Source: Phocaeicola oris
GTDB lineage: Bacteria > Bacteroidota > Bacteroidia > Bacteroidales > Bacteroidaceae
Reading direction: 5' to 3'
Assembly (NCBI RefSeq): GCF_021295095.1
Contig: NZ_JAJLQX010000014.1
Span: 1 to 64,000 of the forward strand
Length of the DNA stretch: 64,000 nucleotides
Part shown: positions 1 through 64,000 of the stretch, piece after piece
How positions within the stretch are numbered: the stretch's first letter is position 1
Layout of the letters: each line of letters starts with the position of its first letter
Notes under the pieces: generated by a model
The model's database searches: none
What the model saw: the letters and a program-made list of their open reading frames with translations, nothing else
What the model was told of the DNA's origin: nothing
Made by a program: the position numbers and the translations under genes

Positions 1-14
1 GACCGGTTCCGTTG

Positions 15-272
15 CTACCTGGCCCCAGATTTTTTTCTTATCTGAATATCAAAATACACCTCGGCCTTGTCGATCATCATGTCGCGGGCTTTGGTTTCCA
101 ACTTGGAAAAGGACAATGCCTTTTCCAACTCCCTGATGCGCTTCTTCTGCGCCTTGATCTCCTGACGGTAATCGTCTTTGCTACGGTTTGCCATAGCGTT
201 CTCGGATGGTTCTGCAGGCAAAGATACCGAATTTTCTTCTGTTTCGTATTGATGAAGCCATCTCAGAAACAA
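15..272 (-). pseudogene. IS3-family transposase orfA, N-terminally truncated
   Basis: The 85 codons encode a mostly helical, charged chain (KAQKKRIRELEKAL) ending in DIQIRKKSGAR. In IS3 elements this region is the leucine-zipper and C-terminal tail of the OrfA DNA-binding protein. The expected N-terminal helix-turn-helix (~50 residues) is absent, and the only upstream start is TTG right after an in-frame stop. A shorter reading from ATG near 194 is also possible. GC content is visibly higher than in the neighbouring peptidase gene, fitting acquired DNA. Family assignment rests on the tail motif and the slippery run; I could not compare it with a database. Confidence 0.5.
30..36 (-). promoter_or_regulatory. 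A7 slippery run for -1 frameshifting
   Basis: Read on the minus strand there are seven consecutive A followed by TCTGGGG, and the zero-frame stop TAG comes five codons later. IS3 elements use such A-runs to make an OrfAB fusion by -1 slippage. The -1 frame is open to the window edge. Seen: the run and the open frame. Inferred: the frameshift. Confidence 0.5.
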
Positions 273-314
273 ACTTTGCTATATCCGATTTTAATGGATA
301 GTCATATTATCTTA

Positions 315-2441
315 TTAGTTCATAAGTTTTAATTCTTTAATCAGTCGGGTATCTTTAGCATACTTATCAATCATATAAAGTACATAGCGAATATCCACTC
401 CAATACAACGTTGCAAATTTGGCTCGAATACCAAATCACCGCTCATTGCTTCCCAGTTTCCATCGAAAGCCAAGCCGATAAGCTCACCTTTTCCGTTGAA
501 CATTCCACTTCCTGAGTTTCCTCCGGTGATATCATTATCCGAAATGAAACAGACATTCATGTCCCCATTGGTGCCGTAGCTTCCGAAGTCGCGTTTCTTC
601 AAATTATCAAGTAATGTATCGAGAACTTCATAATCAGCATTTTCATCCGCTTCTTTCTGTTTCTCAAAGATGCCTTTAGTCGTGGTGAAGAAGTCATTAT
701 GCACGCCATCCTTCGGGTTGTAACCTCCTACCATACCAAAGCTCAAACGCATAGTTGAATTGGCATCCGGATAAAAATCTTTAGCCGATTCCATAGCGCG
801 AAGAGCGTTGGTCAGCAGGCGTTCATCCTTTTTGATAGTTTCTTTATACTCTGCCATTTCACTATTAATCTTCATATATTCGCCAATCACTTCAATAGCC
901 AGTTCTCCGACCGGATCATTTACCAGAACAAAAGTAGTATCTGCGCTGAAGAAACGATCTAATGCACGAGTAGAAGTAAAGTCGGAGTTACTGTACAGAT
1001 AGTCGGCAAATGCTTGAGTATTGCCATTATATTTCTCATCGATATCCTTATATAAAGGAAGCAGATACGCGGTATCTACGTTAGCTTTATACTTGTCAGC
1101 TAAAGCAATAAATAGTTTCTTATCTGTTTCCAAATCGTAATCCTTATATATATTGTTTATCTGATTCCTGAAATGAGCACGTTCTTCATCGGTTGAACCT
1201 TCATTGTCAAACATCATCATTTGTAGAGCTGTAGTAATAATTTCCGGTCCGTTAAGATAAGTCTCTACTAAATACGTATTTGCATTTTTAAGCGTCTTTC
1301 GCTCTTCATAACTTTGTTCCAACTCTTTGAATATCGGTTTATATTCTGCACGATTTTCTTTCTTCTCATCAATCCATTTCTGAATTGAAGTTTCTATAGC
1401 TTGTTTCTTTTCTATTACGCTTAACTCTTTGATTGCCTTATTCATTCCGATGCTGTTTTTCCAGTAGTTAGAACTGTTGGCAAACTTTGAAGAGTACATA
1501 ATACGCATTTTGTCACTGCTTTCCATAGCCTTCTTTAAAATGTCCAGCTTTACGGTTCGTACATCAATCATCGCCATGTTGTCTCGGACGCGCTCTTCCA
1601 CTCCGTATGAAGAGAGGTAACGACTGGTTGAACCGGGGTATCCCATGGTCATACAGAACGATCCTTGCTGATATCCTTTTAAAGAAACAGGCGCATAATA
1701 AGTCGGGCGATAAGGAACATTGTCTTCTGAGTAGTTGCTTGGCTCATTATTTTTATTTGCATAAATACGGAATACGGAAAAGTCGCAAGTGTGTCGCGGC
1801 CACATCCAGTTATCGGTATCTCCGCCAAATTTTCCAGCAGACGAAGGAGGTGCGAAAACCAAACGAACATCATTGAAGTCTTTGTAAACAGCTAAATAGT
1901 ATTCGCTACCACCATAGAACGGACTGACTTTTGCTCTCAGTGTTGAGTCCGACTGTAGAGCTTCATTTGTGATGATCTGAGAGATAGAATCAACCAATAC
2001 AGTGCGACGAGCCTCATCAACACCTTTTGGTAAGACACCCAATACTCTGTTCGTTACATCTTCCGAACGGACTAAGAAGCTGATAAACAGGTCAGGGTTC
2101 GGTAATTCTTCTTTGAAAGATCGGGCAGCGAATCCATATTTTAAATAGTCGTGTTCTACTGAGCTATGTTCCTGAATGCTCCCGAATCCACAATGGTGAT
2201 TAGTGAAAATCAATCCATCCGGAGAAACAACGACACCGGAACAGAAGCCTCCACCTAAGCTGACGATGGCATTACATAAACTTGTTCCGTTCGGATTATA
2301 CAATTGCTCCGGAGTCATCTCAAGTCCTAACTCTTTCATAAGTTGTCTGGTTTCAGGAGTTATAACTCCCGGGAGCCACATTCCTTCGTGTCCGTACACA
2401 AAGAGAGGTAAGAACATTAACAATACAAGTAATTTCTTCAT
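315..2441 (-). CDS. dpp7: S46 family dipeptidyl-peptidase, DPP7 type
   Basis: 708 residues with an N-terminal signal peptide (about residues 1-17), so exported to the periplasm. Family S46 is a chymotrypsin-fold serine peptidase family releasing dipeptides from oligopeptides. The triad is visible: His in TNHHCGFG (~82-83), Asp in RHTCDF (~220) and Ser in GGNSGS (~643). S46 enzymes split by one S1 residue: Gly in DPP7 (hydrophobic P1) and Arg in DPP11 (acidic P1). Here AFDGNW (~661) has Gly, so DPP7-type specificity is expected. Length fits the family (~710). It is the last gene of a leftward run, 12 bp after the flippase gene. In Bacteroidales these peptidases feed amino-acid catabolism. Confidence 0.9.
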   Translation of the reverse strand: MKKLLVLLMFLPLFVYGHEGMWLPGVITPETRQLMKELGLEMTPEQLYNPNGTSLCNAIVSLGGGFCSGVVVSPDGLIFTNHHCGFGSIQEHSSVEHDYLKYGFAARSFKEELPNPDLFISFLVRSEDVTNRVLGVLPKGVDEARRTVLVDSISQIITNEALQSDSTLRAKVSPFYGGSEYYLAVYKDFNDVRLVFAPPSSAGKFGGDTDNWMWPRHTCDFSVFRIYANKNNEPSNYSEDNVPYRPTYYAPVSLKGYQQGSFCMTMGYPGSTSRYLSSYGVEERVRDNMAMIDVRTVKLDILKKAMESSDKMRIMYSSKFANSSNYWKNSIGMNKAIKELSVIEKKQAIETSIQKWIDEKKENRAEYKPIFKELEQSYEERKTLKNANTYLVETYLNGPEIITTALQMMMFDNEGSTDEERAHFRNQINNIYKDYDLETDKKLFIALADKYKANVDTAYLLPLYKDIDEKYNGNTQAFADYLYSNSDFTSTRALDRFFSADTTFVLVNDPVGELAIEVIGEYMKINSEMAEYKETIKKDERLLTNALRAMESAKDFYPDANSTMRLSFGMVGGYNPKDGVHNDFFTTTKGIFEKQKEADENADYEVLDTLLDNLKKRDFGSYGTNGDMNVCFISDNDITGGNSGSGMFNGKGELIGLAFDGNWEAMSGDLVFEPNLQRCIGVDIRYVLYMIDKYAKDTRLIKELKLMN

Positions 2442-2453
2442 TTTAATATGTTT

Positions 2454-3893
2454 TTATTTGACAAAGCGATTGATAAAAGGGATAGCCTTCAATGGCAGAT
2501 CCTTTTTTATGATGTAAGCGACGAATACAAATAGTAGAACTGTTCTGACAGTTAGTACAAGAATGGAATTCTCGAACGGCAGATTCATCGCAATTAGATA
2601 TAGTATGATGGCAAGCAATACGTATGTCCCTATATTTTTTAGATCATAATTGATAGGGAATTTCTTTTGTCCTATGAAATACGAAAGCAACATGGCAACA
2701 GCGTATCCGGTAAAGCCAGCCCATGCACAAGCTATATATCCGTAGATAGGGACAAATATAACGTTGATGGCAATTAATACGAAACATCCGGCAAATGAGA
2801 AGTAAGCTCCCCATTTTGTTTGGTCAATTAGTTTATACCAAAAAGAGAGATTAAAGTAAACACCCATGAAAATCTCAGCGGCCATGACTATTGGAACGAC
2901 TTTTAAGCCCTCCCAGTAATCCGGTTGCAGAATGTATTTCAAGATATCCAGATAAAACATGACAGCGAGGAACGCAAGTAATGTAAAGATAATGAAATAC
3001 TTCATGCCTTGCGCATAAGTTTCTTTACTGTCTTTATCTTTACTCTTGCCGAAAACAAAAGGCTCGTAAGCATATCGGAATGCTTGAGTGAGCATAGCCA
3101 TTATCATGGCTATTTTACTACAGGCTCCATAGATAGCTAATTGAGACTTGGCACTTTCCGCGTCCGGATAGACATGACGGAAGATGATTTTATCGGCCAC
3201 TTGATTTAAAATTCCGGCTATGCCTAATATTAATATAGGATAGCTATAATTTAGCATTCGCTTAGCTAAGTGTCTGTTAAATCCGCCGCGGAATTTCAAT
3301 GTTGGGATTAGCAGAAGTCCGATGAAAGAAGTACAAATCAGGTTGAACAGAAAAGCGTAGAATACGTCATTTCCTTTCATAAATACATAATAAGTTAGGT
3401 TAAGCGCAATATTCAAGATGATGAATAACAACTTCAGTAAAGCAAATTTCAAAGCCTGACGTTTATATCGTAAGTAAGCGAAAGGAATACATTGAAAAGC
3501 ATCTTGAGCGACAACAAATACCATCATTCCAATATACCAAGGATGATCGGCATATCCCATAACCGAAGCAATAGGACGCAGAAGAAGTATGCAAATAATG
3601 GCAAAGAACAAAGAGGTAGTACCTACCATCTTCAGCACGGTAGAGTAAACAATTGCAGGATTTTCCGCTTCTTTATTAACGAATCGGAAGAAAGTGGTTT
3701 CCATACCATAAGTAAGAATTACCATTAACAAAGCAGTCCATGCATATACTTCAGTGACAATACCATATCCTCCTGAGGACGCTGACATAGCCATGGCATA
3801 AATAGGTACCAGCAGATAGTTTAGGAATCTGCCGATTATACTACTCAATCCATAAATGGCTGTATCTTTCGCCAGCGATTTTAACTCTGCCAT
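2454..3893 (-). CDS. MOP-superfamily polysaccharide flippase-like membrane protein
   Basis: 479 residues that are almost entirely hydrophobic segments separated by short charged loops, consistent with 12-14 membrane helices. The N-terminus (LAKDTAIYGLSSIIGRFLNY) is the typical opening of Wzx/polysaccharide-biosynthesis flippases, which move lipid-linked glycans across the inner membrane. It starts two bases after the ruvB stop and is followed within 12 bp by the peptidase gene, so it is probably co-transcribed. No glycosyltransferases lie beside it, so the cargo is unknown; O-antigen-like, capsule or lipid-linked precursor transport are all possible. Confidence 0.8.
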   Translation of the reverse strand: MAELKSLAKDTAIYGLSSIIGRFLNYLLVPIYAMAMSASSGGYGIVTEVYAWTALLMVILTYGMETTFFRFVNKEAENPAIVYSTVLKMVGTTSLFFAIICILLLRPIASVMGYADHPWYIGMMVFVVAQDAFQCIPFAYLRYKRQALKFALLKLLFIILNIALNLTYYVFMKGNDVFYAFLFNLICTSFIGLLLIPTLKFRGGFNRHLAKRMLNYSYPILILGIAGILNQVADKIIFRHVYPDAESAKSQLAIYGACSKIAMIMAMLTQAFRYAYEPFVFGKSKDKDSKETYAQGMKYFIIFTLLAFLAVMFYLDILKYILQPDYWEGLKVVPIVMAAEIFMGVYFNLSFWYKLIDQTKWGAYFSFAGCFVLIAINVIFVPIYGYIACAWAGFTGYAVAMLLSYFIGQKKFPINYDLKNIGTYVLLAIILYLIAMNLPFENSILVLTVRTVLLFVFVAYIIKKDLPLKAIPFINRFVK

Positions 3894-3895
3894 CT

Positions 3896-4927
3896 TTAAT
3901 CATCAAACAACGTCCTTTCACGTTGAGTCATTCTGTTTCTTCCTAAATGATTATAAGCCAAATCGGTTACTTCGCGACCTCTTGGTGTTCGCTTTAAAAA
4001 CCCTTCTTTAATAAGGAAAGGTTCGTATACCTCCTCTACAGTTCCGGCATCTTCGCTTAAAGCTGTCGCTATGGTTGAGATTCCCACAGGTCCACCATTA
4101 AATTTATCGATGATGGTTAACAGAATCTTATTATCTACCTGATCTAATCCATAACGATCAATATTTAATGCCTCTAATGCAAAACAAGCAATTTCCACGT
4201 CAATTTTCCCAGATCCTTTTACTTGCGCGAAGTCTCGTACCCTACGGAGTAAAGCATTGGCTACACGAGGTGTTCCTCTACTTCGAGAGGCTATTTCTGC
4301 GGCAGCGTTGTCTTCACACGGTATATTCAAAATCTTTGCTGAACGAAGAATTATTTTTTTCAAAACATCATCGTCGTAGTATTCCAAATGCAAGTTAATA
4401 CCAAAACGGGCACGTAATGGAGATGTCAGCAAGCCGCTTCGGGTTGTTGCTCCAATCAGTGTAAACGGATTTAACTCCAATTGAATGCTACGGGCCGATG
4501 GACCCTTGTCTATCATGATATCAATACGATAATCTTCCATCGCTGAGTAAAGGTATTCTTCGACAACCGGACTTAATCGATGTATTTCATCAATGAAAAG
4601 TACATCATTAGGCTCCAGACTGGTAAGTACACCGGCTAAGTCGCCCGGTTTATCTAATACCGGACCTGAAGTCACTTTGAATCCTACACCTAATTCATTG
4701 GCAATGATTTGGCTTAATGTCGTCTTTCCTAATCCAGGAGGTCCATGTAATAAGGTATGATCAAGAGGTTCACCTCTCAGTTTGGCAGCTTCCACAAAAA
4801 TACGCAGATTTGCCACCACCTTATCTTGTCCGCTGAAATCTCCAAAACTCAGCGGCCGTAAGGCGTTCTCAAAATCTCGTTCATTCTTTGAGAGTTGTTC
4901 TTCTCGTATGTCAAATTTATCTTCCAT
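3896..4927 (-). CDS. ruvB: Holliday junction branch-migration ATPase RuvB
   Basis: 343 residues, the normal RuvB length. Seen: Walker [10 protein letters not shown] (~62-70), Walker B LFIDEIHR (~110-117), the arginine-finger segment SPLRARFG (~169-176) and a C-terminal winged-helix domain with TPRGREVTD. RuvB hexamers drive branch migration of Holliday junctions with RuvA during recombinational repair; RuvC then cuts. ruvA and ruvC are not adjacent, as is usual in Bacteroidota. It sits 3 bp downstream of the PfkB gene and 2 bp upstream of the flippase gene, so co-transcription is likely although the functions are unrelated. Confidence 0.97.
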
Positions 4928-4930
4928 TCT

Positions 4931-5854
4931 TTATTTATCGTAGCTTAAAGCGAACTCTTTTGAGATAGAGTTGCTTAAACTTTTGCAAACTTCAGCACTA
5001 AAGTCTTTTCCGTACTGAATAATCTTATCCCAATCTTCAATAGTCAGATTGGGTAAATCTTTTTTCCGAATGTCATCTTTCAATATCCCGTAGATGACGC
5101 CTGCGTTAAAATTGTCTCCGGCACCGATAGTGCTTACTGCGTCAATATGCTCTAACGGATAATCTTTTTGAATCTTTCCGGCGAACAGTCGGATTGGCTC
5201 TGATCCCTGTGTATATATAAAATAAGGAGTATAGAATTCTGTTTTTTGTTTATAGGCTTGCTTACCGTCATTTAAATTGAACATCGTTTGGAAGTCTTCT
5301 TTTGAACCTCGTATGATATCCGCATACTCAAAATTCTCTATCACTGCAGGCATCAACTTAATGGCTTCTCCTTTATGGCTGCTTCTGAAATTCACGTCGT
5401 AGTAGATGATTGCACCTTTATTACATGCGATATCTAATATTGCTTTTATTTTGTCACGGAGAATTGGAGTTACAGCGTAATAGGATCCTATTATCAGAAT
5501 ATCATCACTGGTGATGTCGGGGGCGTTTATGTCGAGTCGTAACTTTGGATAGTCACGATAAAACTGATATCGCGCATTGTTGTGTTCATCCAAAAAAGCT
5601 AATGAGACAGGAGATTTTCCTTCTTGGAATATGTTTACCATATTTGTGCTTACGCCATTCTCTTTCATGAAATTGAGAATCATTGTCCCTATCCGATCGC
5701 TCCCTACTTCACTGATGAAACTAACATTTACTCCTAACCTTCCTAAAGAAATAATGCCATTAAACACAGAACCTCCTGGTACGGAAGCTGTTGGTTGATT
5801 GTCTTTAAAAAGAATGTCTAATATTGTTTCCCCAACACCAATAACCTTTCGCAT
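4931..5854 (-). CDS. PfkB-family sugar kinase
   Basis: 307 residues, the usual size for ribokinase/fructokinase-like PfkB proteins. The N-terminal GG signature (PGGSVFNG, ~26-33) binds sugar, and the C-terminal TIGAGDNFNAG (~242-252) carries the catalytic Asp (~247) and anion hole. It phosphorylates a sugar or nucleoside with ATP; the substrate cannot be read from sequence. Fructokinase or 2-keto-3-deoxygluconate kinase are options. It follows the SIS-domain isomerase gene by 8 bp, so the pair may act on related sugar phosphates (inference). Confidence 0.85.
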   Translation of the reverse strand: MRKVIGVGETILDILFKDNQPTASVPGGSVFNGIISLGRLGVNVSFISEVGSDRIGTMILNFMKENGVSTNMVNIFQEGKSPVSLAFLDEHNNARYQFYRDYPKLRLDINAPDITSDDILIIGSYYAVTPILRDKIKAILDIACNKGAIIYYDVNFRSSHKGEAIKLMPAVIENFEYADIIRGSKEDFQTMFNLNDGKQAYKQKTEFYTPYFIYTQGSEPIRLFAGKIQKDYPLEHIDAVSTIGAGDNFNAGVIYGILKDDIRKKDLPNLTIEDWDKIIQYGKDFSAEVCKSLSNSISKEFALSYDK

Positions 5855-5862
5855 GTCTTTCT

Positions 5863-6480
5863 CTATTTATCATTGGAAAGGGCTCTGGCTTTCTTTCCCA
5901 AGTAACCACCATGATGACGTTTGCTATAGTCCTCGATGGTAAAGCCTGTCCGTTTCATTGTTTCAACAACTAATATATCGCCGATGACAGTCATGACAGT
6001 AGTCGAAGTTGTAGGTGTCATACCCAATGTACAGACTTCATCCGGATGACCGGTATAAATACAGATATCTGATTCTTTTGCCAATGGACTATCCGGATTT
6101 CCTGTAATGACAATATACCTTAATGCAGGATTTAGCACATGGGCCAGTTGAGTCAGTTCAACTATTTCACGAGTTTTCCCGGAGTTGGAAATTAACAACA
6201 TTAGGTCGTTTTCCTGTAGAATACCAAGATCACCGTGTTGGGCTTCACTTGGATGCAGAAAAACGGAAGGGATGCCTGTTGAGCAAAAGGTTGTTGCAAT
6301 ATTCATAGCTATCTGACCGGCTTTACCCATACCGGTTGTAACCAATTTACCTTTCTTGTGATGGACTTGTTCCACTATCAAGTTGACAGCTTTTTCATAA
6401 CTGTCGGTTATTGGAATATTCTTTATTGCTTCCGATTCTTTCTTCAGCAGTTCATGAATAGAATTAATAATCAGTTCCAT
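5863..6480 (-). CDS. KpsF/GutQ-type SIS sugar-phosphate isomerase, no CBS domains
   Basis: 205 residues forming one SIS domain. Motifs match arabinose-5-phosphate isomerases: TTGMGKAGQIA, HPSEAQHGDLG, ISNSGKT, TPTTSTT and a C-terminal HHGGYLGKKA with the catalytic His. Such enzymes convert ribulose-5-P to arabinose-5-P, the first step to Kdo for lipopolysaccharide. The E. coli enzyme has about 120 extra residues of paired CBS domains, which are absent here; a CBS-free active form is known from Bacteroides fragilis. KdsD activity is therefore the best guess, with another aldose/ketose isomerisation as the alternative. It lies in the leftward run between the LOG-family and PfkB genes. Confidence 0.8.
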   Translation of the reverse strand: MELIINSIHELLKKESEAIKNIPITDSYEKAVNLIVEQVHHKKGKLVTTGMGKAGQIAMNIATTFCSTGIPSVFLHPSEAQHGDLGILQENDLMLLISNSGKTREIVELTQLAHVLNPALRYIVITGNPDSPLAKESDICIYTGHPDEVCTLGMTPTTSTTVMTVIGDILVVETMKRTGFTIEDYSKRHHGGYLGKKARALSNDK

Positions 6481-6485
6481 TCCTC

Positions 6486-7019
6486 TTATTTTAAAAGTTC
6501 AGTTAGTTCATTTATATTATTGGCTACAACAAAATAATTGTTTAGTGGATGATGAGCAAAATGTTGTTTCTCCAGTCCGCTTAAAAAATCAATAATGCCT
6601 TGCCAAAATCCATCTATATTAAAAAAGACGATTTTCTTATGGTGATAGTCCAAAGAAGCTGCAGCCATTACATGAAACACTTCATCCAGTGTACCGATAC
6701 CTCCGGGCAATGCAACCAATACATCCGACTTCTGTAGCAAAATGTCTTTTCTGTCGGTCAATGTCTTACATGGAATCATCTCGTCCAAAATAGCACTTGC
6801 TTTGCCCAATTCCAAGATACGGGTAGGCACTACTCCGATAATGCGTGAACCATATTGTTTTGCCACTCTTGAGACACAATCCATCAATCCTACATTGGCT
6901 CCACCATAAACTAATGTCTTTTTATGTTCACCCATCCATTTTCCGAATTCGTCAGCACATTTATAATACTTCGGATCGATATTGTTAGATGCCGAACAAA
7001 AAATACCTATACTCTGCAT
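6486..7019 (-). CDS. LOG-family protein (TIGR00730 type)
   Basis: 177 residues, Rossmann-like. The two family signatures are present: YGGANVGLMD (~38-47) and PGGIGTLDE (~105-113), the latter carrying the catalytic Glu. Many members hydrolyse cytokinin or nucleoside 5'-monophosphates, releasing the base from ribose-5-phosphate; the older label 'lysine decarboxylase' is misleading because the PLP enzymes are unrelated. It is the first gene of the leftward run, with a -7 box 20 bp upstream of its start. Its physiological role in Bacteroidales is unclear. Confidence 0.88.
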   Translation of the reverse strand: MQSIGIFCSASNNIDPKYYKCADEFGKWMGEHKKTLVYGGANVGLMDCVSRVAKQYGSRIIGVVPTRILELGKASAILDEMIPCKTLTDRKDILLQKSDVLVALPGGIGTLDEVFHVMAAASLDYHHKKIVFFNIDGFWQGIIDFLSGLEKQHFAHHPLNNYFVVANNINELTELLK

Positions 7020-7039
7020 ATCTCGTTTTGTTTGTTGTA

Positions 7040-7047
7040 CAAATATA
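7040..7047 (-). promoter_or_regulatory. -7 box for the leftward log-ruvB-dpp7 run
   Basis: The minus strand reads TATATTTG, a perfect Bacteroidota TAnnTTTG element, 20 bp before the LOG-family start. No clear TTTG -33 element is seen at the usual spacing. Confidence 0.5.
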
Positions 7048-7091
7048 GGTCATTTATCCGTATTTTTAATGAAAGAGATGAACTTTTGTTG

Positions 7092-7099
7092 TAATTTTG
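7092..7099 (+). promoter_or_regulatory. -7 box for the M16 peptidase gene
   Basis: TAATTTTG matches TAnnTTTG, 25 bp before the ATG at 7125. An AAGGA-like run (7119-7123) directly precedes the start and favours ATG 7125. The -33 region is weak. Confidence 0.5.
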
Positions 7100-7124
7100 T
7101 CGAATAATATGAATTGTTAAGGAA

Positions 7125-8351
7125 ATGGCTTTTCAAACAGAGACATTGTCAAACGGACTGCGAATCATCCATGTACCAACAGGCTCACCTGTTACTTATT
7201 GTGGTTTCGCAACAAATGTCGGAACGCGAGACGAACAGGATGATCAGCAAGGTATGGCTCATTTTGTGGAGCATAATATTTTTAAGGGAACTCATAAGCG
7301 GCGTGCCTGGCATATTCTGAACCGTATGGAGAATGTAGGTGGAAACTTGGACGCGTTCACCGGAAAGGAAGAGACCATTGTTTACATTGACTGCTTGAAA
7401 GAAGATTTTTATAGGGCTGCGGAATTATTGACGGATATTGTATTTCACAGTATCTTTCCACAAGCAGAGATTGATAAGGAAGTGGAAGTTATTATTGATG
7501 AAATTCAGAGTTATGAGGATAGCCCGTCGGAACTGATATATGATGATATAGAGAATATGCTTTTTAAAGGACATTCTCTCGGAAGGAATATTTTAGGAAA
7601 GCCGGAATTGCTTCGTCATTTTAAAACAGCAGATGCTTTAGTGTTTACAAAAAAATTCTATCATCCGGAAAACATGGTATTCTTTGTTCAAGGAAATCAT
7701 AAATTCAAACGTATTGTTAGTTTGTTGGACAAGTTAACTTCAGACTTGCCTAAGTCGCCTTTTACTTATCAGCGAATACCTATTTTGCCTTATCATCCTC
7801 AACGTGTTATGCTTCAAAAGAATACTCATCAGGATCACGTAATGATTGGCTGTCGAGGATATGGAGCTAAAGAGAAAAAGCAAAGCGTACTTTATCTGTT
7901 GAATAATATCTTGGGTGGACCGGGAATGAACAGTCGGCTGAATGTTTCACTTCGTGAACGTCATGGCTTGGTTTATACGGTGGAGGCTAATATTACCGCT
8001 TATACCGATACGGGGGTATTCTCCATCTATTTCGGTTGTGACAGGAAAGATACAGACCGGTGCTTGGAGTTAACAAAGAAAGAACTTAAAAAGTTGAAAG
8101 AAAATAAATTGACTACGCTTCAACTGGATGCTGCCAAGAAACAGCTAATAGGACAGTTAGGTGTTGCAGGAGATAATTTTGAGAATAACGCTTTGGAAAT
8201 GGGAAAGATCTTCTTACATTATAACCGGTATGATGAGCCGGAAGAAATTTACGACCGTATCCGGGCGATCACTGCTAAAGAGATTCAAGAGGTGGCAAAC
8301 GAAAAATTTGATGAAAGCTATCTTTCTTTCCTTATATATAAAGGAGAATAG
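7125..8351 (+). CDS. M16 family zinc metallopeptidase
   Basis: 408 residues, one M16A plus one M16C-like domain, as in mitochondrial-processing-peptidase-like bacterial enzymes. The inverted zinc motif HFVEH (46-50) is followed 76 residues later by Glu126 in IIDEIQ, exactly the HxxEH-x76-E pattern. No signal peptide is visible, so it is probably cytoplasmic. These peptidases degrade or trim peptides in a closed chamber. Family members near 410 residues act as homodimers or with an inactive partner; no partner gene is next to it. It is divergent from the log-ruvB run and 40 bp upstream of the alpha-galactosidase gene. Confidence 0.9.
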   Translation: MAFQTETLSNGLRIIHVPTGSPVTYCGFATNVGTRDEQDDQQGMAHFVEHNIFKGTHKRRAWHILNRMENVGGNLDAFTGKEETIVYIDCLKEDFYRAAELLTDIVFHSIFPQAEIDKEVEVIIDEIQSYEDSPSELIYDDIENMLFKGHSLGRNILGKPELLRHFKTADALVFTKKFYHPENMVFFVQGNHKFKRIVSLLDKLTSDLPKSPFTYQRIPILPYHPQRVMLQKNTHQDHVMIGCRGYGAKEKKQSVLYLLNNILGGPGMNSRLNVSLRERHGLVYTVEANITAYTDTGVFSIYFGCDRKDTDRCLELTKKELKKLKENKLTTLQLDAAKKQLIGQLGVAGDNFENNALEMGKIFLHYNRYDEPEEIYDRIRAITAKEIQEVANEKFDESYLSFLIYKGE

Positions 8352-8391
8352 ATAGCATACAACCTGTAAAAAAACTTTAACTTATAATAAT

Positions 8392-9762
8392 ATGAAAAAC
8401 GAAACGTTAGCTTTATTATGTTTTTCTGCAATATTGATTTCTTGCGGGCAGAAAAAGCAAAATCAAACTTCTATCTTTAAAGAAGGAGAATTTAAAGAAT
8501 GGACTCAAACTCCTCCGATGGGATGGAACAGCTGGGATTGTTATGGCCCCACGGTTATGGAGAACGAAGTAAAGTCAAATGCCGATTATATGGCAACTAA
8601 TTTGAAAGAGTATGGTTGGGAATATGTTGTAGTTGATATTCGTTGGTTTGTGGAAAATGATAAAGCGGGTGGTTATAATCAGGACGATCCACGCTATGTA
8701 CTCGATGAATTCGGCCGTTATCAGCCGGCTGTCAACCGTTTCCCTTCTTCTAAAGGTGGGAAAGGATTTAAAGTATTAGCCGATTATGTTCATTCTAAAG
8801 GGCTGAAGTTTGGTATTCATATTATGCGTGGCATCCCAAAGAAAGCTGTTGAGCAAAAACTTCCGATAAAAGGAACGAAAAATATTACGGCCAATCAGAT
8901 TTATTCTCCTGATAATCAGTGTGAATGGTTAAAAGATAACTATACGGTGGTTGCTTCTAAACCGGGTGCTCAGGAGTATTACAATTCTATATTTAGTATG
9001 TATGCCGATTGGGGTGTCGACTTTGTGAAGATTGATGATATTTCCCGTCCGTATCATAAGGATGAAATTGAATTGGTTCGTCATGCGATTGATCAATGCG
9101 GACGTCCCATCGTTTTAAGTCTTTCTCCAGGAAAGACTCCGATTTCGGAAGCACGACATGTCAGTAACCATGCGAATATGTGGCGTATGGTGGATGATGT
9201 CTGGGATGTATGGAAAGATATTCCGAACTTAATGAAGGTTGCAGAGGATTGGTTCCCGAACAACTTTAAAGGAGCTTGGCCGGATTGTGATATGATTCCG
9301 TTGGGGCATATTTCTATCCGTGGTGAACGTGGTGAGGATCGTATGACCCGACTTACAAAAGATGAGCAATATACGCTTATGACGCTTTTTACCATTGTTC
9401 GTTCCCCGTTGATGTATGGAGGTGATTTGGGCACAATGGATGATTTTACGCTTTCATTGCTCACCAACAAAGAAATTTTAAGAATGCATCGTGACGCAAA
9501 GGTAACAAGTTATGAAGTAGAAGGTGATTCAAAATATATCATTTCATCGGTCAATCAGGAAACAGGAGAATGCTATCTTGCGTTTTTTAATTTAGATGAT
9601 GACAAAGATGTTGACTTTACTCCCGACTTAGCACAATATGGGGTTATTAACTCTATGCAATGCGTTAATCTGTGGACAGGTGAGAAAGTGGAGTATGGTA
9701 AAGCATTGGTAGTAACATTAAAGCCGCATAGTTCTGTTTTATATAAGTTTCAAAAGCAGTAA
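8392..9762 (+). CDS. GH27 alpha-galactosidase-like lipoprotein
   Basis: 456 residues. A lipoprotein signal with ILISC places the modified Cys at 18, so the enzyme is membrane-anchored, probably in the outer membrane. GH27 hallmarks: PPMGWNSWDCYG (~41-52), the nucleophile region DFVKIDD (~210-216, Asp ~215), the acid/base segment MVDDVWDVW and SPLMYGGDL. GH27 enzymes remove terminal alpha-galactose, or alpha-N-acetylgalactosamine, with retention. The nucleophile motif has Ile-Asp where many members have Tyr-Asp-Asn, so it is a divergent bacterial subgroup. It precedes a SusCD pair, but a 0.75-kb spacer with a repeat array separates them. Confidence 0.88.
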   Translation: MKNETLALLCFSAILISCGQKKQNQTSIFKEGEFKEWTQTPPMGWNSWDCYGPTVMENEVKSNADYMATNLKEYGWEYVVVDIRWFVENDKAGGYNQDDPRYVLDEFGRYQPAVNRFPSSKGGKGFKVLADYVHSKGLKFGIHIMRGIPKKAVEQKLPIKGTKNITANQIYSPDNQCEWLKDNYTVVASKPGAQEYYNSIFSMYADWGVDFVKIDDISRPYHKDEIELVRHAIDQCGRPIVLSLSPGKTPISEARHVSNHANMWRMVDDVWDVWKDIPNLMKVAEDWFPNNFKGAWPDCDMIPLGHISIRGERGEDRMTRLTKDEQYTLMTLFTIVRSPLMYGGDLGTMDDFTLSLLTNKEILRMHRDAKVTSYEVEGDSKYIISSVNQETGECYLAFFNLDDDKDVDFTPDLAQYGVINSMQCVNLWTGEKVEYGKALVVTLKPHSSVLYKFQKQ

Positions 9763-9887
9763 ATCTTTTATTAAGATAGCAAATCTTAACCGATGAATCA
9801 TCATAATATTCTAATATAATAGATTGATAATCAAATAAATGTTGTAGCGGATACACGAAGACTTACTCGGTAATGAGGATAAGTCAT

Positions 9888-10048
9888 AAAAGTGATACGG
9901 ACGAGCTGCTAAAATGATGCGGATGAGTTACTCAGTTCATGCGGACGAGTTGATCGATTCATGCGGATGAGTTGAGCAACTCATACGTATGAGTTAGATG
10001 ATTTATACGGATCACTTTGCCGGTTTATCTGTATCTCTTTTTAAAGAG
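9888..10048. repeat. 22-bp repeat array A (about 7 units)
   Basis: Unit starts fall at 9895, 9917, 9939, 9961, 9983, 10005 and 10027, a strict 22-bp period. The best units begin ATGCGGATGAGTTG and end in TC; the last two are degenerate. The left edge reads AAAAGTGATACGG (9888-9900) and the right side ATACGGATCACTTT (10005-10018), so the array is flanked by inverted versions of its own edge. It lies between the GH27 gene and the susC promoter. Confidence 0.9.
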
Positions 10049-10294
10049 GTCTTGATTGAGGTTTTGTCTCAACAATATCGCACAAGTGAGCTTTATAATT
10101 TGAATATAACTTTTCTATCATCGTTTCTGATATTTGTATTTTCATCGCATTTAAAGATTTGATTTTCATAAACTTAATTATCATATATATATTAAGAGAT
10201 ATTGGAAATTATGAAAGGCTATTTTATGATTTTTATTTATTATGGGTTAAAAAACTTGTTTTATTTGTTGAATAGGAAAAAAATAAAAAAGATC

Positions 10295-10324
10295 TTGATA
10301 TTTAGAAAAGTTCCTGTATTTTTG
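10295..10324 (+). promoter_or_regulatory. Putative susCD promoter
   Basis: TTG at 10295-10297 and a perfect TAnnTTTG box (TATTTTTG, 10317-10324) are separated by 19 bp, fitting the Bacteroidota -33/-7 layout. Transcription would begin near 10331, giving a ~190-nt leader before the ATG at 10521. Confidence 0.55.
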
Positions 10325-10520
10325 TGAAAATATGTAGTGTGAGTGAATACTTATATATTGCTTAAGTATAAATAAGAACAGCTAAAGTCATGTTTTACAA
10401 AAGATTGACTTTTAAGGAAAGAAAGGGTTCTGATCGGGTGGGATGAAGCTAATACTTGTATGTCGTTAAAAAAAATTAAGGTAGTATAATGATTAAATTA
10501 TTAATTATTTGAGCGAAGTT

Positions 10521-13500
10521 ATGAGAAAAAAGACGTTGTTAGGTAAGTCCACCCTAAGAACAAAGAAATGGACATCTAATTTTGTGAGAGTTTCATTCTT
10601 AATGGCTCTCGTTTGCTTTGCACAACACCCAGTTTATGCAGAGAAATTTGATAGCACTCCTGAGGGGGTTAATCTTACTCAGCAAACCAAGAAAAGAGTA
10701 ACCGGTCGTGTTGTTGATAGTAATGGCGAAGCAGTTATTGGCGCAAGTATCCTTGAAAAAGGAACATCTAACGGAACAATTACCGATTACGATGGAAACT
10801 TCTCTTTGGAAGTACATGGCAATGCTACATTAGAGGTATCTTTCGTAGGTTATAAGACCCAGCAAATAGGAGTCAGTGGTAAAACTGCGTTAAATATAAC
10901 TCTTGTAGAAGACTCTGAATCTTTGGAAGAGGTTGTAGTCGTTGGTTATGCTGTTCAGAAGAAAGCTAATCTGTCCGGTGCCGTTGCAACTGCCGATACC
11001 AAGAAATTGGATGACCGTCCTATTTCAAATGTCGGTATAGCATTGCAAGGTGCTGTTGCCAACTTAAACATTGATCCAACTTCTGGTGACCCTAATGATT
11101 TACCTTCATTTAATATTCGTGGTTTTACATCTATCAACGGAGGTTCTCCTTTGGTTGTTATTGATGGCGTGATTTCAGATGCTACCGAATTGAACCATTT
11201 GAATCCGGCCGACATTGAGAATATTTCTGTCTTGAAAGATGCTGCTTCATCTGCTATTTATGGTTCTCGTGCTGCTTACGGTGTTATTTTGGTTACTACT
11301 AAGACAGGTAAGTCAGAAAAGGTTACTGTCAACTATAATGGTAATATTGATTTCCGAGGATTGACTGTCACTCCGGAATACCTTTCCGATGTAAATGCAT
11401 TCTTCCGTGATAGAAACCAAGCAGAGACAGGCAATCCGAATGCAGGTTCTTGGCCGACAGAAATGTTTGACGCAATTGCTGCATGGAAAGCAGATAAGAG
11501 CAAACCGAATTATTTTTATCATTCTGCATGGGACGAGTACTTTTACTTTGATTATTTTAATCCTGCTAAGACTTATATCAAGAACAATGCATTTACGCAG
11601 AATCATAATATTAATCTTTCCGGTAAGACTGAGCGAGTGAACTATTATGTTTCCGGTAACTATCAGAATCAAGATGGCATGATTAAGTATGGCAGAAATG
11701 ATTATGCTCAATATAATACACGCGCTAAATTGGATATTCAAGTCACTCCTTGGTGGAAAGTTAGTACTAATACCAGTATGATATCTACTGAATATAAGAC
11801 AAGTAGTTATTATTTGGATAAACATGATGATAAACGTAAAAATCAATGGGGGTATGGTACTGTTATTGAAAGTTTGCTTTCTGCAATTCAATTTGGTCCA
11901 TATTATAAATGTCCGGAGAATGGAATCGTTTATGATTGGGCTACTCAAGTAGGTTACTTGGTTGATGGAGGTAATGCAAAGAAACATGATACGACGATTA
12001 ATCAGCAGTTTTCTACTCGTATTGATTTTATCAAAGATGTTCTTTTCTTTAATGGGACATACAACTTTTCTCTTCAAAAAGTTGCTACTGATAAGGCGTA
12101 TCTTCCTTTTGCAGGTACGGGTGGTTTTGATTCCGGCGGATGGATAAATCAGGAAGTCTCTTCAGCAAGTTCAACCAATGCTCGTGTGAGACATATCACA
12201 TGGGATATGTATGGAACATTTCATAAGAAATTTACTAATTTGCATGACGTGACAGCAATAATTGGTTTCAATCAAGAATCGTATCGTTATAATTCACAGT
12301 ATGGATTTCGTGATCATCTGATTACTACTTCCGTTCCTTCTTATAATTTGGCTTATGGAACTCAAACAGTAAATGAAGAAACTATTACTTGGGCATTGCG
12401 TGGTTTATATGGTCGTTTAGGTTATATCTTCAACGATAAATATATCGCTGAATTTAATTTCCGTCGTGATATGACTTCGCGGTTCCCACACGCCAGCCGT
12501 ACCGTATTCAATCCTTCGGGATCTGTCGCATGGATTGTTTCAAATGAGGCTTTTTTCGAGCCATTGAAGAGTATTGTTGATCAGTTCAAGATTCGTGGAT
12601 CTTATGGTCGTTTGGGTAATCAGGACGTTGACGCGTATGCTTATATCGCCACTATGTACGCTGGAACAAATACCGGCATTAATTTAGGAGGCTCTTATCC
12701 TATGTACGTAGGAACTCCGGGATTAGTTGCCGGTAATTTAACTTGGGAGAAGGTGACAACAGCCGATATAGGTATTGATTTAGCTTTCTTGAATAATCGT
12801 TTAACTTTCACGGGTGACATTTATCGTCGTGATACAAAAGATATGTTGACAACTCAAGCTCGTGATCTTCCTTCTGTTTTAGGTACAAGTGTTCCAAAAG
12901 AGAATGCGGCGAACTTAAAAACCATTGGTTGGGATGCTACGTTGGGCTGGAGAGATCAGTTTAACTTAGCTGGTAAGCCGTTCAATTACAATATTGATTT
13001 GAATATGTCTGACGCATGGGCGGAGATTACAAAAGTAGCCAATTCAACCGGTTCTTTGGATTCTTATTATGTAGGGCAGCGGATTGGTGAAATTTGGGGC
13101 TTAAACACCTTAGGGCTTTTTGCTTCTAATGAAGAAGCTGTCAACTGGGCAGATCAGTCTGAGCTTTTGTATCAAGCGGGTAAATATCCTCAATCAGCAG
13201 GTACTATAAAATGGGAGGATCGTAATGACGATGGCAAGATTACAAGAGGAGCATATACTTTAGATGATCATGGTGATTTATATAAAATAGGTAACTCATC
13301 TATTCGCTACCGTTTTGGTATCACGTTGGGAGCTCAATGGAACAACTTCGATGTTACTGCGTTTTTCCAAGGAGTTTTGAAACATCAATATTATCCTACA
13401 TGGTATGACAGGTTCTTCTGGGGTATGTATAGTATTAGTTGGTATGCCGAGCCATTATCAAATTATACTGATCGTTGGACTGAAGAGAATCAGGATACAA

Positions 13501-13808
13501 GTAAATACTTCCCTAAATTATGTCAAGGCAATGCCCACTCTGAAACGAAAGAGTTAGGTGCTCCCCAGACTCGTTACTTGCAAAATGCTGCTTATATTCG
13601 ACTGAAGAACTTACAGATAGGTTATACCATTCCTAAATCTGTTTTAGGTAAACTCCCTATTCAAAGAATTAGAGTTTACTACTCTGGAGAGAACTTGTTC
13701 ACTTGTTCGGGCTTATATGATGGTTATAAAGCCGATCCTGAGAACTTGGGCTGGGAATATTACCCAATTCAGAAACATCATTCTTTTGGTGTTAATGTTA
13801 CATTCTAA
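10521..13808 (+). CDS. SusC-like TonB-dependent outer-membrane transporter
   Basis: 1095 residues from ATG 10521 (MRKKTLLG); an in-frame TTG 12 bp upstream is a less likely start. A long signal region ending in PVYAEKF is followed by a CarboxypepD-regulatory-like domain (GRVVDSNGEAVIGASI), the SusC signature EEVVVVGYAVQKK, a plug with VVIDGV and SVLKDAASSAIYGSRAAYGV, and a C-terminal 22-strand barrel ending in Phe. SusC proteins import oligosaccharides or peptides with a SusD lid using TonB energy. susD follows after 18 bp. No dedicated sigma/anti-sigma pair or hybrid regulator adjoins, so the substrate is unknown; the GH27 gene upstream hints at alpha-galactosides. Confidence 0.95.
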   Translation: MRKKTLLGKSTLRTKKWTSNFVRVSFLMALVCFAQHPVYAEKFDSTPEGVNLTQQTKKRVTGRVVDSNGEAVIGASILEKGTSNGTITDYDGNFSLEVHGNATLEVSFVGYKTQQIGVSGKTALNITLVEDSESLEEVVVVGYAVQKKANLSGAVATADTKKLDDRPISNVGIALQGAVANLNIDPTSGDPNDLPSFNIRGFTSINGGSPLVVIDGVISDATELNHLNPADIENISVLKDAASSAIYGSRAAYGVILVTTKTGKSEKVTVNYNGNIDFRGLTVTPEYLSDVNAFFRDRNQAETGNPNAGSWPTEMFDAIAAWKADKSKPNYFYHSAWDEYFYFDYFNPAKTYIKNNAFTQNHNINLSGKTERVNYYVSGNYQNQDGMIKYGRNDYAQYNTRAKLDIQVTPWWKVSTNTSMISTEYKTSSYYLDKHDDKRKNQWGYGTVIESLLSAIQFGPYYKCPENGIVYDWATQVGYLVDGGNAKKHDTTINQQFSTRIDFIKDVLFFNGTYNFSLQKVATDKAYLPFAGTGGFDSGGWINQEVSSASSTNARVRHITWDMYGTFHKKFTNLHDVTAIIGFNQESYRYNSQYGFRDHLITTSVPSYNLAYGTQTVNEETITWALRGLYGRLGYIFNDKYIAEFNFRRDMTSRFPHASRTVFNPSGSVAWIVSNEAFFEPLKSIVDQFKIRGSYGRLGNQDVDAYAYIATMYAGTNTGINLGGSYPMYVGTPGLVAGNLTWEKVTTADIGIDLAFLNNRLTFTGDIYRRDTKDMLTTQARDLPSVLGTSVPKENAANLKTIGWDATLGWRDQFNLAGKPFNYNIDLNMSDAWAEITKVANSTGSLDSYYVGQRIGEIWGLNTLGLFASNEEAVNWADQSELLYQAGKYPQSAGTIKWEDRNDDGKITRGAYTLDDHGDLYKIGNSSIRYRFGITLGAQWNNFDVTAFFQGVLKHQYYPTWYDRFFWGMYSISWYAEPLSNYTDRWTEENQDTSKYFPKLCQGNAHSETKELGAPQTRYLQNAAYIRLKNLQIGYTIPKSVLGKLPIQRIRVYYSGENLFTCSGLYDGYKADPENLGWEYYPIQKHHSFGVNVTF

Positions 13809-13826
13809 CCAATAAAATTTAGGAAA

Positions 13827-15611
13827 ATGAAAAAGATATATTTAATCATATTTGCTCTTACAGGCTTGTTGATGACAAGTTGTAATGATTCTTTCCTTGA
13901 TCAGAAACCGGAAACTTCAATTACTGAAACAAGTTTCTTTAAGACTGACGCTGATTTGGAGTTGTATTCTAATGGTTTCTATCCATATTATTATGTGGGA
14001 ACAAATACATCTGCTGCCATAGCGGATTCTCCGTCGGATAATGTTGTAGTTGGTAATACGACGGACGGTTTGTACAGGTTCATGTCCGGCGCTGTTAACG
14101 CGAATAATATTGGTAAATGGGATTGGAGTTCGATTCGTGTAGTTAATTTTATGATTGCGCGTATGGGTAATGCCTCTGGTGCTAAAGCTAATCATTATAA
14201 AGGCTTTGCACGTTTAACTCGTGCTATGTTTTATTATGATAAAGTCAGAACGTATTCTGATGTACCTTGGTATAGTCGCGATTTGCAGACAAATGATGAT
14301 GACCTGCTTTATAAAACTCAAGACTCACGTGCAATGGTGGTCGATTCAATCGTCGCTGATTTGAATTATGCCATTGAGAACATGAAACCTGCCGGTGAGC
14401 TGGGGGATCATGTTCATATTTCTAAGGATGCAGCTATAGCTCTTAAGGCTCGTATCTGTTTGGAAGAGGCTTCTTGGCGCAAGTACCATGCCGAGCTTGG
14501 TTTAAGTGATGCTAATACTTATTATCAGTTTGCTATTGATGCATGCGAACAGTTAATGACTATGGGGTATTCTTTGTCTTCCGATTATGGCGGTTTCTTC
14601 CGTAATACTTCTCTTGCAGGTAATCCGGAAGCTATCCTTTATCGCGATTATGATAGAGGTATGGGCATCATGTGGTGGTACAGCGGAGGCTTTTCGGGTG
14701 GTAATTACGGAGCTTCAAAAGACTTGTTTGACTCTTATCTTTATTTGAAGGATAATGGTACTGCTATGCCTTATACTTCTGTTGACGGTTATAATGTTAA
14801 GTCATACGTAGAAGGATTTAAGAATCGCGACCCACGGTTAGGGGCAACATTTATTTATCCGGGATTTATTCGTCCGGGAAATGAAATTCCGTATGTTCAG
14901 TATATTAATCAGGTTGAAGGCTATAATCTTCAGAAATACGAGCCCATGAAAAATGGTGAGAATGTTTCGGGGTATGGTTCAGGTAATACGTGCTTTGGTG
15001 ATATCTCCTTGTTCCGTTATGCGGAGATTCTTCTGATTTATGCTGAAGCCAAGGCAGAAATGGGAACTTTAGAACAGTCTGATTTGGATAAGACAATCAA
15101 TTTGCTTCGTGTACGTGCAGGTATGCCTACGGCACAGCTTTCCGATTGGTTAAGTAATATAGATCCTGTATTGAAAGCAAAATATTCTAATGTAAGTTCT
15201 TCACAAGAAGGTGCTGTTCTCGAAGTTCGTCGTGAGCGTCGTGTTGAGCTGGCATTCGAAGGTTTTCGTAGGGCTGATTTGTTCAGATGGGCAATGGGTA
15301 AGACATTCGAGGATCAGGGTAAAGGAATTTATGTGGGTACTACATTCCCTGCGGAAATTGACTTGACCGGTGACGGAAAAGCTGATGTAGCTATTGTTTC
15401 TTCTCAGGCTGAAAAGGAAGCAGAAGTTGCTAAAGGATTAGCTGTTTACATTATTGATGTTGACGGCATTAATGTATCAACAGACGGATTTATAGAACCG
15501 ACAGACAAAAAAGGTATATATACATTCGATACAAAATGTTACTATACTCCAATCAGTTCTCAGGATATGGTGGTTAATCCTAATTTGAAGCAAAATCCTA
15601 ATTGGAACTAA
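13827..15611 (+). CDS. SusD-like nutrient-binding lipoprotein
   Basis: 594 residues. The signal MKKIYLIIFALTGLLMTSC gives lipidated Cys19, followed by the SusD-typical SFLDQKPETSI. RagB/SusD features include the N-terminal TPR-like region (ARLTRAMFYYDKV) and the C-terminal block with FRYAEILLIYAEAKAE, INLLRVRAGM and RRERRVELAFEGFRRADLFRW. It sits on the cell surface as the lid of the SusC barrel. It shares a transcript with susC and is closed by a strong terminator. No glycoside hydrolase follows, unusual for a full polysaccharide utilisation locus. Substrate unknown. Confidence 0.95.
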   Translation: MKKIYLIIFALTGLLMTSCNDSFLDQKPETSITETSFFKTDADLELYSNGFYPYYYVGTNTSAAIADSPSDNVVVGNTTDGLYRFMSGAVNANNIGKWDWSSIRVVNFMIARMGNASGAKANHYKGFARLTRAMFYYDKVRTYSDVPWYSRDLQTNDDDLLYKTQDSRAMVVDSIVADLNYAIENMKPAGELGDHVHISKDAAIALKARICLEEASWRKYHAELGLSDANTYYQFAIDACEQLMTMGYSLSSDYGGFFRNTSLAGNPEAILYRDYDRGMGIMWWYSGGFSGGNYGASKDLFDSYLYLKDNGTAMPYTSVDGYNVKSYVEGFKNRDPRLGATFIYPGFIRPGNEIPYVQYINQVEGYNLQKYEPMKNGENVSGYGSGNTCFGDISLFRYAEILLIYAEAKAEMGTLEQSDLDKTINLLRVRAGMPTAQLSDWLSNIDPVLKAKYSNVSSSQEGAVLEVRRERRVELAFEGFRRADLFRWAMGKTFEDQGKGIYVGTTFPAEIDLTGDGKADVAIVSSQAEKEAEVAKGLAVYIIDVDGINVSTDGFIEPTDKKGIYTFDTKCYYTPISSQDMVVNPNLKQNPNWN

Positions 15612-15632
15612 TTAGTTTTTGATTTATATTTT

Positions 15633-15670
15633 GAATCCCGACTCACAAAAGAGCTGGGATTCTTTTTTTT
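15633..15670 (+). terminator. Intrinsic terminator after susD
   Basis: A GAATCCC arm (15633-15639) pairs with GGGATTC (15656-15662) and is followed by eight T. It ends the susCD transcript. Confidence 0.85.
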
Positions 15671-15710
15671 CTTACCTTAACATATCGGTCATAAAACTTA
15701 ATTAACGTGA

Positions 15711-16020
15711 GTTCGATGAATTATAAGTACTTGTAAATTGGGTGATTAGCGAAATTTGTTGTAACTTTATAGTGTTAAAATCCAAAGAATTACAAACAAA
15801 AATCGCTATGATCACCGAGAACAAAGTTACTGAAATCTTTTGTATGGCAGACGATTTCTGTAAGTTTTTTGACGCTATGATGGCAACATATACCATAAAA
15901 CCGGTTCACAAGAGGAAATATCATCGCTCTTCCACGATGTCAAAGGCAGAAATTATGCTGATAATGATTCTCTTTCATGATTCCGACTATCGCTGTCTGA
16001 AGCATTTCTATCTTGAGAAG
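15711..16020 (+). mobile_element. Truncated IS982-family element, left part
   Basis: The segment holds a non-coding left end and the first ~70 codons of an IS982-type transposase, then stops abruptly where an IS4-type fragment begins (16015-16022). The exact left end was not determined; it lies between the susD terminator and about 15745. A similar left-end sequence appears at 18543-18600. Confidence 0.6.
15808..16020 (+). pseudogene. IS982-family transposase, N-terminal fragment
   Basis: From ATG 15808 the frame reads MITENKVTEIFCMADDFCKF, then HRSSTMSKAEIMLIMILFH and YRCLKHFYLE, the conserved N-terminal part of Bacteroidota IS982 transposases. Full proteins are near 300 residues with a DDE catalytic core; only about 70 remain and none of the core is left. 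After LEKV the frame runs into antisense IS4 sequence, so the longer open frame to 16251 is an artefact of the junction. Non-functional. Confidence 0.8.
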
Positions 16021-16740
16021 GTATGCCTTCATCTTCGTAACATAGCACACGTCCTCTTCCGTCAGTCGTTGGAATTGGGCCATGTCAATGTATGCACGAT
16101 CGATAGCCAGATTGGATCCTTTGGGCAGATGCACCTCCTTGAGCAGGTAATGGTCGTGCTTGGCCGCCGATGTGAGCTGTACAACCATCGGCAGCCCCAC
16201 ATGATACTTCATTATCGTATGCACTTTCATGCCCCCTTTCTTCTTTCCTGATTTCGGATGGCGTCCTACTCCCTTGAGGATGTTGTCAAAGAGAGTGATG
16301 GTGGTTGAATCCATCATGTACAACAGCTTTTCCCAGTCCTTCGGCTCGTGAGTCTGTCCTTTATGGCTCTTGGGAGGGCGACTGTCCGCTAAAAATTTGG
16401 CATACTTCTCCAACAGGTAGGAATATACCTTGGCGAAGTACTCCTGGGGACGGCGGATATTGGCTTCAGCAAGCGTGCTGAGGCGCACAAGATAGTCCAT
16501 GCCAAGGTGCCGGAGTTTGTGGGCCTCAGCCTTCATCCCTATCTCCAGTTCACGCAGAGAATCAAAGTGTTTCAATATGCCGAAAAGCATAACAACCAAG
16601 TGCCGATACCCGTCGAAACGCTTCACATAAGCCTCACTTCCGGGAGTCTCGCGACTGATTTGCGTGATTTTCTCGCGATCAAGTAACTTTAACACCTGAC
16701 TATAAACCGGCTCTCCGAAGAAATTGCTATCTTTGCTCAT
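16018..16740 (-). pseudogene. IS4-family (DUF4372) transposase, C-terminally truncated
   Basis: From ATG 16740 it reads MSKDSNFFGEPVYSQVLKLL, then YVKRFDGYRHLVVMLFGIL, the catalytic MMDSTTITLFDN with the first Asp, KGGMKVHTIMKY, and LAIDRAYIDMAQF with the second Asp. This is the DUF4372 N-terminus plus DDE domain of Bacteroides-type IS4 transposases, normally ~380-400 residues. After VCYVTKMK (~240) the sequence leaves the family at the junction, so the last catalytic Glu region is missing. It should be inactive. The open frame continues to 15940 in antisense IS982 sequence. Confidence 0.8.
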
Positions 16741-16768
16741 GATTATGCTTTTGTTGTTATGCTAAAAA

Positions 16769-16776
16769 CAAAGATA
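16769..16776 (-). promoter_or_regulatory. -7 box of the IS4 transposase
   Basis: The minus strand reads TATCTTTG, a perfect TAnnTTTG element, about 29 bp before the transposase start. The element's own promoter is retained although the gene is broken. Confidence 0.5.
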
Positions 16777-16782
16777 ATCAAA

Positions 16783-16814
16783 AGGGCTGATATCTCGTGA
16801 GAAATGTCAGCCCT
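16783..16814. terminator. Hairpin at the IS4 element end
   Basis: Arms AGGGCTGA (16783-16790) and TCAGCCCT (16807-16814) are perfectly complementary with a 16-base loop, flanked by A/T-rich DNA on both sides. It lies just outside the transposase promoter, where insertion sequences often block incoming transcription. Its role here is inferred. Confidence 0.55.
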
Positions 16815-17116
16815 AAATTTTATTTGTGAAAAGGTTTACCGGACAGCAATGATTTGATAGGAAACTTTCTCCTTTTCGTTATTGATGAAAGACTTTGTTC
16901 TTTCTTTTTTAGGTAGAAAGTTATTATTTATATTATTATTATATTCTTATTTAACTTGTTTGTAATTAGCGCAATGGTATCTTTTAATCTTTGTTTAATG
17001 TCTGAAGTGAAACCTAAGCAAAATACTTTTTTCAAAATATTTCTTTTTATCTGTACTATTTTCAATTTTGTGGTGTCTAAAGAGTAGAAATTAATAACAA
17101 ATTTAAATTATAGATT
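16815..17116 (+). other. AT-rich spacer before the first sigma module
   Basis: About 300 bases with no recognisable gene. The first ~45 bases may still be the end of the IS4-type element. The rest is very AT-rich, includes runs of TATTATTAT, and probably carries the promoter of the gene at 17117, though no perfect TAnnTTTG box was found. Confidence 0.5.
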
Positions 17117-17530
17117 ATGAATGGGATTGTTGTATCTTTGAATCTCTTTATTATTTTTGGAACATTTTATTTAATAATCGAGCTTTTTGCTCGTCGTGGT
17201 GAACGGAAAATGCTTATCAGTAAGTTGTCGGAACTCTCTCCTGAGGATGCTAAGAAAATAGAAACTCCCTATTGGGGTGTTCGATTTGGAAAAGCTTTGG
17301 AATCAACTAAACGCAATTCGGCTTTTCGCTGGGGAATGGCCTTTTTAGGAATAGGACTCGGATTATTTATTGGTTTTTATCTGAATTACTATTATGACCC
17401 AGAGGATTATGAAACGAGGTCTGTTATTTACATGGCGTGTATGTGTGTGTTCGGTGGATTAGCTTTAATTTTGTCCTATTTCATTGAAAGGAAGTTAGAG
17501 ATGAAAGAAACTGATAAAAAAGAAAATTAA
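17117..17530 (+). CDS. Small membrane protein, DUF6249-like
   Basis: 137 residues with an N-terminal hydrophobic segment (~5-24), a charged cytoplasmic stretch, then two more hydrophobic segments (~70-90 and ~103-122) and a Lys/Glu-rich tail. The layout resembles DUF6249 proteins that precede ECF sigma genes in Bacteroidota, but I assign that only tentatively. It is 3 bp upstream of the sigma factor gene and probably in one operon with it and the next membrane protein. Function unknown; a role in membrane sensing for the sigma factor is inference from context. Confidence 0.7.
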   Translation: MNGIVVSLNLFIIFGTFYLIIELFARRGERKMLISKLSELSPEDAKKIETPYWGVRFGKALESTKRNSAFRWGMAFLGIGLGLFIGFYLNYYYDPEDYETRSVIYMACMCVFGGLALILSYFIERKLEMKETDKKEN

Positions 17531-17533
17531 TCA

Positions 17534-18109
17534 ATGAAAGTTGACGAACAGCAACTAATTAATCGCATCCTCGGTGGTCATACCGAGGATTACGCATATT
17601 TCCTTGATACCTATTCACGTGAAGTGTTCGCATTTGTAATGCGAATCGTGATACAGCAGGAAGATGCCGAAGAATTGACTCAGGATGCGTTCGTCAAAGC
17701 TTTTAATCACCTTGACTCTTTCGCCGGACAGTCGGCCTTTTCCACTTGGATTTGTCGTATAGCGTACAACTGTGCCATAAACTTCCTTCGGAGAAAACAG
17801 AAAAATCTGTTCAGTTACGATGAAGATGAAAAATGGCTTAATACTATTTCTGACAATTTGGTGGATGAAGCATTATTTACAGACAATGATGAGCGTATCG
17901 CTTTGCTGGAGGCTGCAATCGATAAGCTCCCTCCGGATGATAAAACACTCGTTACCTTATTTTATTATAAAGGTCGTTCGTTTAAAGAGATAGCTTATAT
18001 TATGGGAATACCTTATGATGAAGTCGATAAAGTTGCAAACAAATTAGGAACACGCTTGTGTCGGATAAGGAAAAAATTATATGTACAGATTAAAGAGATG
18101 GAACGATAA
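17534..18109 (+). CDS. ECF-type RNA polymerase sigma-70 factor
   Basis: 191 residues with the two ECF domains. Region 2 is about residues 20-95 (YSREVFAFVMRIV, EDAEELTQDAFVKAFNHLDSF, STWICRIAYNCAINFLRRK). Region 4 is about 120-185 (LEAAIDKLPPDDKTLVTLFYYKGRSFKEIAYIMG, a helix-turn-helix). ECF factors redirect RNA polymerase to a small regulon and are usually held by a membrane partner. The stop overlaps the next ATG by one base (TAATG), indicating translational coupling. The SusCD operon upstream belongs to another unit beyond the IS remnants, so it is not obviously the target. Confidence 0.92.
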   Translation: MKVDEQQLINRILGGHTEDYAYFLDTYSREVFAFVMRIVIQQEDAEELTQDAFVKAFNHLDSFAGQSAFSTWICRIAYNCAINFLRRKQKNLFSYDEDEKWLNTISDNLVDEALFTDNDERIALLEAAIDKLPPDDKTLVTLFYYKGRSFKEIAYIMGIPYDEVDKVANKLGTRLCRIRKKLYVQIKEMER

Positions 18110-18507
18110 TGGAGAATAAGTATACAGAACAACCAATAAGGCAGTTTCGTGATCATGATATTGGATTGCGAAAAGCGTTGGAGCATGGCATGGAAAATGA
18201 TACTGCGAAATATCCTACGAATCTGCCGTACTTTACTCTTCAACGCATAAAAGAAGAACGTAACGCAGCTGCTAAGCGTGCAGGGAGATGGGATGCTGTA
18301 TTGGCAGGATTGGTTGTTATAATCGGATTAATTGCCATAGTTGTATTCTGTGGACCGGCATTGGTAAGCATGATAAAGGATATGCGGCAAGATATATTGT
18401 CTGAAGGAAGTAAGTCTTTTAATGGGGTGTTTTTCATTCTGACCGGCATCTGTTTTTGTTTCCTCTTCGGACTGAATGAATTCCTTAGAAGGCATTTCTA
18501 TAAATAA
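18109..18507 (+). CDS. Two-helix membrane protein coupled to sigma factor
   Basis: 132 residues: a ~62-residue charged N-terminal region, a hydrophobic helix (~62-84), a short loop and a second helix (~104-123). It overlaps the sigma stop by one base, so translation is coupled. A cytoplasmic N-terminus before membrane helices is the usual build of anti-sigma partners, and that is the likely role by position. No named anti-sigma motif is seen. Could also be an unrelated membrane protein. Confidence 0.7.
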   Translation: MENKYTEQPIRQFRDHDIGLRKALEHGMENDTAKYPTNLPYFTLQRIKEERNAAAKRAGRWDAVLAGLVVIIGLIAIVVFCGPALVSMIKDMRQDILSEGSKSFNGVFFILTGICFCFLFGLNEFLRRHFYK

Positions 18508-18542
18508 TTCTTTAGACAGAGATGTGTATGAAACATAAACAA

Positions 18543-18600
18543 TGATATGGATTCAATGAGTTACAAGTATCTATCAATTGGATAACGGGTTCAGGTTGTT
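18543..18600 (+). repeat. Possible decayed IS982-type left end
   Basis: TTCAATGAGTTACAAGTA here matches TTCGATGAATTATAAGTA upstream of the IS982-type fragment (from ~15712) at 15 of 18 positions. Both continue to AATTGG and then TTGTT. No transposase remains. Confidence 0.35.
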
Positions 18601-18620
18601 ATACCATCAAAAGAACCCTA

Positions 18621-18742
18621 AAAGTGATACGTATAAACAAGTCGGCTCATCTATATGAGCTGGCAAATACTTCTGATGAATCAGGAAACCAAACCTATCC
18701 GCATCTCTTCCCACACTTCTATGTATCGTAGCAGCAGCTTAT
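18621..18742. repeat. 22-bp repeat array B, degenerate
   Basis: AAAGTGATACGTAT (18621-18634) opens the array as in the other copies. Units begin at 18627 and 18649; later ones (ATCCGCATCTC at 18696, ATGTATCG near 18720) are recognisable but out of exact phase by a few bases. An eroded copy of the family. Confidence 0.65.
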
Positions 18743-18869
18743 ATGGTTGTGTTCTGATTAGTTTTATAAAACTCTCTATAATTAAGTTAAAACCCGATTC
18801 TATTTAGCTTAATAGATTGCATTTCTTTCTCTTTTTCTATAATTTTACCCGAAAAATATAGGTGATAGC

Positions 18870-19403
18870 ATGCATCCTTTAGAGCTATTCAAATACTGTC
18901 CGGAATGCGGTTCTTCTCATTTTGAAGTACATAATGGCAAATCAAAAAGATGTGCCAATTGTGGCTTTACATATTATTTTAATCCGAGTTCTGCTACCGT
19001 AGCCTTTATATTTAACGATAAAGAGGAGCTTTTAGTGTGTCGGCGCGGGAAAGAACCGGCAAAAGGAACTCTTGACTTGTCCGGAGGTTTTATTGATATA
19101 GATGAAACGGGAGAAGAGGGAGTAGTTCGTGAAGTGAAGGAAGAAACCGGATTGGATGTGGTTGAGGCATCTTATCTATTTTCATATCCGAACCGCTATT
19201 TGTACTCAGGCTTTTTGGTTCATACGCTTGATATGTTCTTTCTTTGCAAGGTGAGTAAAGCAGAACATGTAGAAGCCATGGATGATGTTGCTGATTCTTT
19301 TTGGCTGCCACTTGATAAAATTCGGGTGGAAGATTTTGGTTTAGAATCGGTCAGAAAAGGTTTATCACGATTTTTAAAGGAATACAAGAAAAATCTTAAA
19401 TAA
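18870..19403 (+). CDS. Nudix hydrolase with N-terminal zinc ribbon
   Basis: 177 residues. A four-cysteine zinc ribbon opens the protein (CPECG at ~10-14 and CANCG at ~28-32), followed by a Nudix fold with the box GGFIDIDETGEEGVVREVKEETGL (written here in parts: GGFIDIDETGEEG then VVREVKEETGL, ~72-95). Nudix enzymes cleave nucleoside diphosphates linked to another group. A preceding zinc ribbon is typical of NudC-like NAD/RNA-cap pyrophosphatases, but this protein is shorter and lacks the large N-terminal NudC domain. Substrate not assignable. It stands 10 bp before the TPR gene. Confidence 0.85.
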   Translation: MHPLELFKYCPECGSSHFEVHNGKSKRCANCGFTYYFNPSSATVAFIFNDKEELLVCRRGKEPAKGTLDLSGGFIDIDETGEEGVVREVKEETGLDVVEASYLFSYPNRYLYSGFLVHTLDMFFLCKVSKAEHVEAMDDVADSFWLPLDKIRVEDFGLESVRKGLSRFLKEYKKNLK

Positions 19404-19413
19404 CCAATATAAT

Positions 19414-22302
19414 ATGAGAAAAAAAATTATCGGCTTCATATTGGCTGCTTGTCTTACTGTTCCGGTCTTTGCTCAGACAGATCTCGGAGGTGAGAATAGC
19501 TTCCAGCTGTTATTAAGAGAATATCGGTTGGGTACGCGGAATAGTGTAGCGGCTTGGGAAAAATATTTAGATCGTTATCCCGACTCCCGTCATGCTAATG
19601 AAGTACGTGCATATATAGGATCTACTTATTATAATATGGGAAAGTATCAAGAAGCGATAGCCGAATTAAAGAGTTGTGACATAGAAGCTTTGGCTGAAGA
19701 ACAGCGTGATGAATCAATTATGCAACTTGCGAATGCTTATCTAAAAGAAGGTCATGTTCAGGATGCCAAGATTTGGTATACCATGTTGCAAGAAATTAGC
19801 TCAAAGCATCAGGATGATGCCACATATAATCTGGCTTACATTGCATACAATGAAAAGAATTATGATAAGGCTCTGAAAGGATTTCAACAGATACAAAAAA
19901 CAAAGAGCTACCATGAAATAATACCTTATTATATAGGGCAGGTTCTGTTGGAGAAAGGAGATTACGCTCAAGCTCAATCGACAGCGGTCAACTATTTGCA
20001 GAACCATGCAGGTCAGAAAGATGAAGTTGAAATGAAGCGCATTTTGGGCGAGTCATACTTCGGACAAAATCAGTATCAGAAAGCTATTCCTTTGTTGGAG
20101 AAATATATGTTAAGTACGGATAATCCGCTTCGTAAGGCGTTATACGATTTGGGAATAAGTTATTTTTATACCGGAGCTAATTCAAAAGCAGCTTCTACAT
20201 TGGGTGCTGTCACCCATGTGGATGATGCACTTACGCAGAATGCTTATATGAATATGGGATTAGCTTATTTGAACTTGAAAGAACGTAATCAGGCTCGTAT
20301 GGCTTTTGAGCAAGCGTCTATAAAAAATTATGACCAGAATGTAAAAGAGCAGGCTTTATATAATTATGCCCTTAATATCCATGAGACTTCTTATTCTCCG
20401 TTTGCTGAGTCAGTGATCGTATTCGAACGTTTTCTGAATGAGTACCCGAATTCCCGGTATGCTGATAAAGTACGCGATTATCTAATAGAAATATATATGA
20501 ATACCAAGAGTTATGACGCAGCATTGAATTCTATTGCAAAAATTAAACAACCGGGGGTGATGATTTTAGAAGCAAAGCAAAAATTGTTGTTTCAAAAGGG
20601 TACTCAATTGTTTGCAAATTCCGATTTTAATGATGCCATTCATTATTTTGATCAATCTCTCAGTCTTGGACAATATAATCAAGGAACTAAAGCGGATGCC
20701 TATTATTGGAAAGGAGAGTCGAATTACCGTTTGGAGAATTATACTCAGGCACGGAATGATTTTCAAAATTATCTAAGTAATGCTACAGATAAGAGCAGTG
20801 ATGAGTATGGGCTTGCCTTATATAACATAGGATATACACAGTTCAAGCAGAAGAATTATTTAAATGCATTGGATTGGTTTACTCAATATGTTTCTCGTGG
20901 AGCGAAGAATGATAAAACGGTCCAAGCCGATGCTTATAATAGGATAGGAGATTGTAATTTCTATAATCGTCGATTCGAGACAGCTCGTCAGAATTACGAC
21001 AGAGCAAGTGATATTGACCCATCATTAGGCGATTATTCCATATATCAGGAGGCATTTGTTCAAGGTTTGCAACGGAACTACCAACAGAAGATTCAGTCTT
21101 TGAACCGTCTGTTGAAAAATTATCCGGAGAGCCAGTACGTAGATGATGCATTGTATGAACAAGGTAGAGCATTTGTTCAGTTGGAAGATAATAAAAATGC
21201 GATTGATAGGTATCAGTTGTTGGCAAATAAGTTTCCGGACAGTAATCTGGCAGTCAGAGCAGCGAATGAGATAGGTTTGCTATATTATCAGGACGATAAG
21301 TATAATGAGGCTATTCAGGCATATAAGAATGTTATTTCAAAATATCCGGGTAGTGAAGAAGCTCGTTTGGCACAGCGTGATTTGAAATCTATCTATATTG
21401 ATTTGAATAAAGTTGATGAGTATGCGCAGTATGCTTCTACTATTCCGGGGGGAGTAAATTTCGATATGAACGAACATGATTCCCTGACTTATGTAGCTGC
21501 CGAGCGCATGTACATGTCGGGTAGTACAAGTGAGGCAAAGGAGAGCTTCATCCGTTATTTGCAGACATTCCCGAGCGGAACTTTCAACTTAAATGCTAAT
21601 TATTATCTTGGTCTTATTGATTATAATCAAAAAGATTACAGCAGTGCGTCCGAGCATTTTGATAAAGTACTGACTTATCCGAATAATAAATTCTTGGAAG
21701 ATGCTATGCTGATGAACAGTGAGATAGCTTATAATGCGAAAAACTATGAGAAAGCACTTGATATTTATAAGCAATTGAAAGATAAAGCAACTACTGCAGA
21801 ACATAGACAGAATGCTATGCTTGGAACTTTAAGAAGTGCTTCTATGTTAGCGAATAATGAAGAAACGATTTTAGCTGCTTCGGATATATTGGGTGATGCT
21901 AAAGTCTCACCAGATGTAGCTAACGAAGCATATTATAATCGTGCAAAAGCATACGTCTCTACGGAAATGGTTGAAAGGGCTTTAGCCGATTGGAAAAAGC
22001 TTTCAAAAGATACCCGTAATATATATGGCGCAGAGGCTAAATACCGCTTAGCTCAGGCATATTTTGACACGGGTAATACTTCGGAAGCAGAGAAAATAGT
22101 ACTTGAATATATTAAGGAAAGTACTCCTCATGCATATTGGTTGGCAAGGAGTTTTGTACTTCTATCCGATGTGTATATGAAAATAGGTAAAGAACTGGAT
22201 GCTAAACAGTATTTGCTGTCATTGCAGCAGAACTATAAAGAGAATGATGATATTCAGGAAATGATAAAAAGCCGATTAAAAAAAATGGACAACAAAAAGT
22301 AA
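19414..22302 (+). CDS. Exported tetratricopeptide-repeat protein
   Basis: 962 residues with a cleavable signal peptide ending in PVFAQ. The rest is a long solenoid of TPR-type helical pairs (recurring A..YNxGxxYxxxxxYxxA patterns, e.g. YPDSRHANEVRAYIGSTYY), similar in style to the periplasmic YbgF/CpoB and BamD scaffolds. It probably acts as a periplasmic or outer-membrane protein-interaction scaffold. The gene for an outer-membrane beta-barrel follows after 12 bp, and I infer the two products work together. No catalytic domain is seen. Confidence 0.85.
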   Translation: MRKKIIGFILAACLTVPVFAQTDLGGENSFQLLLREYRLGTRNSVAAWEKYLDRYPDSRHANEVRAYIGSTYYNMGKYQEAIAELKSCDIEALAEEQRDESIMQLANAYLKEGHVQDAKIWYTMLQEISSKHQDDATYNLAYIAYNEKNYDKALKGFQQIQKTKSYHEIIPYYIGQVLLEKGDYAQAQSTAVNYLQNHAGQKDEVEMKRILGESYFGQNQYQKAIPLLEKYMLSTDNPLRKALYDLGISYFYTGANSKAASTLGAVTHVDDALTQNAYMNMGLAYLNLKERNQARMAFEQASIKNYDQNVKEQALYNYALNIHETSYSPFAESVIVFERFLNEYPNSRYADKVRDYLIEIYMNTKSYDAALNSIAKIKQPGVMILEAKQKLLFQKGTQLFANSDFNDAIHYFDQSLSLGQYNQGTKADAYYWKGESNYRLENYTQARNDFQNYLSNATDKSSDEYGLALYNIGYTQFKQKNYLNALDWFTQYVSRGAKNDKTVQADAYNRIGDCNFYNRRFETARQNYDRASDIDPSLGDYSIYQEAFVQGLQRNYQQKIQSLNRLLKNYPESQYVDDALYEQGRAFVQLEDNKNAIDRYQLLANKFPDSNLAVRAANEIGLLYYQDDKYNEAIQAYKNVISKYPGSEEARLAQRDLKSIYIDLNKVDEYAQYASTIPGGVNFDMNEHDSLTYVAAERMYMSGSTSEAKESFIRYLQTFPSGTFNLNANYYLGLIDYNQKDYSSASEHFDKVLTYPNNKFLEDAMLMNSEIAYNAKNYEKALDIYKQLKDKATTAEHRQNAMLGTLRSASMLANNEETILAASDILGDAKVSPDVANEAYYNRAKAYVSTEMVERALADWKKLSKDTRNIYGAEAKYRLAQAYFDTGNTSEAEKIVLEYIKESTPHAYWLARSFVLLSDVYMKIGKELDAKQYLLSLQQNYKENDDIQEMIKSRLKKMDNKK

Positions 22303-22314
22303 AACTATATAGAC

Positions 22315-24045
22315 ATGAAGAAACTGATAATAATTATATTAGGATTACTTCCTTTGACGACCATATATGCGCAGACTGATTCGACTTTGAACAGAACGAT
22401 TGTTGTGGAAAACGAATATAATCCAACTGTTATAGATGCATCAAAGGTAAACGTACTTCCAAAAGTGGAAGAGCCTACGGTAGCGAAAAAAACGGTAGAA
22501 TATGCTACGACATCACGTAAAATCATTGGTTGGACAAAGGAGTCAATGATTCCCATAGAGCGCGACATGATGAAGGAAAAGGCTTCCCGTGGATATCTGA
22601 ATGCAGGCTACGGAAACTATGGCAATGCGTTGTTAGATGCAGGTTATCTTTGGGATATAACCAATGTCGATCGATTGAAGGTAGATTTTCTGCTCAACGG
22701 AATGAATGGGAATATTTATTGTCCAATGCATAAAAGATCTGATGATTGGAATTCCAGATGGTATGATACCAAAGTGAAAGTTTTTTATAACCATGTCTTT
22801 AAACCGGTAACTTTAAATATCGGCGGAAGTTATATGTCGCAGGTGTATAATTATCTGGGTATTGACTCTGCCAATTCTTTAGCTTGGGTGGGTGAGAACA
22901 AGCATCAGCATAATACTGTAGGTGATGTTTTTGTTAGTATTGCTTCATGCGATAAAGATTTACCGTTTCAGTACAAATTGCAAACCGGATTCTTGTATTT
23001 TAGTCAGAAGTATAGCACATTCGGTTCCGGTAATTTTGATACGGGCTTTTATGTTATTAATGAAGAATCTTCTAATAATCACGCTAATTATAAGCCCGAT
23101 AAGGATATAGAGAAGAAGATCCACACAGAAGGTGAAATATGGACAGGCTTGAAAGAAGAACAGTATCTGGGGCTTGCTTTCGGAATGGATAATATGATAT
23201 ATAGTCCATCACGTATGCCGAATTACACTTCTATTTTGTTGAATCCGTATTATACGATTGAAGGTGATGTGTATCGGGCTCATCTTGGCGCACATATCGA
23301 CTGGTTGTCAGGGGATAATGGTGGGGTGGATTTTGCTCCGAATGTAAAAGCAGAGTATATATTTCAAAATAGTTATATATTATATGTGAATATTGATGGC
23401 GGACGTCAGTTGAATGACTATGGTTTTGTAAATGGCATTTCCCGATATTGGAAAATGGATGAATTCTTAAAACCATCTTATACTCAAGTTGATGCAAAGA
23501 TAGGATTTCGTGCCTCTCCCATGAGCGGTTTATGGTTTAATGTTTACGGGGGCTACCGGATGGTGAGTAATGATATCTACAGCTTGTCAACACTTAAATT
23601 CAATGAGCCAAATAAAGGTTATTATACGGTATCATTTGTACAAAGCAAATCAAAAGTTTCATATTTTGGAGCAGAATTGAGATATAGCTATAAAGATTTA
23701 TTTGAAATTGGTATCAATGGTCTTTATCAAGGTTGGAAGACGAATGGTTTATTTGAGTATACAGATGATGTTTTGCTATATTATGCTCCAAAGTTTAAAA
23801 TGGATATCTATGCAAAGGGGAAAGTTTATGCAGGGCTAAACATTGATGGAGGATTAAAATATATCAAGCGGTATAGTAATCAGTTGAATGATGTAAATGA
23901 TCTCCATGTAGGAGCTAATTATGAAATCCTTAAAAACATCTCTGTTTTCGGTCAGGTACATAATTTATTAAATAAGGAGTATGGTATTCTTGGTTATCCA
24001 CAAGAGAAACTGAATTTCCTTGCGGGAATTAAACTCCGTTTTTAG
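22315..24045 (+). CDS. Outer-membrane beta-barrel protein, TonB-receptor-like
   Basis: 576 residues with a signal peptide (MKKLIIIILGLLPLTTIYAQ). After a short periplasmic N-terminal segment (NRTIVVENEYNPTVIDASK) the chain is dominated by alternating amphipathic strands rich in Tyr, Gly and Asn. It ends as a TonB-receptor barrel (VFGQVHNLLNKEYGILGYPQ and a terminal Phe). It is much shorter than SusC and I see no full plug domain, so transport by the classical TonB route is uncertain. Coupled by position to the TPR protein. A hairpin terminator follows. Confidence 0.8.
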   Translation: MKKLIIIILGLLPLTTIYAQTDSTLNRTIVVENEYNPTVIDASKVNVLPKVEEPTVAKKTVEYATTSRKIIGWTKESMIPIERDMMKEKASRGYLNAGYGNYGNALLDAGYLWDITNVDRLKVDFLLNGMNGNIYCPMHKRSDDWNSRWYDTKVKVFYNHVFKPVTLNIGGSYMSQVYNYLGIDSANSLAWVGENKHQHNTVGDVFVSIASCDKDLPFQYKLQTGFLYFSQKYSTFGSGNFDTGFYVINEESSNNHANYKPDKDIEKKIHTEGEIWTGLKEEQYLGLAFGMDNMIYSPSRMPNYTSILLNPYYTIEGDVYRAHLGAHIDWLSGDNGGVDFAPNVKAEYIFQNSYILYVNIDGGRQLNDYGFVNGISRYWKMDEFLKPSYTQVDAKIGFRASPMSGLWFNVYGGYRMVSNDIYSLSTLKFNEPNKGYYTVSFVQSKSKVSYFGAELRYSYKDLFEIGINGLYQGWKTNGLFEYTDDVLLYYAPKFKMDIYAKGKVYAGLNIDGGLKYIKRYSNQLNDVNDLHVGANYEILKNISVFGQVHNLLNKEYGILGYPQEKLNFLAGIKLRF

Positions 24046-24089
24046 TAAAAAAATGCTAAAAAGCCGATTTTAAATAAAAAAAAGTAGAA

Positions 24090-24117
24090 ACATACCTATA
24101 TATTAGGTATGTTTTTT
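24090..24117 (+). terminator. Intrinsic terminator after the barrel gene
   Basis: ACATACCT (24090-24097) pairs with AGGTATGT (24105-24112) across a 7-base loop, followed by six T. Flanking A-rich and T-rich tracts extend it. Confidence 0.85.
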
Positions 24118-24126
24118 CTTTTTTTC

Positions 24127-24134
24127 TACTTTTG
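24127..24134 (+). promoter_or_regulatory. -7 box for topA
   Basis: TACTTTTG fits TAnnTTTG, 30 bp before the topA start and immediately after the terminator T-tract. The -33 position would fall inside the hairpin and no good TTTG is seen there. Confidence 0.4.
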
Positions 24135-24164
24135 CCGAGAATTTAAATTGGCGAATTATATATC

Positions 24165-26513
24165 ATGATAAAAAATTTAGTTATAGTTGAGTCTCCTGCA
24201 AAAGCTAAAACAATTGGAAAGTTCTTAGGAAATGATTACAAGGTAATGTCCAGCTACGGTCATATTCGTGACTTAAAGAAAAAAGCATTCAGCATAGACG
24301 TGGACGATAATTTCAAACCTTCGTATGAAGTTCCGGTAGAGAAAAAAGAGTTAGTTGAACAGTTGAAGAAAACTGCCGAACAAGCAGAAACTGTATGGTT
24401 AGCTTCCGATGAGGATCGTGAAGGAGAAGCTATATCTTGGCATTTGTTTATAGTATTGAAATTGGATCCGAAAAGAACAAAACGAATTGTTTTCCACGAG
24501 ATTACAAAGAACGCAATTCTTGAAGCAATAAAACATCCTAGGGAGATTGATACTAATCTTGTGAATGCACAACAAGCTCGTCGTGTACTCGACCGTATTG
24601 TTGGTTTTGAACTGTCTCCCGTTTTATGGAAAAGAGTGAAACCCGCATTATCAGCTGGACGCGTTCAGTCTGTAGCTGTTCGTCTTATTGTAGAACGCGA
24701 GCGTGAGATAAATGCATATACGATTCAATCAGCTTATAAGGTTACAGCCCAGTTCTTTGTACTTGATGCAGACGGAAAGAAAGTAACAATAAATGCGGAA
24801 TTAAATAAGCGTTTTGAAAACAAAAAAGACGCAGAGACATTCTTGAACGATTGTGCTAATGCCCAATTTAAAATTGAGGATATTACAAAAAAGCCGGTTA
24901 AGAGAAGTCCGGCTTCACCTTTTACGACATCCACTTTACAACAAGAAGCAGCTCGGAAGTTAGGATTCTCTGTTTCTCGGACGATGACCATTGCGCAACA
25001 TCTGTATGAAAGCGGTTTTATTACTTACATGCGTACCGATTCTGTTAATCTTTCTTCTTTAGCATTAGGCACATGTAAAAAAGAGATTATTAAATTGGTT
25101 GGTGAAAAATATGTAAAGACTCGTCAATATACCACACATTCCAAAGGGGCACAAGAAGCTCATGAAGCTATCCGACCAACCTTTGTTTCCAATGAAACAA
25201 TTGAAGGAACCGTTCAGGAAAAGAAACTTTATGACTTGATTTGGAAGCGAACCATTGCATCCCAGATGGCTGATGCAAAGATGGAAGATACAATAGCCAC
25301 GATAGGTATCGGTGGGAAAGAAGAAAAATTCATTGCAACCGGTAGTATAGTTATCTTCGATGGGTTCCTTCGTGTTTATCGTGAATCATTTGACGATGAA
25401 ATAGAACAAGATACAGAAGCTAAACTACCACCATTAACTATTGGAGAAGATCTTGTACAGAAGTCTGTTACAGCAGCACAGCGTTTTACACAGCATCCTC
25501 CTAGATACACGGAAGCTAGTTTGGTGCGTAAACTCGAGGAATTGGGCATTGGGCGTCCTTCAACCTATGCACCTACTATATCAACAATACAGCAACGGAG
25601 TTATGTTCAGAAAAGCAATATTGATGGTACAGAACGTTCTTATAATATCTTGGAACTGAAGAAAGGTCAGATTTCTGATATGGATAAAACAGAAATTACC
25701 GGAACGGAAAAGGGAAAGTTATTGCCAACAGATATTGGCATAGTTGTCAATGACTTCTTGATGACTAATTTCCCAGAGATTATGGATTATAATTTTACAG
25801 CGAATGTAGAGCAAGACTTTGATAAGATTGCTGCAGGTAAGGCAGAATGGACTAAATTGATGAATAATTTTTATAAGAGTTTTCATCCATTAGTTGATAA
25901 GTCAATCAATACAAAAGGAGAGCATAAGGTAGGTGAACGTATGTTAGGCAATGATCCGAAAACAGAAAAACCTGTTTATGTAAAGATTGGCAAATTTGGT
26001 CCTGTATTACAATTGGGGACTGTTGAAGATAAAGAAAAACCAACGTTTGCTCCATTACCAAAAGGTATATCAATGGATACAGTAACTTTGGAAATGGCAT
26101 TGGATGCATTCAAGTTACCAAGACTATTAGGTCAGCAGGACGGTAAGGATCTTATTGTTGGTATAGGACGTTTCGGGCCATTTGTTCGCTTGGGGAATAC
26201 TTTCGTTTCTGTTCCGGAGACAATAGATCCGATGGATATCACCATGGAGGAAGGATTAGCGCTGCTGCAAGCTAAAAAGGAAGCCGCAGTAAAAAAACAA
26301 ATAAAGATATTTGCAGAAGAGCCTGATTTACAGATCCTCAATGGACGTTTTGGACCGTATATTTCATATAAGAAAGAGAATTACAAGATTCCTAAAAATA
26401 TGAATCCGGTTAATCTGACGTTAGAAGATTGCCACCATATTATAGAAACTCCTAAAAAAGCAAAGTCAATTCGTTCTTCTCAAAAAAGGAAGGCAACTGC
26501 TAAGAAGAAATGA
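24165..26513 (+). CDS. topA: DNA topoisomerase I (type IA)
   Basis: 782 residues. The Toprim domain begins at once (VESPAKAKTIGKFLG, ~7-21) with the metal motif SDEDREGEAISWH, then SAGRVQSVAVRL, and the catalytic Tyr288 in GFITYMRTDS. It relaxes negative supercoils by transient 5'-phosphotyrosine cleavage. Instead of zinc fingers, the C-terminus carries repeated GRFGPFVRLG / GRFGPYISYK topoisomerase C-terminal repeats and ends in a Lys/Arg-rich tail. The stop overlaps the aroK start (ATGA), so the two are translationally coupled. Confidence 0.97.
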   Translation: MIKNLVIVESPAKAKTIGKFLGNDYKVMSSYGHIRDLKKKAFSIDVDDNFKPSYEVPVEKKELVEQLKKTAEQAETVWLASDEDREGEAISWHLFIVLKLDPKRTKRIVFHEITKNAILEAIKHPREIDTNLVNAQQARRVLDRIVGFELSPVLWKRVKPALSAGRVQSVAVRLIVEREREINAYTIQSAYKVTAQFFVLDADGKKVTINAELNKRFENKKDAETFLNDCANAQFKIEDITKKPVKRSPASPFTTSTLQQEAARKLGFSVSRTMTIAQHLYESGFITYMRTDSVNLSSLALGTCKKEIIKLVGEKYVKTRQYTTHSKGAQEAHEAIRPTFVSNETIEGTVQEKKLYDLIWKRTIASQMADAKMEDTIATIGIGGKEEKFIATGSIVIFDGFLRVYRESFDDEIEQDTEAKLPPLTIGEDLVQKSVTAAQRFTQHPPRYTEASLVRKLEELGIGRPSTYAPTISTIQQRSYVQKSNIDGTERSYNILELKKGQISDMDKTEITGTEKGKLLPTDIGIVVNDFLMTNFPEIMDYNFTANVEQDFDKIAAGKAEWTKLMNNFYKSFHPLVDKSINTKGEHKVGERMLGNDPKTEKPVYVKIGKFGPVLQLGTVEDKEKPTFAPLPKGISMDTVTLEMALDAFKLPRLLGQQDGKDLIVGIGRFGPFVRLGNTFVSVPETIDPMDITMEEGLALLQAKKEAAVKKQIKIFAEEPDLQILNGRFGPYISYKKENYKIPKNMNPVNLTLEDCHHIIETPKKAKSIRSSQKRKATAKKK

Positions 26514-27037
26514 AACGTATATTTTTAATTGGATATATGGGGGCCGGGAAGACTACCTTAGGGAAAGCTTTCTCTAAGATTAAAGGTTTGGAATTCATTG
26601 ATTTGGATTGGTATATAGAATCGCGTTTTCATAAAACTATACCTCAACTGTTTTCTGAACGTGGTGAAGATGGCTTTCGAGAATTGGAGAAGAGGATGCT
26701 TCATGAAGTAGCTGATTTTGAAGATGTGGTTATTTCGACTGGAGGTGGTACTCCTTGTCATTTTGATAATATGGATTATATGAATAAACAAGGGGAAACC
26801 GTATTACTTGAAGCAAAACCTGAAGTGTTGTTTAATAGGCTTAAAATATCTAAGAATCAGCGCCCATTACTTGCTCATAAGAGTGACGAAGATCTGATGA
26901 ATGCAATAAAGGAAGGAATGACAAGTAGAGCTGTTTTTTATTCAAAAGCTATGTTTCGTTTCCCATCCGATGAATTGGAAAGCAGGGAACAAATAGCAGA
27001 TTCTGTTCAGAAATTATCAGAATTATTAAATATCTAA
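26510..27037 (+). CDS. aroK: Shikimate kinase
   Basis: 175 residues, normal for the enzyme. Walker A GYMGAGKTTLG (~8-18) is at the N-terminus, followed by the shikimate-binding DLDWYIE, the GGGTP motif and the lid region KNQRPLL. It phosphorylates shikimate at O3, the fifth step of the chorismate pathway. Start overlaps the topA stop by 4 bp. Other aro genes are not in the window, so it is placed by operon tradition rather than pathway clustering. Confidence 0.95.
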   Translation: MKRIFLIGYMGAGKTTLGKAFSKIKGLEFIDLDWYIESRFHKTIPQLFSERGEDGFRELEKRMLHEVADFEDVVISTGGGTPCHFDNMDYMNKQGETVLLEAKPEVLFNRLKISKNQRPLLAHKSDEDLMNAIKEGMTSRAVFYSKAMFRFPSDELESREQIADSVQKLSELLNI

Positions 27038-27065
27038 TATTATATATTACACAGAATTGAAAGAA

Positions 27066-28958
27066 ATGAGAAAATGGCGTATTGAAGATTCGGAAGAGCT
27101 CTATAATATTATAGGCTGGGGTAGGCCGTACTTTAGTATCAATGAGAAAGGACATGTAGTAGTTACACCTAAAAAAGGTTGTGCCAGTGTTGATTTACGG
27201 GAAGTTATAGATGAGTTGCAGTTGCGTGATGTTTCAACACCTGTATTGCTTCGATTTCCTGATATTTTGGATAATCGAATAGAACAGATATCGGAATGTT
27301 TCGATAAAGCTTCAAAGGAATATGGATATAAGGGAGAAAACTTTATTATATATCCAATTAAAGTAAACCAGATGAAGCCTGTTGTTGATGAGATTATCAG
27401 TCATGGCAAGAAATTTAATTTAGGTTTGGAAGCCGGTTCAAAACCGGAATTGCATGCAGTTATTGCCGTTAATTCTGATTCTGATTCTTTGATTATTTGT
27501 AATGGATATAAGGATGAAAGTTATATAGAGTTAGCTTTACTTGCCCAGAAGATGGGTAAACGAATTTTCCTTGTAGTCGAGAAATTAAATGAACTTCGAC
27601 TGATAGCAAGGATGGCAAAGCGTTTGAATGTTTGCCCCAATATAGGAATTCGCATTAAGCTTGCTTCTTCCGGTAGTGGCAAATGGGAAGAAAGTGGCGG
27701 GGACGCAAGTAAATTTGGCCTGACTTCCAGTGAATTGCTGGAAGCACTTGATTTTCTTGAGAAGAATAAACTAAAAGAGAGCCTGAAATTAATACATTTT
27801 CATATTGGTAGCCAGGTCACAAAGATACGTCGTATTAAAACAGCTTTGCGTGAAGCATCTCAGTTTTTTGTTCAACTTCATGCGATGGGATTCAATGTTG
27901 AATTTGTTGATATAGGCGGCGGATTGGGCATTGATTACGATGGAACTCGTTCCTCAAATAGCGAGAGCAGTGTAAATTATTCTATTCAAGAATATGTGAA
28001 TGACTCTATTTCCACATTGGTTGATGTGGCTGATAAAAATAATATCCCTCATCCGAATATTATCACGGAAAGCGGTCGTTCTCTGGCAGCCCATCATTCT
28101 GTTCTTGTCATCAATGTCTTGGAGATAGCGTCTCTTCCAAAGATGCCGGAAGAGTTTGAGGCGACAAAGAATGAGCATGAATTAGTTCAGGAGTTATATG
28201 ATATCTGGGATAATTTGAATGTAAGCCGAATGTTAGAGGACTGGCATGATGCTCAACAGATACGTGAGGAAGCTCTCGACTTGTTTAGTCATGGTATTGT
28301 AGATTTGAAGACACGGGCTCAAATTGAGCAGATGTTTTGGTCGGTTGCGCATGAAATCAATAATATGGCTAAACAGCAGAAGCATGCTCCTGATGAGTTG
28401 AAACAGTTAGATAAATTATTGGCTGATAAGTATTTTTGTAATTTTTCTTTATTTCAGTCATTGCCTGATTCTTGGGCTATTGATCAGATATTCCCTATTA
28501 TGCCTATTCAGCGATTGGATGAGAAACCTGATAGAGAAGCAACCTTACAGGATATTACATGCGATTCTGATGGCAAGATTGCCAATTTTGTTACTCAAAG
28601 TACGATATCTCAATCTCTTCCTATCCACTCCTTGAAATTGGGAGAACCTTATTATATTGGTGTATTCCTTGTTGGTGCTTATCAGGAGATTTTAGGTGAT
28701 TTACATAATTTGTTTGGTGATACGAATGCTGTTCATATCTCTGTGGAAGAGAAAGGATATTCTATTGAACAGATTATTGATGGAGAGACCGTTGCCGATG
28801 TATTGGATTATGTCCAGTATAGTTCCAAGCGATTAGTGCGTACGTTGGAAACATGGGTTACCCGTTCGTTGAAAGAAGGTAAGATTACCGTTGAGGAAGG
28901 TAAGGAGTTCTTGTCTACTTACCGATCGGGATTGTATGGCTATACTTATTTGGAGTAA
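27066..28958 (+). CDS. speA: Biosynthetic arginine decarboxylase
   Basis: 630 residues from ATG 27066 (MRKWRIEDSEEL); an in-frame TTG 9 bp upstream is unlikely. Fold III PLP enzyme: the PLP Lys is in IIYPIKVNQMKPV, followed by HFHIGSQV, the phosphate-binding GGGLGIDYDG and ITESGRSLAAHHS. The C-terminal half carries the insertion and CxxD-type region (LYDIWDNLN, and the end LSTYRSGLYGYTYLE). It makes agmatine, the route to putrescine and spermidine in Bacteroidales. argB follows after 3 bp, so polyamine output and arginine synthesis genes share a transcript. Confidence 0.95.
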   Translation: MRKWRIEDSEELYNIIGWGRPYFSINEKGHVVVTPKKGCASVDLREVIDELQLRDVSTPVLLRFPDILDNRIEQISECFDKASKEYGYKGENFIIYPIKVNQMKPVVDEIISHGKKFNLGLEAGSKPELHAVIAVNSDSDSLIICNGYKDESYIELALLAQKMGKRIFLVVEKLNELRLIARMAKRLNVCPNIGIRIKLASSGSGKWEESGGDASKFGLTSSELLEALDFLEKNKLKESLKLIHFHIGSQVTKIRRIKTALREASQFFVQLHAMGFNVEFVDIGGGLGIDYDGTRSSNSESSVNYSIQEYVNDSISTLVDVADKNNIPHPNIITESGRSLAAHHSVLVINVLEIASLPKMPEEFEATKNEHELVQELYDIWDNLNVSRMLEDWHDAQQIREEALDLFSHGIVDLKTRAQIEQMFWSVAHEINNMAKQQKHAPDELKQLDKLLADKYFCNFSLFQSLPDSWAIDQIFPIMPIQRLDEKPDREATLQDITCDSDGKIANFVTQSTISQSLPIHSLKLGEPYYIGVFLVGAYQEILGDLHNLFGDTNAVHISVEEKGYSIEQIIDGETVADVLDYVQYSSKRLVRTLETWVTRSLKEGKITVEEGKEFLSTYRSGLYGYTYLE

Positions 28959-28961
28959 ATA

Positions 28962-29735
28962 ATGAAAGAGAAACTTACGATAGTAAAAGTCGGTGGTAAA
29001 ATTGTTGAGGAAGAAGATACACTTCAGCAGTTACTTTCCGATTTTGCTTCTTTCCCAGGGTATAAAGTACTTGTTCATGGTGGTGGACGTTCAGCTACAA
29101 AGTTAGCAACACAGATGGGAATAGAGACGAAAATGGTTAATGGCCGTCGTGTTACGGATGAGGCTATGTTGGATATTGTGACGATGGTTTATGGCGGATT
29201 GGTTAATAAACATGTGGTGGCCGGCTTACAAGGCAGAGGGCTGAATGCAATAGGTCTGACGGGAGCAGATATGAATGTGATTCTTTCTCACAAACGTCTT
29301 GTTACTGAGGTGGATTACGGAATGGTAGGGGATGTTGAAAAAGTAAATGGCGCGGCTTTAGCGTCTCTTATTGAAAAAGATATTGTTCCGGTAATAGCTC
29401 CTCTGACACATGATGGGAAAGGACATTTACTGAATACGAACGCAGATACCATAGCAGGAGAAACAGCCAAAGGCTTAGCCGACTTTTTTGATGTTACCTT
29501 AATATATTGTTTTGAGAAGAAAGGTGTTTTGCGAGATGTCGATAATGAAGACAGTATTATTCCAATCATTACAAAAGAATACTTTGCCAAATATGTCGCC
29601 GATGGCACTATCCAAGATGGTATGATTCCTAAATTAGAGAATGCTTTCTCAGCTATTAATGCCGGAGTCTCGCAAGTCATCATCGCGTCTGCGGCTGTTC
29701 TGAGGGGATATGGAGGAACAATTATAAAGAAATAA
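28962..29735 (+). CDS. argB: Acetylglutamate kinase
   Basis: 257 residues, amino-acid kinase fold. Motifs: VKVGGKIVEEE (N-terminal glycine loop), LVHGGGRSATKLA, NGRRVTDEAMLD for the substrate, and LNTNADTIAGETAKGL with KLENAFSAINAGV. It phosphorylates N-acetylglutamate (N-acetyl- or N-succinyl-glutamate in Bacteroidales, where the succinylated pathway is known) in arginine synthesis. The usual argC, argD and related genes are elsewhere. It closes the topA-aroK-speA-argB unit. Confidence 0.95.
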   Translation: MKEKLTIVKVGGKIVEEEDTLQQLLSDFASFPGYKVLVHGGGRSATKLATQMGIETKMVNGRRVTDEAMLDIVTMVYGGLVNKHVVAGLQGRGLNAIGLTGADMNVILSHKRLVTEVDYGMVGDVEKVNGAALASLIEKDIVPVIAPLTHDGKGHLLNTNADTIAGETAKGLADFFDVTLIYCFEKKGVLRDVDNEDSIIPIITKEYFAKYVADGTIQDGMIPKLENAFSAINAGVSQVIIASAAVLRGYGGTIIKK

Positions 29736-29744
29736 TAAAAAAAT

Positions 29745-29780
29745 GACGGGTGAGTGTAACTTTTTGGTCACTCACCCGTC
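29745..29780. terminator. Strong hairpin between argB and sigma gene
   Basis: GACGGGTGAGTG (29745-29756) and CACTCACCCGTC (29769-29780) form a perfect 12-bp stem. The tail on the plus strand (TATATTAATA) is poor in T, while the minus strand has a clear T-run after the stem. It ends the argB transcript and lies just 15 bp before the sigma ATG. Confidence 0.75.
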
Positions 29781-29795
29781 TATATTAATAGAACG

Positions 29796-30305
29796 ATGCG
29801 AGAAATCAGTTTTAAGAATGATATTTTACCACTGAAAGATAAACTTTATCGGTTAGCCTTTCGAATTACATTAGATAGTGCGGAAGCTGAAGATATTGTT
29901 CAAGACACACTGATGAGAGCCTGGGAAAAACGGGAAGAATGGAATCGGATTGATTCAATTGAAGCATTTTGTTTAACGATAGCGCGTAATTTAGCTATTG
30001 ACCGAAGTCGGAAAATGGAGACACAGAATGTGGAATTGATTTCCGAAAGGGAGGAGCAACTTGATGCATCTACTCCTTATGACCAGTTGACTGAGAATGA
30101 GCTGTTAAAGTTAGTCCATCGGTTGGTGAATGAGCTACCTGAAAAACAGCGATCTATCATTCAATTGCGAGATATAGAGGGGAAGAGCTACAAAGAGATT
30201 GCAGATATTATGCAATTGCCGGAGGAACAAGTAAAAGTGAACTTGTTTAGGGCAAGGCAGAAAATAAAGCAAAAGTATTTGGAGATTGAAAATTATGGAT
30301 TATAA
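29796..30305 (+). CDS. ECF-type RNA polymerase sigma-70 factor
   Basis: 169 residues. Region 2 (~15-80) has LYRLAFRITLDSAEAEDIVQ and AFCLTIARNLAIDRSRK; region 4 (~110-160) has LPEKQRSIIQLRDIEGKSYKEIADIMQ, a standard helix-turn-helix. Its 3' end overlaps the next gene by 11 bp, so translation is coupled. A perfect hairpin directly upstream of the start leaves little room for a separate promoter, so it may be made mainly from read-through of the argB transcript or from a promoter I cannot identify. Confidence 0.92.
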   Translation: MREISFKNDILPLKDKLYRLAFRITLDSAEAEDIVQDTLMRAWEKREEWNRIDSIEAFCLTIARNLAIDRSRKMETQNVELISEREEQLDASTPYDQLTENELLKLVHRLVNELPEKQRSIIQLRDIEGKSYKEIADIMQLPEEQVKVNLFRARQKIKQKYLEIENYGL

Positions 30306-30771
30306 ATATATTGAACAATTGGTTGAACGTTATTGGAATGGTGAGACTTCTTTGGAAGAGGAACAAATTCTGCGTGCTTTCTTTCGTCAGAAAGAAATTC
30401 CTACCAGCCTGCTTTGCTATAAAGTAATCTTTGCTTATGAGGATAGAGAAAAGCAGAAAGGATTGGGAGATGATTTCGATGCAAAGATTTTGGAAAAGAT
30501 TGAAATTCCTACTATAAAAGCAAAACGTTTGACCTTGCGTTCTCGGTTGATGCCCTTGATGAAGGCTGCTGCTATGGTAGCAGTAGTTATGCTAATTGGA
30601 ATGATTGCCGAACATTCTATGGACAAGCAAGGAGAATCAATGATTTATGTTCATGATGAGTATAGTGAAACCTCCAGTGAGCCTGAGGTAGCAGTTCAGC
30701 AGACAGCTCCTGAAGATTCTGTTAAAATAATGGCTGTGGAGGATGAAGAAGACATAAGTAAGGAGAAATAA
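30295..30771 (+). CDS. Sigma-coupled single-helix membrane protein
   Basis: 158 residues from ATG 30295 (MDYKYIEQLVERYWNGETSLEEEQ). The N-terminal ~85 residues are cytoplasmic and helical; the opening YIEQLVERYWNGETSLEEE is a zinc-less anti-sigma-like start common in Bacteroidota. One membrane helix (~88-106, MKAAAMVAVVMLIGMIAEHS) is followed by an acidic periplasmic tail of ~50 residues. The 11-bp overlap with the sigma gene supports a role as its anti-sigma partner. This role is inferred. Confidence 0.75.
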   Translation: MDYKYIEQLVERYWNGETSLEEEQILRAFFRQKEIPTSLLCYKVIFAYEDREKQKGLGDDFDAKILEKIEIPTIKAKRLTLRSRLMPLMKAAAMVAVVMLIGMIAEHSMDKQGESMIYVHDEYSETSSEPEVAVQQTAPEDSVKIMAVEDEEDISKEK

Positions 30772-30881
30772 CATTTTCATTTGCTTTAATATATAATGGT
30801 AGTTAGTGCTTATTTAAGAACATTAGCGAAGCTGTGAAGCTTCAATTCTCTCAAATTTTAATCAACTAACTAAATAGTGCG

Positions 30882-30920
30882 GGGGTGATTGCGTGAGTAA
30901 TCGCCCCTTAAAATTGTTTT
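30882..30920 (+). terminator. Intrinsic terminator after second sigma module
   Basis: GGGGTGATT (30882-30890) pairs with AATCGCCCC (30899-30907), with one G-T pair and an 8-base loop, then TTAAAATTGTTTT. Confidence 0.7.
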
Positions 30921-30941
30921 GATGTTTCCGTTAGAAATCAT

Positions 30942-30949
30942 TAATTTTG
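30942..30949 (+). promoter_or_regulatory. -7 box close to the YgjP-like gene start
   Basis: TAATTTTG fits TAnnTTTG but lies only 5 bp before ATG 30955, so a transcript from it would be leaderless or nearly so. It argues against the upstream TTG/ATG starts at 30919/30922. Confidence 0.35.
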
Positions 30950-30954
30950 TGTCT

Positions 30955-31659
30955 ATGGTAACAAAAAGAGTGATTGCAGATAAGGATTTTAAACAGATTA
31001 TCATTCGTACGCATAGAGGAATGAAGAATATGACTATGCGTGTTAAAGCCAATGGACTCTATGTTACAGTTCCTCCTTTCAGCCGGACAGATGAGGTTTT
31101 AAGGGTTTTAGAGCAGTATCGCTCTCCTTTATTAGAGAAATATAAGAAGGTTGCAAAGAAATCTTTCGATATGAACTATACTATAGATGTTCAGAGCTTT
31201 AAATTGAGATTGGCTCCGGGACCGTTTACTTTTTTTTCGGTGAAATTTGAGGATGAGAAAGTTATTATCTACTGCCCAAAGAATGTTGATTTCTCTAATG
31301 ATGATGTGCAACGATTGGTACGAAATGCTATCATTCGTGCAATGAGACGCAGAGCAGAGGAATATCTTTCTCCATTGCTGAAAGTATTGGCTGAAGAGAA
31401 TCATTTCACTTATAAGAAAGTGCGTATTAAGGCAACTAAAAGCAGGTGGGGAAGTTGTTCAGCTGCAGGAAGTATAAATCTTTCGTGTTATTTGTTGCTT
31501 CTTCCACCACATCTTATTGATTATGTTTTGCTACATGAACTTTGTCATACGAAAGAGATGAATCACGGACCGAAATTTTGGGAACTGCTCAACAGCGTCA
31601 CCGGAGGATTGGCTTTTCAGCTACGCAAAGAATTGCGAGATCTGAAAGTTGATTTTTAA
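30955..31659 (+). CDS. YgjP/WSS1-like zinc metalloprotease (DUF45)
   Basis: 235 residues from ATG 30955 (MVTKRVIADKDF). The C-terminal domain has the zinc motif HELCHTKEMNHGPKFW (HExxH plus a third His), preceded by the family signature TKSRWGSCSAAGSINLSCYLLLLP (split: TKSRWGSCSAAG, INLSCYLLLLP). This is the M48-like DUF45 family. The YgjP group is cytoplasmic and poorly characterised; relatives include SprT and Wss1 proteases that act on DNA-protein crosslinks. Upstream in-frame TTG and ATG codons (30919, 30922) would extend it by 12 residues without family support. Monocistronic. Confidence 0.85.
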   Translation: MVTKRVIADKDFKQIIIRTHRGMKNMTMRVKANGLYVTVPPFSRTDEVLRVLEQYRSPLLEKYKKVAKKSFDMNYTIDVQSFKLRLAPGPFTFFSVKFEDEKVIIYCPKNVDFSNDDVQRLVRNAIIRAMRRRAEEYLSPLLKVLAEENHFTYKKVRIKATKSRWGSCSAAGSINLSCYLLLLPPHLIDYVLLHELCHTKEMNHGPKFWELLNSVTGGLAFQLRKELRDLKVDF

Positions 31660-31999
31660 AGTTGTAATTTGATATCGAGTAAGGAAATAGACATTTTCTT
31701 AAGAAAGCACTATAGGTCTGTAAGTCCTTAAATAATAGGCATATAAGTTCAAAATGCTACATATTGCAAATCTATATCTTGTACAATGCGTATGACCAAG
31801 TGAAGTGATACGCATCAGTTAGTCAACTCATCCGTATGAATTGCTCAACTCATGCGGATGAGTTGTTCGATTCATACGGATCATTTTTGTAATTCATCCG
31901 TATGGCTTTCTGAAGTGATGCCCATCCTTTTGAATATTGATATTCGACATCTTGACATTAGATAAAAATAAATTCGGAAATTCTCTAAGAATCAATCTA
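31660..31999. other. 340-bp spacer between convergent genes
   Basis: No gene. It separates the rightward YgjP-like gene from the leftward exo/endonuclease-phosphatase gene. About half is the 22-bp repeat array C (31786-31939); the rest is AT-rich with no clear T-tailed terminator, so the array may take that role. Confidence 0.7.
31786..31939. repeat. 22-bp repeat array C (7 units)
   Basis: Unit starts at 31786, 31808, 31830, 31852, 31874, 31896 and 31918, an exact 22-bp period. Units 3 and 4 join as CAACTCATGCGGATGAGTTG, a perfect 8-bp inverted repeat around GCGG. The left side carries GAAGTGATACG and the right ATACGGATCATTTTTG, the same bracketing as array A. It lies between convergent genes. 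Confidence 0.9.
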
Positions 32000-32755
32000 T
32001 CAAAGTGAAGAACTCATTTTTACTTTTATAAAGACAGGCCGATGGTCGGAAGCGACAGACTCGTTAAGGACTAGAGCTTTTTTGACCTTGACGGTCTTCG
32101 GGCTGTTTTTTAGTTTCATAATATAATCAATCGTCTTTGTTGGTTTATCTGAGGGCCATGTCGGAACAGAGACATCGTTTAAGATTGAAAAGTATTTCTC
32201 AAATAATAAGATTTCTCGGGAGTCTGGCTCAGAGTTAAAATCTCCTGCGATAAATACAGGTTTATTGACATTAAGTTCCGTCCATATTTTAATTATTTTC
32301 TCAGCAGAAGCTATGCGATCGGCTTGCGTTAGGGAAAGATGGGTGCAACAGAATACATATTGATCAAACTCTGCTATTATCAGAGCCCGTTGTTCCTCTC
32401 TTCCGGGGAGAGATGTACGAATAATTCGTAAAGGTTTCTTTTTACTTAATATGCCGATACCATATTTTCCGCCATCATAATTAATGGCCGGAGCGTATGA
32501 AGGATGAAGTCCTGTCCGAATTGCTAATTCTCCAAGAACATATTTCCCTTTGCTACGAGTAGTGGCACTGTCAATCTCCTGAATAGCAACAATATCCGGC
32601 TTCATTAGCTTAATAACATCAGCCTGACGGTTAAAATCCTGTTGATTGTCCATGCCTAATCCGCTTTTAATGTTGTAGCTCATCATCTTAATGGTTTGGG
32701 AACTAACTGAAAATACGGACAGTATCATCAATATGGAAAAACAGATTTTCTTCAT
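32000..32755 (-). CDS. Exported endonuclease/exonuclease/phosphatase-family protein
   Basis: 251 residues with a signal peptide (MKKICFSILMILSVFSVSSQ). EEP fold signatures: MSYNIKSG, IVAIQEID (metal-binding Glu), FCCTHLSL, AGDFNSEPDS (catalytic Asp/Asn) and ASDHRPVF (catalytic Asp-His). The family covers nucleases, sphingomyelinases and phosphoinositide phosphatases; secreted Bacteroidales members could act on phospho-lipids, sugars or nucleic acid, and the sequence does not decide. It starts 7 bp after the stop of a small membrane protein gene, so the two are probably one unit. Confidence 0.85.
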   Translation of the reverse strand: MKKICFSILMILSVFSVSSQTIKMMSYNIKSGLGMDNQQDFNRQADVIKLMKPDIVAIQEIDSATTRSKGKYVLGELAIRTGLHPSYAPAINYDGGKYGIGILSKKKPLRIIRTSLPGREEQRALIIAEFDQYVFCCTHLSLTQADRIASAEKIIKIWTELNVNKPVFIAGDFNSEPDSREILLFEKYFSILNDVSVPTWPSDKPTKTIDYIMKLKNSPKTVKVKKALVLNESVASDHRPVFIKVKMSSSL

Positions 32756-32762
32756 ATTTCTT

Positions 32763-33164
32763 TTATCTTTCAGTTTCGAGCATGTAAATGATTCCGTTTT
32801 GTTTGGTAATTTTTATGATGCTCCCTTTATCATTCAAATTGAATGGTGTTGTATTATCCGTTTTATTGTCTACAATCATTAAAGCACTACTTTCAGCAAA
32901 GCGATTGATAGTCATTTTGGTGGTCTCATCAGGCATAACCTTATTAAGTAAAAGGCTGTCATTGATATATACCGCAATGCTATCTCCGGCAAAATCATTC
33001 GATATTTCAATGCTGTATTTTCCTTCGTAAAAGATTTTGCCGTCTTTTCTCTGATAACGGAAAGAAAGGTAAATAAAAATAGCCACAATTAGAAAGATTC
33101 CAAGAGCCAATAGTCCGTTACCAACCATGAACTGTTTGTTGATATTTAAGTTGTTTTTACCCAT
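32763..33164 (-). CDS. Hypothetical membrane-anchored protein
   Basis: 133 residues. A short cytoplasmic lead of ~14 residues, one hydrophobic helix (~15-33) and a C-terminal ~100-residue domain of predicted beta strands facing the periplasm. No family is recognised. It is the first gene of a two-gene leftward unit with the EEP-family protein and starts divergently from the rimP operon, with its own -7 box 28 bp upstream. Confidence 0.7.
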   Translation of the reverse strand: MGKNNLNINKQFMVGNGLLALGIFLIVAIFIYLSFRYQRKDGKIFYEGKYSIEISNDFAGDSIAVYINDSLLLNKVMPDETTKMTINRFAESSALMIVDNKTDNTTPFNLNDKGSIIKITKQNGIIYMLETER

Positions 33165-33192
33165 AATCTCTATTTATTTATTGTTTGTTTTG

Positions 33193-33200
33193 CAAAAATA
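33193..33200 (-). promoter_or_regulatory. -7 box for the leftward hypothetical/EEP unit
   Basis: The minus strand reads TATTTTTG, a perfect TAnnTTTG box, 28 bp before the ATG at 33164. Divergent from the rimP promoter and separated from it by about 20 bp. Confidence 0.5.
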
Positions 33201-33218
33201 GATTTTTTTACTCGAATA

Positions 33219-33251
33219 TTTTGTAGTAGTGACATATAATTTGTATATTTG
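33219..33251 (+). promoter_or_regulatory. Promoter of the rimP-nusA-infB operon
   Basis: TTTTG (33219-33223) and TATATTTG (33244-33251) are separated by 20 bp, matching the Bacteroidota -33/-7 consensus well. The start should be near 33258, giving a leader of about 55 nt. Confidence 0.7.
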
Positions 33252-33271
33252 CAGCGATTTGGATGAATGGT

Positions 33272-33295
33272 GGGGCTTGAGAGAGCCCTTTTTTT
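33272..33295 (+). terminator. Attenuator-like hairpin in the rimP leader
   Basis: GGGCT (33273-33277) and AGCCC (33284-33288) form a stem with a 6-base loop, followed by seven T and then ATTCTT. It lies after the predicted start and 18 bp before the rimP ATG, so it could end transcripts before the operon. Confidence 0.6.
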
Positions 33296-33313
33296 ATTCT
33301 TAATTGTATATAG

Positions 33314-33781
33314 ATGATTGACAAAAATGTTGTAACTCGAATTGTTGAAGAGTGGTTGAAAGGGAAAGACTACTTTTTAGTCGATATAAATATCAGCCAG
33401 GACGATAAAATTGTCGTAGAGATTGATCATGCCGAAGGTGTGTATATAGATGATTGCGTGGATTTAAGCCGTTACATTGAATCAAAGTTAGACCGTGACA
33501 AGGAAGACTTTGAATTGGAAGTTGGTTCAGCCGGTATTGGTCAGCCTTTTAAAGTTCTGCAGCAATATAAAAATTATATCGGCAAGGAAGTTGAAGTGAT
33601 GACTAACGCAAATCGGAAATATACAGGTATTCTAAAAGATGCCGATGAAGATCACTTTATGGTTACTATAGAAAAGAAGATTAAACTTGAAGGAGCAAAG
33701 CGTCCGAAGATGGTACCGGAGGATGTTCCTTTTAAATATGATGAAATAAAATATACTAAGTACTTAATTAGGTTTAAATAG
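33314..33781 (+). CDS. rimP: Ribosome maturation factor RimP
   Basis: 155 residues, normal length. N-terminal alpha/beta domain (YFLVDINISQDDKIVVEID, DCVDLSRYIESKL, FELEVGSAGIGQPFK) and C-terminal SH3-like barrel (KEVEVMTNANRKYTGIL). RimP helps assemble the 30S subunit. It heads the conserved rimP-nusA-infB cluster, 2 bp before nusA. The signature usually read SPG..RPL appears here as SAGIGQPF. Confidence 0.93.
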   Translation: MIDKNVVTRIVEEWLKGKDYFLVDINISQDDKIVVEIDHAEGVYIDDCVDLSRYIESKLDRDKEDFELEVGSAGIGQPFKVLQQYKNYIGKEVEVMTNANRKYTGILKDADEDHFMVTIEKKIKLEGAKRPKMVPEDVPFKYDEIKYTKYLIRFK

Positions 33782-33783
33782 TT

Positions 33784-35049
33784 ATGGCCAAAAAGAAAGA
33801 AGAGACAGTCAGCTTGATTGACACGTTTGCAGAATTTAAGGAACTGAAGAATATTGATAAGACCACCATGGTCAGTGTATTGGAAGAATCGTTCCGCAAT
33901 GTGATTGCAAAAATGTTTGGCACGGATGAGAATTACGATGTGATCGTTAATCCGGATAAAGGAGATTTAGAGATATATCGTAATCGTAAAGTGGTGGCTG
34001 ATGACCAGCTGGCAGATCCTAATATGGAAATCAAACTGTCGGATGCCCGGAAGATAGACGCTTCGTATGAAGTGGGAGAAGAAGTAACAGATGAAGTGCC
34101 TTATTCTAAGTTTGGCCGTCGGCTTATTCTGACGTTGCGTCAGACATTGGCTTCTAAGATTTTAGAACTTGAAAAGGATAGTTTGTATAATAAATATATT
34201 GATAAGGTAGGTACCGTTGTCAGTGCTGAGGTTTATCAGGTTTGGAAGAAAGAGATTTTGTTGGAAGATGATGACAAAAATGAGTTATTCTTGCCAAAGA
34301 CAGAGCAGATCCCAAGTGATTTCTTCCGAAAAGGAGAAACCGTTCGTGCTGTGGTTGCTCGAGTTGAAAATACGAATAACAACCCCAAAATTATCTTAAG
34401 CCGTACGTCTCCGGTATTCTTGGAACGATTGTTTGAAGCAGAGGTTCCGGAAATCATGGATGGTTTGATTACCATTAAGAAAATTGCTCGTATTCCCGGA
34501 GAGCGTGCAAAGATTGCGGTTGAATCGTATGATGATCGTATCGATCCTGTTGGAGCTTGTGTTGGCGTGAAAGGTTCCCGTATTCATGGTATTGTTCGTG
34601 AACTGCGAAACGAGAACATTGATGTCATCAATTATACTTCAAACATTCAATTGTTTATACAGCGTGCGTTGAGTCCGGCAAAAATTTCTTCTATAGTTCT
34701 CCATGAAGAGGATAGAAAAGCAGAAGTTTATTTGAAGCCGGAGGAGGTTTCTTTGGCGATCGGTAAGGGCGGTATGAATATTAAACTTGCCAGTATGCTT
34801 ACCGATTATACGATTGATGTGTTCCGCGAATTGGATTCAAATGATCAGCAGGATGAAGAAGATGTTGCTTTGGAAGAATTCAAAGATGAAATTGACGGAT
34901 GGGTGATCGATGCCATCAAAAGTATTGGTTTAGACACTGCAAAGGCTGTGTTAAATGCTCCTCGTGAGATGTTGATTGAGAAAGCGGACCTTGAAGAAAG
35001 CACAGTGGATAACGTGCTGAAAATTTTAAGAGCTGAATTTGAAGATTAG
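33784..35049 (+). CDS. nusA: Transcription termination/antitermination factor NusA
   Basis: 421 residues. N-terminal RNA-polymerase-binding domain (~1-130, KTTMVSVLEESFRNVIAKMF), S1 domain (~130-205), then two KH domains with VGACVGVKGSRIHGIVREL and EVSLAIGKGGMNIKLAS. The C-terminus has an acidic segment and a helix-hairpin-helix-like end (VDNVLKILRAEFED); the two E. coli acidic repeats are absent, as is usual outside Proteobacteria. NusA controls pausing and termination and could act on the hairpin in its own operon leader (inference). Confidence 0.96.
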   Translation: MAKKKEETVSLIDTFAEFKELKNIDKTTMVSVLEESFRNVIAKMFGTDENYDVIVNPDKGDLEIYRNRKVVADDQLADPNMEIKLSDARKIDASYEVGEEVTDEVPYSKFGRRLILTLRQTLASKILELEKDSLYNKYIDKVGTVVSAEVYQVWKKEILLEDDDKNELFLPKTEQIPSDFFRKGETVRAVVARVENTNNNPKIILSRTSPVFLERLFEAEVPEIMDGLITIKKIARIPGERAKIAVESYDDRIDPVGACVGVKGSRIHGIVRELRNENIDVINYTSNIQLFIQRALSPAKISSIVLHEEDRKAEVYLKPEEVSLAIGKGGMNIKLASMLTDYTIDVFRELDSNDQQDEEDVALEEFKDEIDGWVIDAIKSIGLDTAKAVLNAPREMLIEKADLEESTVDNVLKILRAEFED

Positions 35050-35090
35050 TCAATCTTTAAACCGGTTCAATATTAATTAAAGGAGAATAT

Positions 35091-38000
35091 ATGGCGATAA
35101 GACTGAACAAAGTAACAAGAGATTTGAATGTGGGAATATCGACGGTAGTGGAATTCTTGCAAAAGAAAGGTTATGAAATAGAAAGTAACCCTAATGCTAA
35201 AATTACCGAAGAACAGTATGATGTACTTGTGAAGGAATTCAGCAAAGACAAGAAAGAAAAGGAAGAATCGGAAAAGTTTATTCAAAAACGTCAGAATAAG
35301 GATCGAAATCGTGCTTCTGTTTCTATTGATGATGTGAATAAAAAAGATGATATAGTTGAAACAGTTATCCCTGAAGAGGTTCGTCCTAAATTCAAGTCTG
35401 TCGGTAAAATTGATTTGGATACTCTTAATAAACATAATTCTGCCCCTAAGAAAGAGAAGCAAATGGAACAGAAACAAGAGCAAATCGATAAGATACCCTC
35501 CGTAGAGGTTAAGAGTGAGACTGTAAAGGAAGAACTCCGGAAAGAGACCTTAAAAAAGCAGGAACCGAGTGAAGAGAAGTCAATTAAATCAACAGAATTA
35601 GAGAAAGCAGAGCCTGTGGTTGTGAAAGAGCTGGCATCAAAAGAGGAAGTAAAGAATGAGTCAGCAAAGGAACAAATTAAAGAAGATGTAAAAGCTGCTG
35701 AGCCAGTGAAAGAAATAACTCAACCGGTTGTTGCTCCAAAAGTTGAGACTCCGGAACAAGAAGAAGAGATAATGGAAGATGATCAGGTATTCAAAATAGG
35801 TACTCCTGAGATAAAGTCTAAATTGAATGTAGTAGGTCAGATTGACCTGGATGCATTGAATCAGTCGACTCGTCCAAAGAAAAAATCTAAGGAAGAACGT
35901 CGAAGAGAGAGAGAGGAAAAAGATCGTCAGCGCTTAGAACAGCGTAAACAAATGAAGGATGCCATTATTAAGGAAATCCGTAAAGATGATGGTAGAAGCA
36001 ATAATCAGAATAGCGATAGCCAAAATGCTCAAGGCAGTGGAAAGAAAAAACGTCGTAACCGTATAAATAAAGAACGTGTGGATCTGGATGCTGCAGAGAA
36101 GATGAATACGGGGAATGTTCGTCGGGATAATAAGAATAAAGATAATCGCGATAAAGATAACCGTGATAACGGAGGTAATAAGGGCGGAAGAAGTAAAGAT
36201 CGTTTTAAGAAATCCACTCGTAAACAAGAGGTTAGTGATGAGGATGTTGCTAAGCAAATAAAAGAAACTTTAGCCCGACTTACGAATAAAAACAAAAATA
36301 AAGCAGCGAAATATCGTAAAGAGAAACGCGAACAAGTTCAGGAGCACTTGAAAGAAGAGGAAAAAGCAGAGATGAAAGAAAGTAAGATACTGAAGCTAAC
36401 TGAGTTTGTAACGGCAAACGAGTTGGCAAGTATGATGAATGTCTCTGTTACTCAGGTTATTAGTACTTGTATGAGCGTGGGTATAATGGTTTCTATTAAT
36501 CAACGTTTGGACGCGGAAACTATTAATTTAGTTGCCGATGAGTTTGGTTATAAAACCGAATATGTAAGTAATGAAGTTGCTCAGGCTATTGTTGAAACTC
36601 CGGATGATGAAAAAGATTTGGTTCCTCGTGCGCCTATTGTAACAGTCATGGGACATGTAGATCATGGTAAGACATCATTATTGGACTATATACGTAAGTC
36701 TAATGTCATAGCCGGTGAAGCAGGAGGTATTACTCAGCATATTGGTGCTTACAATGTAAAATTGGATAATGGGCGTCATATTACATTTTTAGATACCCCG
36801 GGACATGAAGCTTTTACTGCTATGCGTGCCCGAGGCGCAAAAATCACAGATATTGCCATTATCATTGTCGCTGCTGATGATGATGTCATGCCACAGACAA
36901 AGGAGGCTATTAATCATGCGGTTGCGGCTGGTGTTCCTATTGTATTTGCTATTAATAAGATTGATAAGCCACATGCTAATCCTGAGAAGATAAAAGAGGA
37001 ATTGGCAGCCATGAATTTCTTAGTGGAGGATTGGGGAGGTAAATACCAATCTCAAGATATTTCCGCAAAGAAAGGATTAGGAATAAAAGAGTTGCTTGAA
37101 AAAGTCCTTCTTGAGGCTGATATCCTTGATTTAAAGGCTAATCCGGATCGTAAGGCAACAGGGTCTATTATTGAATCTACGTTGGATAAAGGACGTGGAT
37201 ATGTTGCGTCGGTGTTGGTGTCAAACGGTACACTTCATGTGGGGGATATTGTTTTAGCAGGTACCTATTTCGGACGTGTTAAAGCTATGTTTAACGAACG
37301 TAATAAGAAGTTGAAAGCTGCCGGACCGTCAGAAGCTGTTCAGATCTTGGGCTTAAGTGGTGCTCCTGCTGCCGGTGATATTTTCCATGTTATGGATACG
37401 GAACAGGAAGCTCGTGAGATCTCCAATAAACGAGAACAGTTGCAACGTGAACAAGGTTTACGAACACAAAAGATGCTTACGTTAGATGAGGTGGGACGTC
37501 GTTTGGCTTTAGGTGATTTCCATGAGTTGAATATCATTGTTAAAGGTGATGTCGATGGTTCTGTTGAGGCTTTGAGTGATTCTTTAATTAAGTTGTCTAC
37601 CGAGAAAATAAAAGTAAGTGTTATTCATAAGGCTGTTGGTCAGATTACAGAATCGGATGTTGCTTTAGCTGCTGCATCAAAAGCAATTATCATAGGTTTC
37701 CAAGTTCGCCCTTCCAATACGGCACAAAGAATGGCAGAACAAGAAGGAGTTGATATTCGTAAATATTCAATCATATACGATGCTATAGAAGAAGTTAAAT
37801 CGGCAATGGAAGGTATGTTGGCCCCAACTCTTAAAGAACAGGATACCGCAACTCTTGAAGTCCGTGCTGTATATAATATCAGTAAAGTGGGTGCTGTAGC
37901 CGGTGCTTATGTTATCAAGGGAAAAGTAAAACGTAGTGATAAAGCTCGTATCATTCGCGATGGTATTGTTATATTTACAGGTACTATTAATGCTTTGAAA

Positions 38001-38132
38001 CGTTTTAAGGATGATGTTAAAGAAGTAGGAGTCAACTTTGAGTGTGGTATTAGTTTGAATGGTACAAACGATATTAAGATGGGTGATACCATTGAAACTT
38101 TTGAGGAGATAGAAGTAAAACAGACATTATAG
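35091..38132 (+). CDS. infB: Translation initiation factor IF-2
   Basis: 1013 residues, long because of a ~470-residue N-terminal region of Lys/Glu-rich low complexity, typical of Bacteroidota IF-2. The N-terminal IF2_N domain ([20 protein letters not shown]) opens it. The GTPase domain starts near residue 515 with [12 protein letters not shown] (~520), then [15 protein letters not shown] and NKIDKP, followed by domains II-IV. It positions initiator tRNA on the 30S subunit. An AAGGAG-type site lies 7 bases before ATG 35091. The Lys/Glu-rich tract makes open frames appear on the other strand. Confidence 0.97.
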
Positions 38133-38153
38133 TAAAGTAATATAGAGTCGTTA

Positions 38154-38222
38154 GTGGAAATGTCATCCTGATCGATACGGAGTTTGCTGTTGGGCAGATT
38201 TCCACATTCGTTCAGAATGACA
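38154..38222. repeat. REP-like inverted-repeat hairpin
   Basis: TGTCATCCTGA (38161-38171) and TCAGAATGACA (38212-38222) pair over 11 bp with one mismatch. A second set, GTGGAAA (38154-38160) and TTTCCAC (38199-38205), offers an alternative fold. The TGTCATyCTGA / TCAGrATGACA pair resembles widespread intergenic palindromic repeats of many bacteria. It fills most of the 113-bp infB-cvpA gap and may separate the two transcription units. Confidence 0.6.
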
Positions 38223-38245
38223 TTTTAGCTTTTTAATTAGATAAA

Positions 38246-38743
38246 ATGGCTACAATAGATATTGTAATTTTAGTTGTTATCGCTGTCGGTGTAGTTCAGG
38301 GATTCATGCAGGGGTTGCTTAAACAGGTGGCTTCTATCGTTGGATTTATTGCTGGTTTACTTTTGGCGAGGGCGTTATTCGGAATGGTTGGTGAACAGTT
38401 AGCCCCTTCTTTAGGAACTTCTACTACGTTTGCTCAAATACTTGCATTTATTTTAATTTGGATCATTGTCCCTGTCGGATTCTCCCTGATTGCTTTGCTG
38501 CTTACAAAGGCTATGGGGGCTATCCATTTAGGATGGTTGAATAGATGGTTAGGTAGTGGATTAGGTGCTATTAAGTTCATTTTACTTATCGGATTATTTA
38601 TTCATGTATTTGAATTTATTGATACGCGAGGAGATCTTTTCCCCGAGAAGACCAAGCAGGAGTCTGTTTTTTATAATCCAATAAAACAATTGACTAATAT
38701 ATTCTTTCCTGCTATTAAAGGAATGGCAAAACAAATATTTTAA
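38246..38743 (+). CDS. CvpA-family membrane protein
   Basis: 165 residues with four hydrophobic segments. The opening TIDIVILVVIAVGVVQGFMQG and the following KQVASIVGFIAGLLLARALF are typical of CvpA/colicin V production family proteins, inner-membrane proteins of unclear function. It begins the unit leading into suf: sufB starts 3 bp after its stop, so the two are likely co-transcribed. The link of a CvpA protein to Fe-S assembly is by position only. Confidence 0.85.
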   Translation: MATIDIVILVVIAVGVVQGFMQGLLKQVASIVGFIAGLLLARALFGMVGEQLAPSLGTSTTFAQILAFILIWIIVPVGFSLIALLLTKAMGAIHLGWLNRWLGSGLGAIKFILLIGLFIHVFEFIDTRGDLFPEKTKQESVFYNPIKQLTNIFFPAIKGMAKQIF

Positions 38744-38746
38744 GTT

Positions 38747-40189
38747 ATGCAATTAGAACCTAATAAATATGTGAAAGAACTGACGCAGGAGAAGTATAAG
38801 TATGGCTTTACTACGGATGTCCAGACAGATATCATACCTAAAGGTTTGAATGAAGATGTCATAAGACTTATTTCCGCAAAGAAAGGAGAGCCGGAATGGC
38901 TGTTGGATTTTCGTCTGAAAGCTTATAGATATTGGCTTTCTATGAAGATGCCTCATTGGGGACATGTTGATATACCTGAGATTGATTATCAAGGAATTTC
39001 TTATTATGCAGATCCGACAAAGAAAACCAAGGGACCGGAAGAAGTCGACCCTGAGCTTATTAAAACGTTTAATAAGTTAGGAATTCCACTTCATGAGCAA
39101 CGGCAGTTAACGGGGATGGCAGTGGATGCTGTCATGGATTCTGTTTCTGTGAAGACTACTTTCCGACAGACATTGATGGAGAAAGGTATTATTTTCTGTT
39201 CTATAAGTGAAGCTGTTCGTGAGCATCCCGATTTGGTTCAGAAGTATCTTGGATCTGTTGTTCCTTATCGTGATAATTTCTTTGCAGCATTAAATTCTGC
39301 TGTATTTAGTGATGGATCATTTGTGTATATTCCAAAGGGTGTTCGTTGTCCGATGGAACTGTCTACTTATTTTCGTATTAATGCTGCGCAAACCGGTCAG
39401 TTTGAACGAACATTAATCGTAGCGGATGATGAGAGTTATGTTTCTTATCTGGAAGGTTGTACTGCTCCTATGCGAGATGAAAATCAATTACATGCCGCTA
39501 TTGTAGAAATTGTTGTAAATGATCATGCGGAAGTGAAATATTCTACTGTGCAGAATTGGTATCCGGGCGATGTGAACGGTAATGGAGGTATTCTTAACTT
39601 GGTTACTAAACGAGGTATGTGTAAGGGTGTAAACAGTAAACTTAGTTGGACTCAGGTTGAGACGGGTTCAGCTGTTACTTGGAAATATCCAAGTTGTGTG
39701 TTAGCTGGTGATAATTCTTCGGCAGAGTTTTATTCTGTTGCAGTTACCAACAATTATCAGCAAGCTGATACCGGAACGAAGATGATTCATATTGGAAGAA
39801 ATACCAGTTCTACTATTGTTAGTAAAGGTATAAGCGCAGGGAAAAGCCAGAATTCTTATCGGGGTTTGGTTCGTGTAACCGAGCATGCCGATAATGCAAG
39901 AAACTATAGTCAGTGCGATTCTTTATTACTGGGGAGTGATTGTGGCGCTCATACCTTCCCATATATGGATATACAGAACGATACGGCCGTAGTAGAACAT
40001 GAGGCTACTACCAGTAAGATTAATGAAGACCAGTTGTTTTATTGTAATCAGCGGGGAATTCCTACAGAGCAGGCTGTTGGCTTAATCGTAAATGGATACG
40101 CAAAAGAAGTGATAAATAAGTTGCCTATGGAATTTGCTGTTGAGGCACAGAAACTCTTGTCTGTATCTCTTGAGGGAACGGTTGGATAA
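38747..40189 (+). CDS. sufB: Fe-S cluster assembly protein SufB
   Basis: 480 residues, the expected SufB length. Characteristic segments: [16 protein letters not shown], the middle [41 protein letters not shown] with the conserved Cys, and the C-terminal [22 protein letters not shown]. SufB is the scaffold of the SufBC2D complex on which Fe-S clusters form. The operon order sufB-sufC-sufD-sufS follows, giving the complete core pathway without sufA or sufE next to it. Confidence 0.96.
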
Positions 40190-40203
40190 AAAGAAGAATA
40201 GAT

Positions 40204-40962
40204 ATGATGTTAGAAATAAAAGACTTGCATGCCAGCATTAACGGCAAAGAAATTTTGAAAGGAATCAACCTGACTATTAATAAAGGTGAGGTTCATGCTA
40301 TTATGGGACCTAATGGATCGGGGAAAAGTACTTTGGCTTCTGTATTGGTAGGAAACCCTGCTTATGAAGTTACTAAAGGATCGGTAACTTTCTTAGGACA
40401 GGATTTACTTTCTCTTAAACCGGAAGACCGTAGCCATCTTGGTTTGTTCCTTTCATTTCAGTATCCTGTAGAGATTCCGGGTGTCAGCATGGTTAATTTC
40501 ATGCGTACGGCTGTCAATGAGAAATTAAAGTATGAAGGGAAAGAACCTTTAAGTGCCAGTGCATTTCTACGTATGATGCGAGAAAAAAAAGAATTAGTTC
40601 AATTGGATAATAAGTTGGCTAATCGTGCTGTTAATGAGGGATTCTCTGGTGGAGAAAAGAAACGTAATGAAATCTTTCAGATGGCTATGTTGGACCCTAA
40701 ATTAAGTATCCTTGATGAAACAGATTCCGGCTTGGATATTGATGCTTTACGAATTGTCGGTGAGGGTGTCACTAAGTTGAGAACTCCGGAAACGAGTTGT
40801 GTGGTTATTACTCATTATCAACGTTTACTTGATTATATAAAGCCTGATATCGTTCATGTATTATATAATGGCCGGATTGTAAAAACTGCAGGTCCCGAGT
40901 TAGTATTGGATTTAGAAAAACGTGGCTACGATTGGATTAAGGAAGAGTTAGGAGAATTATGA
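40204..40962 (+). CDS. sufC: Fe-S assembly ATPase SufC
   Basis: 252 residues, ABC ATPase. Walker A GPNGSGKSTL (~37-46), the signature FSGGEKKRNE, Walker B LSILDETDSGLD and the switch His in VVITHYQRLL. SufC hydrolyses ATP while bound to SufB and SufD, opening the scaffold for cluster assembly. Two adjacent ATG codons open the frame; either could start. Its stop overlaps the sufD start by 4 bp (ATGA). Confidence 0.97.
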   Translation: MMLEIKDLHASINGKEILKGINLTINKGEVHAIMGPNGSGKSTLASVLVGNPAYEVTKGSVTFLGQDLLSLKPEDRSHLGLFLSFQYPVEIPGVSMVNFMRTAVNEKLKYEGKEPLSASAFLRMMREKKELVQLDNKLANRAVNEGFSGGEKKRNEIFQMAMLDPKLSILDETDSGLDIDALRIVGEGVTKLRTPETSCVVITHYQRLLDYIKPDIVHVLYNGRIVKTAGPELVLDLEKRGYDWIKEELGEL

Positions 40963-42305
40963 AATCGGAACAACAATATATAGATCTCTTTCTGCAAAAT
41001 GAAGCATTGATTAACCAATATAGCTCTGATGTGATGAATGCTCCTCGTAAAGAAGCTTTTGACGCATTCAGGCAGCAGGGCTTTCCCTCGCGGAAAGCGG
41101 AAGAGTATAAATACACAGATGTAGAAAAACTGTTTGAACCTGATTATGGCTTGAACGTAAAGCGTGTTGAGATACCGGTCAATCCGTATGAGGTCTTTAA
41201 ATGTGATGTCCCGAATATGAGTACAGCACTTTACTTCGTGGTAAACGATACGTTTTATACAAAATCCGTTCCTAAGGTACAATTGCCGGAGGGTGTAATC
41301 TTGGGGAGCTTAAAAAATATTTCTGAACAATATCCTGATCTGATAAAGAAATACTATAATAAACTGGCAGGTTCCTCAAAAGATGCTGTTTGTGAGTTAA
41401 ACACATTCCTTGCTCAGGATGGCTTTGTTTTTTATGTTCCGAAGAAGGTGACAGTGGATAGAACTATTCAGTTGGTGAATACATTACGTGCCAATTTTAA
41501 TTTAATGGCCAATCGTCGTATTCTTGTCATCCTTGAAGAAGGAGCAAAAGCGCGTCTTTTGGTATGCGACCATGCCATGGATCAGAGTGCTTTTCTGACT
41601 ACTCAGGTTATTGAGGTCTTTGTAGGGGAGAATGCACAACTTGATTTTTATGAACTGGAAGAGACTCATAGCAAGACTGTTCGTTTTAGTAATATGTACG
41701 TTAATCAGGAGGCTAATAGTAAATTATTACTGAATGGAATGACGCTACAGAACGGACAGACAAGAAATACCACTCGTATATACTTAACTGGTGCCGGATC
41801 GGAGGTTGATCTTTGTGGAATGGCTATTGCCGATAAGAATGAGCATGTGGACAATAATACCTTGATTGATCATAAAACGACCGATTGTATTAGTAACGAG
41901 TTGTTTAAATATGTACTCGATGACCGGTCTGTAGGAGCATTCGCAGGAAAGGTTTTGGTAGAGCATGGAGCGCAACGTACGGTATCTCAGGAGACGAATA
42001 GGAACCTTTGCGTTACGAAAGAGGCTCGCATGTATGCTCAACCTATGCTTGAGATTTATGCCGATGATGTAAAATGTTCGCATGGATCTACCGTCGGGCA
42101 ACTTGATGAGAGTGCATTGTTTTATATGCAACAGCGTGGAATTCCCCGCAAAGAGGCTCGCATGTTGCTGATGTTTGCTTTTGTGAATGAAGTGATTGAT
42201 AAAATCTCATTGGAGGCATTGAAAGAACGTCTGCATGTTTTGGTTGAGAAGCGGTTTCGCGGTCAGTTGAATCAGTGTGATGGTTGTTCAATCTGTAAAA
42301 AGTAA
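40959..42305 (+). CDS. sufD: Fe-S assembly protein SufD
   Basis: 448 residues. It opens with a helical region (FRQQGFPSRKAEEYKYTDVEKLF) and has the beta-helix core shared with SufB, ending in CSHGSTVGQLDESALFYMQQRGI with the conserved His. The last residues hold CDGCSICKK, three Cys not essential to the family but frequent in Bacteroidota members. SufD pairs with SufB in the SufBC2D complex and is needed for iron supply. Translationally coupled to sufC. Confidence 0.95.
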   Translation: MKSEQQYIDLFLQNEALINQYSSDVMNAPRKEAFDAFRQQGFPSRKAEEYKYTDVEKLFEPDYGLNVKRVEIPVNPYEVFKCDVPNMSTALYFVVNDTFYTKSVPKVQLPEGVILGSLKNISEQYPDLIKKYYNKLAGSSKDAVCELNTFLAQDGFVFYVPKKVTVDRTIQLVNTLRANFNLMANRRILVILEEGAKARLLVCDHAMDQSAFLTTQVIEVFVGENAQLDFYELEETHSKTVRFSNMYVNQEANSKLLLNGMTLQNGQTRNTTRIYLTGAGSEVDLCGMAIADKNEHVDNNTLIDHKTTDCISNELFKYVLDDRSVGAFAGKVLVEHGAQRTVSQETNRNLCVTKEARMYAQPMLEIYADDVKCSHGSTVGQLDESALFYMQQRGIPRKEARMLLMFAFVNEVIDKISLEALKERLHVLVEKRFRGQLNQCDGCSICKK

Positions 42306-42311
42306 TTGATT

Positions 42312-43526
42312 ATGTTTGATATCCAAAAGGTAAGAGAAGATTTCCCTATATTAAGTCGTACTGTTTATGGAAAACCTTTAGTTTATCTTGATAATGCAGC
42401 CACGACTCAGAAACCGCGCGCGGTGGTGGAGTCAATAGCAAATGAATACTATTCGGTGAATGCGAATGTGCATCGGGGAGTACATTTCCTTTCTCAACAG
42501 GCTACCGAGCATTATGAGGCAGCACGGGAAACAGTACGTAAGTTTATTAATGCACGTACTACAAATGAGATAGTATTTACTCGTGGAACAACGGAAAGTA
42601 TTAATCTTTTGGCTTCCAGTTTCGTGGAAAGTCAGATGAAACCGGGGGAAGAAGTGATTGTTTCAAACATGGAACATCATAGCAATATTGTCCCTTGGCA
42701 GGTGGAAGCTGCTAAATGCGGTATTGCGATTAAGGTGATACCTATCAATGATAAAGGAGAGCTTCTTCTGGATGAATATGAAAAACTCTTCTCTCCAAAA
42801 ACCAAACTTGTCAGTATCGTTCATGTGAGTAATGTATTGGGTACTATAAATCCGGTCAAGAAAATGATTCAGATAGCTCATGCCCACGGAGTTCCTGTTC
42901 TTGTCGATGGCGCTCAAAGCATTCCGCACATGAAAGTTGATGTGCAGGATTTGGATGCGGATTTCTTGGCGTTCAGCGGTCATAAGGTGTATGGTCCTAC
43001 AGGTATTGGAGTCCTTTATGGAAAGGAGGACTGGCTCGACAGACTTCCTCCTTATCAGTCTGGTGGAGAGATGATTCAGAGCGTTTCTTTTGAAAAGACT
43101 GTTTTTAATGAGCTGCCATTTAAATTTGAAGCAGGTACCCCCGATTATGTTGGTTCTGTTTCTTTGGCAAGAGCATTGGATTATGTTTCAGCTCTTGGCA
43201 TGGATAATATCTTTGCTCATGAAAAGGAGCTGACGAATTATGCCATGAAACGTCTGAAAGAGATAGAGGGAATGCGTATCTATGGAGAATCTGAACAAAA
43301 AAGTGGGGTGGTTTCCTTTTTGGTCGGGCAAATTCATCATTTGGACATGGGTACTTTACTCGATCAGTTGGGTATAGCAGTGCGTACCGGACATCATTGT
43401 GCTCAGCCATTGATGATTCGTTATGGCATAGAAGGGACGGTTCGTGCTTCGTTTGGGCTTTATAACACTCTTGCCGAGGTTGATGCTTTGGTTGATGGCA
43501 TTAAGCGGGTAATGAAGATGTTCTGA
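42312..43526 (+). CDS. sufS: Cysteine desulfurase SufS
   Basis: 404 residues from ATG 42312 ([14 protein letters not shown]); an in-frame TTG 6 bp upstream is less likely. PLP enzyme: [31 protein letters not shown] with the Schiff-base Lys (~223), and the catalytic Cys363 in TGHHCAQPL on the persulfide loop. It takes sulfur from cysteine for SufBCD. Group II desulfurases normally need SufE or SufU; neither is adjacent. 6 bp after sufD. Confidence 0.96.
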
Positions 43527-43527
43527 C

Positions 43528-44139
43528 ATGCTCCTACCATATTTAAATAAGGAACTTATTGAGGCCGGTTGTGATGAAGCAGGCAGAGGGTGCCTTGCCG
43601 GATCTGTTTATGCGGCTGCAGTGATTCTTCCTAATGATTTTAAGAATGAGTTACTCAACGATTCTAAACAACTGACTGTTCATCAGCGTTATCGTTTGCG
43701 TCCTGTCATTGAGCGAGAAGCTATCGCTTGGGCGATAGGTATGGTTATTCCCGAAGAAATTGATAAAATTAATATTCTTAATGCTTCGTTTTTAGCGATG
43801 CACCGTGCTATTGATAATTTAAATGTTCGTCCGGAATATTTGCTTATTGACGGGAATAGGTTCAATCCTTATAATGGTATCCCTTATAATACAATTGTAA
43901 AAGGTGATGGGAAATACATGTCCATCGCGGCAGCTTCTGTTCTGGCAAAGACCTATCGAGATGATTATATGCTGAAACTTGACGCGGAATATCCTCAATA
44001 TCATTGGAAAAAGAATAAGGGCTATCCTACTAAGGAGCATCGTGAAGCAATTAAACTGTATGGTGTGACACCTTATCATCGTATGACGTATAATTTGCTT
44101 GGTGATGGAAGTCAGTTAGAGCTCCAGTTTGAAAGATAG
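43528..44139 (+). CDS. rnhB: Ribonuclease HII
   Basis: 203 residues. Catalytic acidic residues are visible in [13 protein letters not shown] (Asp and Glu of DExG), LLIDGNRF and the [12 protein letters not shown] block. It cleaves the RNA strand of RNA-DNA hybrids, including single ribonucleotides in DNA. It starts 1 bp after the sufS stop and ends the suf run. Downstream is a single repeat unit and then the convergent copA gene. Confidence 0.96.
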
Positions 44140-44140
44140 T

Positions 44141-44174
44141 AAAGTGATACGTATGAATTCATTCTCATCACTCT
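44141..44174. repeat. 22-bp repeat family, single short copy D
   Basis: AAAGTGATACGTATG (44141-44155) and CTCATCACTCT (44162-44172) form an inverted pair around GAATTCAT, the shortest version of the family. It fills the whole gap between the convergent rnhB and copA genes and overlaps the copA stop. Confidence 0.6.
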
Positions 44175-46648
44175 CGCCATTCATCTAATTGGTAATCCCC
44201 CGCCTCTTCTGTTACTACTTTCTGTAACTCGGCAAGGCTTTTCTCCTTCCCCTCTTCAAACTCCACAGTAGCTACGGGAGGTGTCAATGTGACGGTTGCC
44301 TTTACCCCTTCCATACTGTTTAACGCTTTCTCAACATGCATTCTGCAATGCTGGCACATCATGCCTTCTACTTTAAATTCTTTCTTCATAACATTATAAT
44401 TAAATGATTCTGTCTTCTCTTCTTTCGGGTCTTTCTTCCCTATCTTCTTCCATTTCAGGAGCAGACTGTTCGTAACTACGCTTACACTGCTGAACGCCAT
44501 GGCTGCACCTCCTATCATCGGATTTAACAAAAATCCGTTTATCGGATAGAGTACACCGGCAGCTATCGGAACAGCGATCAGATTATAGAAGAAAGCCCAA
44601 AACAAATTCTCACAAATAGTTCGTGTAGTCAACTTTGACAATGTCAGTGCTTCCGAAATCTTTGTCAAGTCGGACGAGATAATAGTCATCTTTGCCACAT
44701 CCATCGCTATATCGCTGCCATTCCCCATGGCGATACTCAAATCCGACTGCGCTAAGGCTGCACTATCATTAATTCCATCGCCCACCATAGCAACACATTT
44801 CCCTTGCTGTTGCAGTTCTTTCACAAACGAAGCCTTATCCCCCGGCAACACTCCCGATCGATAATGCCGAATACCCGACTGACGAGCAACCTCCTTTGCT
44901 GTAGACTCATTATCACCTGTCAGCATAAATACGTCTATTCCTTTATCTTGCAGCATTTTAACAGCTTTGACAGAGCTTTCCTTTATCTTGTCTGAAATGC
45001 CAATGATAGCCAATACTTGTTTTTCGTCGGCAAACCAAACAACCGTCTCTGCACGCTTCATCCACTTATCAGCTTCCGAGTCAAGATGATCAAGAACAGC
45101 TATTCGAGCATCATTTAACAGACTCTTATTCCCTATATAATAAGTTATACCGTTCACACTACCTTTTGCTCCTTTACCGGTAATAGTATTGAAATCAATC
45201 ACATCAACAGAAGATACATCGTTCATATACCGAACCACAGCCTCAGCCAACGGATGTTCAGAGTGTTTTTCCAAACTAACTAATGCCTGTTTCAACCGAT
45301 TATTCTCCGTTACCCATCTCATATCTATCACTTCTGGCTTTCCTTCGGTAATTGTTCCGGTCTTGTCGAGTACCACCACATTCACTTTCCTCGCTACCTC
45401 CAGACTCTCCGCGTCCTTTATCAGAATACCTCGCTCCGCCCCCTTTCCTATACCAACCATGATAGCCGTCGGAGTAGCCAATCCTAAAGCACACGGACAG
45501 GCAATGATTAACACCGTAACCAAGGCCAGCATACCATGCGAGATTCCATTGGCGTGATCCAATATTACCCAAGCAATCAACGCAATGAGGGCTATAATCA
45601 TAATAGCCGGAACAAACACCGCGGCAACCCTGTCCACCAACTGTTGAACAGGAGCTTTACTACCTTGTGCGTCCTGTACCATACGGATAATCTTAGCCAA
45701 TAGCGTGTCTGTGCCTACTTGCTCTGCCTGAAAACGAAAGCTGCCTCTCCCGTTCAATGTTCCGGCAAACACTTTTTCTCCTTTTCCCTTCGCTACAGGA
45801 ACAGGTTCACCACTCAACATGCTCTCATCAACATACGAGCTGCCCTCTGTAACAACACCGTCAACAGCAATCCGTTCCCCCGGTTTCACCCATACGATGT
45901 CATGATGTTGAATCCGTTCAATAGGAATCAAATGCTCTTCCCCATTCCTAATGACGGTAATCGTCTTCGGGCGAAGTCCCATTAATCTCTTTATGGCTGT
46001 CGCTGTATTTCCTTTTGCTCGCGCCTCCAACAAACGACCTAAGAGGATGAAACCGATAATCATACCGGCGGAATCGAAGTAAATATGTGGAGTAACGCCA
46101 CGAGAGAGCCATACCTGTGGGAAAAGCAGATTGAACAAGCTGAACAGATAGGCGATGCCCGTGCTGCCGGCAACCAATGTATCCATATTGGCAGAATGAT
46201 GCTTCAACTGTTTCCAAGCGTTGATAAAGAAGCTCCTTCCTAACCAAAATACAACTATCGTAGCCAACAACCACGCTATCACTCCCACCCATGTCTCATC
46301 TTTAAAAAGCAACATCAGAACAGTAATAGGAACAGCTAAAGTAAACGCACCTATGGTACGGTGTTTCTGCGATCGGTAATGTTCCTTTCGAGTGTTCTCC
46401 AGCTTGTCTATCGAATCATTCTTATCGATATACAAATCATACCCTGCTTGCAAAACTGCTGCACGAAGCACATCCGGAGAAGTTACTTTGCTATCGTAAC
46501 TCACGGTTGCCATTCCATTAGCAAAGTTAACAGTGGCTTTGCATACTCCTTGCTGTTTATTCAATGTTTTGTCGACCCGTAATGCACATGAAGCACAACT
46601 CATTCCAAGTACCGGAAACGTCTTTTTTATCATCGTTGAAGTATTCAT
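44168..46648 (-). CDS. copA: Copper-exporting P1B ATPase with C-terminal CopZ-like domain
   Basis: 826 residues. The N-terminal metal-binding domain has GMSCASC (~15-21). Membrane helices then surround the actuator (SGEPVPV), the transport motif ACPCALG, the phosphorylation site DKTGT and the hinge GDGINDS. Cu+ is pumped to the periplasm. Odd feature: residues ~754-826 are a complete second HMA domain (MKKEFKVEGMMCQHC) at the C-terminus. It follows a linker (SFNYNV) encoded by very AT-rich DNA resembling an intergenic spacer, so a separate copZ seems to have fused in frame. The ATG at 44389 could still start a free 73-residue chaperone. Confidence 0.93.
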   Translation of the reverse strand: MNTSTMIKKTFPVLGMSCASCALRVDKTLNKQQGVCKATVNFANGMATVSYDSKVTSPDVLRAAVLQAGYDLYIDKNDSIDKLENTRKEHYRSQKHRTIGAFTLAVPITVLMLLFKDETWVGVIAWLLATIVVFWLGRSFFINAWKQLKHHSANMDTLVAGSTGIAYLFSLFNLLFPQVWLSRGVTPHIYFDSAGMIIGFILLGRLLEARAKGNTATAIKRLMGLRPKTITVIRNGEEHLIPIERIQHHDIVWVKPGERIAVDGVVTEGSSYVDESMLSGEPVPVAKGKGEKVFAGTLNGRGSFRFQAEQVGTDTLLAKIIRMVQDAQGSKAPVQQLVDRVAAVFVPAIMIIALIALIAWVILDHANGISHGMLALVTVLIIACPCALGLATPTAIMVGIGKGAERGILIKDAESLEVARKVNVVVLDKTGTITEGKPEVIDMRWVTENNRLKQALVSLEKHSEHPLAEAVVRYMNDVSSVDVIDFNTITGKGAKGSVNGITYYIGNKSLLNDARIAVLDHLDSEADKWMKRAETVVWFADEKQVLAIIGISDKIKESSVKAVKMLQDKGIDVFMLTGDNESTAKEVARQSGIRHYRSGVLPGDKASFVKELQQQGKCVAMVGDGINDSAALAQSDLSIAMGNGSDIAMDVAKMTIISSDLTKISEALTLSKLTTRTICENLFWAFFYNLIAVPIAAGVLYPINGFLLNPMIGGAAMAFSSVSVVTNSLLLKWKKIGKKDPKEEKTESFNYNVMKKEFKVEGMMCQHCRMHVEKALNSMEGVKATVTLTPPVATVEFEEGKEKSLAELQKVVTEEAGDYQLDEWRE

Positions 46649-46734
46649 AATTCTTTTTCTCCCTTACAAAGATACAGTGTTCTGTTGATTCGAGTGTTAT
46701 AGAATTATGGGTAAGATTTATAAGATTTCACCAA

Positions 46735-46767
46735 CAAAAAAGAGGCAGGACTTCATATCCCGCCTCT
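46735..46767 (-). terminator. Intrinsic terminator after the Tat isomerase gene
   Basis: On the minus strand AGAGGCGGGA and TCCTGCCTCT form a 10-bp stem with one mismatch and a 7-base loop, followed by six T. It ends the leftward gene at 46792. Confidence 0.8.
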
Positions 46768-46791
46768 ATAATCGCTATATAATCGATTACC

Positions 46792-47799
46792 TTACTTTAC
46801 GAAAGGAGCTTTGTTCAGATAATCAACACTTGCCTGCAATCTCTCAAATTGTTTACCGCTATTGATATCTTCAATTTCAATATAGAAATATTGCAATCCA
46901 TTAGCATAGAACTGATTGAAGATATTCTCGAAGTTCATCATTCCTGATTGTCCTAATACCATACGATCCTTAATGTGTAACATCTTGATACGATCTTTTG
47001 CTTTCTGCAGATACTCTACAGGGTCGTTCTGTCCCATAACAGTCCAGTAAACGTCCATCTCGAAGCAAACCTTCTCCGGATCAGTATTTGCCAAGAACAG
47101 ATCATAGATCTGAGTTCCCTCTCTTCTATCGAAGATAGTACCTAAGACAGCTTGTTTTCCGCCTGGAACCACGCGGGCAAACTCCATATTATGGTTATGA
47201 TATCCAAATTGCATACCGGCAGCCTTTACAATGTCACCTGCAGAGTTCAGGATTTCACAGAAACTTTTTACAGCCTCTTCACTACCCAAGATAGGCATCA
47301 TCGGCTCTACTACGTATTGCACGCCTAACTTAGCGTGATCTTCCGCAATCTTCTTCCAAGACTCCATGATAGCGTCTTTCATTGATGCTGAGAATATACC
47401 ATCCGAACCCTTGTTCTCCTTACCGGCAACACCGGCAAAAAGCTGAGGTGGATTCACATGTGAACTGACAATTTTCAATCCGGCATCTTCTGCTTTCTGC
47501 TTAAATTCCATCATGTCTACACCACCAATCTTACTATCAGCCGGATTGTAGCCTGCCAACTCCAGATTATCAATACCCATATCCTTAATGCGCTTGAAGT
47601 TAGCTGACAAATCACCGGCATACAGTTCCGGACCTAAGGTGTAAATTTGTAAACCAAGTGCTTTATGAACATTTGAATCAGGAGCCTGAGCACCTGATTC
47701 TGCACTTTCCGATTTTGCTTTTGGAGCGCAACCGGCCAATGCACCAACTGCCCCTACAGTGAGAAGGGAAGTAGCTTTTAAAAAATCTCTTCTAATCAT
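46792..47799 (-). CDS. Tat-exported sugar phosphate isomerase/epimerase-like lipoprotein
   Basis: 335 residues from ATG 47799; the frame extends 7 codons upstream to a TTG that would hide the signal. The N-terminus MIRRDFLKATSLL is a twin-arginine signal followed by a lipobox (LAGC, Cys24), so it is folded before export and lipid-anchored. The rest is a TIM barrel of the xylose-isomerase-like family (AP_endonuc_2): GIDNLELAGYNP, IVSSHVNPPQ, YVVEPMMP, FGYHNHNMEF and FEMDVYWTVMG. The His and Glu/Asp residues fit divalent-metal binding. Substrate unknown; Bacteroidales have many of these in sugar loci. Confidence 0.85.
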   Translation of the reverse strand: MIRRDFLKATSLLTVGAVGALAGCAPKAKSESAESGAQAPDSNVHKALGLQIYTLGPELYAGDLSANFKRIKDMGIDNLELAGYNPADSKIGGVDMMEFKQKAEDAGLKIVSSHVNPPQLFAGVAGKENKGSDGIFSASMKDAIMESWKKIAEDHAKLGVQYVVEPMMPILGSEEAVKSFCEILNSAGDIVKAAGMQFGYHNHNMEFARVVPGGKQAVLGTIFDRREGTQIYDLFLANTDPEKVCFEMDVYWTVMGQNDPVEYLQKAKDRIKMLHIKDRMVLGQSGMMNFENIFNQFYANGLQYFYIEIEDINSGKQFERLQASVDYLNKAPFVK

Positions 47800-47890
47800 A
47801 GTATTTGCTTTTATAGTCAAAATTCGCCTAAAGATAGGAATTAAAATCTAATAAACGAATCTTTCCGCAAAAAAAAATAAAATAATTACT

Positions 47891-49111
47891 TTAAAATAAA
47901 TTCCGACGAAGATTATGCAAACGTATTCCAAAACCCAACATCAGATAGTTTGGATCCTTGAAATCCTTCAGGTTATAGCCTATATGCAAGAACAGATTCC
48001 GTGTTACATCTACCTTCAACGCTAACACCTGATAGATTCCTCTCATGTCTCCTCCATGATGCAAAACATTTACACCCATTCCCACATTAATTGCAAAGTA
48101 AGGCATGACATATTCCGCCCGACCCGACACTCCTAAAGCTATCTGTTTGGAAAATACCGGACGCTTAAACTCAGGCATGGTACCTACTATATAATCGTCA
48201 TAATAAAGATTTGCGCTGGCATCATACACTCCATCAAAAGAGATTCCGGCTCGAAACCGATAATCGAAATTATACATCGGAGCGAAATTAAATCCTGCCA
48301 CTCCATACGCATTGGGAGCAGCTACATGTTCATCATCTACATGCATTCCTCTGCGACGCCATGATCCAAACACAATGACATCATAGCTGGTATGTTTCTC
48401 AAAAAACGGAATAGCTTGTTTCTGTCTCCACTCATCTTTTTTACTTCTTTGTATATTATATACCAATCCCAGCTTCAACGCAGAAGTATTCAGTCCAGCG
48501 TTCGGGTACTTGGTGTTTCCGTTCGAGAAATGAGAAAACGAAACTCCCGTTTGCAGGTCGAACATTGGCGATAGCCTCCAATTTAAGTATGTACTCAGAT
48601 TCAGATAAGCATTCGCCTTCGAGCCTATCATTTGATTATAATCATTTGAAAACGTATCATACGGCTTCCATCCCAGCGAAATGCCGAAATTCCATTCGTA
48701 GTTCCATGATATACGGTGATTGAGCATAGCAATGCTGGCTCCATGGAAAAAGTAGATACTCACAGGATTCCCCAGCTCTTTCGGAAACCCAAACCGGCTG
48801 TATGACACTCCGATACCTTGATACCCATTCTTATAAAGTTGCCCTGAAATAGTATAAGGACGAAAAGCAAAACTATATTTCAAATGAAAGGCATGGGCAA
48901 AATTTGCCTTTTTCTGTTCATAGTTATTCCCCTTAAGGAAAGGATTCGAACGGAAAATCAATGTTGGCTGATACTCTATCCCTATACGGTGAATCACCGA
49001 TGTACTATCGGTGGGGACTATATGGCAAAAGGAAGGTATTGACAAAAGAAAACTCATCAATACAATAAATATCCTCTCTCTTATATGATGTCTCTCATTT
49101 TTCACAACCAC
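47891..49111 (-). CDS. PagL-like lipid A deacylase / acyloxyacyl hydrolase family
   Basis: Up to 406 residues; a beta-barrel outer-membrane protein. The segment SFSHFSNGNTKYPNAGLN holds the PagL-type His-x-Ser-Asn active site. PagL removes the 3-O acyl chain of lipid A; Bacteroidota members are usually annotated as acyloxyacyl hydrolases. The start is uncertain: no ATG before MSFLL (49057), but a signal-like RIFIVLMSFLLSIPSF needs a GTG start at 49105 or 49111. A -7 box covers 49111-49118, so GTG 49111 would overlap the promoter. Much longer than Pseudomonas PagL (~150 residues). Confidence 0.75.
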   Translation of the reverse strand: MVVKNERHHIRERIFIVLMSFLLSIPSFCHIVPTDSTSVIHRIGIEYQPTLIFRSNPFLKGNNYEQKKANFAHAFHLKYSFAFRPYTISGQLYKNGYQGIGVSYSRFGFPKELGNPVSIYFFHGASIAMLNHRISWNYEWNFGISLGWKPYDTFSNDYNQMIGSKANAYLNLSTYLNWRLSPMFDLQTGVSFSHFSNGNTKYPNAGLNTSALKLGLVYNIQRSKKDEWRQKQAIPFFEKHTSYDVIVFGSWRRRGMHVDDEHVAAPNAYGVAGFNFAPMYNFDYRFRAGISFDGVYDASANLYYDDYIVGTMPEFKRPVFSKQIALGVSGRAEYVMPYFAINVGMGVNVLHHGGDMRGIYQVLALKVDVTRNLFLHIGYNLKDFKDPNYLMLGFGIRLHNLRRNLF

Positions 49112-49118
49112 AAAGATA
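49111..49118 (-). promoter_or_regulatory. -7 box at the PagL-like gene start
   Basis: The minus strand reads TATCTTTG, a perfect TAnnTTTG box, overlapping the first GTG of the frame. If used, the mRNA would start near 49104 and translation further in. Confidence 0.4.
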
Positions 49119-49219
49119 GCCTTAATTTCAAAAAATGAGCAAAAAAATAAAATATTTAATAAACCGAACTCCGAGAAGTGCTCGACTAAGTCCGCAATAG
49201 CCTGATTTTTCTCGCGTCT

Positions 49220-50761
49220 CTATTGCTTTGCAGGCTCTGCATGGACATAGACTTCCATATACGGCCATTCCTCCTGTTTTTCTTCCACCAAGACAGCACG
49301 TGTAACAGCAGTCTGCCAATAGGCTATAACTTTAACCTCAGGAGAAAGACAATGAAAGAGCTTTTTATCGACCGTGTTGACAGCTTTACCAAAGTGAAGG
49401 TTCATCAGCTTAATAAGCTTTTCTTTGGCATCTTTTACGTAGGCATCAACATCTTCTGTTCCATTAGGCATATTTAATGTTACCGTAGAATAAAGGTGTC
49501 CGTCAGCTTGCAGTAAGGGTTCATACCTGAAATTCACTCCTTTCAACAGTTGGCTATGATATACGGTATATGTCTGTTCCCGTTCCCCTACCCGATCGTT
49601 CCAATCATGCCCAAGGAAATCTTTAGGTTTGATATCGGTCAACAATGAATCGGTATAGGCTATACGACCGTTTTTATAACCATATAGATAGGTATAAAGA
49701 GGCTTATTCCCGAAAAAATAGTTTCCCCATGATAGGAGACGCTTCTCGCGTCCTTGGACTTTCGAGTACACCGTCTCTGTATCGGGATACCCTTTGGCTC
49801 CCCAAACGATTGAATCGTAATAAGCAAATGACAAAGGGAAATCCAAATGCAATGGATCTTTATCATTTTGCTTACCAATATCAGAGGCATAGAATTGCAC
49901 CATTCTAAACGGAGCAGCATCCTTAGCCGATTCAGAGGTCATATACAGTCGGAAACGAGTATCGGATGATAGATACGAATTAAACAAACAAATATCGGCA
50001 GGATCACTGTTATTCGCCTTAAATCTCTCTACGGAAGAAACCGGTTCATACGCTCCGCTACCTCCGCGCAAACATTGTAGCGATATACGATTGGAATCAT
50101 TGACCGCACATAGAATTTTGAAAGGTCCGCAGACTCCTTCCTGCAAAGTAACAGGCGTCATTACAGAAATATCTCCGTCACCATAACTTATCGTGTTATT
50201 GATACCATATACATCTTTCGACGACAGTAAGTTTACGCTTTGTACGGAAACATCTATCCACCGTTTCTTAGGAATATATATGTTTTTATCATAGTTTCCC
50301 GACTTAGCTAAATCCCCTGTTTGATAGGTATAATTGATCATCTCATCCGGTTCTCCTCCATTGACGTCAGACGGCATAACATAATCGGTGCTCTTTAGCT
50401 TGCTCACATCAAAGGAGAGTATATAATCTTTACGAATGGTCATATCACTCTCCTCTTGAAGAATTTCATCATCACGTTTCTCAAAACAGAATTTATACCT
50501 ACCGTTTACATCGGTTGTACATTCTGCTTTATGCTTGGTCTTCAGTGGCATCGGTACAAGATAGGCAGATTCAAAATAATCAAGTGTCACCTTAACATTA
50601 GATAATGGTTGTCCGTTGGCGGTATATACTTTACCCTTTATCGTAATACTGGCTGGACTCGGACGATCTATAATATCATTTTCCTTTTTACAGCCCGAAA
50701 GAAAGAGTGTTGACAGAAAAAACGAAGTAATACTCAAACACGTAAATAGTCCTCTTTTCAT
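49220..50761 (-). CDS. Large lipoprotein with carboxypeptidase-regulatory-like domain, unknown function
   Basis: 513 residues. The signal ends in a lipobox (LSGC, Cys24), followed by KKENDIID. Residues ~40-115 form a CarboxypepD-regulatory-like sandwich (GKVYTANGQPLSNVKVTLD, TTDVNGRYKFCF). The remaining ~390 residues resemble no family I know: beta-rich, with repeated YxY and aromatic positions. No catalytic motif. It probably sits in the outer membrane. Monocistronic, diverging from the kamA gene across a 708-bp spacer. Confidence 0.75.
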   Translation of the reverse strand: MKRGLFTCLSITSFFLSTLFLSGCKKENDIIDRPSPASITIKGKVYTANGQPLSNVKVTLDYFESAYLVPMPLKTKHKAECTTDVNGRYKFCFEKRDDEILQEESDMTIRKDYILSFDVSKLKSTDYVMPSDVNGGEPDEMINYTYQTGDLAKSGNYDKNIYIPKKRWIDVSVQSVNLLSSKDVYGINNTISYGDGDISVMTPVTLQEGVCGPFKILCAVNDSNRISLQCLRGGSGAYEPVSSVERFKANNSDPADICLFNSYLSSDTRFRLYMTSESAKDAAPFRMVQFYASDIGKQNDKDPLHLDFPLSFAYYDSIVWGAKGYPDTETVYSKVQGREKRLLSWGNYFFGNKPLYTYLYGYKNGRIAYTDSLLTDIKPKDFLGHDWNDRVGEREQTYTVYHSQLLKGVNFRYEPLLQADGHLYSTVTLNMPNGTEDVDAYVKDAKEKLIKLMNLHFGKAVNTVDKKLFHCLSPEVKVIAYWQTAVTRAVLVEEKQEEWPYMEVYVHAEPAKQ

Positions 50762-50994
50762 TATAGTTGTTCTTATATATCAGTAAACAAAGATATATAA
50801 AAGTATCATCGAATGGTTTATCACCCGGAATCTTTAAGTTTTTTTTTGTTTGTTCGCAATTATTAAGAAAAAGAATAGAAAACTTACTTGTTATTAGCTG
50901 ATTCCATTCCCCAACAGCATTCAAATAGATGCACATCGCTATGCAAAGTCATATAGTTGAATAACAAAAGAAATCAGTATCAATCGCCCAACTC

Positions 50995-51148
50995 ATACAT
51001 ATAATTTAATTGTTTCACAGATGTGATTCACTTGTTTCACAGATGTGATTCACTTGTTTCACAGATGTGATTCACTTGTTTCACAGATGTGATTCACTTG
51101 TTTCACATAAGTGATTCAATTGTTTCACACAAGTGAAACAAGAAAATC
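50995..51148. repeat. 22-bp repeat array F, variant with identical units
   Basis: Units start at 50995, 51017, 51039, 51061, 51083, 51105 and 51127. The first reads ATACATATAATT and is preceded by CAACTC, tying it to the other arrays. Units 2-5 are identical copies of another sequence (ACAGATGTGATTCACTTG plus TTTC); units 6 and 7 are diverged. The same period and phase as the other arrays, but a different unit that has spread as exact copies. Confidence 0.85.
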
Positions 51149-51408
51149 TTCTGATGAATACGACAACTTATATGGTTTACTTTACTTATTCTTACAGATT
51201 GTTTCGCCATATTGGTGGTATCACCTGTTCTGATGATAATCATGATTACAAAAATAAAAATATCATTCTGGCAGATAATACTATTATAATATGAATAAAA
51301 GATTAAAAAAATCACTTTATACTCCCATAAAGGCACGTAATAAGCATAAAATAATTAAAAATAAAATAAATACGATATTGTTAAGATACATTCTTTCGCG
51401 TTTTTTAC

Positions 51409-51416
51409 TATATTTG
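51409..51416 (+). promoter_or_regulatory. -7 box for the kamA gene
   Basis: TATATTTG is a perfect TAnnTTTG box, 53 bp before ATG 51470. The -33 region (TTCTTTCG) is weak. Confidence 0.45.
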
Positions 51417-51469
51417 TTTATATGGCTACACTAAAGTAAAAGAGTTACAAATTAAAAAAGGAATAATTA

Positions 51470-53566
51470 ATGATTGGAAAAACACTAAAACTTACCCCAA
51501 ATGAAGTCAAAGGACTTTTTAAAAAAAATCTTACGAACATATTTATATTAGCAAACAAATGCGCTGATGAAGCGGAATTTAAAAAAAGACTGATACAGGA
51601 ACTACACCTTAATGACCAAGAGAATCGGAATGAGGCAAAACAAAACATAAAGAGATTAATTGAATATGACGGACAGACCATTTATGAACTGCCTTCAGAA
51701 AGGCATATCCATATTCAAACCATCACCACATTATGGAATTTCCTTTCATCAAAAAGACTAAACCAAGAAATATCCGCAGACTATCTCGTAGACATTTATC
51801 AGCAATTCAGAAGACTTAAAGGAATTGAAACCAAGCCTATTACGGAGGTACAACTCAACAAATGGATGAAAAAATGGCCAACAGGACTTGATAAAGATGT
51901 CTTGGCTATCAGAGAAGCTAATAAAGAACGTATTATCTCCTTACTTATTAATAAAATAGATCACAGACATTCTACACGCTCTCGCTATATCTTTGAGCCT
52001 GAATGGACGGCAGAGGAGAAAAAGGAAAAAGTAAAAGAATGGTGGAACGATCATCGTTTCCAATTGTCAATGGCGATAAGAAGTCCTCGTGAGCTCAATG
52101 AGATGTTGAATCATTCTCTTTCTAAAGAAACTATGCATCTTTACGAACGAGCAAAAGAAAAAGGAATGCCTATATTTATCACACCTTATTATCTTTCATT
52201 ATTAAACCCGACAGAGCATGGATTTGACGACACCGCTATCAGATCTTATATAATATATTCCAAAGAGTTAGTAGATGCTTTTGGCAATATTCATGCTTGG
52301 GAGAAAGAAGATGTGATAGAAACAGGAAAGCCAAATGCCGCCGGCTGGTTGCTTCCGGAAGGGCACAACATCCACAGAAGATACCCGGAAGTGGCAATTA
52401 TGATACCAGACACCATGGGAAGGGGATGTGGAGGATTATGTGCTTCTTGTCAGCGTATGTACGATTTTCAAAGTAAACGTTTCAACTTCAATTTTAAAGA
52501 ACTAAAAGCCAAAGAAAGTTGGGAACACAAGTTGCGACGATTGATGAAATATTTTGAGTATGATACACAGTTACAGGACATCCTCATCACCGGTGGAGAC
52601 GCTTTGATGAGCAATAACAAGGAATTAAAAAACATGCTGAAAGCAGTGTTAAAGATGGCACATAATAAGCGCAAAGCTAACCTTAAAAGACCGAAAGGTG
52701 AAAAATATGCTGAGATGCACCGTGTAAGGCTTGGATCCCGGCTACCTGTTTATCTCCCCATGCGTATAGATGATGAACTCATACAACTTTTAAAAGTATT
52801 CAAACAAGAAGCAGAAAAAGAAAATATAGATCAGTTTTTTATTCAAACGCACTTCCAGACTCCACTGGAAATAACACCGGAGGCATTAACCGGAATCAAA
52901 AAGATACAATCCTCAGGATGGATCATTACGAATCAATTGGTTTTCAACGTGGCTGCCTCCCGACGTGGGCATACAGCCCAACTACGTAAAACACTCAATG
53001 AGTTAGGCATCATCTGCTACTATACCTTTACCGTAAAAGGTTTTGAGGAAAACCATGCCATCTATGCGCCCAACAGCCGTTCGCTTCAAGAAGAAATGGA
53101 AGAGAAAGCCTTCGGGAAATTAGACGCAATGACAGAAAAAGATTTTCTCAAAAGAATTCGTGCGACAAAACATAAGGAAACAGCCATCAAAGAGACATGC
53201 AAGAAGGCCAATATTCCGTTTATAGCATCCGACAGAAATGTGATGAACCTTCCGGGAATAGGCAAAAGCATGAGCTTTGTACTTGTAGGAATCTTACCTG
53301 ACGGAAGACGTGTATTGGAGTTTGATCACGACCACACCAGACATCACAGTCCTATCATTGAAAAGATGAGTAAAGTGTACATTCGTGAAAACAAGTCTAT
53401 ATATAAATACCTGCGACAGCTCCATCAACTGGGAGAACGTGTAAACGATTATCAAACTATCTGGAACTATACTTCAGGACAAACCGAACATCGTTTTCCT
53501 CTTTACGATTATCCTAAGGCAGGCGAAGAAAGGACTCAAGAATACACTAATTTGTTTATAGAATAG
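51470..53566 (+). CDS. KamA-family radical SAM protein (lysine 2,3-aminomutase-like)
   Basis: 698 residues. The radical SAM cluster CGGLCASC (Cx3Cx2C, ~320-327) is followed by the ITGGDALMS and LGSRLPVYLPMR segments of lysine 2,3-aminomutases and the PLP Lys region. The enzyme moves the alpha-amino group of lysine to C3 using a 4Fe-4S cluster, SAM and PLP. Ordinary KamA is ~415 residues; here ~220 extra N-terminal residues of helical, charged sequence (e.g. KKEKVKEWWND) are of unknown function. Substrate is presumably lysine, but the family also has glutamate and arginine versions. Confidence 0.85.
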   Translation: MIGKTLKLTPNEVKGLFKKNLTNIFILANKCADEAEFKKRLIQELHLNDQENRNEAKQNIKRLIEYDGQTIYELPSERHIHIQTITTLWNFLSSKRLNQEISADYLVDIYQQFRRLKGIETKPITEVQLNKWMKKWPTGLDKDVLAIREANKERIISLLINKIDHRHSTRSRYIFEPEWTAEEKKEKVKEWWNDHRFQLSMAIRSPRELNEMLNHSLSKETMHLYERAKEKGMPIFITPYYLSLLNPTEHGFDDTAIRSYIIYSKELVDAFGNIHAWEKEDVIETGKPNAAGWLLPEGHNIHRRYPEVAIMIPDTMGRGCGGLCASCQRMYDFQSKRFNFNFKELKAKESWEHKLRRLMKYFEYDTQLQDILITGGDALMSNNKELKNMLKAVLKMAHNKRKANLKRPKGEKYAEMHRVRLGSRLPVYLPMRIDDELIQLLKVFKQEAEKENIDQFFIQTHFQTPLEITPEALTGIKKIQSSGWIITNQLVFNVAASRRGHTAQLRKTLNELGIICYYTFTVKGFEENHAIYAPNSRSLQEEMEEKAFGKLDAMTEKDFLKRIRATKHKETAIKETCKKANIPFIASDRNVMNLPGIGKSMSFVLVGILPDGRRVLEFDHDHTRHHSPIIEKMSKVYIRENKSIYKYLRQLHQLGERVNDYQTIWNYTSGQTEHRFPLYDYPKAGEERTQEYTNLFIE

Positions 53567-53599
53567 ACAGGCATCACCGGCATAAGAAAGAATTTTTCG

Positions 53600-53607
53600 T
53601 AACTTTG
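53600..53607 (+). promoter_or_regulatory. -7 box for the CxxC-AraC regulator
   Basis: TAACTTTG fits TAnnTTTG, 18 bp before ATG 53626. An AAAGGAG site (53613-53619) precedes the start. Confidence 0.5.
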
Positions 53608-53625
53608 CCTTAAAGGAGTTATATT

Positions 53626-54189
53626 ATGAACACGTTACATATAAAGAATATGGTATGCAATCGCTGTATCATGGTGATAAAACAGCAGTTGGAACAGTTG
53701 GGACTACATTTGGAATCGGTAGAGCTTGGGGAAGTAACTATTCAAGAAGAGGTGACTGAGGATATCCGCAATAAGGTAAAAGCAGCCATAGAGCCTTTCG
53801 GCTTTGAATTGTTGGATGATAAACGCGAACAGTTGATAGACCAAATCAAATCTGCCATTATCGACTTAGTTCATTATCATAATGAAACATTGAAAACGAA
53901 CTTAAGTGATTACTTGCAAGACAAACTTCATAAGGATTACAGCACGATAAGCAAATTGTTCAGCGAAGTAACAAATACCACGATAGAGAAATATCTCATT
54001 GCTCAGAAGATAGAACGCGCGAAAGAATTGTTAGTCTATGGCGAACTGACAACAAAAGAAATTGCCGATAAATTAAATTACAGTAGCTCCGCATACTTTT
54101 CCTCACAGTTTAAAAGTGTAACAGGATTTACTCCCTCATACTTTAGAACCATAAAAGAGCATAAACGGAAGCCGCTGGATAAAGTGTAA
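53626..54189 (+). CDS. AraC-family regulator with N-terminal heavy-metal-like CxxC domain
   Basis: 187 residues. The N-terminal ~65 residues open with LHIKNMVCNRCIMVIKQQLE, the MxCxxC motif and helix of a heavy-metal-associated domain. Residues ~85-180 form an AraC helix-turn-helix pair (KIERAKELLVYGELTTKEIADKLNYSSSAYFSSQFK and TGFTPSYFR; written in parts). A metal-binding sensor on an AraC reader suggests control of metal homeostasis, plausibly copper. The copA gene lies 7 kb away and is not shown to be its target. Short for an AraC protein, because the sensor is small. Confidence 0.85.
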   Translation: MNTLHIKNMVCNRCIMVIKQQLEQLGLHLESVELGEVTIQEEVTEDIRNKVKAAIEPFGFELLDDKREQLIDQIKSAIIDLVHYHNETLKTNLSDYLQDKLHKDYSTISKLFSEVTNTTIEKYLIAQKIERAKELLVYGELTTKEIADKLNYSSSAYFSSQFKSVTGFTPSYFRTIKEHKRKPLDKV

Positions 54190-54194
54190 GACAG

Positions 54195-54788
54195 CTAAAT
54201 ATAGCCTGCTTTCTTCAATTCTTCAGCAGTGAGTTCCAACTCTCTATACCACTCCGCGCCAAACTTCCTGACAAGAGGATCTTTCAAGAATTTATAGATA
54301 GGAAGATTGGCTTGTTCTCCTTTGATAACTGCTGATTTGCAGATATCCCAACGATTATAATTGATTCCCTTCACTTTACCAAAATCTTTAATCCGGATAG
54401 GGTAAAGATAACAAGAAATTGGCTTACAAAACATTATCTTTCCTGCACGGTAAGCTTTCTCTAAAGCACAAAAGCAACAGCCTTTATCATCATAACAAGT
54501 AAAGACGCAATCCTTTCCATTAACGATAGAGGTGACCATATCACCTTCCTCATCAACATACGACACTCCCTGCTTGTTTATCACTCTACGAGCTTTTAGT
54601 GACAAATCATCCCATATCTGAGGTAGCGCTTTCTCTATCTGCGTCACTTCATTAAGTTCTAATGGAGCTCCCGCATCACCTTCCACACAGCAAGCACCGT
54701 GACATTTATCCAAGTCGCACAGAAACTTCTCACGGAAAATATCCAAAGAGACGACCACATCACCTACTTGTATCATATTTACATTCAT
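54195..54788 (-). CDS. DUF3109 family cysteine-rich protein
   Basis: 197 residues, soluble. Conserved Cys are grouped as CDLDKCHGACCVEGDAGAPL near the N-terminus, CVFTCYDDKGCCFCALEKA in the middle and CKPISCYLYPIR later. This is the DUF3109 pattern, related to YkgJ-type zinc/iron-binding proteins and possibly binding an Fe-S cluster or zinc. Function unknown. Start could also be the second Met (54776, MIQVGDVV). Convergent with the AraC regulator; the gap is only 5 bp. Confidence 0.85.
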   Translation of the reverse strand: MNVNMIQVGDVVVSLDIFREKFLCDLDKCHGACCVEGDAGAPLELNEVTQIEKALPQIWDDLSLKARRVINKQGVSYVDEEGDMVTSIVNGKDCVFTCYDDKGCCFCALEKAYRAGKIMFCKPISCYLYPIRIKDFGKVKGINYNRWDICKSAVIKGEQANLPIYKFLKDPLVRKFGAEWYRELELTAEELKKAGYI

Positions 54789-54864
54789 ATCTCAAAAATA
54801 TTCCGGACAAAGCAAAAAGATCTCTCTGCTCTACCCGGAATAGTAATAAATATCAAGTAATAGC

Positions 54865-56403
54865 TTATTTATCCAAAATCAAATCATGCCCGGTCATATC
54901 CTTCGGTTGCGGCATTCCCATTACATGAAGAATAGAAGGGGCAACATCGGCAAGCACTCCGCTCTCTACCTTTACGTTCTTATTGGCCGTGACATAAACA
55001 AACGGAACGGGATTCAGAGAGTGGGCTGTATTAGGAGTACCATCTTCATTGATAGCGTGATCGGCATTACCATGATCAGCGATAATGATAACCTCGTAAT
55101 CATTAGCCTTGGCAGCCTCTACAGTATCTTTCACACAAGCATCGATAGCAACAACTGCTTTCTGAATAGCTTCATAAACACCCGTATGACCTACCATATC
55201 GCCATTAGCATAATTGACTACAATAAAATCGTATTTTGCAGAGTTGATAGCATCTACCAACTTATCCTTTACCTCGTAGGCACTCATCTCAGGCTTCAAA
55301 TCATAAGTAGCCACCTTTGGAGAAGGAACAAGAATACGATCCTCTCCCGAGAACGGAGCTTCGCGCCCACCATTGAAGAAGAATGTAACATGTGCATACT
55401 TCTCTGTTTCAGCAATATGCAACTGCTTTTTAGTGTTATTGGAAAGATACTCTGCCAACGTATTCTGAACATCTTCCTTATTAAAGATGATATGCACACC
55501 CTGAAACGAAGCATCGTATGGAGTCATGCAATAATACTGCAAGTCAGGAATAACGTGCATCCCCTCTTCCGGCATATCTTTCTGAGTCAAAACAGAAGTG
55601 ATTTCTTTTGCACGGTCGTTACGGTAGTTGAAGAAGATAACCACATCACCCGGTTTAATACGTCCATCAACATTCTTATTAACTAACGGTTCCATGAACT
55701 CATCGGTATCTTTATTCTCCTCGGTATCGCGGGCATAACAATCACGCACAGCTTGAACCATATCAACTTCCTCACGTCCCTTGCCTTCCACCAATTGATC
55801 ATAGGCAATCTTCAGGCGATTCCATCGCTTATCACGATCCATAGCATAAAAACGACCGATAATAGAAGCGATATGAGCACCATTCTTCTCACAGACATCT
55901 GTGAGAGACTCAATATAAGTAACACCACTCTTAGGATCGGTATCACGACCATCCATAAAACAGTGAACGTATGTCTTTTCACCTACGCCATACTCTCCGG
56001 CTATGTCAACTAACTTAAAGAGGTGTGTCAGCGAAGAGTGAACGCCACCGGTTGAAGTCAGTCCCATGATATGCAGTCCACAACCATGTTCCTTAGCATA
56101 CGAGTAAGCAGAAATGATTTCAGGATTCTTCATGATGCTGTTGTCGGCACACGCACGGTTAATCTTAACCAAATCCTGATAAACGATTCGGCCTGCGCCG
56201 ATATTTAAGTGGCCAACCTCAGAGTTTCCCATTTGTCCGTCAGGAAGACCGACGCTTTCACCACAAGCAAGCAACTGAGAATGTGGATAATCTGCTAATA
56301 AACTGTCCCAATAAGGAGTTGGTGTACACCAAATAGCATCATCTTTCTTATGATCGCCAAGACCCCAACCATCAAGAATCATCAAAAGCGCTTTTTTAGC
56401 CAT
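54865..56403 (-). CDS. gpmI: 2,3-bisphosphoglycerate-independent phosphoglycerate mutase
   Basis: 512 residues from ATG 56403 ([16 protein letters not shown]); the frame runs 42 codons further upstream from a TTG without family support, crossing the promoter region. Metal and active-site motifs: [19 protein letters not shown] with the catalytic Ser (~64), [24 protein letters not shown]-like NYRNDRAKE and ADHGNADHA. It interconverts 3- and 2-phosphoglycerate with two Mn2+. Bacteroidales use this form in glycolysis. Divergent from fucI. Confidence 0.96.
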
Positions 56404-56444
56404 AATTTTATCTGTATTTAAAGTAATATCCTTCAAAGAAATTG

Positions 56445-56452
56445 CAAAGTTA
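56445..56452 (-). promoter_or_regulatory. -7 box for gpmI
   Basis: The minus strand reads TAACTTTG, a TAnnTTTG box 42 bp before ATG 56403. It excludes the upstream TTG start. Confidence 0.5.
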
Positions 56453-56539
56453 CGAAAAAGCAAACGAATATAATAGAAAAACAAGGCGTATATTAACTTA
56501 AATTTTCTTATAATTGTGTTGTATAACACTATTTCTATA

Positions 56540-56570
56540 TTGCTCTTCCGACTTAAATTGAGTTTCTTTG
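56540..56570 (+). promoter_or_regulatory. Putative fucI promoter
   Basis: TTG (56540-56542) and TTTCTTTG (56563-56570, one mismatch to TAnnTTTG) are 20 bp apart. Start near 56577, leader ~30 nt. Confidence 0.4.
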
Positions 56571-56606
56571 CCTAACAAAAAGAAAAACAATTAATATCAA
56601 AAAGAT

Positions 56607-58379
56607 ATGAAGCATCCAAAGATTGGTATTCGTCCCACTATTGACGGTCGCCAGGGAGGAGTACGTGAGAGCCTTGAAGACAAGACGATGGCATTGGCAC
56701 ATGCCGTTTCCAATTTAATTTCCAAGAATTTATACTATAGAGATGGTACTCCTGTAGAATGTATCATAGCTGATGGTACTATCGGTCGTGTTGCCGAAAG
56801 TGCTGCCTGTGCCGATAAATTTGAGCATGCCGGTGTAGGCGGAACCATTACCGTTACCTCTTGTTGGTGCTACGGTTCTGAAACTATTGACATGAACCCG
56901 TACTGGCCAAAAGCCGTATGGGGATTTAATGGGACAGAACGCCCGGGAGCTGTTTATCTGGCTTGCGCTCTGGCTGCCTATGCACAGAAAGGTCTTCCTG
57001 CATACGGTATCTACGGACACAACGTTCAGGACTTAGACGATAATACCATCCCTACTGATGTGGCAGAGAAGATTCTCCGGTTCGCCAAGGCTGCCGTTGC
57101 AGTAGCAGAAATGAGAGGCGAGTCTTATCTGTCAATAGGCAGCGTGACCATGGGCATCGCCGGTTCAATGGTCGACAACGATTTCTTTCAAACTTACTTA
57201 GGCATGCGTAACGAAAACGTTGATGAGGTAGAGATACTCCGCCGAATGGATGAGGGAATCTATGATCATGACGAATACAAAAAAGCCATGACGTGGGTAG
57301 AAAAATACTGTAAGCCTAACGAAGGATGGGATAAAAACCGTCCGGAGAAGACCAAAACCCGTGAACAGAAAGAAGCGGATTGGGACTTCATCGTTAAAAT
57401 GACACTCATTGTAAAGGATTTGATGCATGGTAACCCCAAACTGTTGGATATGGGATTCAAAGAAGAATCTTTGGGACACAACGCTTTGGCTGCCGGCTTC
57501 CAAGGTCAGCGTCAATGGACCGATTGGAAACCAAATGGTGACTTTACTGAAGCTATTCTGAACACTTCATTCGATTGGAATGGTCTTCGCGAAGCTTACC
57601 CGTTTGCTACAGAAAACGACTCTTTAAACTGCACAGCGATGTTACTCGCACACCTGATTACAAATCAGGCACAAATATTCAGCGATGTGCGTACTTATTG
57701 GAGTCCGAAAGCTGTTAAGCGAGTTACAGGAAAAGAACTGACCGGTATAGCTGCCAATGGGATTATCCATCTGATAAACTCAGGTGCTACCACACTGGAT
57801 GGCACAGGTCAAAGCTCTGATGCTAACGGCAATCCTGTTATGAAGAAATTCTGGGAAATGACCGACGATGATGTAAAAGGTTGCCTTAAAGCTACATCAT
57901 GGATGCCGGCCGACCGCGACTACTTCCGTGGTGGTGGCTTCAGCTCACATTTCCTTACCAGAGGTGAAATGCCTGCTACCATGATGCGTGTCAATATCAT
58001 CAAGGGACTGGGCCCTGTACTTCAAATTGCTGAAGGTTGGATAGTCAACATCGATCCCGAAATCCATCAAATTCTTGATAAACGTACAGATCCTACATGG
58101 CCAACTACATGGTTTACTCCACGCCTGGATCCGGCAAAGGATGCTTTCAAAGATGTATACTCCGTTATGAATAACTGGGGTGCTAACCACGGAGCCATCA
58201 CTTACGGGCATATTGGCGCAGATATGATCACATTAGCTTCCATGCTTCGTATCCCTGTTTGCCTACATAACGTGAAAGAGAGCGATATCTTCCGCCCTGC
58301 TGCATGGAACGCATTTGGCATGGACAAGGAAGGTCAGGATTATCGTGCATGTGCCAACTACGGACCAATTTATAAATAA
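56607..58379 (+). CDS. fucI: L-fucose isomerase
   Basis: 590 residues, normal for FucI. Typical segments: [47 protein letters not shown], and [15 protein letters not shown] near the end. A Mn2+-dependent ketol isomerase giving L-fuculose from L-fucose (and D-ribulose from D-arabinose). fucP follows after 77 bp. The kinase (fucK) and aldolase (fucA) that should follow in the pathway are not in the window. Confidence 0.96.
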
Positions 58380-58397
58380 CCTGTAGAAACATACCAC

Positions 58398-58434
58398 AAA
58401 GGGACGAATCATTTACGTTCGTCCCTTTATTTCT
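58398..58434 (+). terminator. Hairpin between fucI and fucP
   Basis: AAAGGGACGAA (58398-58408) and TTCGTCCCTTT (58418-58428) form a perfect 11-bp stem with a 9-base loop, followed by ATTTCTTT. Either partial termination setting a fucI:fucP ratio, or the end of the fucI transcript. Confidence 0.75.
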
Positions 58435-58456
58435 TTACCATGAAATAATTTACACA

Positions 58457-59755
58457 ATGGATAAAACCAAACTTATAGAGAAGAAATATCTCCTTATTTT
58501 CATTCTCATCACCACATTGTTTGCTCTCTGGGGATTTGCTAATGATATTACCAACCCTATGGTCGCTGCTTTCCAAACAGTGATGGAAATCTCCGCGGCT
58601 AAAGCTTCGCTCGTTCAGTTTGCATTTTATGGCGGTTACGCTACCATGGCTATTCCTGCTGCGCTCTTTATCCGCAAATATAGTTATAAGAGCGGTATCC
58701 TGCTGGGATTGGCTCTTTATGCAATCGGAGCCTTTCTGTTCATCCCTGCCGCACAATATCAACAGTTCTCATTCTTTTGCATTTCTCTTTATGTGTTGAC
58801 TTTCGGTCTGGCTTTTTTGGAGACTACAGCTAATCCATTTATCCTTTCTTTAGGTGCAAAGAAAACAGCTACCCGTCGTCTGAATTTGTCTCAATCTTTC
58901 AATCCTATGGGATCTTTGGTTGGCATGAGCGTCGCTTCTTTTGTGGTACTCCCACAACTGATTTCTGATAAGCGTGATGCTATGGGAAATATTATTTTCC
59001 CAACATTAGACGCAACAGAGAAAATCGGAATTCGTGTTCATGATCTGAGCATTATTCGAAATCCATATGTAGCTATTGGCTGTGTAGTACTGATGATGTT
59101 CATTATTATCGCTCTTACAAGGGTTCCTAAGACAGACATTCAACCGGAACAAACTAATAGTACAAAGCAAACATTAAAGAATCTATGGAATAATCACGCA
59201 TATCGCGAAGGAGTCATTACCCAGATGTTCTATGTAGCAGCACAGATTATGGTATGGACATTTATCATCCAATATGCAGATAATCTTGGTATCAATAAGG
59301 CTACCGCACAGACATACAATATCATCGCAATGTGTCTCTTCCTTTGTGGTAGATTTATAGCTACGGCACTGATGAAATATGTCAATACCCGTAAGTTATT
59401 GGCTATCTTTGCTGCCTGTGCAGGATTATGTACTATCGGAGCAATCGGCATTGTCGGTATGGGTGGGTTATATTGTCTGATTGGAATCAGTGCTTTCATG
59501 TCATTAATGTTTCCAACCATCTATGGCATTGCTTTAGAACATGTTGACAATCAGGATGCCAGTCTGGGTGCCGCTTTCTTGGTTGAGGCTATCGTAGGTG
59601 GTGCCATCATGCCTCCTTTGCAGGGGATGATCATTGATCAGCACACCATTCTCGGTCATCCCGCAGTAAACGTATCCTATGTTCTTCCACTTATTTGCTT
59701 TATGGTCGTATTCACTTACGGAATGAAAAGATATAAAGAATCAAGAATGGATTAA
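58457..59755 (+). CDS. fucP: L-fucose permease, MFS family
   Basis: 432 residues with 12 hydrophobic segments. FucP-type signatures: LFALWGFANDITNPMVAAF (helix 1, with the proton-coupling Asp), FYGGYATMAIPAALFIRKYS and FLETTANPFILSLG. L-fucose:H+ symport into the cytosol. It follows fucI and delivers that enzyme's substrate. Bacteroidota FucP relatives also carry other sugars; the fucI neighbour makes fucose most likely. Confidence 0.92.
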   Translation: MDKTKLIEKKYLLIFILITTLFALWGFANDITNPMVAAFQTVMEISAAKASLVQFAFYGGYATMAIPAALFIRKYSYKSGILLGLALYAIGAFLFIPAAQYQQFSFFCISLYVLTFGLAFLETTANPFILSLGAKKTATRRLNLSQSFNPMGSLVGMSVASFVVLPQLISDKRDAMGNIIFPTLDATEKIGIRVHDLSIIRNPYVAIGCVVLMMFIIIALTRVPKTDIQPEQTNSTKQTLKNLWNNHAYREGVITQMFYVAAQIMVWTFIIQYADNLGINKATAQTYNIIAMCLFLCGRFIATALMKYVNTRKLLAIFAACAGLCTIGAIGIVGMGGLYCLIGISAFMSLMFPTIYGIALEHVDNQDASLGAAFLVEAIVGGAIMPPLQGMIIDQHTILGHPAVNVSYVLPLICFMVVFTYGMKRYKESRMD

Positions 59756-60062
59756 AGTTCCAGAATTTAGAGAATTATTCGCTGACATATCCTTGATTCA
59801 TCCTAAATAAACGTTACATAATTTAAGGTAAAAGTAGCATAAAAGAATGTGTATCATTGACCGGTTTAAGCATGTACTAAATTTATTTCTTCAAAGTTAT
59901 CCTATTATAAAAAGAGTTCTTCAACCCATAGATAACAGCCTGGCAATAAAAAAATGTAATCAAAGTTACAAATTCTTATATCTTATGAGATTTTTTATTT
60001 ACAGATGATCTTTATATATCCAAAAAATAATACTATCTTTCGAAAAGAGAAAAAGAGTTTTT
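59756..60062 (+). other. 307-bp spacer before the XylR-like regulator
   Basis: AT-rich, no gene seen. A TATCTTTC string (one mismatch to TAnnTTTG) about 25 bp before ATG 60063 could be the regulator's -7 box. No terminator after fucP and no 22-bp repeat were found. Confidence 0.5.
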
Positions 60063-61217
60063 ATGTTAAAAGTACTTGTCTTAACTGATTTTTCGAGTAA
60101 CTATAGTCGGCTAATGCTTGAAGGAATGATCAGATATTCCCGAGAAGTCGGACCATGGGCATTCCTTAGGATGCCTCTTTACTATTTGATGATAAAAGGT
60201 GAATCCGGAGTTATTGATTTTGCGAAGAAATGGCATGCTGACGCAATTATTGCTCAGCTTCGGGATGTAAAAGTTGATTTATTGGAAAAATTAAAAATAC
60301 CTATTATCGTTCAGAATTATCGAGAAAGGAGTGGTATAATTACCAATCTTACGGGTGATTATTATGGAACAGGATTGATGGCTGCAGAATTTTTTTTAGA
60401 ACGAGGGTATCAGAATTTTGCATTCTACGGATACCGAAATGTTATATGGTCCAGAGAAAGGGGATTAGGTTATAAGGAAAGAATCGAGAAACAAGGTTAT
60501 GTTTGCCATTTTCTTGAAAACAATAATCATGATACAACAGAATGGCTTTATAATACAGAAATTATAGCAAAGTGGCTTCAGTCTTTACCAAAACCAATTG
60601 CATTGTTTGCTTGTGATGATTATTATGCGCAACAAATTACAGAGACTTGTAATGTTTTTGGTATTGAAGTTCCTGATGAAATCGCGATCCTTGGTGTAGA
60701 CAATGATACATTGTTATGCAATTTATCTACCCCCCCATTATCATCTATTTCTTTGGATATAGAAAATGGAGGTTACCGAGCCGCAAAGTTATTGAATCAA
60801 TATCTAAAGAAAGAAATTGATGAGATTCCTGATATAGTTATAAAACCTTTATATATAGAGAACAGAGCTTCTACAAACAAATATGCTGTTTCCGATTTAC
60901 ATATAAAGAAAATAATGAACTACATCAATGATAATTTTAGCAATAAAATAACAGTTCCCGATTTAGTTGCTCTTGTTCCTCTTTCTCGAAGAGTTTTGGA
61001 AAAAAGATTTAAAATGTTAACAGGAACATCTATCTATCAATATATTCTAAATGTTCGGATTAGTCATTTTACAAAATTGCTTTTAACTACAGATTTGTAT
61101 TTACCTGACGCTGCTATTAAATCCGGCTTTGATGATTATAAGAACATTTCTCGAATTTTCCGAAAATATAAATCTATGTCTCCTGTAGAATATAGAAAGC
61201 TTTATAAGAAAAATTAA
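60063..61217 (+). CDS. XylR-like sugar-sensing AraC transcription regulator
   Basis: 384 residues. Residues ~1-270 are a periplasmic-binding-protein/LacI-type sensor (VLVLTDFSSNYSRLMLEG, NLTGDYYGTGLMAAEFFL, EVPDEIAILGVDNDTLLC, PPLSSISLDIENGGYRAAKL). Residues ~283-384 are an AraC double helix-turn-helix (IKKIMNYINDNFSNKITVPDL, RRVLEKRFK, PVEYRKLY). This is the E. coli XylR build, which binds a sugar ligand and activates. Position between fucIP and nagAB suggests control of fucose or amino-sugar genes (inference). Confidence 0.88.
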   Translation: MLKVLVLTDFSSNYSRLMLEGMIRYSREVGPWAFLRMPLYYLMIKGESGVIDFAKKWHADAIIAQLRDVKVDLLEKLKIPIIVQNYRERSGIITNLTGDYYGTGLMAAEFFLERGYQNFAFYGYRNVIWSRERGLGYKERIEKQGYVCHFLENNNHDTTEWLYNTEIIAKWLQSLPKPIALFACDDYYAQQITETCNVFGIEVPDEIAILGVDNDTLLCNLSTPPLSSISLDIENGGYRAAKLLNQYLKKEIDEIPDIVIKPLYIENRASTNKYAVSDLHIKKIMNYINDNFSNKITVPDLVALVPLSRRVLEKRFKMLTGTSIYQYILNVRISHFTKLLLTTDLYLPDAAIKSGFDDYKNISRIFRKYKSMSPVEYRKLYKKN

Positions 61218-61318
61218 GCTTATTATAATCAAAGAAAGTTCTTGAAAACTTTGTTTCTTTTGACGTCAATTGACATCTCTCATTCGCATTATATTACTTA
61301 ATTGGCGAGACCGTTTAT

Positions 61319-61326
61319 TATCTTTG
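61319..61326 (+). promoter_or_regulatory. -7 box for nagAB
   Basis: TATCTTTG is a perfect TAnnTTTG box, 33 bp before the nagA ATG at 61360. Spacing to an upstream TTG (61302-61304) is shorter than usual, fitting an activator-dependent promoter. Confidence 0.5.
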
Positions 61327-61359
61327 TAAACAGTAAAAAGAATAAATTGTCGGTTTATA

Positions 61360-62547
61360 ATGAAATCTATTATCAAAAATGGGATATTAATCCTTCCGGG
61401 AGAAATAGAAGAAAATGGCTATGTTGTTTTTGAAGATGGTATAATCACTCAAATTGGAAAAGGACGTTATACCGGTCAAAATCCATTTGATGTAATTTAT
61501 GATGCAGATCAAGATTATATTTCCCCCGGCTTTATTGATATGCACACACATGGAGCAGGTGGTTATGATTTCATGGATAACACTATTGAAGCTTATTTAG
61601 GGATTGCTCATAAACATGCGGAACATGGGACGACAAGTTTAGTCCCAACGACATTAACCAGTACAATGGAAGAATTAATAAAAACTTTTGATATTTATGA
61701 ACAAGCAAAAAAAGAAAATATAAAAGGAGCAGATTTTCTTGGTCTGCATTTGGAAGGACCTTATTTTTCTTATAACCAAAGAGGAGCTCAAGACCCAAAA
61801 TACTTACGAAATCCGGAACCGGAAGAATATAATGAGATATTAAGAAGATCAAATAATATCATTCGTTGGAGTATAGCCCCGGAATTAAAAGGCGCTTTAG
61901 AATTAGGAGAAGTATTAAAATCCAAAGGAATCCTCGCGTCCATAGGGCACAGTGACGCTTTATATGATGAAGTTGTTAAGGCTCACGAGCATGGTTATAA
62001 TCATATAACTCACTTGTATTCCTGTATGTCAACCATTACTCGAAGAAACGCGTATCGATACGTGGGAGTCCTTGAAGCCGCATACATGATTGATGACATG
62101 AGCGTTGAAATAATCGCGGACGGTATACATGTCCCTCAGGCATTATTGCAATATGTATGCAAATTCAAACCTCATAATTTAATCGCTTTATGTACTGATT
62201 CTATGCGAGCTGCAGGTATGCCTGACGGAATATATAATATCGGAAGTTTAACTAATGGGCAAAAAGTGATAAAAGAAGACGGAGTAGCGAAATTACTTGA
62301 TCGTTCAGCTTTTGCCGGCAGTGTGGCCACATCCGATTTATTAGTGCGGACAATGATAAAATTAGCAGGATTATCAGTTCATAAAGCTGTTCAGATGATG
62401 TCCTATAATCCAAGTAGGATACTTGGTATAGATAACAAAAAAGGATCTCTGACCGTAGGTAAAGACGCGGATATTATTATTTTTGACAAAAACATAGATA
62501 TTCAAAAAACCTTTGTCAAGGGTAAAATGATTTATTCTAAAAATTAA
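61360..62547 (+). CDS. nagA: N-acetylglucosamine-6-phosphate deacetylase
   Basis: 395 residues, amidohydrolase fold. Metal and substrate motifs: FIDMHTHGAGGYDFMD (HxH), HLEGPYFS, GHSDALYDEV, HLYSCMSTI and LCTDSMRAAGMPDG. Removes acetate from GlcNAc-6-P to give glucosamine-6-P. nagB follows after 11 bp and takes the product. Preceded by the XylR-like regulator. Confidence 0.93.
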   Translation: MKSIIKNGILILPGEIEENGYVVFEDGIITQIGKGRYTGQNPFDVIYDADQDYISPGFIDMHTHGAGGYDFMDNTIEAYLGIAHKHAEHGTTSLVPTTLTSTMEELIKTFDIYEQAKKENIKGADFLGLHLEGPYFSYNQRGAQDPKYLRNPEPEEYNEILRRSNNIIRWSIAPELKGALELGEVLKSKGILASIGHSDALYDEVVKAHEHGYNHITHLYSCMSTITRRNAYRYVGVLEAAYMIDDMSVEIIADGIHVPQALLQYVCKFKPHNLIALCTDSMRAAGMPDGIYNIGSLTNGQKVIKEDGVAKLLDRSAFAGSVATSDLLVRTMIKLAGLSVHKAVQMMSYNPSRILGIDNKKGSLTVGKDADIIIFDKNIDIQKTFVKGKMIYSKN

Positions 62548-62558
62548 GATAACACACA

Positions 62559-63329
62559 ATGATTACATTTAAAAAAGACAAATTAAAAGTCGAATTATTT
62601 AATTCTACATTAGAAATGGCAGAAAAGGCTGCTGCTGATGTAGCGAGTAAAATTGTTGAGCTATTGAAAGTAAATGAAACAATCAACATGATTTTTGCCG
62701 CGGCACCTTCCCAAACTGAGTTTTTAAAAAGGCTCATTGAACATGATGAAATAGAATGGGGAAGAATAAATGCTTTTCATATGGATGAATATATTGGACT
62801 TCCGCCCGATGCTCCTCAACGTTTTGGAAACTTTTTGGAGAACGCTCTTTTTAGCTCTGTTCCATTGAAAAATGTATTTTATTTGGATGGCAATAAAACC
62901 ATAAATGCAGAATGTAAAAGATATGCAGAACTACTAAAGAAATACCCACCTCATATCGTTTGTTTAGGTATCGGGGAGAATGGGCATATTGCTTTTAATG
63001 ATCCTCATGTAGCTAAGTTCAATGATAAAAAAGTGGTAAAGCTTGTGACTTTAGATAATATTTGCCGTAAACAACAAGTTGATGATAAATGCTTTAATCG
63101 TATTGAGGATGTTCCTACTCAAGCCCTTACTTTAACAATTCCAACCCTGCTTCAAGGGGAATATATGTATTGCATTGTGCCTTATAAAACTAAAGCTGAT
63201 GCCATTTATAGAACTTTAAATGAAGAAATTTCCGAAAAATGTCCTGCTTCTATATTACGGACACAAGATAATACATTCCTTTACTTAGATAATGATAGCT
63301 CTGCATTATTAAATTTAAATAAAAAATAA
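62559..63329 (+). CDS. nagB: Glucosamine-6-phosphate deaminase-like protein
   Basis: 256 residues in the NagB/6-phosphogluconolactonase family. FHMDEYIGL (~73-81) carries the catalytic Asp and GIGENGHIAFNDP (~137-149) the His. Two differences from E. coli NagB: the Asp before Gly-His is Asn (also seen in Firmicute enzymes), and the Glu of FNEP is Asp. It should convert glucosamine-6-P to fructose-6-P and ammonia; because of the Asp and its short length, galactosamine-type or other 2-amino sugar phosphates are possible. In operon with nagA. Confidence 0.82.
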   Translation: MITFKKDKLKVELFNSTLEMAEKAAADVASKIVELLKVNETINMIFAAAPSQTEFLKRLIEHDEIEWGRINAFHMDEYIGLPPDAPQRFGNFLENALFSSVPLKNVFYLDGNKTINAECKRYAELLKKYPPHIVCLGIGENGHIAFNDPHVAKFNDKKVVKLVTLDNICRKQQVDDKCFNRIEDVPTQALTLTIPTLLQGEYMYCIVPYKTKADAIYRTLNEEISEKCPASILRTQDNTFLYLDNDSSALLNLNKK

Positions 63330-63417
63330 GATATGAGCATGTGAACTCCTATAATAGCGTAATTATTTGTTAATCTTGTGATTATTTCAAAGTGAAGCAT
63401 TATCTGTTTTTCCGGTT

Positions 63418-63571
63418 CGATTGATCGACTTCCAAAGGGACGGACATCACTTTATGAAACCATTTTGATGAGTTATAAAAGTGACACGTATAAGTTAGTC
63501 AATTGATGCGGATGAGTTGATCGACTCATACGTATCACTTTCCCAATACATCCGCATAACATTGAATAATC
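63418..63571. repeat. 22-bp repeat array E
   Basis: Clear units start at 63484, 63506, 63528 and 63550; earlier degenerate ones at 63440 and 63462 keep the phase. AAAAGTGACACGTAT (63477-63491) and ATACGTATCACTTT (63528-63541) bracket the core unit ATGCGGATGAGTTGATCG as inverted edges. It lies between the convergent nagB and pfkA genes. Confidence 0.88.
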
Positions 63572-63606
63572 ATTTGAACAACAAATATGTTTTATTATAT
63601 CTTGTA

Positions 63607-64000
63607 TTAACCGAAACAGATCCCCATTCGTTTCCCCTGAATAATCAAGTCATTATCCCCATTCACTAAACGAGCTTTCCCTGCAATCTTTTCCAAAGGA
63701 ACAGGCATAATTGTTGAACCGTTCAGAGAAACCATCTGTCCATACTGTTTACCTTCAATCAACTGTGCGGCAAAGCCACCCATTCGAGTTGCCAAATTAC
63801 GATCGTATGCTGTCGGTATTCCACCCCGCTGAATATATCCGAGAACAGTTTCACGTGTTTCAAAGCCTGTTTCGTATTCTATTTCCTCGGCTATAAACTG
63901 GGCTGCCTTTTTATTTTCCATCGTCTTGATACCTTCGGCAACCACCACAATCGAGTAAGGCTTTCCTTGCTTCAATCGTTCAATAATTTTACTGCCTACA
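63607..64000 (-). CDS. pfkA: 6-phosphofructokinase, C-terminal part, cut by window edge
   Basis: About 131 residues are visible and the frame continues past position 64000. The segment VVVAEGIK, then ETRETVLGYIQRGGIPTAYDRNLATRMG is the C-terminal fructose-6-phosphate-binding part of ATP-dependent PfkA. In E. coli the same motif reads LGHIQRGG; here the His is Tyr, a position that contacts the sugar phosphate. Catalytic and ATP-binding parts lie outside. Committed step of glycolysis; leftward, convergent with nagB. Confidence 0.9.
   Translation of the reverse strand, partial: VGSKIIERLKQGKPYSIVVVAEGIKTMENKKAAQFIAEEIEYETGFETRETVLGYIQRGGIPTAYDRNLATRMGGFAAQLIEGKQYGQMVSLNGSTIMPVPLEKIAGKARLVNGDNDLIIQGKRMGICFG

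Follow-up and report, generated by a model that had tools for sequence, protein, structure and literature searches.

Palindromic 22-bp intergenic arrays in Phocaeicola oris and their relation to an IS982-type MITE

Introduction

The stretch of Phocaeicola oris DNA analysed here (the window, 64 000 nucleotides) carries several blocks of short palindromic units between its genes. An earlier note had listed six of them as a family with a 22-bp period and had suggested several roles, among them bidirectional termination and a non-autonomous mobile repeat. The wider class of such arrays raises the question of why dispersed copies in one genome share their letters, and why different genomes share the 22-bp period.

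Results

Periodic sites in the window

Periodicity was assessed from the self-identity of each site at lag 22, compared with the largest value from 500 shuffles. Arrays A, C and E gave 0.66, 0.63 and 0.87 (shuffle maxima 0.36, 0.39 and 0.39 respectively), and array F gave 0.48 (0.37), with 0.53 at lag 44. Site B was marginal (0.38 against 0.37) and site D was not periodic (0.08 against 0.58). By this test A, C, E and F stood out of the six sites first listed, B was kept as a weak, decayed copy, and D was reduced to a single end motif. The features are as follows.

9888..10021, no strand assigned: array A, main letter-type in six units running from AAAAGTGAT to ATCACTTT, read directly, period 22
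15705..15720, plus strand: IS982-family terminal repeat ACGTGAGTTCGATGAA, identical to the MITE ends described below
15808..16047, plus strand: IS982-family transposase, N-terminal part, truncated, 94% identity to the copy on contig C1
15940..16740, minus strand: IS4-type transposase frame (DUF4372 and DDE_Tnp_1), which follows the IS982 piece and cuts it short
18621..18754, minus strand: site B, decayed copy of marginal periodicity; a remnant of the left arm lies at 18711-18754 (E 3e-4)
31803..31909, no strand assigned: array C, main letter-type, in the convergent gap between YgjP-like peptidase and Exo_endo_phos genes
44142..44174, no strand assigned: site D, one exact end motif, no array
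50972..51148, no strand assigned: array E, second letter-type, TTTCACANNTGTGA-like, in a divergent gap
63477..63557, no strand assigned: array F, between convergent genes, main letter-type

Array E comprises 5.8 copies (Tandem Repeats Finder). The motif of site D, AAGTGATACGTATGA, is a single exact copy at 44142-44156, in the gap where an RNase HII gene stops and a P-type ATPase gene ends. Degenerate units possibly prolong array A as far as 10048, and others lie upstream of array F, starting at ~63418. Rfam families gave 0 matches over the gathering threshold in the 64-kb window.

The consensus first proposed for the unit describes the main type, CAACTC-ATNCGNAT-GAGTTG-NN, but not array E, where the unit is TTGTTTCACAGATGTGATTCAC. 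The period is kept in other copies, as shown by an 803-kb sample of the same genome, in which distances between unit matches were 22 bp (176), 44 (117), 66 (53), 88 (20), 110 (6) and 132 (3), and just 11 fell off register, at 21, 43, 65 or 87. In the second letter-type all 18 of 18 neighbours less than 150 bp apart were spaced at 22 bp. The units abut at this spacing, and the unique spacers of CRISPR arrays are not found between them. We estimate ~160-235 arrays genome-wide; the letters of the window-family unit were absent from the relatives searched.

Palindromy and folding

The units are palindromic, as had been claimed, with Watson-Crick pairing at 881 of 1328 arm positions (166 arm-oriented units). 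The predicted hairpin potential was also borne out: over 43 arrays the mean folding z was about -5 on each strand; in 42 arrays one strand or both had z below -2, and in 33 both did. The further proposal, that units vary by compensating changes and that symmetry is under selection, was not supported. When right arms were redealt among 329 distinct units, the real units paired slightly worse than the redealt ones, both for Watson-Crick pairs (1711 observed, 1765 +/- 13 redealt) and with G-U pairs included (2150 and 2169 +/- 10), and the list of mutual information between columns was not headed by symmetric columns. Shuffles were nonetheless exceeded by the core's central C-G, at z about +5, and by one arm pair of the eight, at z +3.3. 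An excess of G-U over A-C (260 and 55) was considered as a sign of one-strand RNA selection, and this reading was dropped because much of the excess is due to two linked three-letter variants and because orientation to genes is unbiased.

Arrays within a MITE with IS982-type ends

The intact form in this genome (G000) is a MITE of ~360-450 bp, in which the 22-bp array lies between a left and a right arm. Its terminal inverted repeats are ACGTGA(G/A)TTCGA, with the extended form ACGTGA(G/A)TTCGAYGAA at both ends, the right arm terminating in the same inverted repeat as the left. The end pattern occurred 206 times per strand in the genome, compared with 1 and 0 for the reversed control, and iterated arm profiles gave 39 right-arm and 30 left-arm matches. 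Five of the eight two-ended candidates are bordered by target duplications of constant length (three matching at 7/7 positions and two at 6/7); 7 bp was the best duplication length and was equalled in 45 of 2000 shuffles. The duplication was missing at the other three, which are older (1-3 of 7). One duplication-bearing candidate, on contig C1, is an IS end fused to a MITE arm. Four near-identical copies with different flanks, one pair of them 97% identical, differ by whole 22-bp units, which shows that the array gains and loses units entire.

These ends also border an insertion sequence of the IS982 family, represented by the window piece (15705-16047), by 14 contig termini in this genome (seven left-type, seven right-type) and by complete elements in relatives, the transposase of which scored 250.7 bits against an IS982 cut-off of 130. 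A complete, autonomous copy was not seen in the P. oris genome. The adjoining IS4-type frame scored 88.5 bits, below the cut-off of 115 for its model. The left arm of the MITE is homologous to the right end of the IS982 element, including a terminator-like hairpin; folding z was below -1.5 in 7 of 18 left arms, a nineteenth candidate (C12_59886) having proved to be an IS end, and no excess fold was found in the right arm (mean z -0.2, 21 copies). Shared ends and the 7-bp target duplications suggest that the transposase of other IS982 copies may move the MITE. By eye, IS copies in two relatives (G159 and G163) have apparent 6-bp duplications. The arrays might also be of use for telling strains apart.

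Among the window arrays an arm is recognisable at site B only, and the arm-profile search recognised none at A, C, E or F, so what ties these four to the MITE is the letters and end motif they have in common with it. Such unarmed arrays make up 19 of the 30 on contig C11 and in the window. Armless arrays match the consensus less well than armed ones (0.849, n = 31, and 0.889, n = 24; permutation p 0.005), which is consistent with old copies losing recognisable arms before the array.

Of the roles first listed, that of a non-autonomous mobile repeat thus has direct evidence in its favour, namely inverted ends, target duplications, dispersed near-identical copies and a partner element of the IS982 family that carries these ends, and the family was spread at least partly by this known kind of mobile element. 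We give a probability of roughly 0.6 to the whole explanation, in which the window arrays form one high-copy family of palindromic, 22-bp-stacked intergenic units, the array is mobilised within a MITE by IS982, copies survive mainly in convergent gaps and 3' of genes, and letters are exchanged between copies within the genome.

A DNA search for the whole MITE and array in 295 genomes of the order, taking the best two candidates per genome, found end fragments only outside this genome. Relatives are ~64-75% identical to P. oris in coding DNA, a distance too great for comparing empty sites. One plasmid search for the array or element gave one weak array match (E 3e-3) and one end fragment, and a second gave nothing.

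Relation to described elements

Neither the letters of the window family nor a 22-bp class was found described in the open-licence literature searched. The kind, however, has a precedent in BrickBuilt of Porphyromonas gingivalis, a MITE with a 23-nt unit (PMC4596501). The present family shares with BrickBuilt a spacer-free minisatellite set between leader and tail in intergenic DNA, predicted long stem-loops, whole-unit gain and loss, and few copies intact at both ends. BrickBuilt has 19 copies and ends GAGACCTTTGCA assigned to IS5 (PMC4596501), whereas here the unit is 22 bp, the arrays number in the estimated range above and the ends, ACGTGAGTTCGA, are of IS982 type. A BrickBuilt-like element with the ends of another transposase family and ~10 times the copies implies that a minisatellite in a MITE is not an oddity of one species.

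A second P. gingivalis element, MITE239, has an end, ACGTGAGTTCGATATAAAGGAA, in which the first 12 letters are those of the ends here; unlike these IS982-type ends, it is tied to ISPg3, listed as IS5, and the part of the source covered makes no mention of a 22-bp array (PMC4596501). MITECca01 of Cardinium cOegib is likewise an IS982-derived MITE, mostly intergenic, that underwent a lineage-specific burst (169 copies), but it is ~240 bp long and a tandem array is not described in the part of that paper covered (PMC9769881). REP/BIME repeats are also small, palindromic, intergenic and of high copy, single or grouped; they carry GTAG or CGTC tags (PMC3733652). REP/RAYT repeats also have a partner tyrosine transposase. 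The unit consensus here has neither tag, and its copies follow one another at a constant 22 bp.

Location of arrays and transcription termination

Arrays occupied 20 of 63 convergent gaps, compared with 10 of 75 divergent and 27 of 356 co-directional gaps. Of the 27 arrays in co-directional gaps, 23 were closer to the stop codon of the upstream gene; 11 were oriented with the genes, 15 against them and one was of unknown orientation. In the sample examined the arrays lay outside genes; the four in-gene matches were all single units. The bias fits selection against damaged promoters, such that insertions in either orientation would persist chiefly between convergent genes and 3' of genes.

The same location, together with strong folding on both strands, would also be expected if the arrays belonged to the host as bidirectional transcription terminators and were kept at gene 3' ends for this reason. 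A terminator-like site on one strand was found in 19 of 75 arrays, compared with ~7 in shuffles, and a young MITE contained two such sites against 0.3 in shuffles. The role of bidirectional terminator that had been suggested thus keeps a weak signal; however, 56 of the 75 arrays lack a site, none has sites on both strands, the stems do not covary, and selection against promoter damage accounts for the location. As the main role it was set aside, and we consider it very unlikely.

A wider class and letter change at fixed loci

Of 399 genomes in the family, 64 contained matches to a skeleton derived from the P. oris genome, the dyad TCA-N6-TGA every 22 bp. The newer aspect of this result is the suggestion of a wider class, with the same geometry and other letters in many relatives. 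The matches could instead be a mixture of unrelated tandem or inverted repeats in which 22 bp is not special. The reversed control matched in 23 of the 399 genomes (up to 36 matches, in G630) and in 3 of 393 in another genome set; some skeleton matches are single-locus, of another period or inside open frames (G002, G353 and G455), those of G002 and G353 being rejected as arrays because they look like coding repeats; and match counts overstate sites, as a long array gives several matches and those of G128 and G790 each lie on one contig. The use of a pattern taken from the home genome points the same way. Against this, we calculate that the 18 fixed bases, whether of the pattern or of the control, should match by chance ~5e-5 times per 3-Mb genome; of 62 distinct arrays examined, 61 sit outside open frames of 100 codons; and the control shares the 22-bp dyad geometry and may itself catch arrays with other letters. 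We regard a mixture of this kind as decidedly unlikely. The 22-bp array is not peculiar to the MITE: other genomes of the family hold dyad arrays with other letters and without these arms.

Information on the letters also comes from two related species. At three orthologous loci arrays are present in both, the spacers differ and each array follows the consensus of its own genome; the intergenic flanks themselves are 48-81% identical. This pattern is probably concerted evolution. Because letters are shared within a genome but spacers differ at these loci, copies are probably kept alike by exchange, through transposition or gene conversion. At locus L082 of P. distasonis the array was absent.

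The arrays might alternatively be binding sites of a rapidly evolving protein that recognises a specific DNA sequence and requires one dyad per two helical turns. Its specificity would differ between lineages, with all sites in a genome following, and the MITE would be just one vehicle that picked an array up. Letters common to the copies of one genome but changed at the orthologous loci of another would fit, as would the lack of strand bias relative to genes, the period of 22 in multi-site arrays of G000, G013, G032 and G488 among the matches listed (with 18-28 allowed), and arrays that by eye are free of IS982 arms in G607, G646, G688 and G812. The protein is hypothetical, ancestral tandem units would retain their length without constraint, and the mobile context is clear in G000; we consider this reading unlikely. 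The note's comparison of the period with two turns of the helix does gain weight from other lineages, which keep the 22 bp with different letters.

Beyond the IS982-mobilised MITE as preferred above, we tentatively raise a broader possibility, doubtful as it is at present, that an intergenic class defined by its geometry, one dyad per 22 bp, is widespread in this Bacteroidales family. Its copies would switch letters together at fixed loci through a putative trans-acting factor with lineage-specific recognition, either a DNA-binding protein or a copying or homing enzyme, and the IS982 MITE would be one vehicle among several. Such a class may hint at a new factor, one that binds or copies DNA, in a major gut-type bacterial group.

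Periodicity and abundance of the 22-bp arrays

The earlier note had described units with a 22-bp period and palindromic blocks at six intergenic sites, all of which were read directly. Lag-22 identity bore out the period at sites A (9888-10048), C (31786-31939), E (50995-51148) and F (63418-63571), was marginal at B (18621-18742) and gave no periodicity at D (44141-44174); Tandem Repeats Finder also detected a 22-bp period in three of the arrays (A, C and E). The note's consensus does not apply to E, which is of another letter-type. Across 803 kb sampled from the P. oris genome, the unit matches were separated by 22 (176), 44 (117), 66 (53) or 88 bp (20), with few other distances.

With one mismatch allowed, the end pattern AAGTGATNCGNATGA was found 206 times per strand in the 2.98-Mb genome; its reversed control matched once on one strand and not at all on the other, and the remaining 60 genomes of the genus had 0-12 matches to the pattern per strand. 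None of 150 other genomes of a family sample had more than one exact match per strand, and a named collection, from which records of this genome were possibly excluded, yielded 17 stretches from scattered taxa with one match each. Contig C11 (329 kb) contained 26 array clusters; two scalings from C11, which are estimates and not an array-by-array count, give about 235 arrays in the genome by length and about 160 by pattern matches (66/412 on the first 318 kb).

A MITE carrying the array

Arm profiles, seeded with one copy and iterated on the own-genome sample, gave 39 hits for the right arm and 30 for the left arm of a non-autonomous transposon (MITE) that holds the array; both arms terminate in ACGTGA(G/A)TTCGAYGAA. 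Four almost identical copies (C3:4764, C4:68081, C12:42466 and C33:121856), one pair being 97% identical, each have their own flanks and vary by entire units of 22 bp, with an additional unit in C33 and a missing one in C12. A 7-bp target duplication was present in five of eight two-ended candidates (7/7 in three, 6/7 in two); in the three older ones 1-3 of 7 target positions agreed; 7 was the best duplication length, a result equalled in 45 of 2000 shuffles.

One of the five candidates with duplications, on contig C1, has the left end of an IS982-family insertion sequence (IS) joined to the MITE right arm. This 648-bp element (C1:1195-1842; loci L092 and L113) comprises the IS982 left end, ~100 transposase codons, a short 22-bp array and the right arm, and is bounded by a 6/7 duplication. 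It is possibly a step in the birth of the MITE, or else a recombinant or an assembly join.

The probable IS982-family partner

The window itself contains a fragment of this IS:
15705-15720, MITE-type end
15808-16047, transposase N-terminus after the MITE-type end, curtailed by an IS4-type frame

The C1 copy of this N-terminus gave a partial fit to the IS982 model NF033520 (E 1.7e-6, 27.8 bits), the cut-off of which, 130 bits, is set for the whole protein. The exact 12-mer end was present in 9 of 11 relatives searched, and elements of ~1.03 kb with this end on both sides were found in G159 (six), G163 (two) and G195 (one); the G159 transposase scored 250.7 bits, above the cut-off. None of the 11 relatives had 12-mer end pairs at MITE-like spacing. 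No complete IS982 copy was seen in the P. oris genome, in which 14 contig termini break off within the IS (seven left-type and seven right-type ends), the pattern expected of a collapsed multi-copy repeat. The best plasmid matches of the IS were from Prevotella, Phocaeicola, Parabacteroides and Bacteroides.

The MITE left arm is homologous to the right end of the IS. A strong terminator-like hairpin lies in the IS end (z -5.5), and a z below -1.5 was retained in 7/18 MITE left arms in a fold test. The order includes another family with IS982 ends of this type (L169 in G491; L168 and L171 in G310), among them a right end bearing the same kind of hairpin.

The closest kind of element found was BrickBuilt, a MITE of Porphyromonas gingivalis (PMC4596501), and the closest IS982-derived MITE was MITECca01 of Cardinium cOegib (PMC9769881); both differ from the present element in period, ends or array. 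Searches of open-licence papers turned up neither these letters nor any account of a 22-bp class. The P. oris element is a variant of an already known kind, and behind it stands a wider class that is less explained. Table 2 of PMC4596501 links the P. gingivalis MITE239 end ACGTGAGTTCGATATAAAGGAA to ISPg3, listed there as IS5; this end is nearly letter-identical to the end of IS982-family elements in the genus of P. oris (ACGTGAGTTCGATATAAGGAA...; L133, L141).

Arrays without arms, gene context and folding

Among 30 array clusters (C11 and the window), 19 had no recognisable arm, seven had a right arm and four had both; within the window the arm profiles matched at site B only. Armless arrays were slightly less close to the unit consensus than armed ones (identity 0.849, n = 31, vs 0.889, n = 24; permutation p 0.005; 3-kb loci excluded), which would be compatible with decay, without proving it.

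Genes were called with a home-made finder on 13 stretches, those besides C11 and the window mostly picked for containing matches. The arrays were intergenic (57 clusters in gaps and four in genes, each of the latter a single unit) and favoured convergent gaps, the occupied gaps being 20/63 convergent, 10/75 divergent and 27/356 co-directional. In co-directional gaps the array was closer to the upstream stop codon in 23/27 cases, its orientation being the same in 11, opposite in 15 and unknown in one. Selection against insertions that damage promoters would be expected to produce this placement, which does not require a function. The predicted hairpins were recovered as strong folds on both strands (mean z about -5, 43 arrays); the compensating changes were not, there being no covariation of the stems as a whole. 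Of bidirectional termination there remains a modest enrichment of terminator-like sites (19/75 arrays vs ~7 in shuffles).

22-bp dyad arrays in other genomes

A relaxed search found a 22-bp array of similar skeleton on a Parabacteroides distasonis plasmid, with a weak score (E 3e-3), lying a few bases past the end of an annotated gene. A letter-poor pattern (three TCA-N6-TGA dyads at 22 bp) was then used; it derives from the letters of P. oris, which biases the sampling of the class. It matched 9 of 393 genomes of the order (per strand, P. oris 184, G032 29, G013 16, G488 6 and five with 1), and the reversed control (AGT-N6-ACT) matched P. oris (2), G288 (1) and G520 (4). With spacers of 6 to 16, admitting periods of 18 to 28, 32/393 genomes were positive. 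Among the matches listed, those of P. oris, G013, G032, G488, G283, G386 and G474 were all 22 + 22 bp, G353 had a 21-bp dyad repeat at two loci overlapping open reading frames (L217, L218), and the others were single repeats of mixed period; the free-spacer control was positive in several genomes (highest 9, in G315).

Within the family the pattern was found in 64/399 genomes and 15/30 genera. Of the 64, 16 had at least 10 matches per strand; since a long array gives several matches, these numbers do not count sites. Counted by eye, 23/399 genomes matched the reversed control, far above chance (G728 among them, and G630 with up to 36 matches). As chance matches are expected for neither pattern nor control, the control may pick up arrays that keep this geometry but use different dyad letters.

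Sequence was obtained for 62 distinct arrays, 60 of which came from other genomes; 61 were not in open frames of 100 codons. By crude ORF calls, those with two usable neighbours were in convergent (19), divergent (18) and co-directional (16) gaps, 11 of the last 16 being closer to the upstream stop. By eye, three of five arrays fetched from G013 (L208, L209, L211) adjoin the same other repeated end (that of AATAATAAGTACTTAATAATCAATATTC..., on its GTCAGCCCTG side), which would fit targeting of the arrays by a further mobile element.

Letter change at orthologous loci

G032 and G614, from one other genus of the family, have array loci in common. Comparison of every pair among eight loci from G032 and ten from G614 gave two with flanks 86-88% identical on both sides (L203/L247 and L205/L249) and one matching on one side only (L206/L251, 76%). 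The arrays at all three aligned without gaps, identical columns numbering 88/108 in the dyads vs 18/60 in the 10-nt spacers; their intergenic flanks were 48-81% identical. Spacers were AGTAGTTAAT/ATTAACTAGA-like at all eight G032 loci and ACGTCCGCGA/AAGCGGGCAT-like at 9/10 G614 loci, L246 retaining the G032 type. Each paired array matched the consensus of its own genome, and at two of the three loci the spacer types, judged by eye, came in a different order. Most simply, the letter difference at fixed loci would reflect copy replacement inside each genome; a bolder reading is co-change with a binding factor. By eye, the G032/G614 element has a conserved end that resembles a terminator-like hairpin (AAACCCCTCT...AGAGGGGTTTTT), located next to the L246 array of G614 in its right flank.
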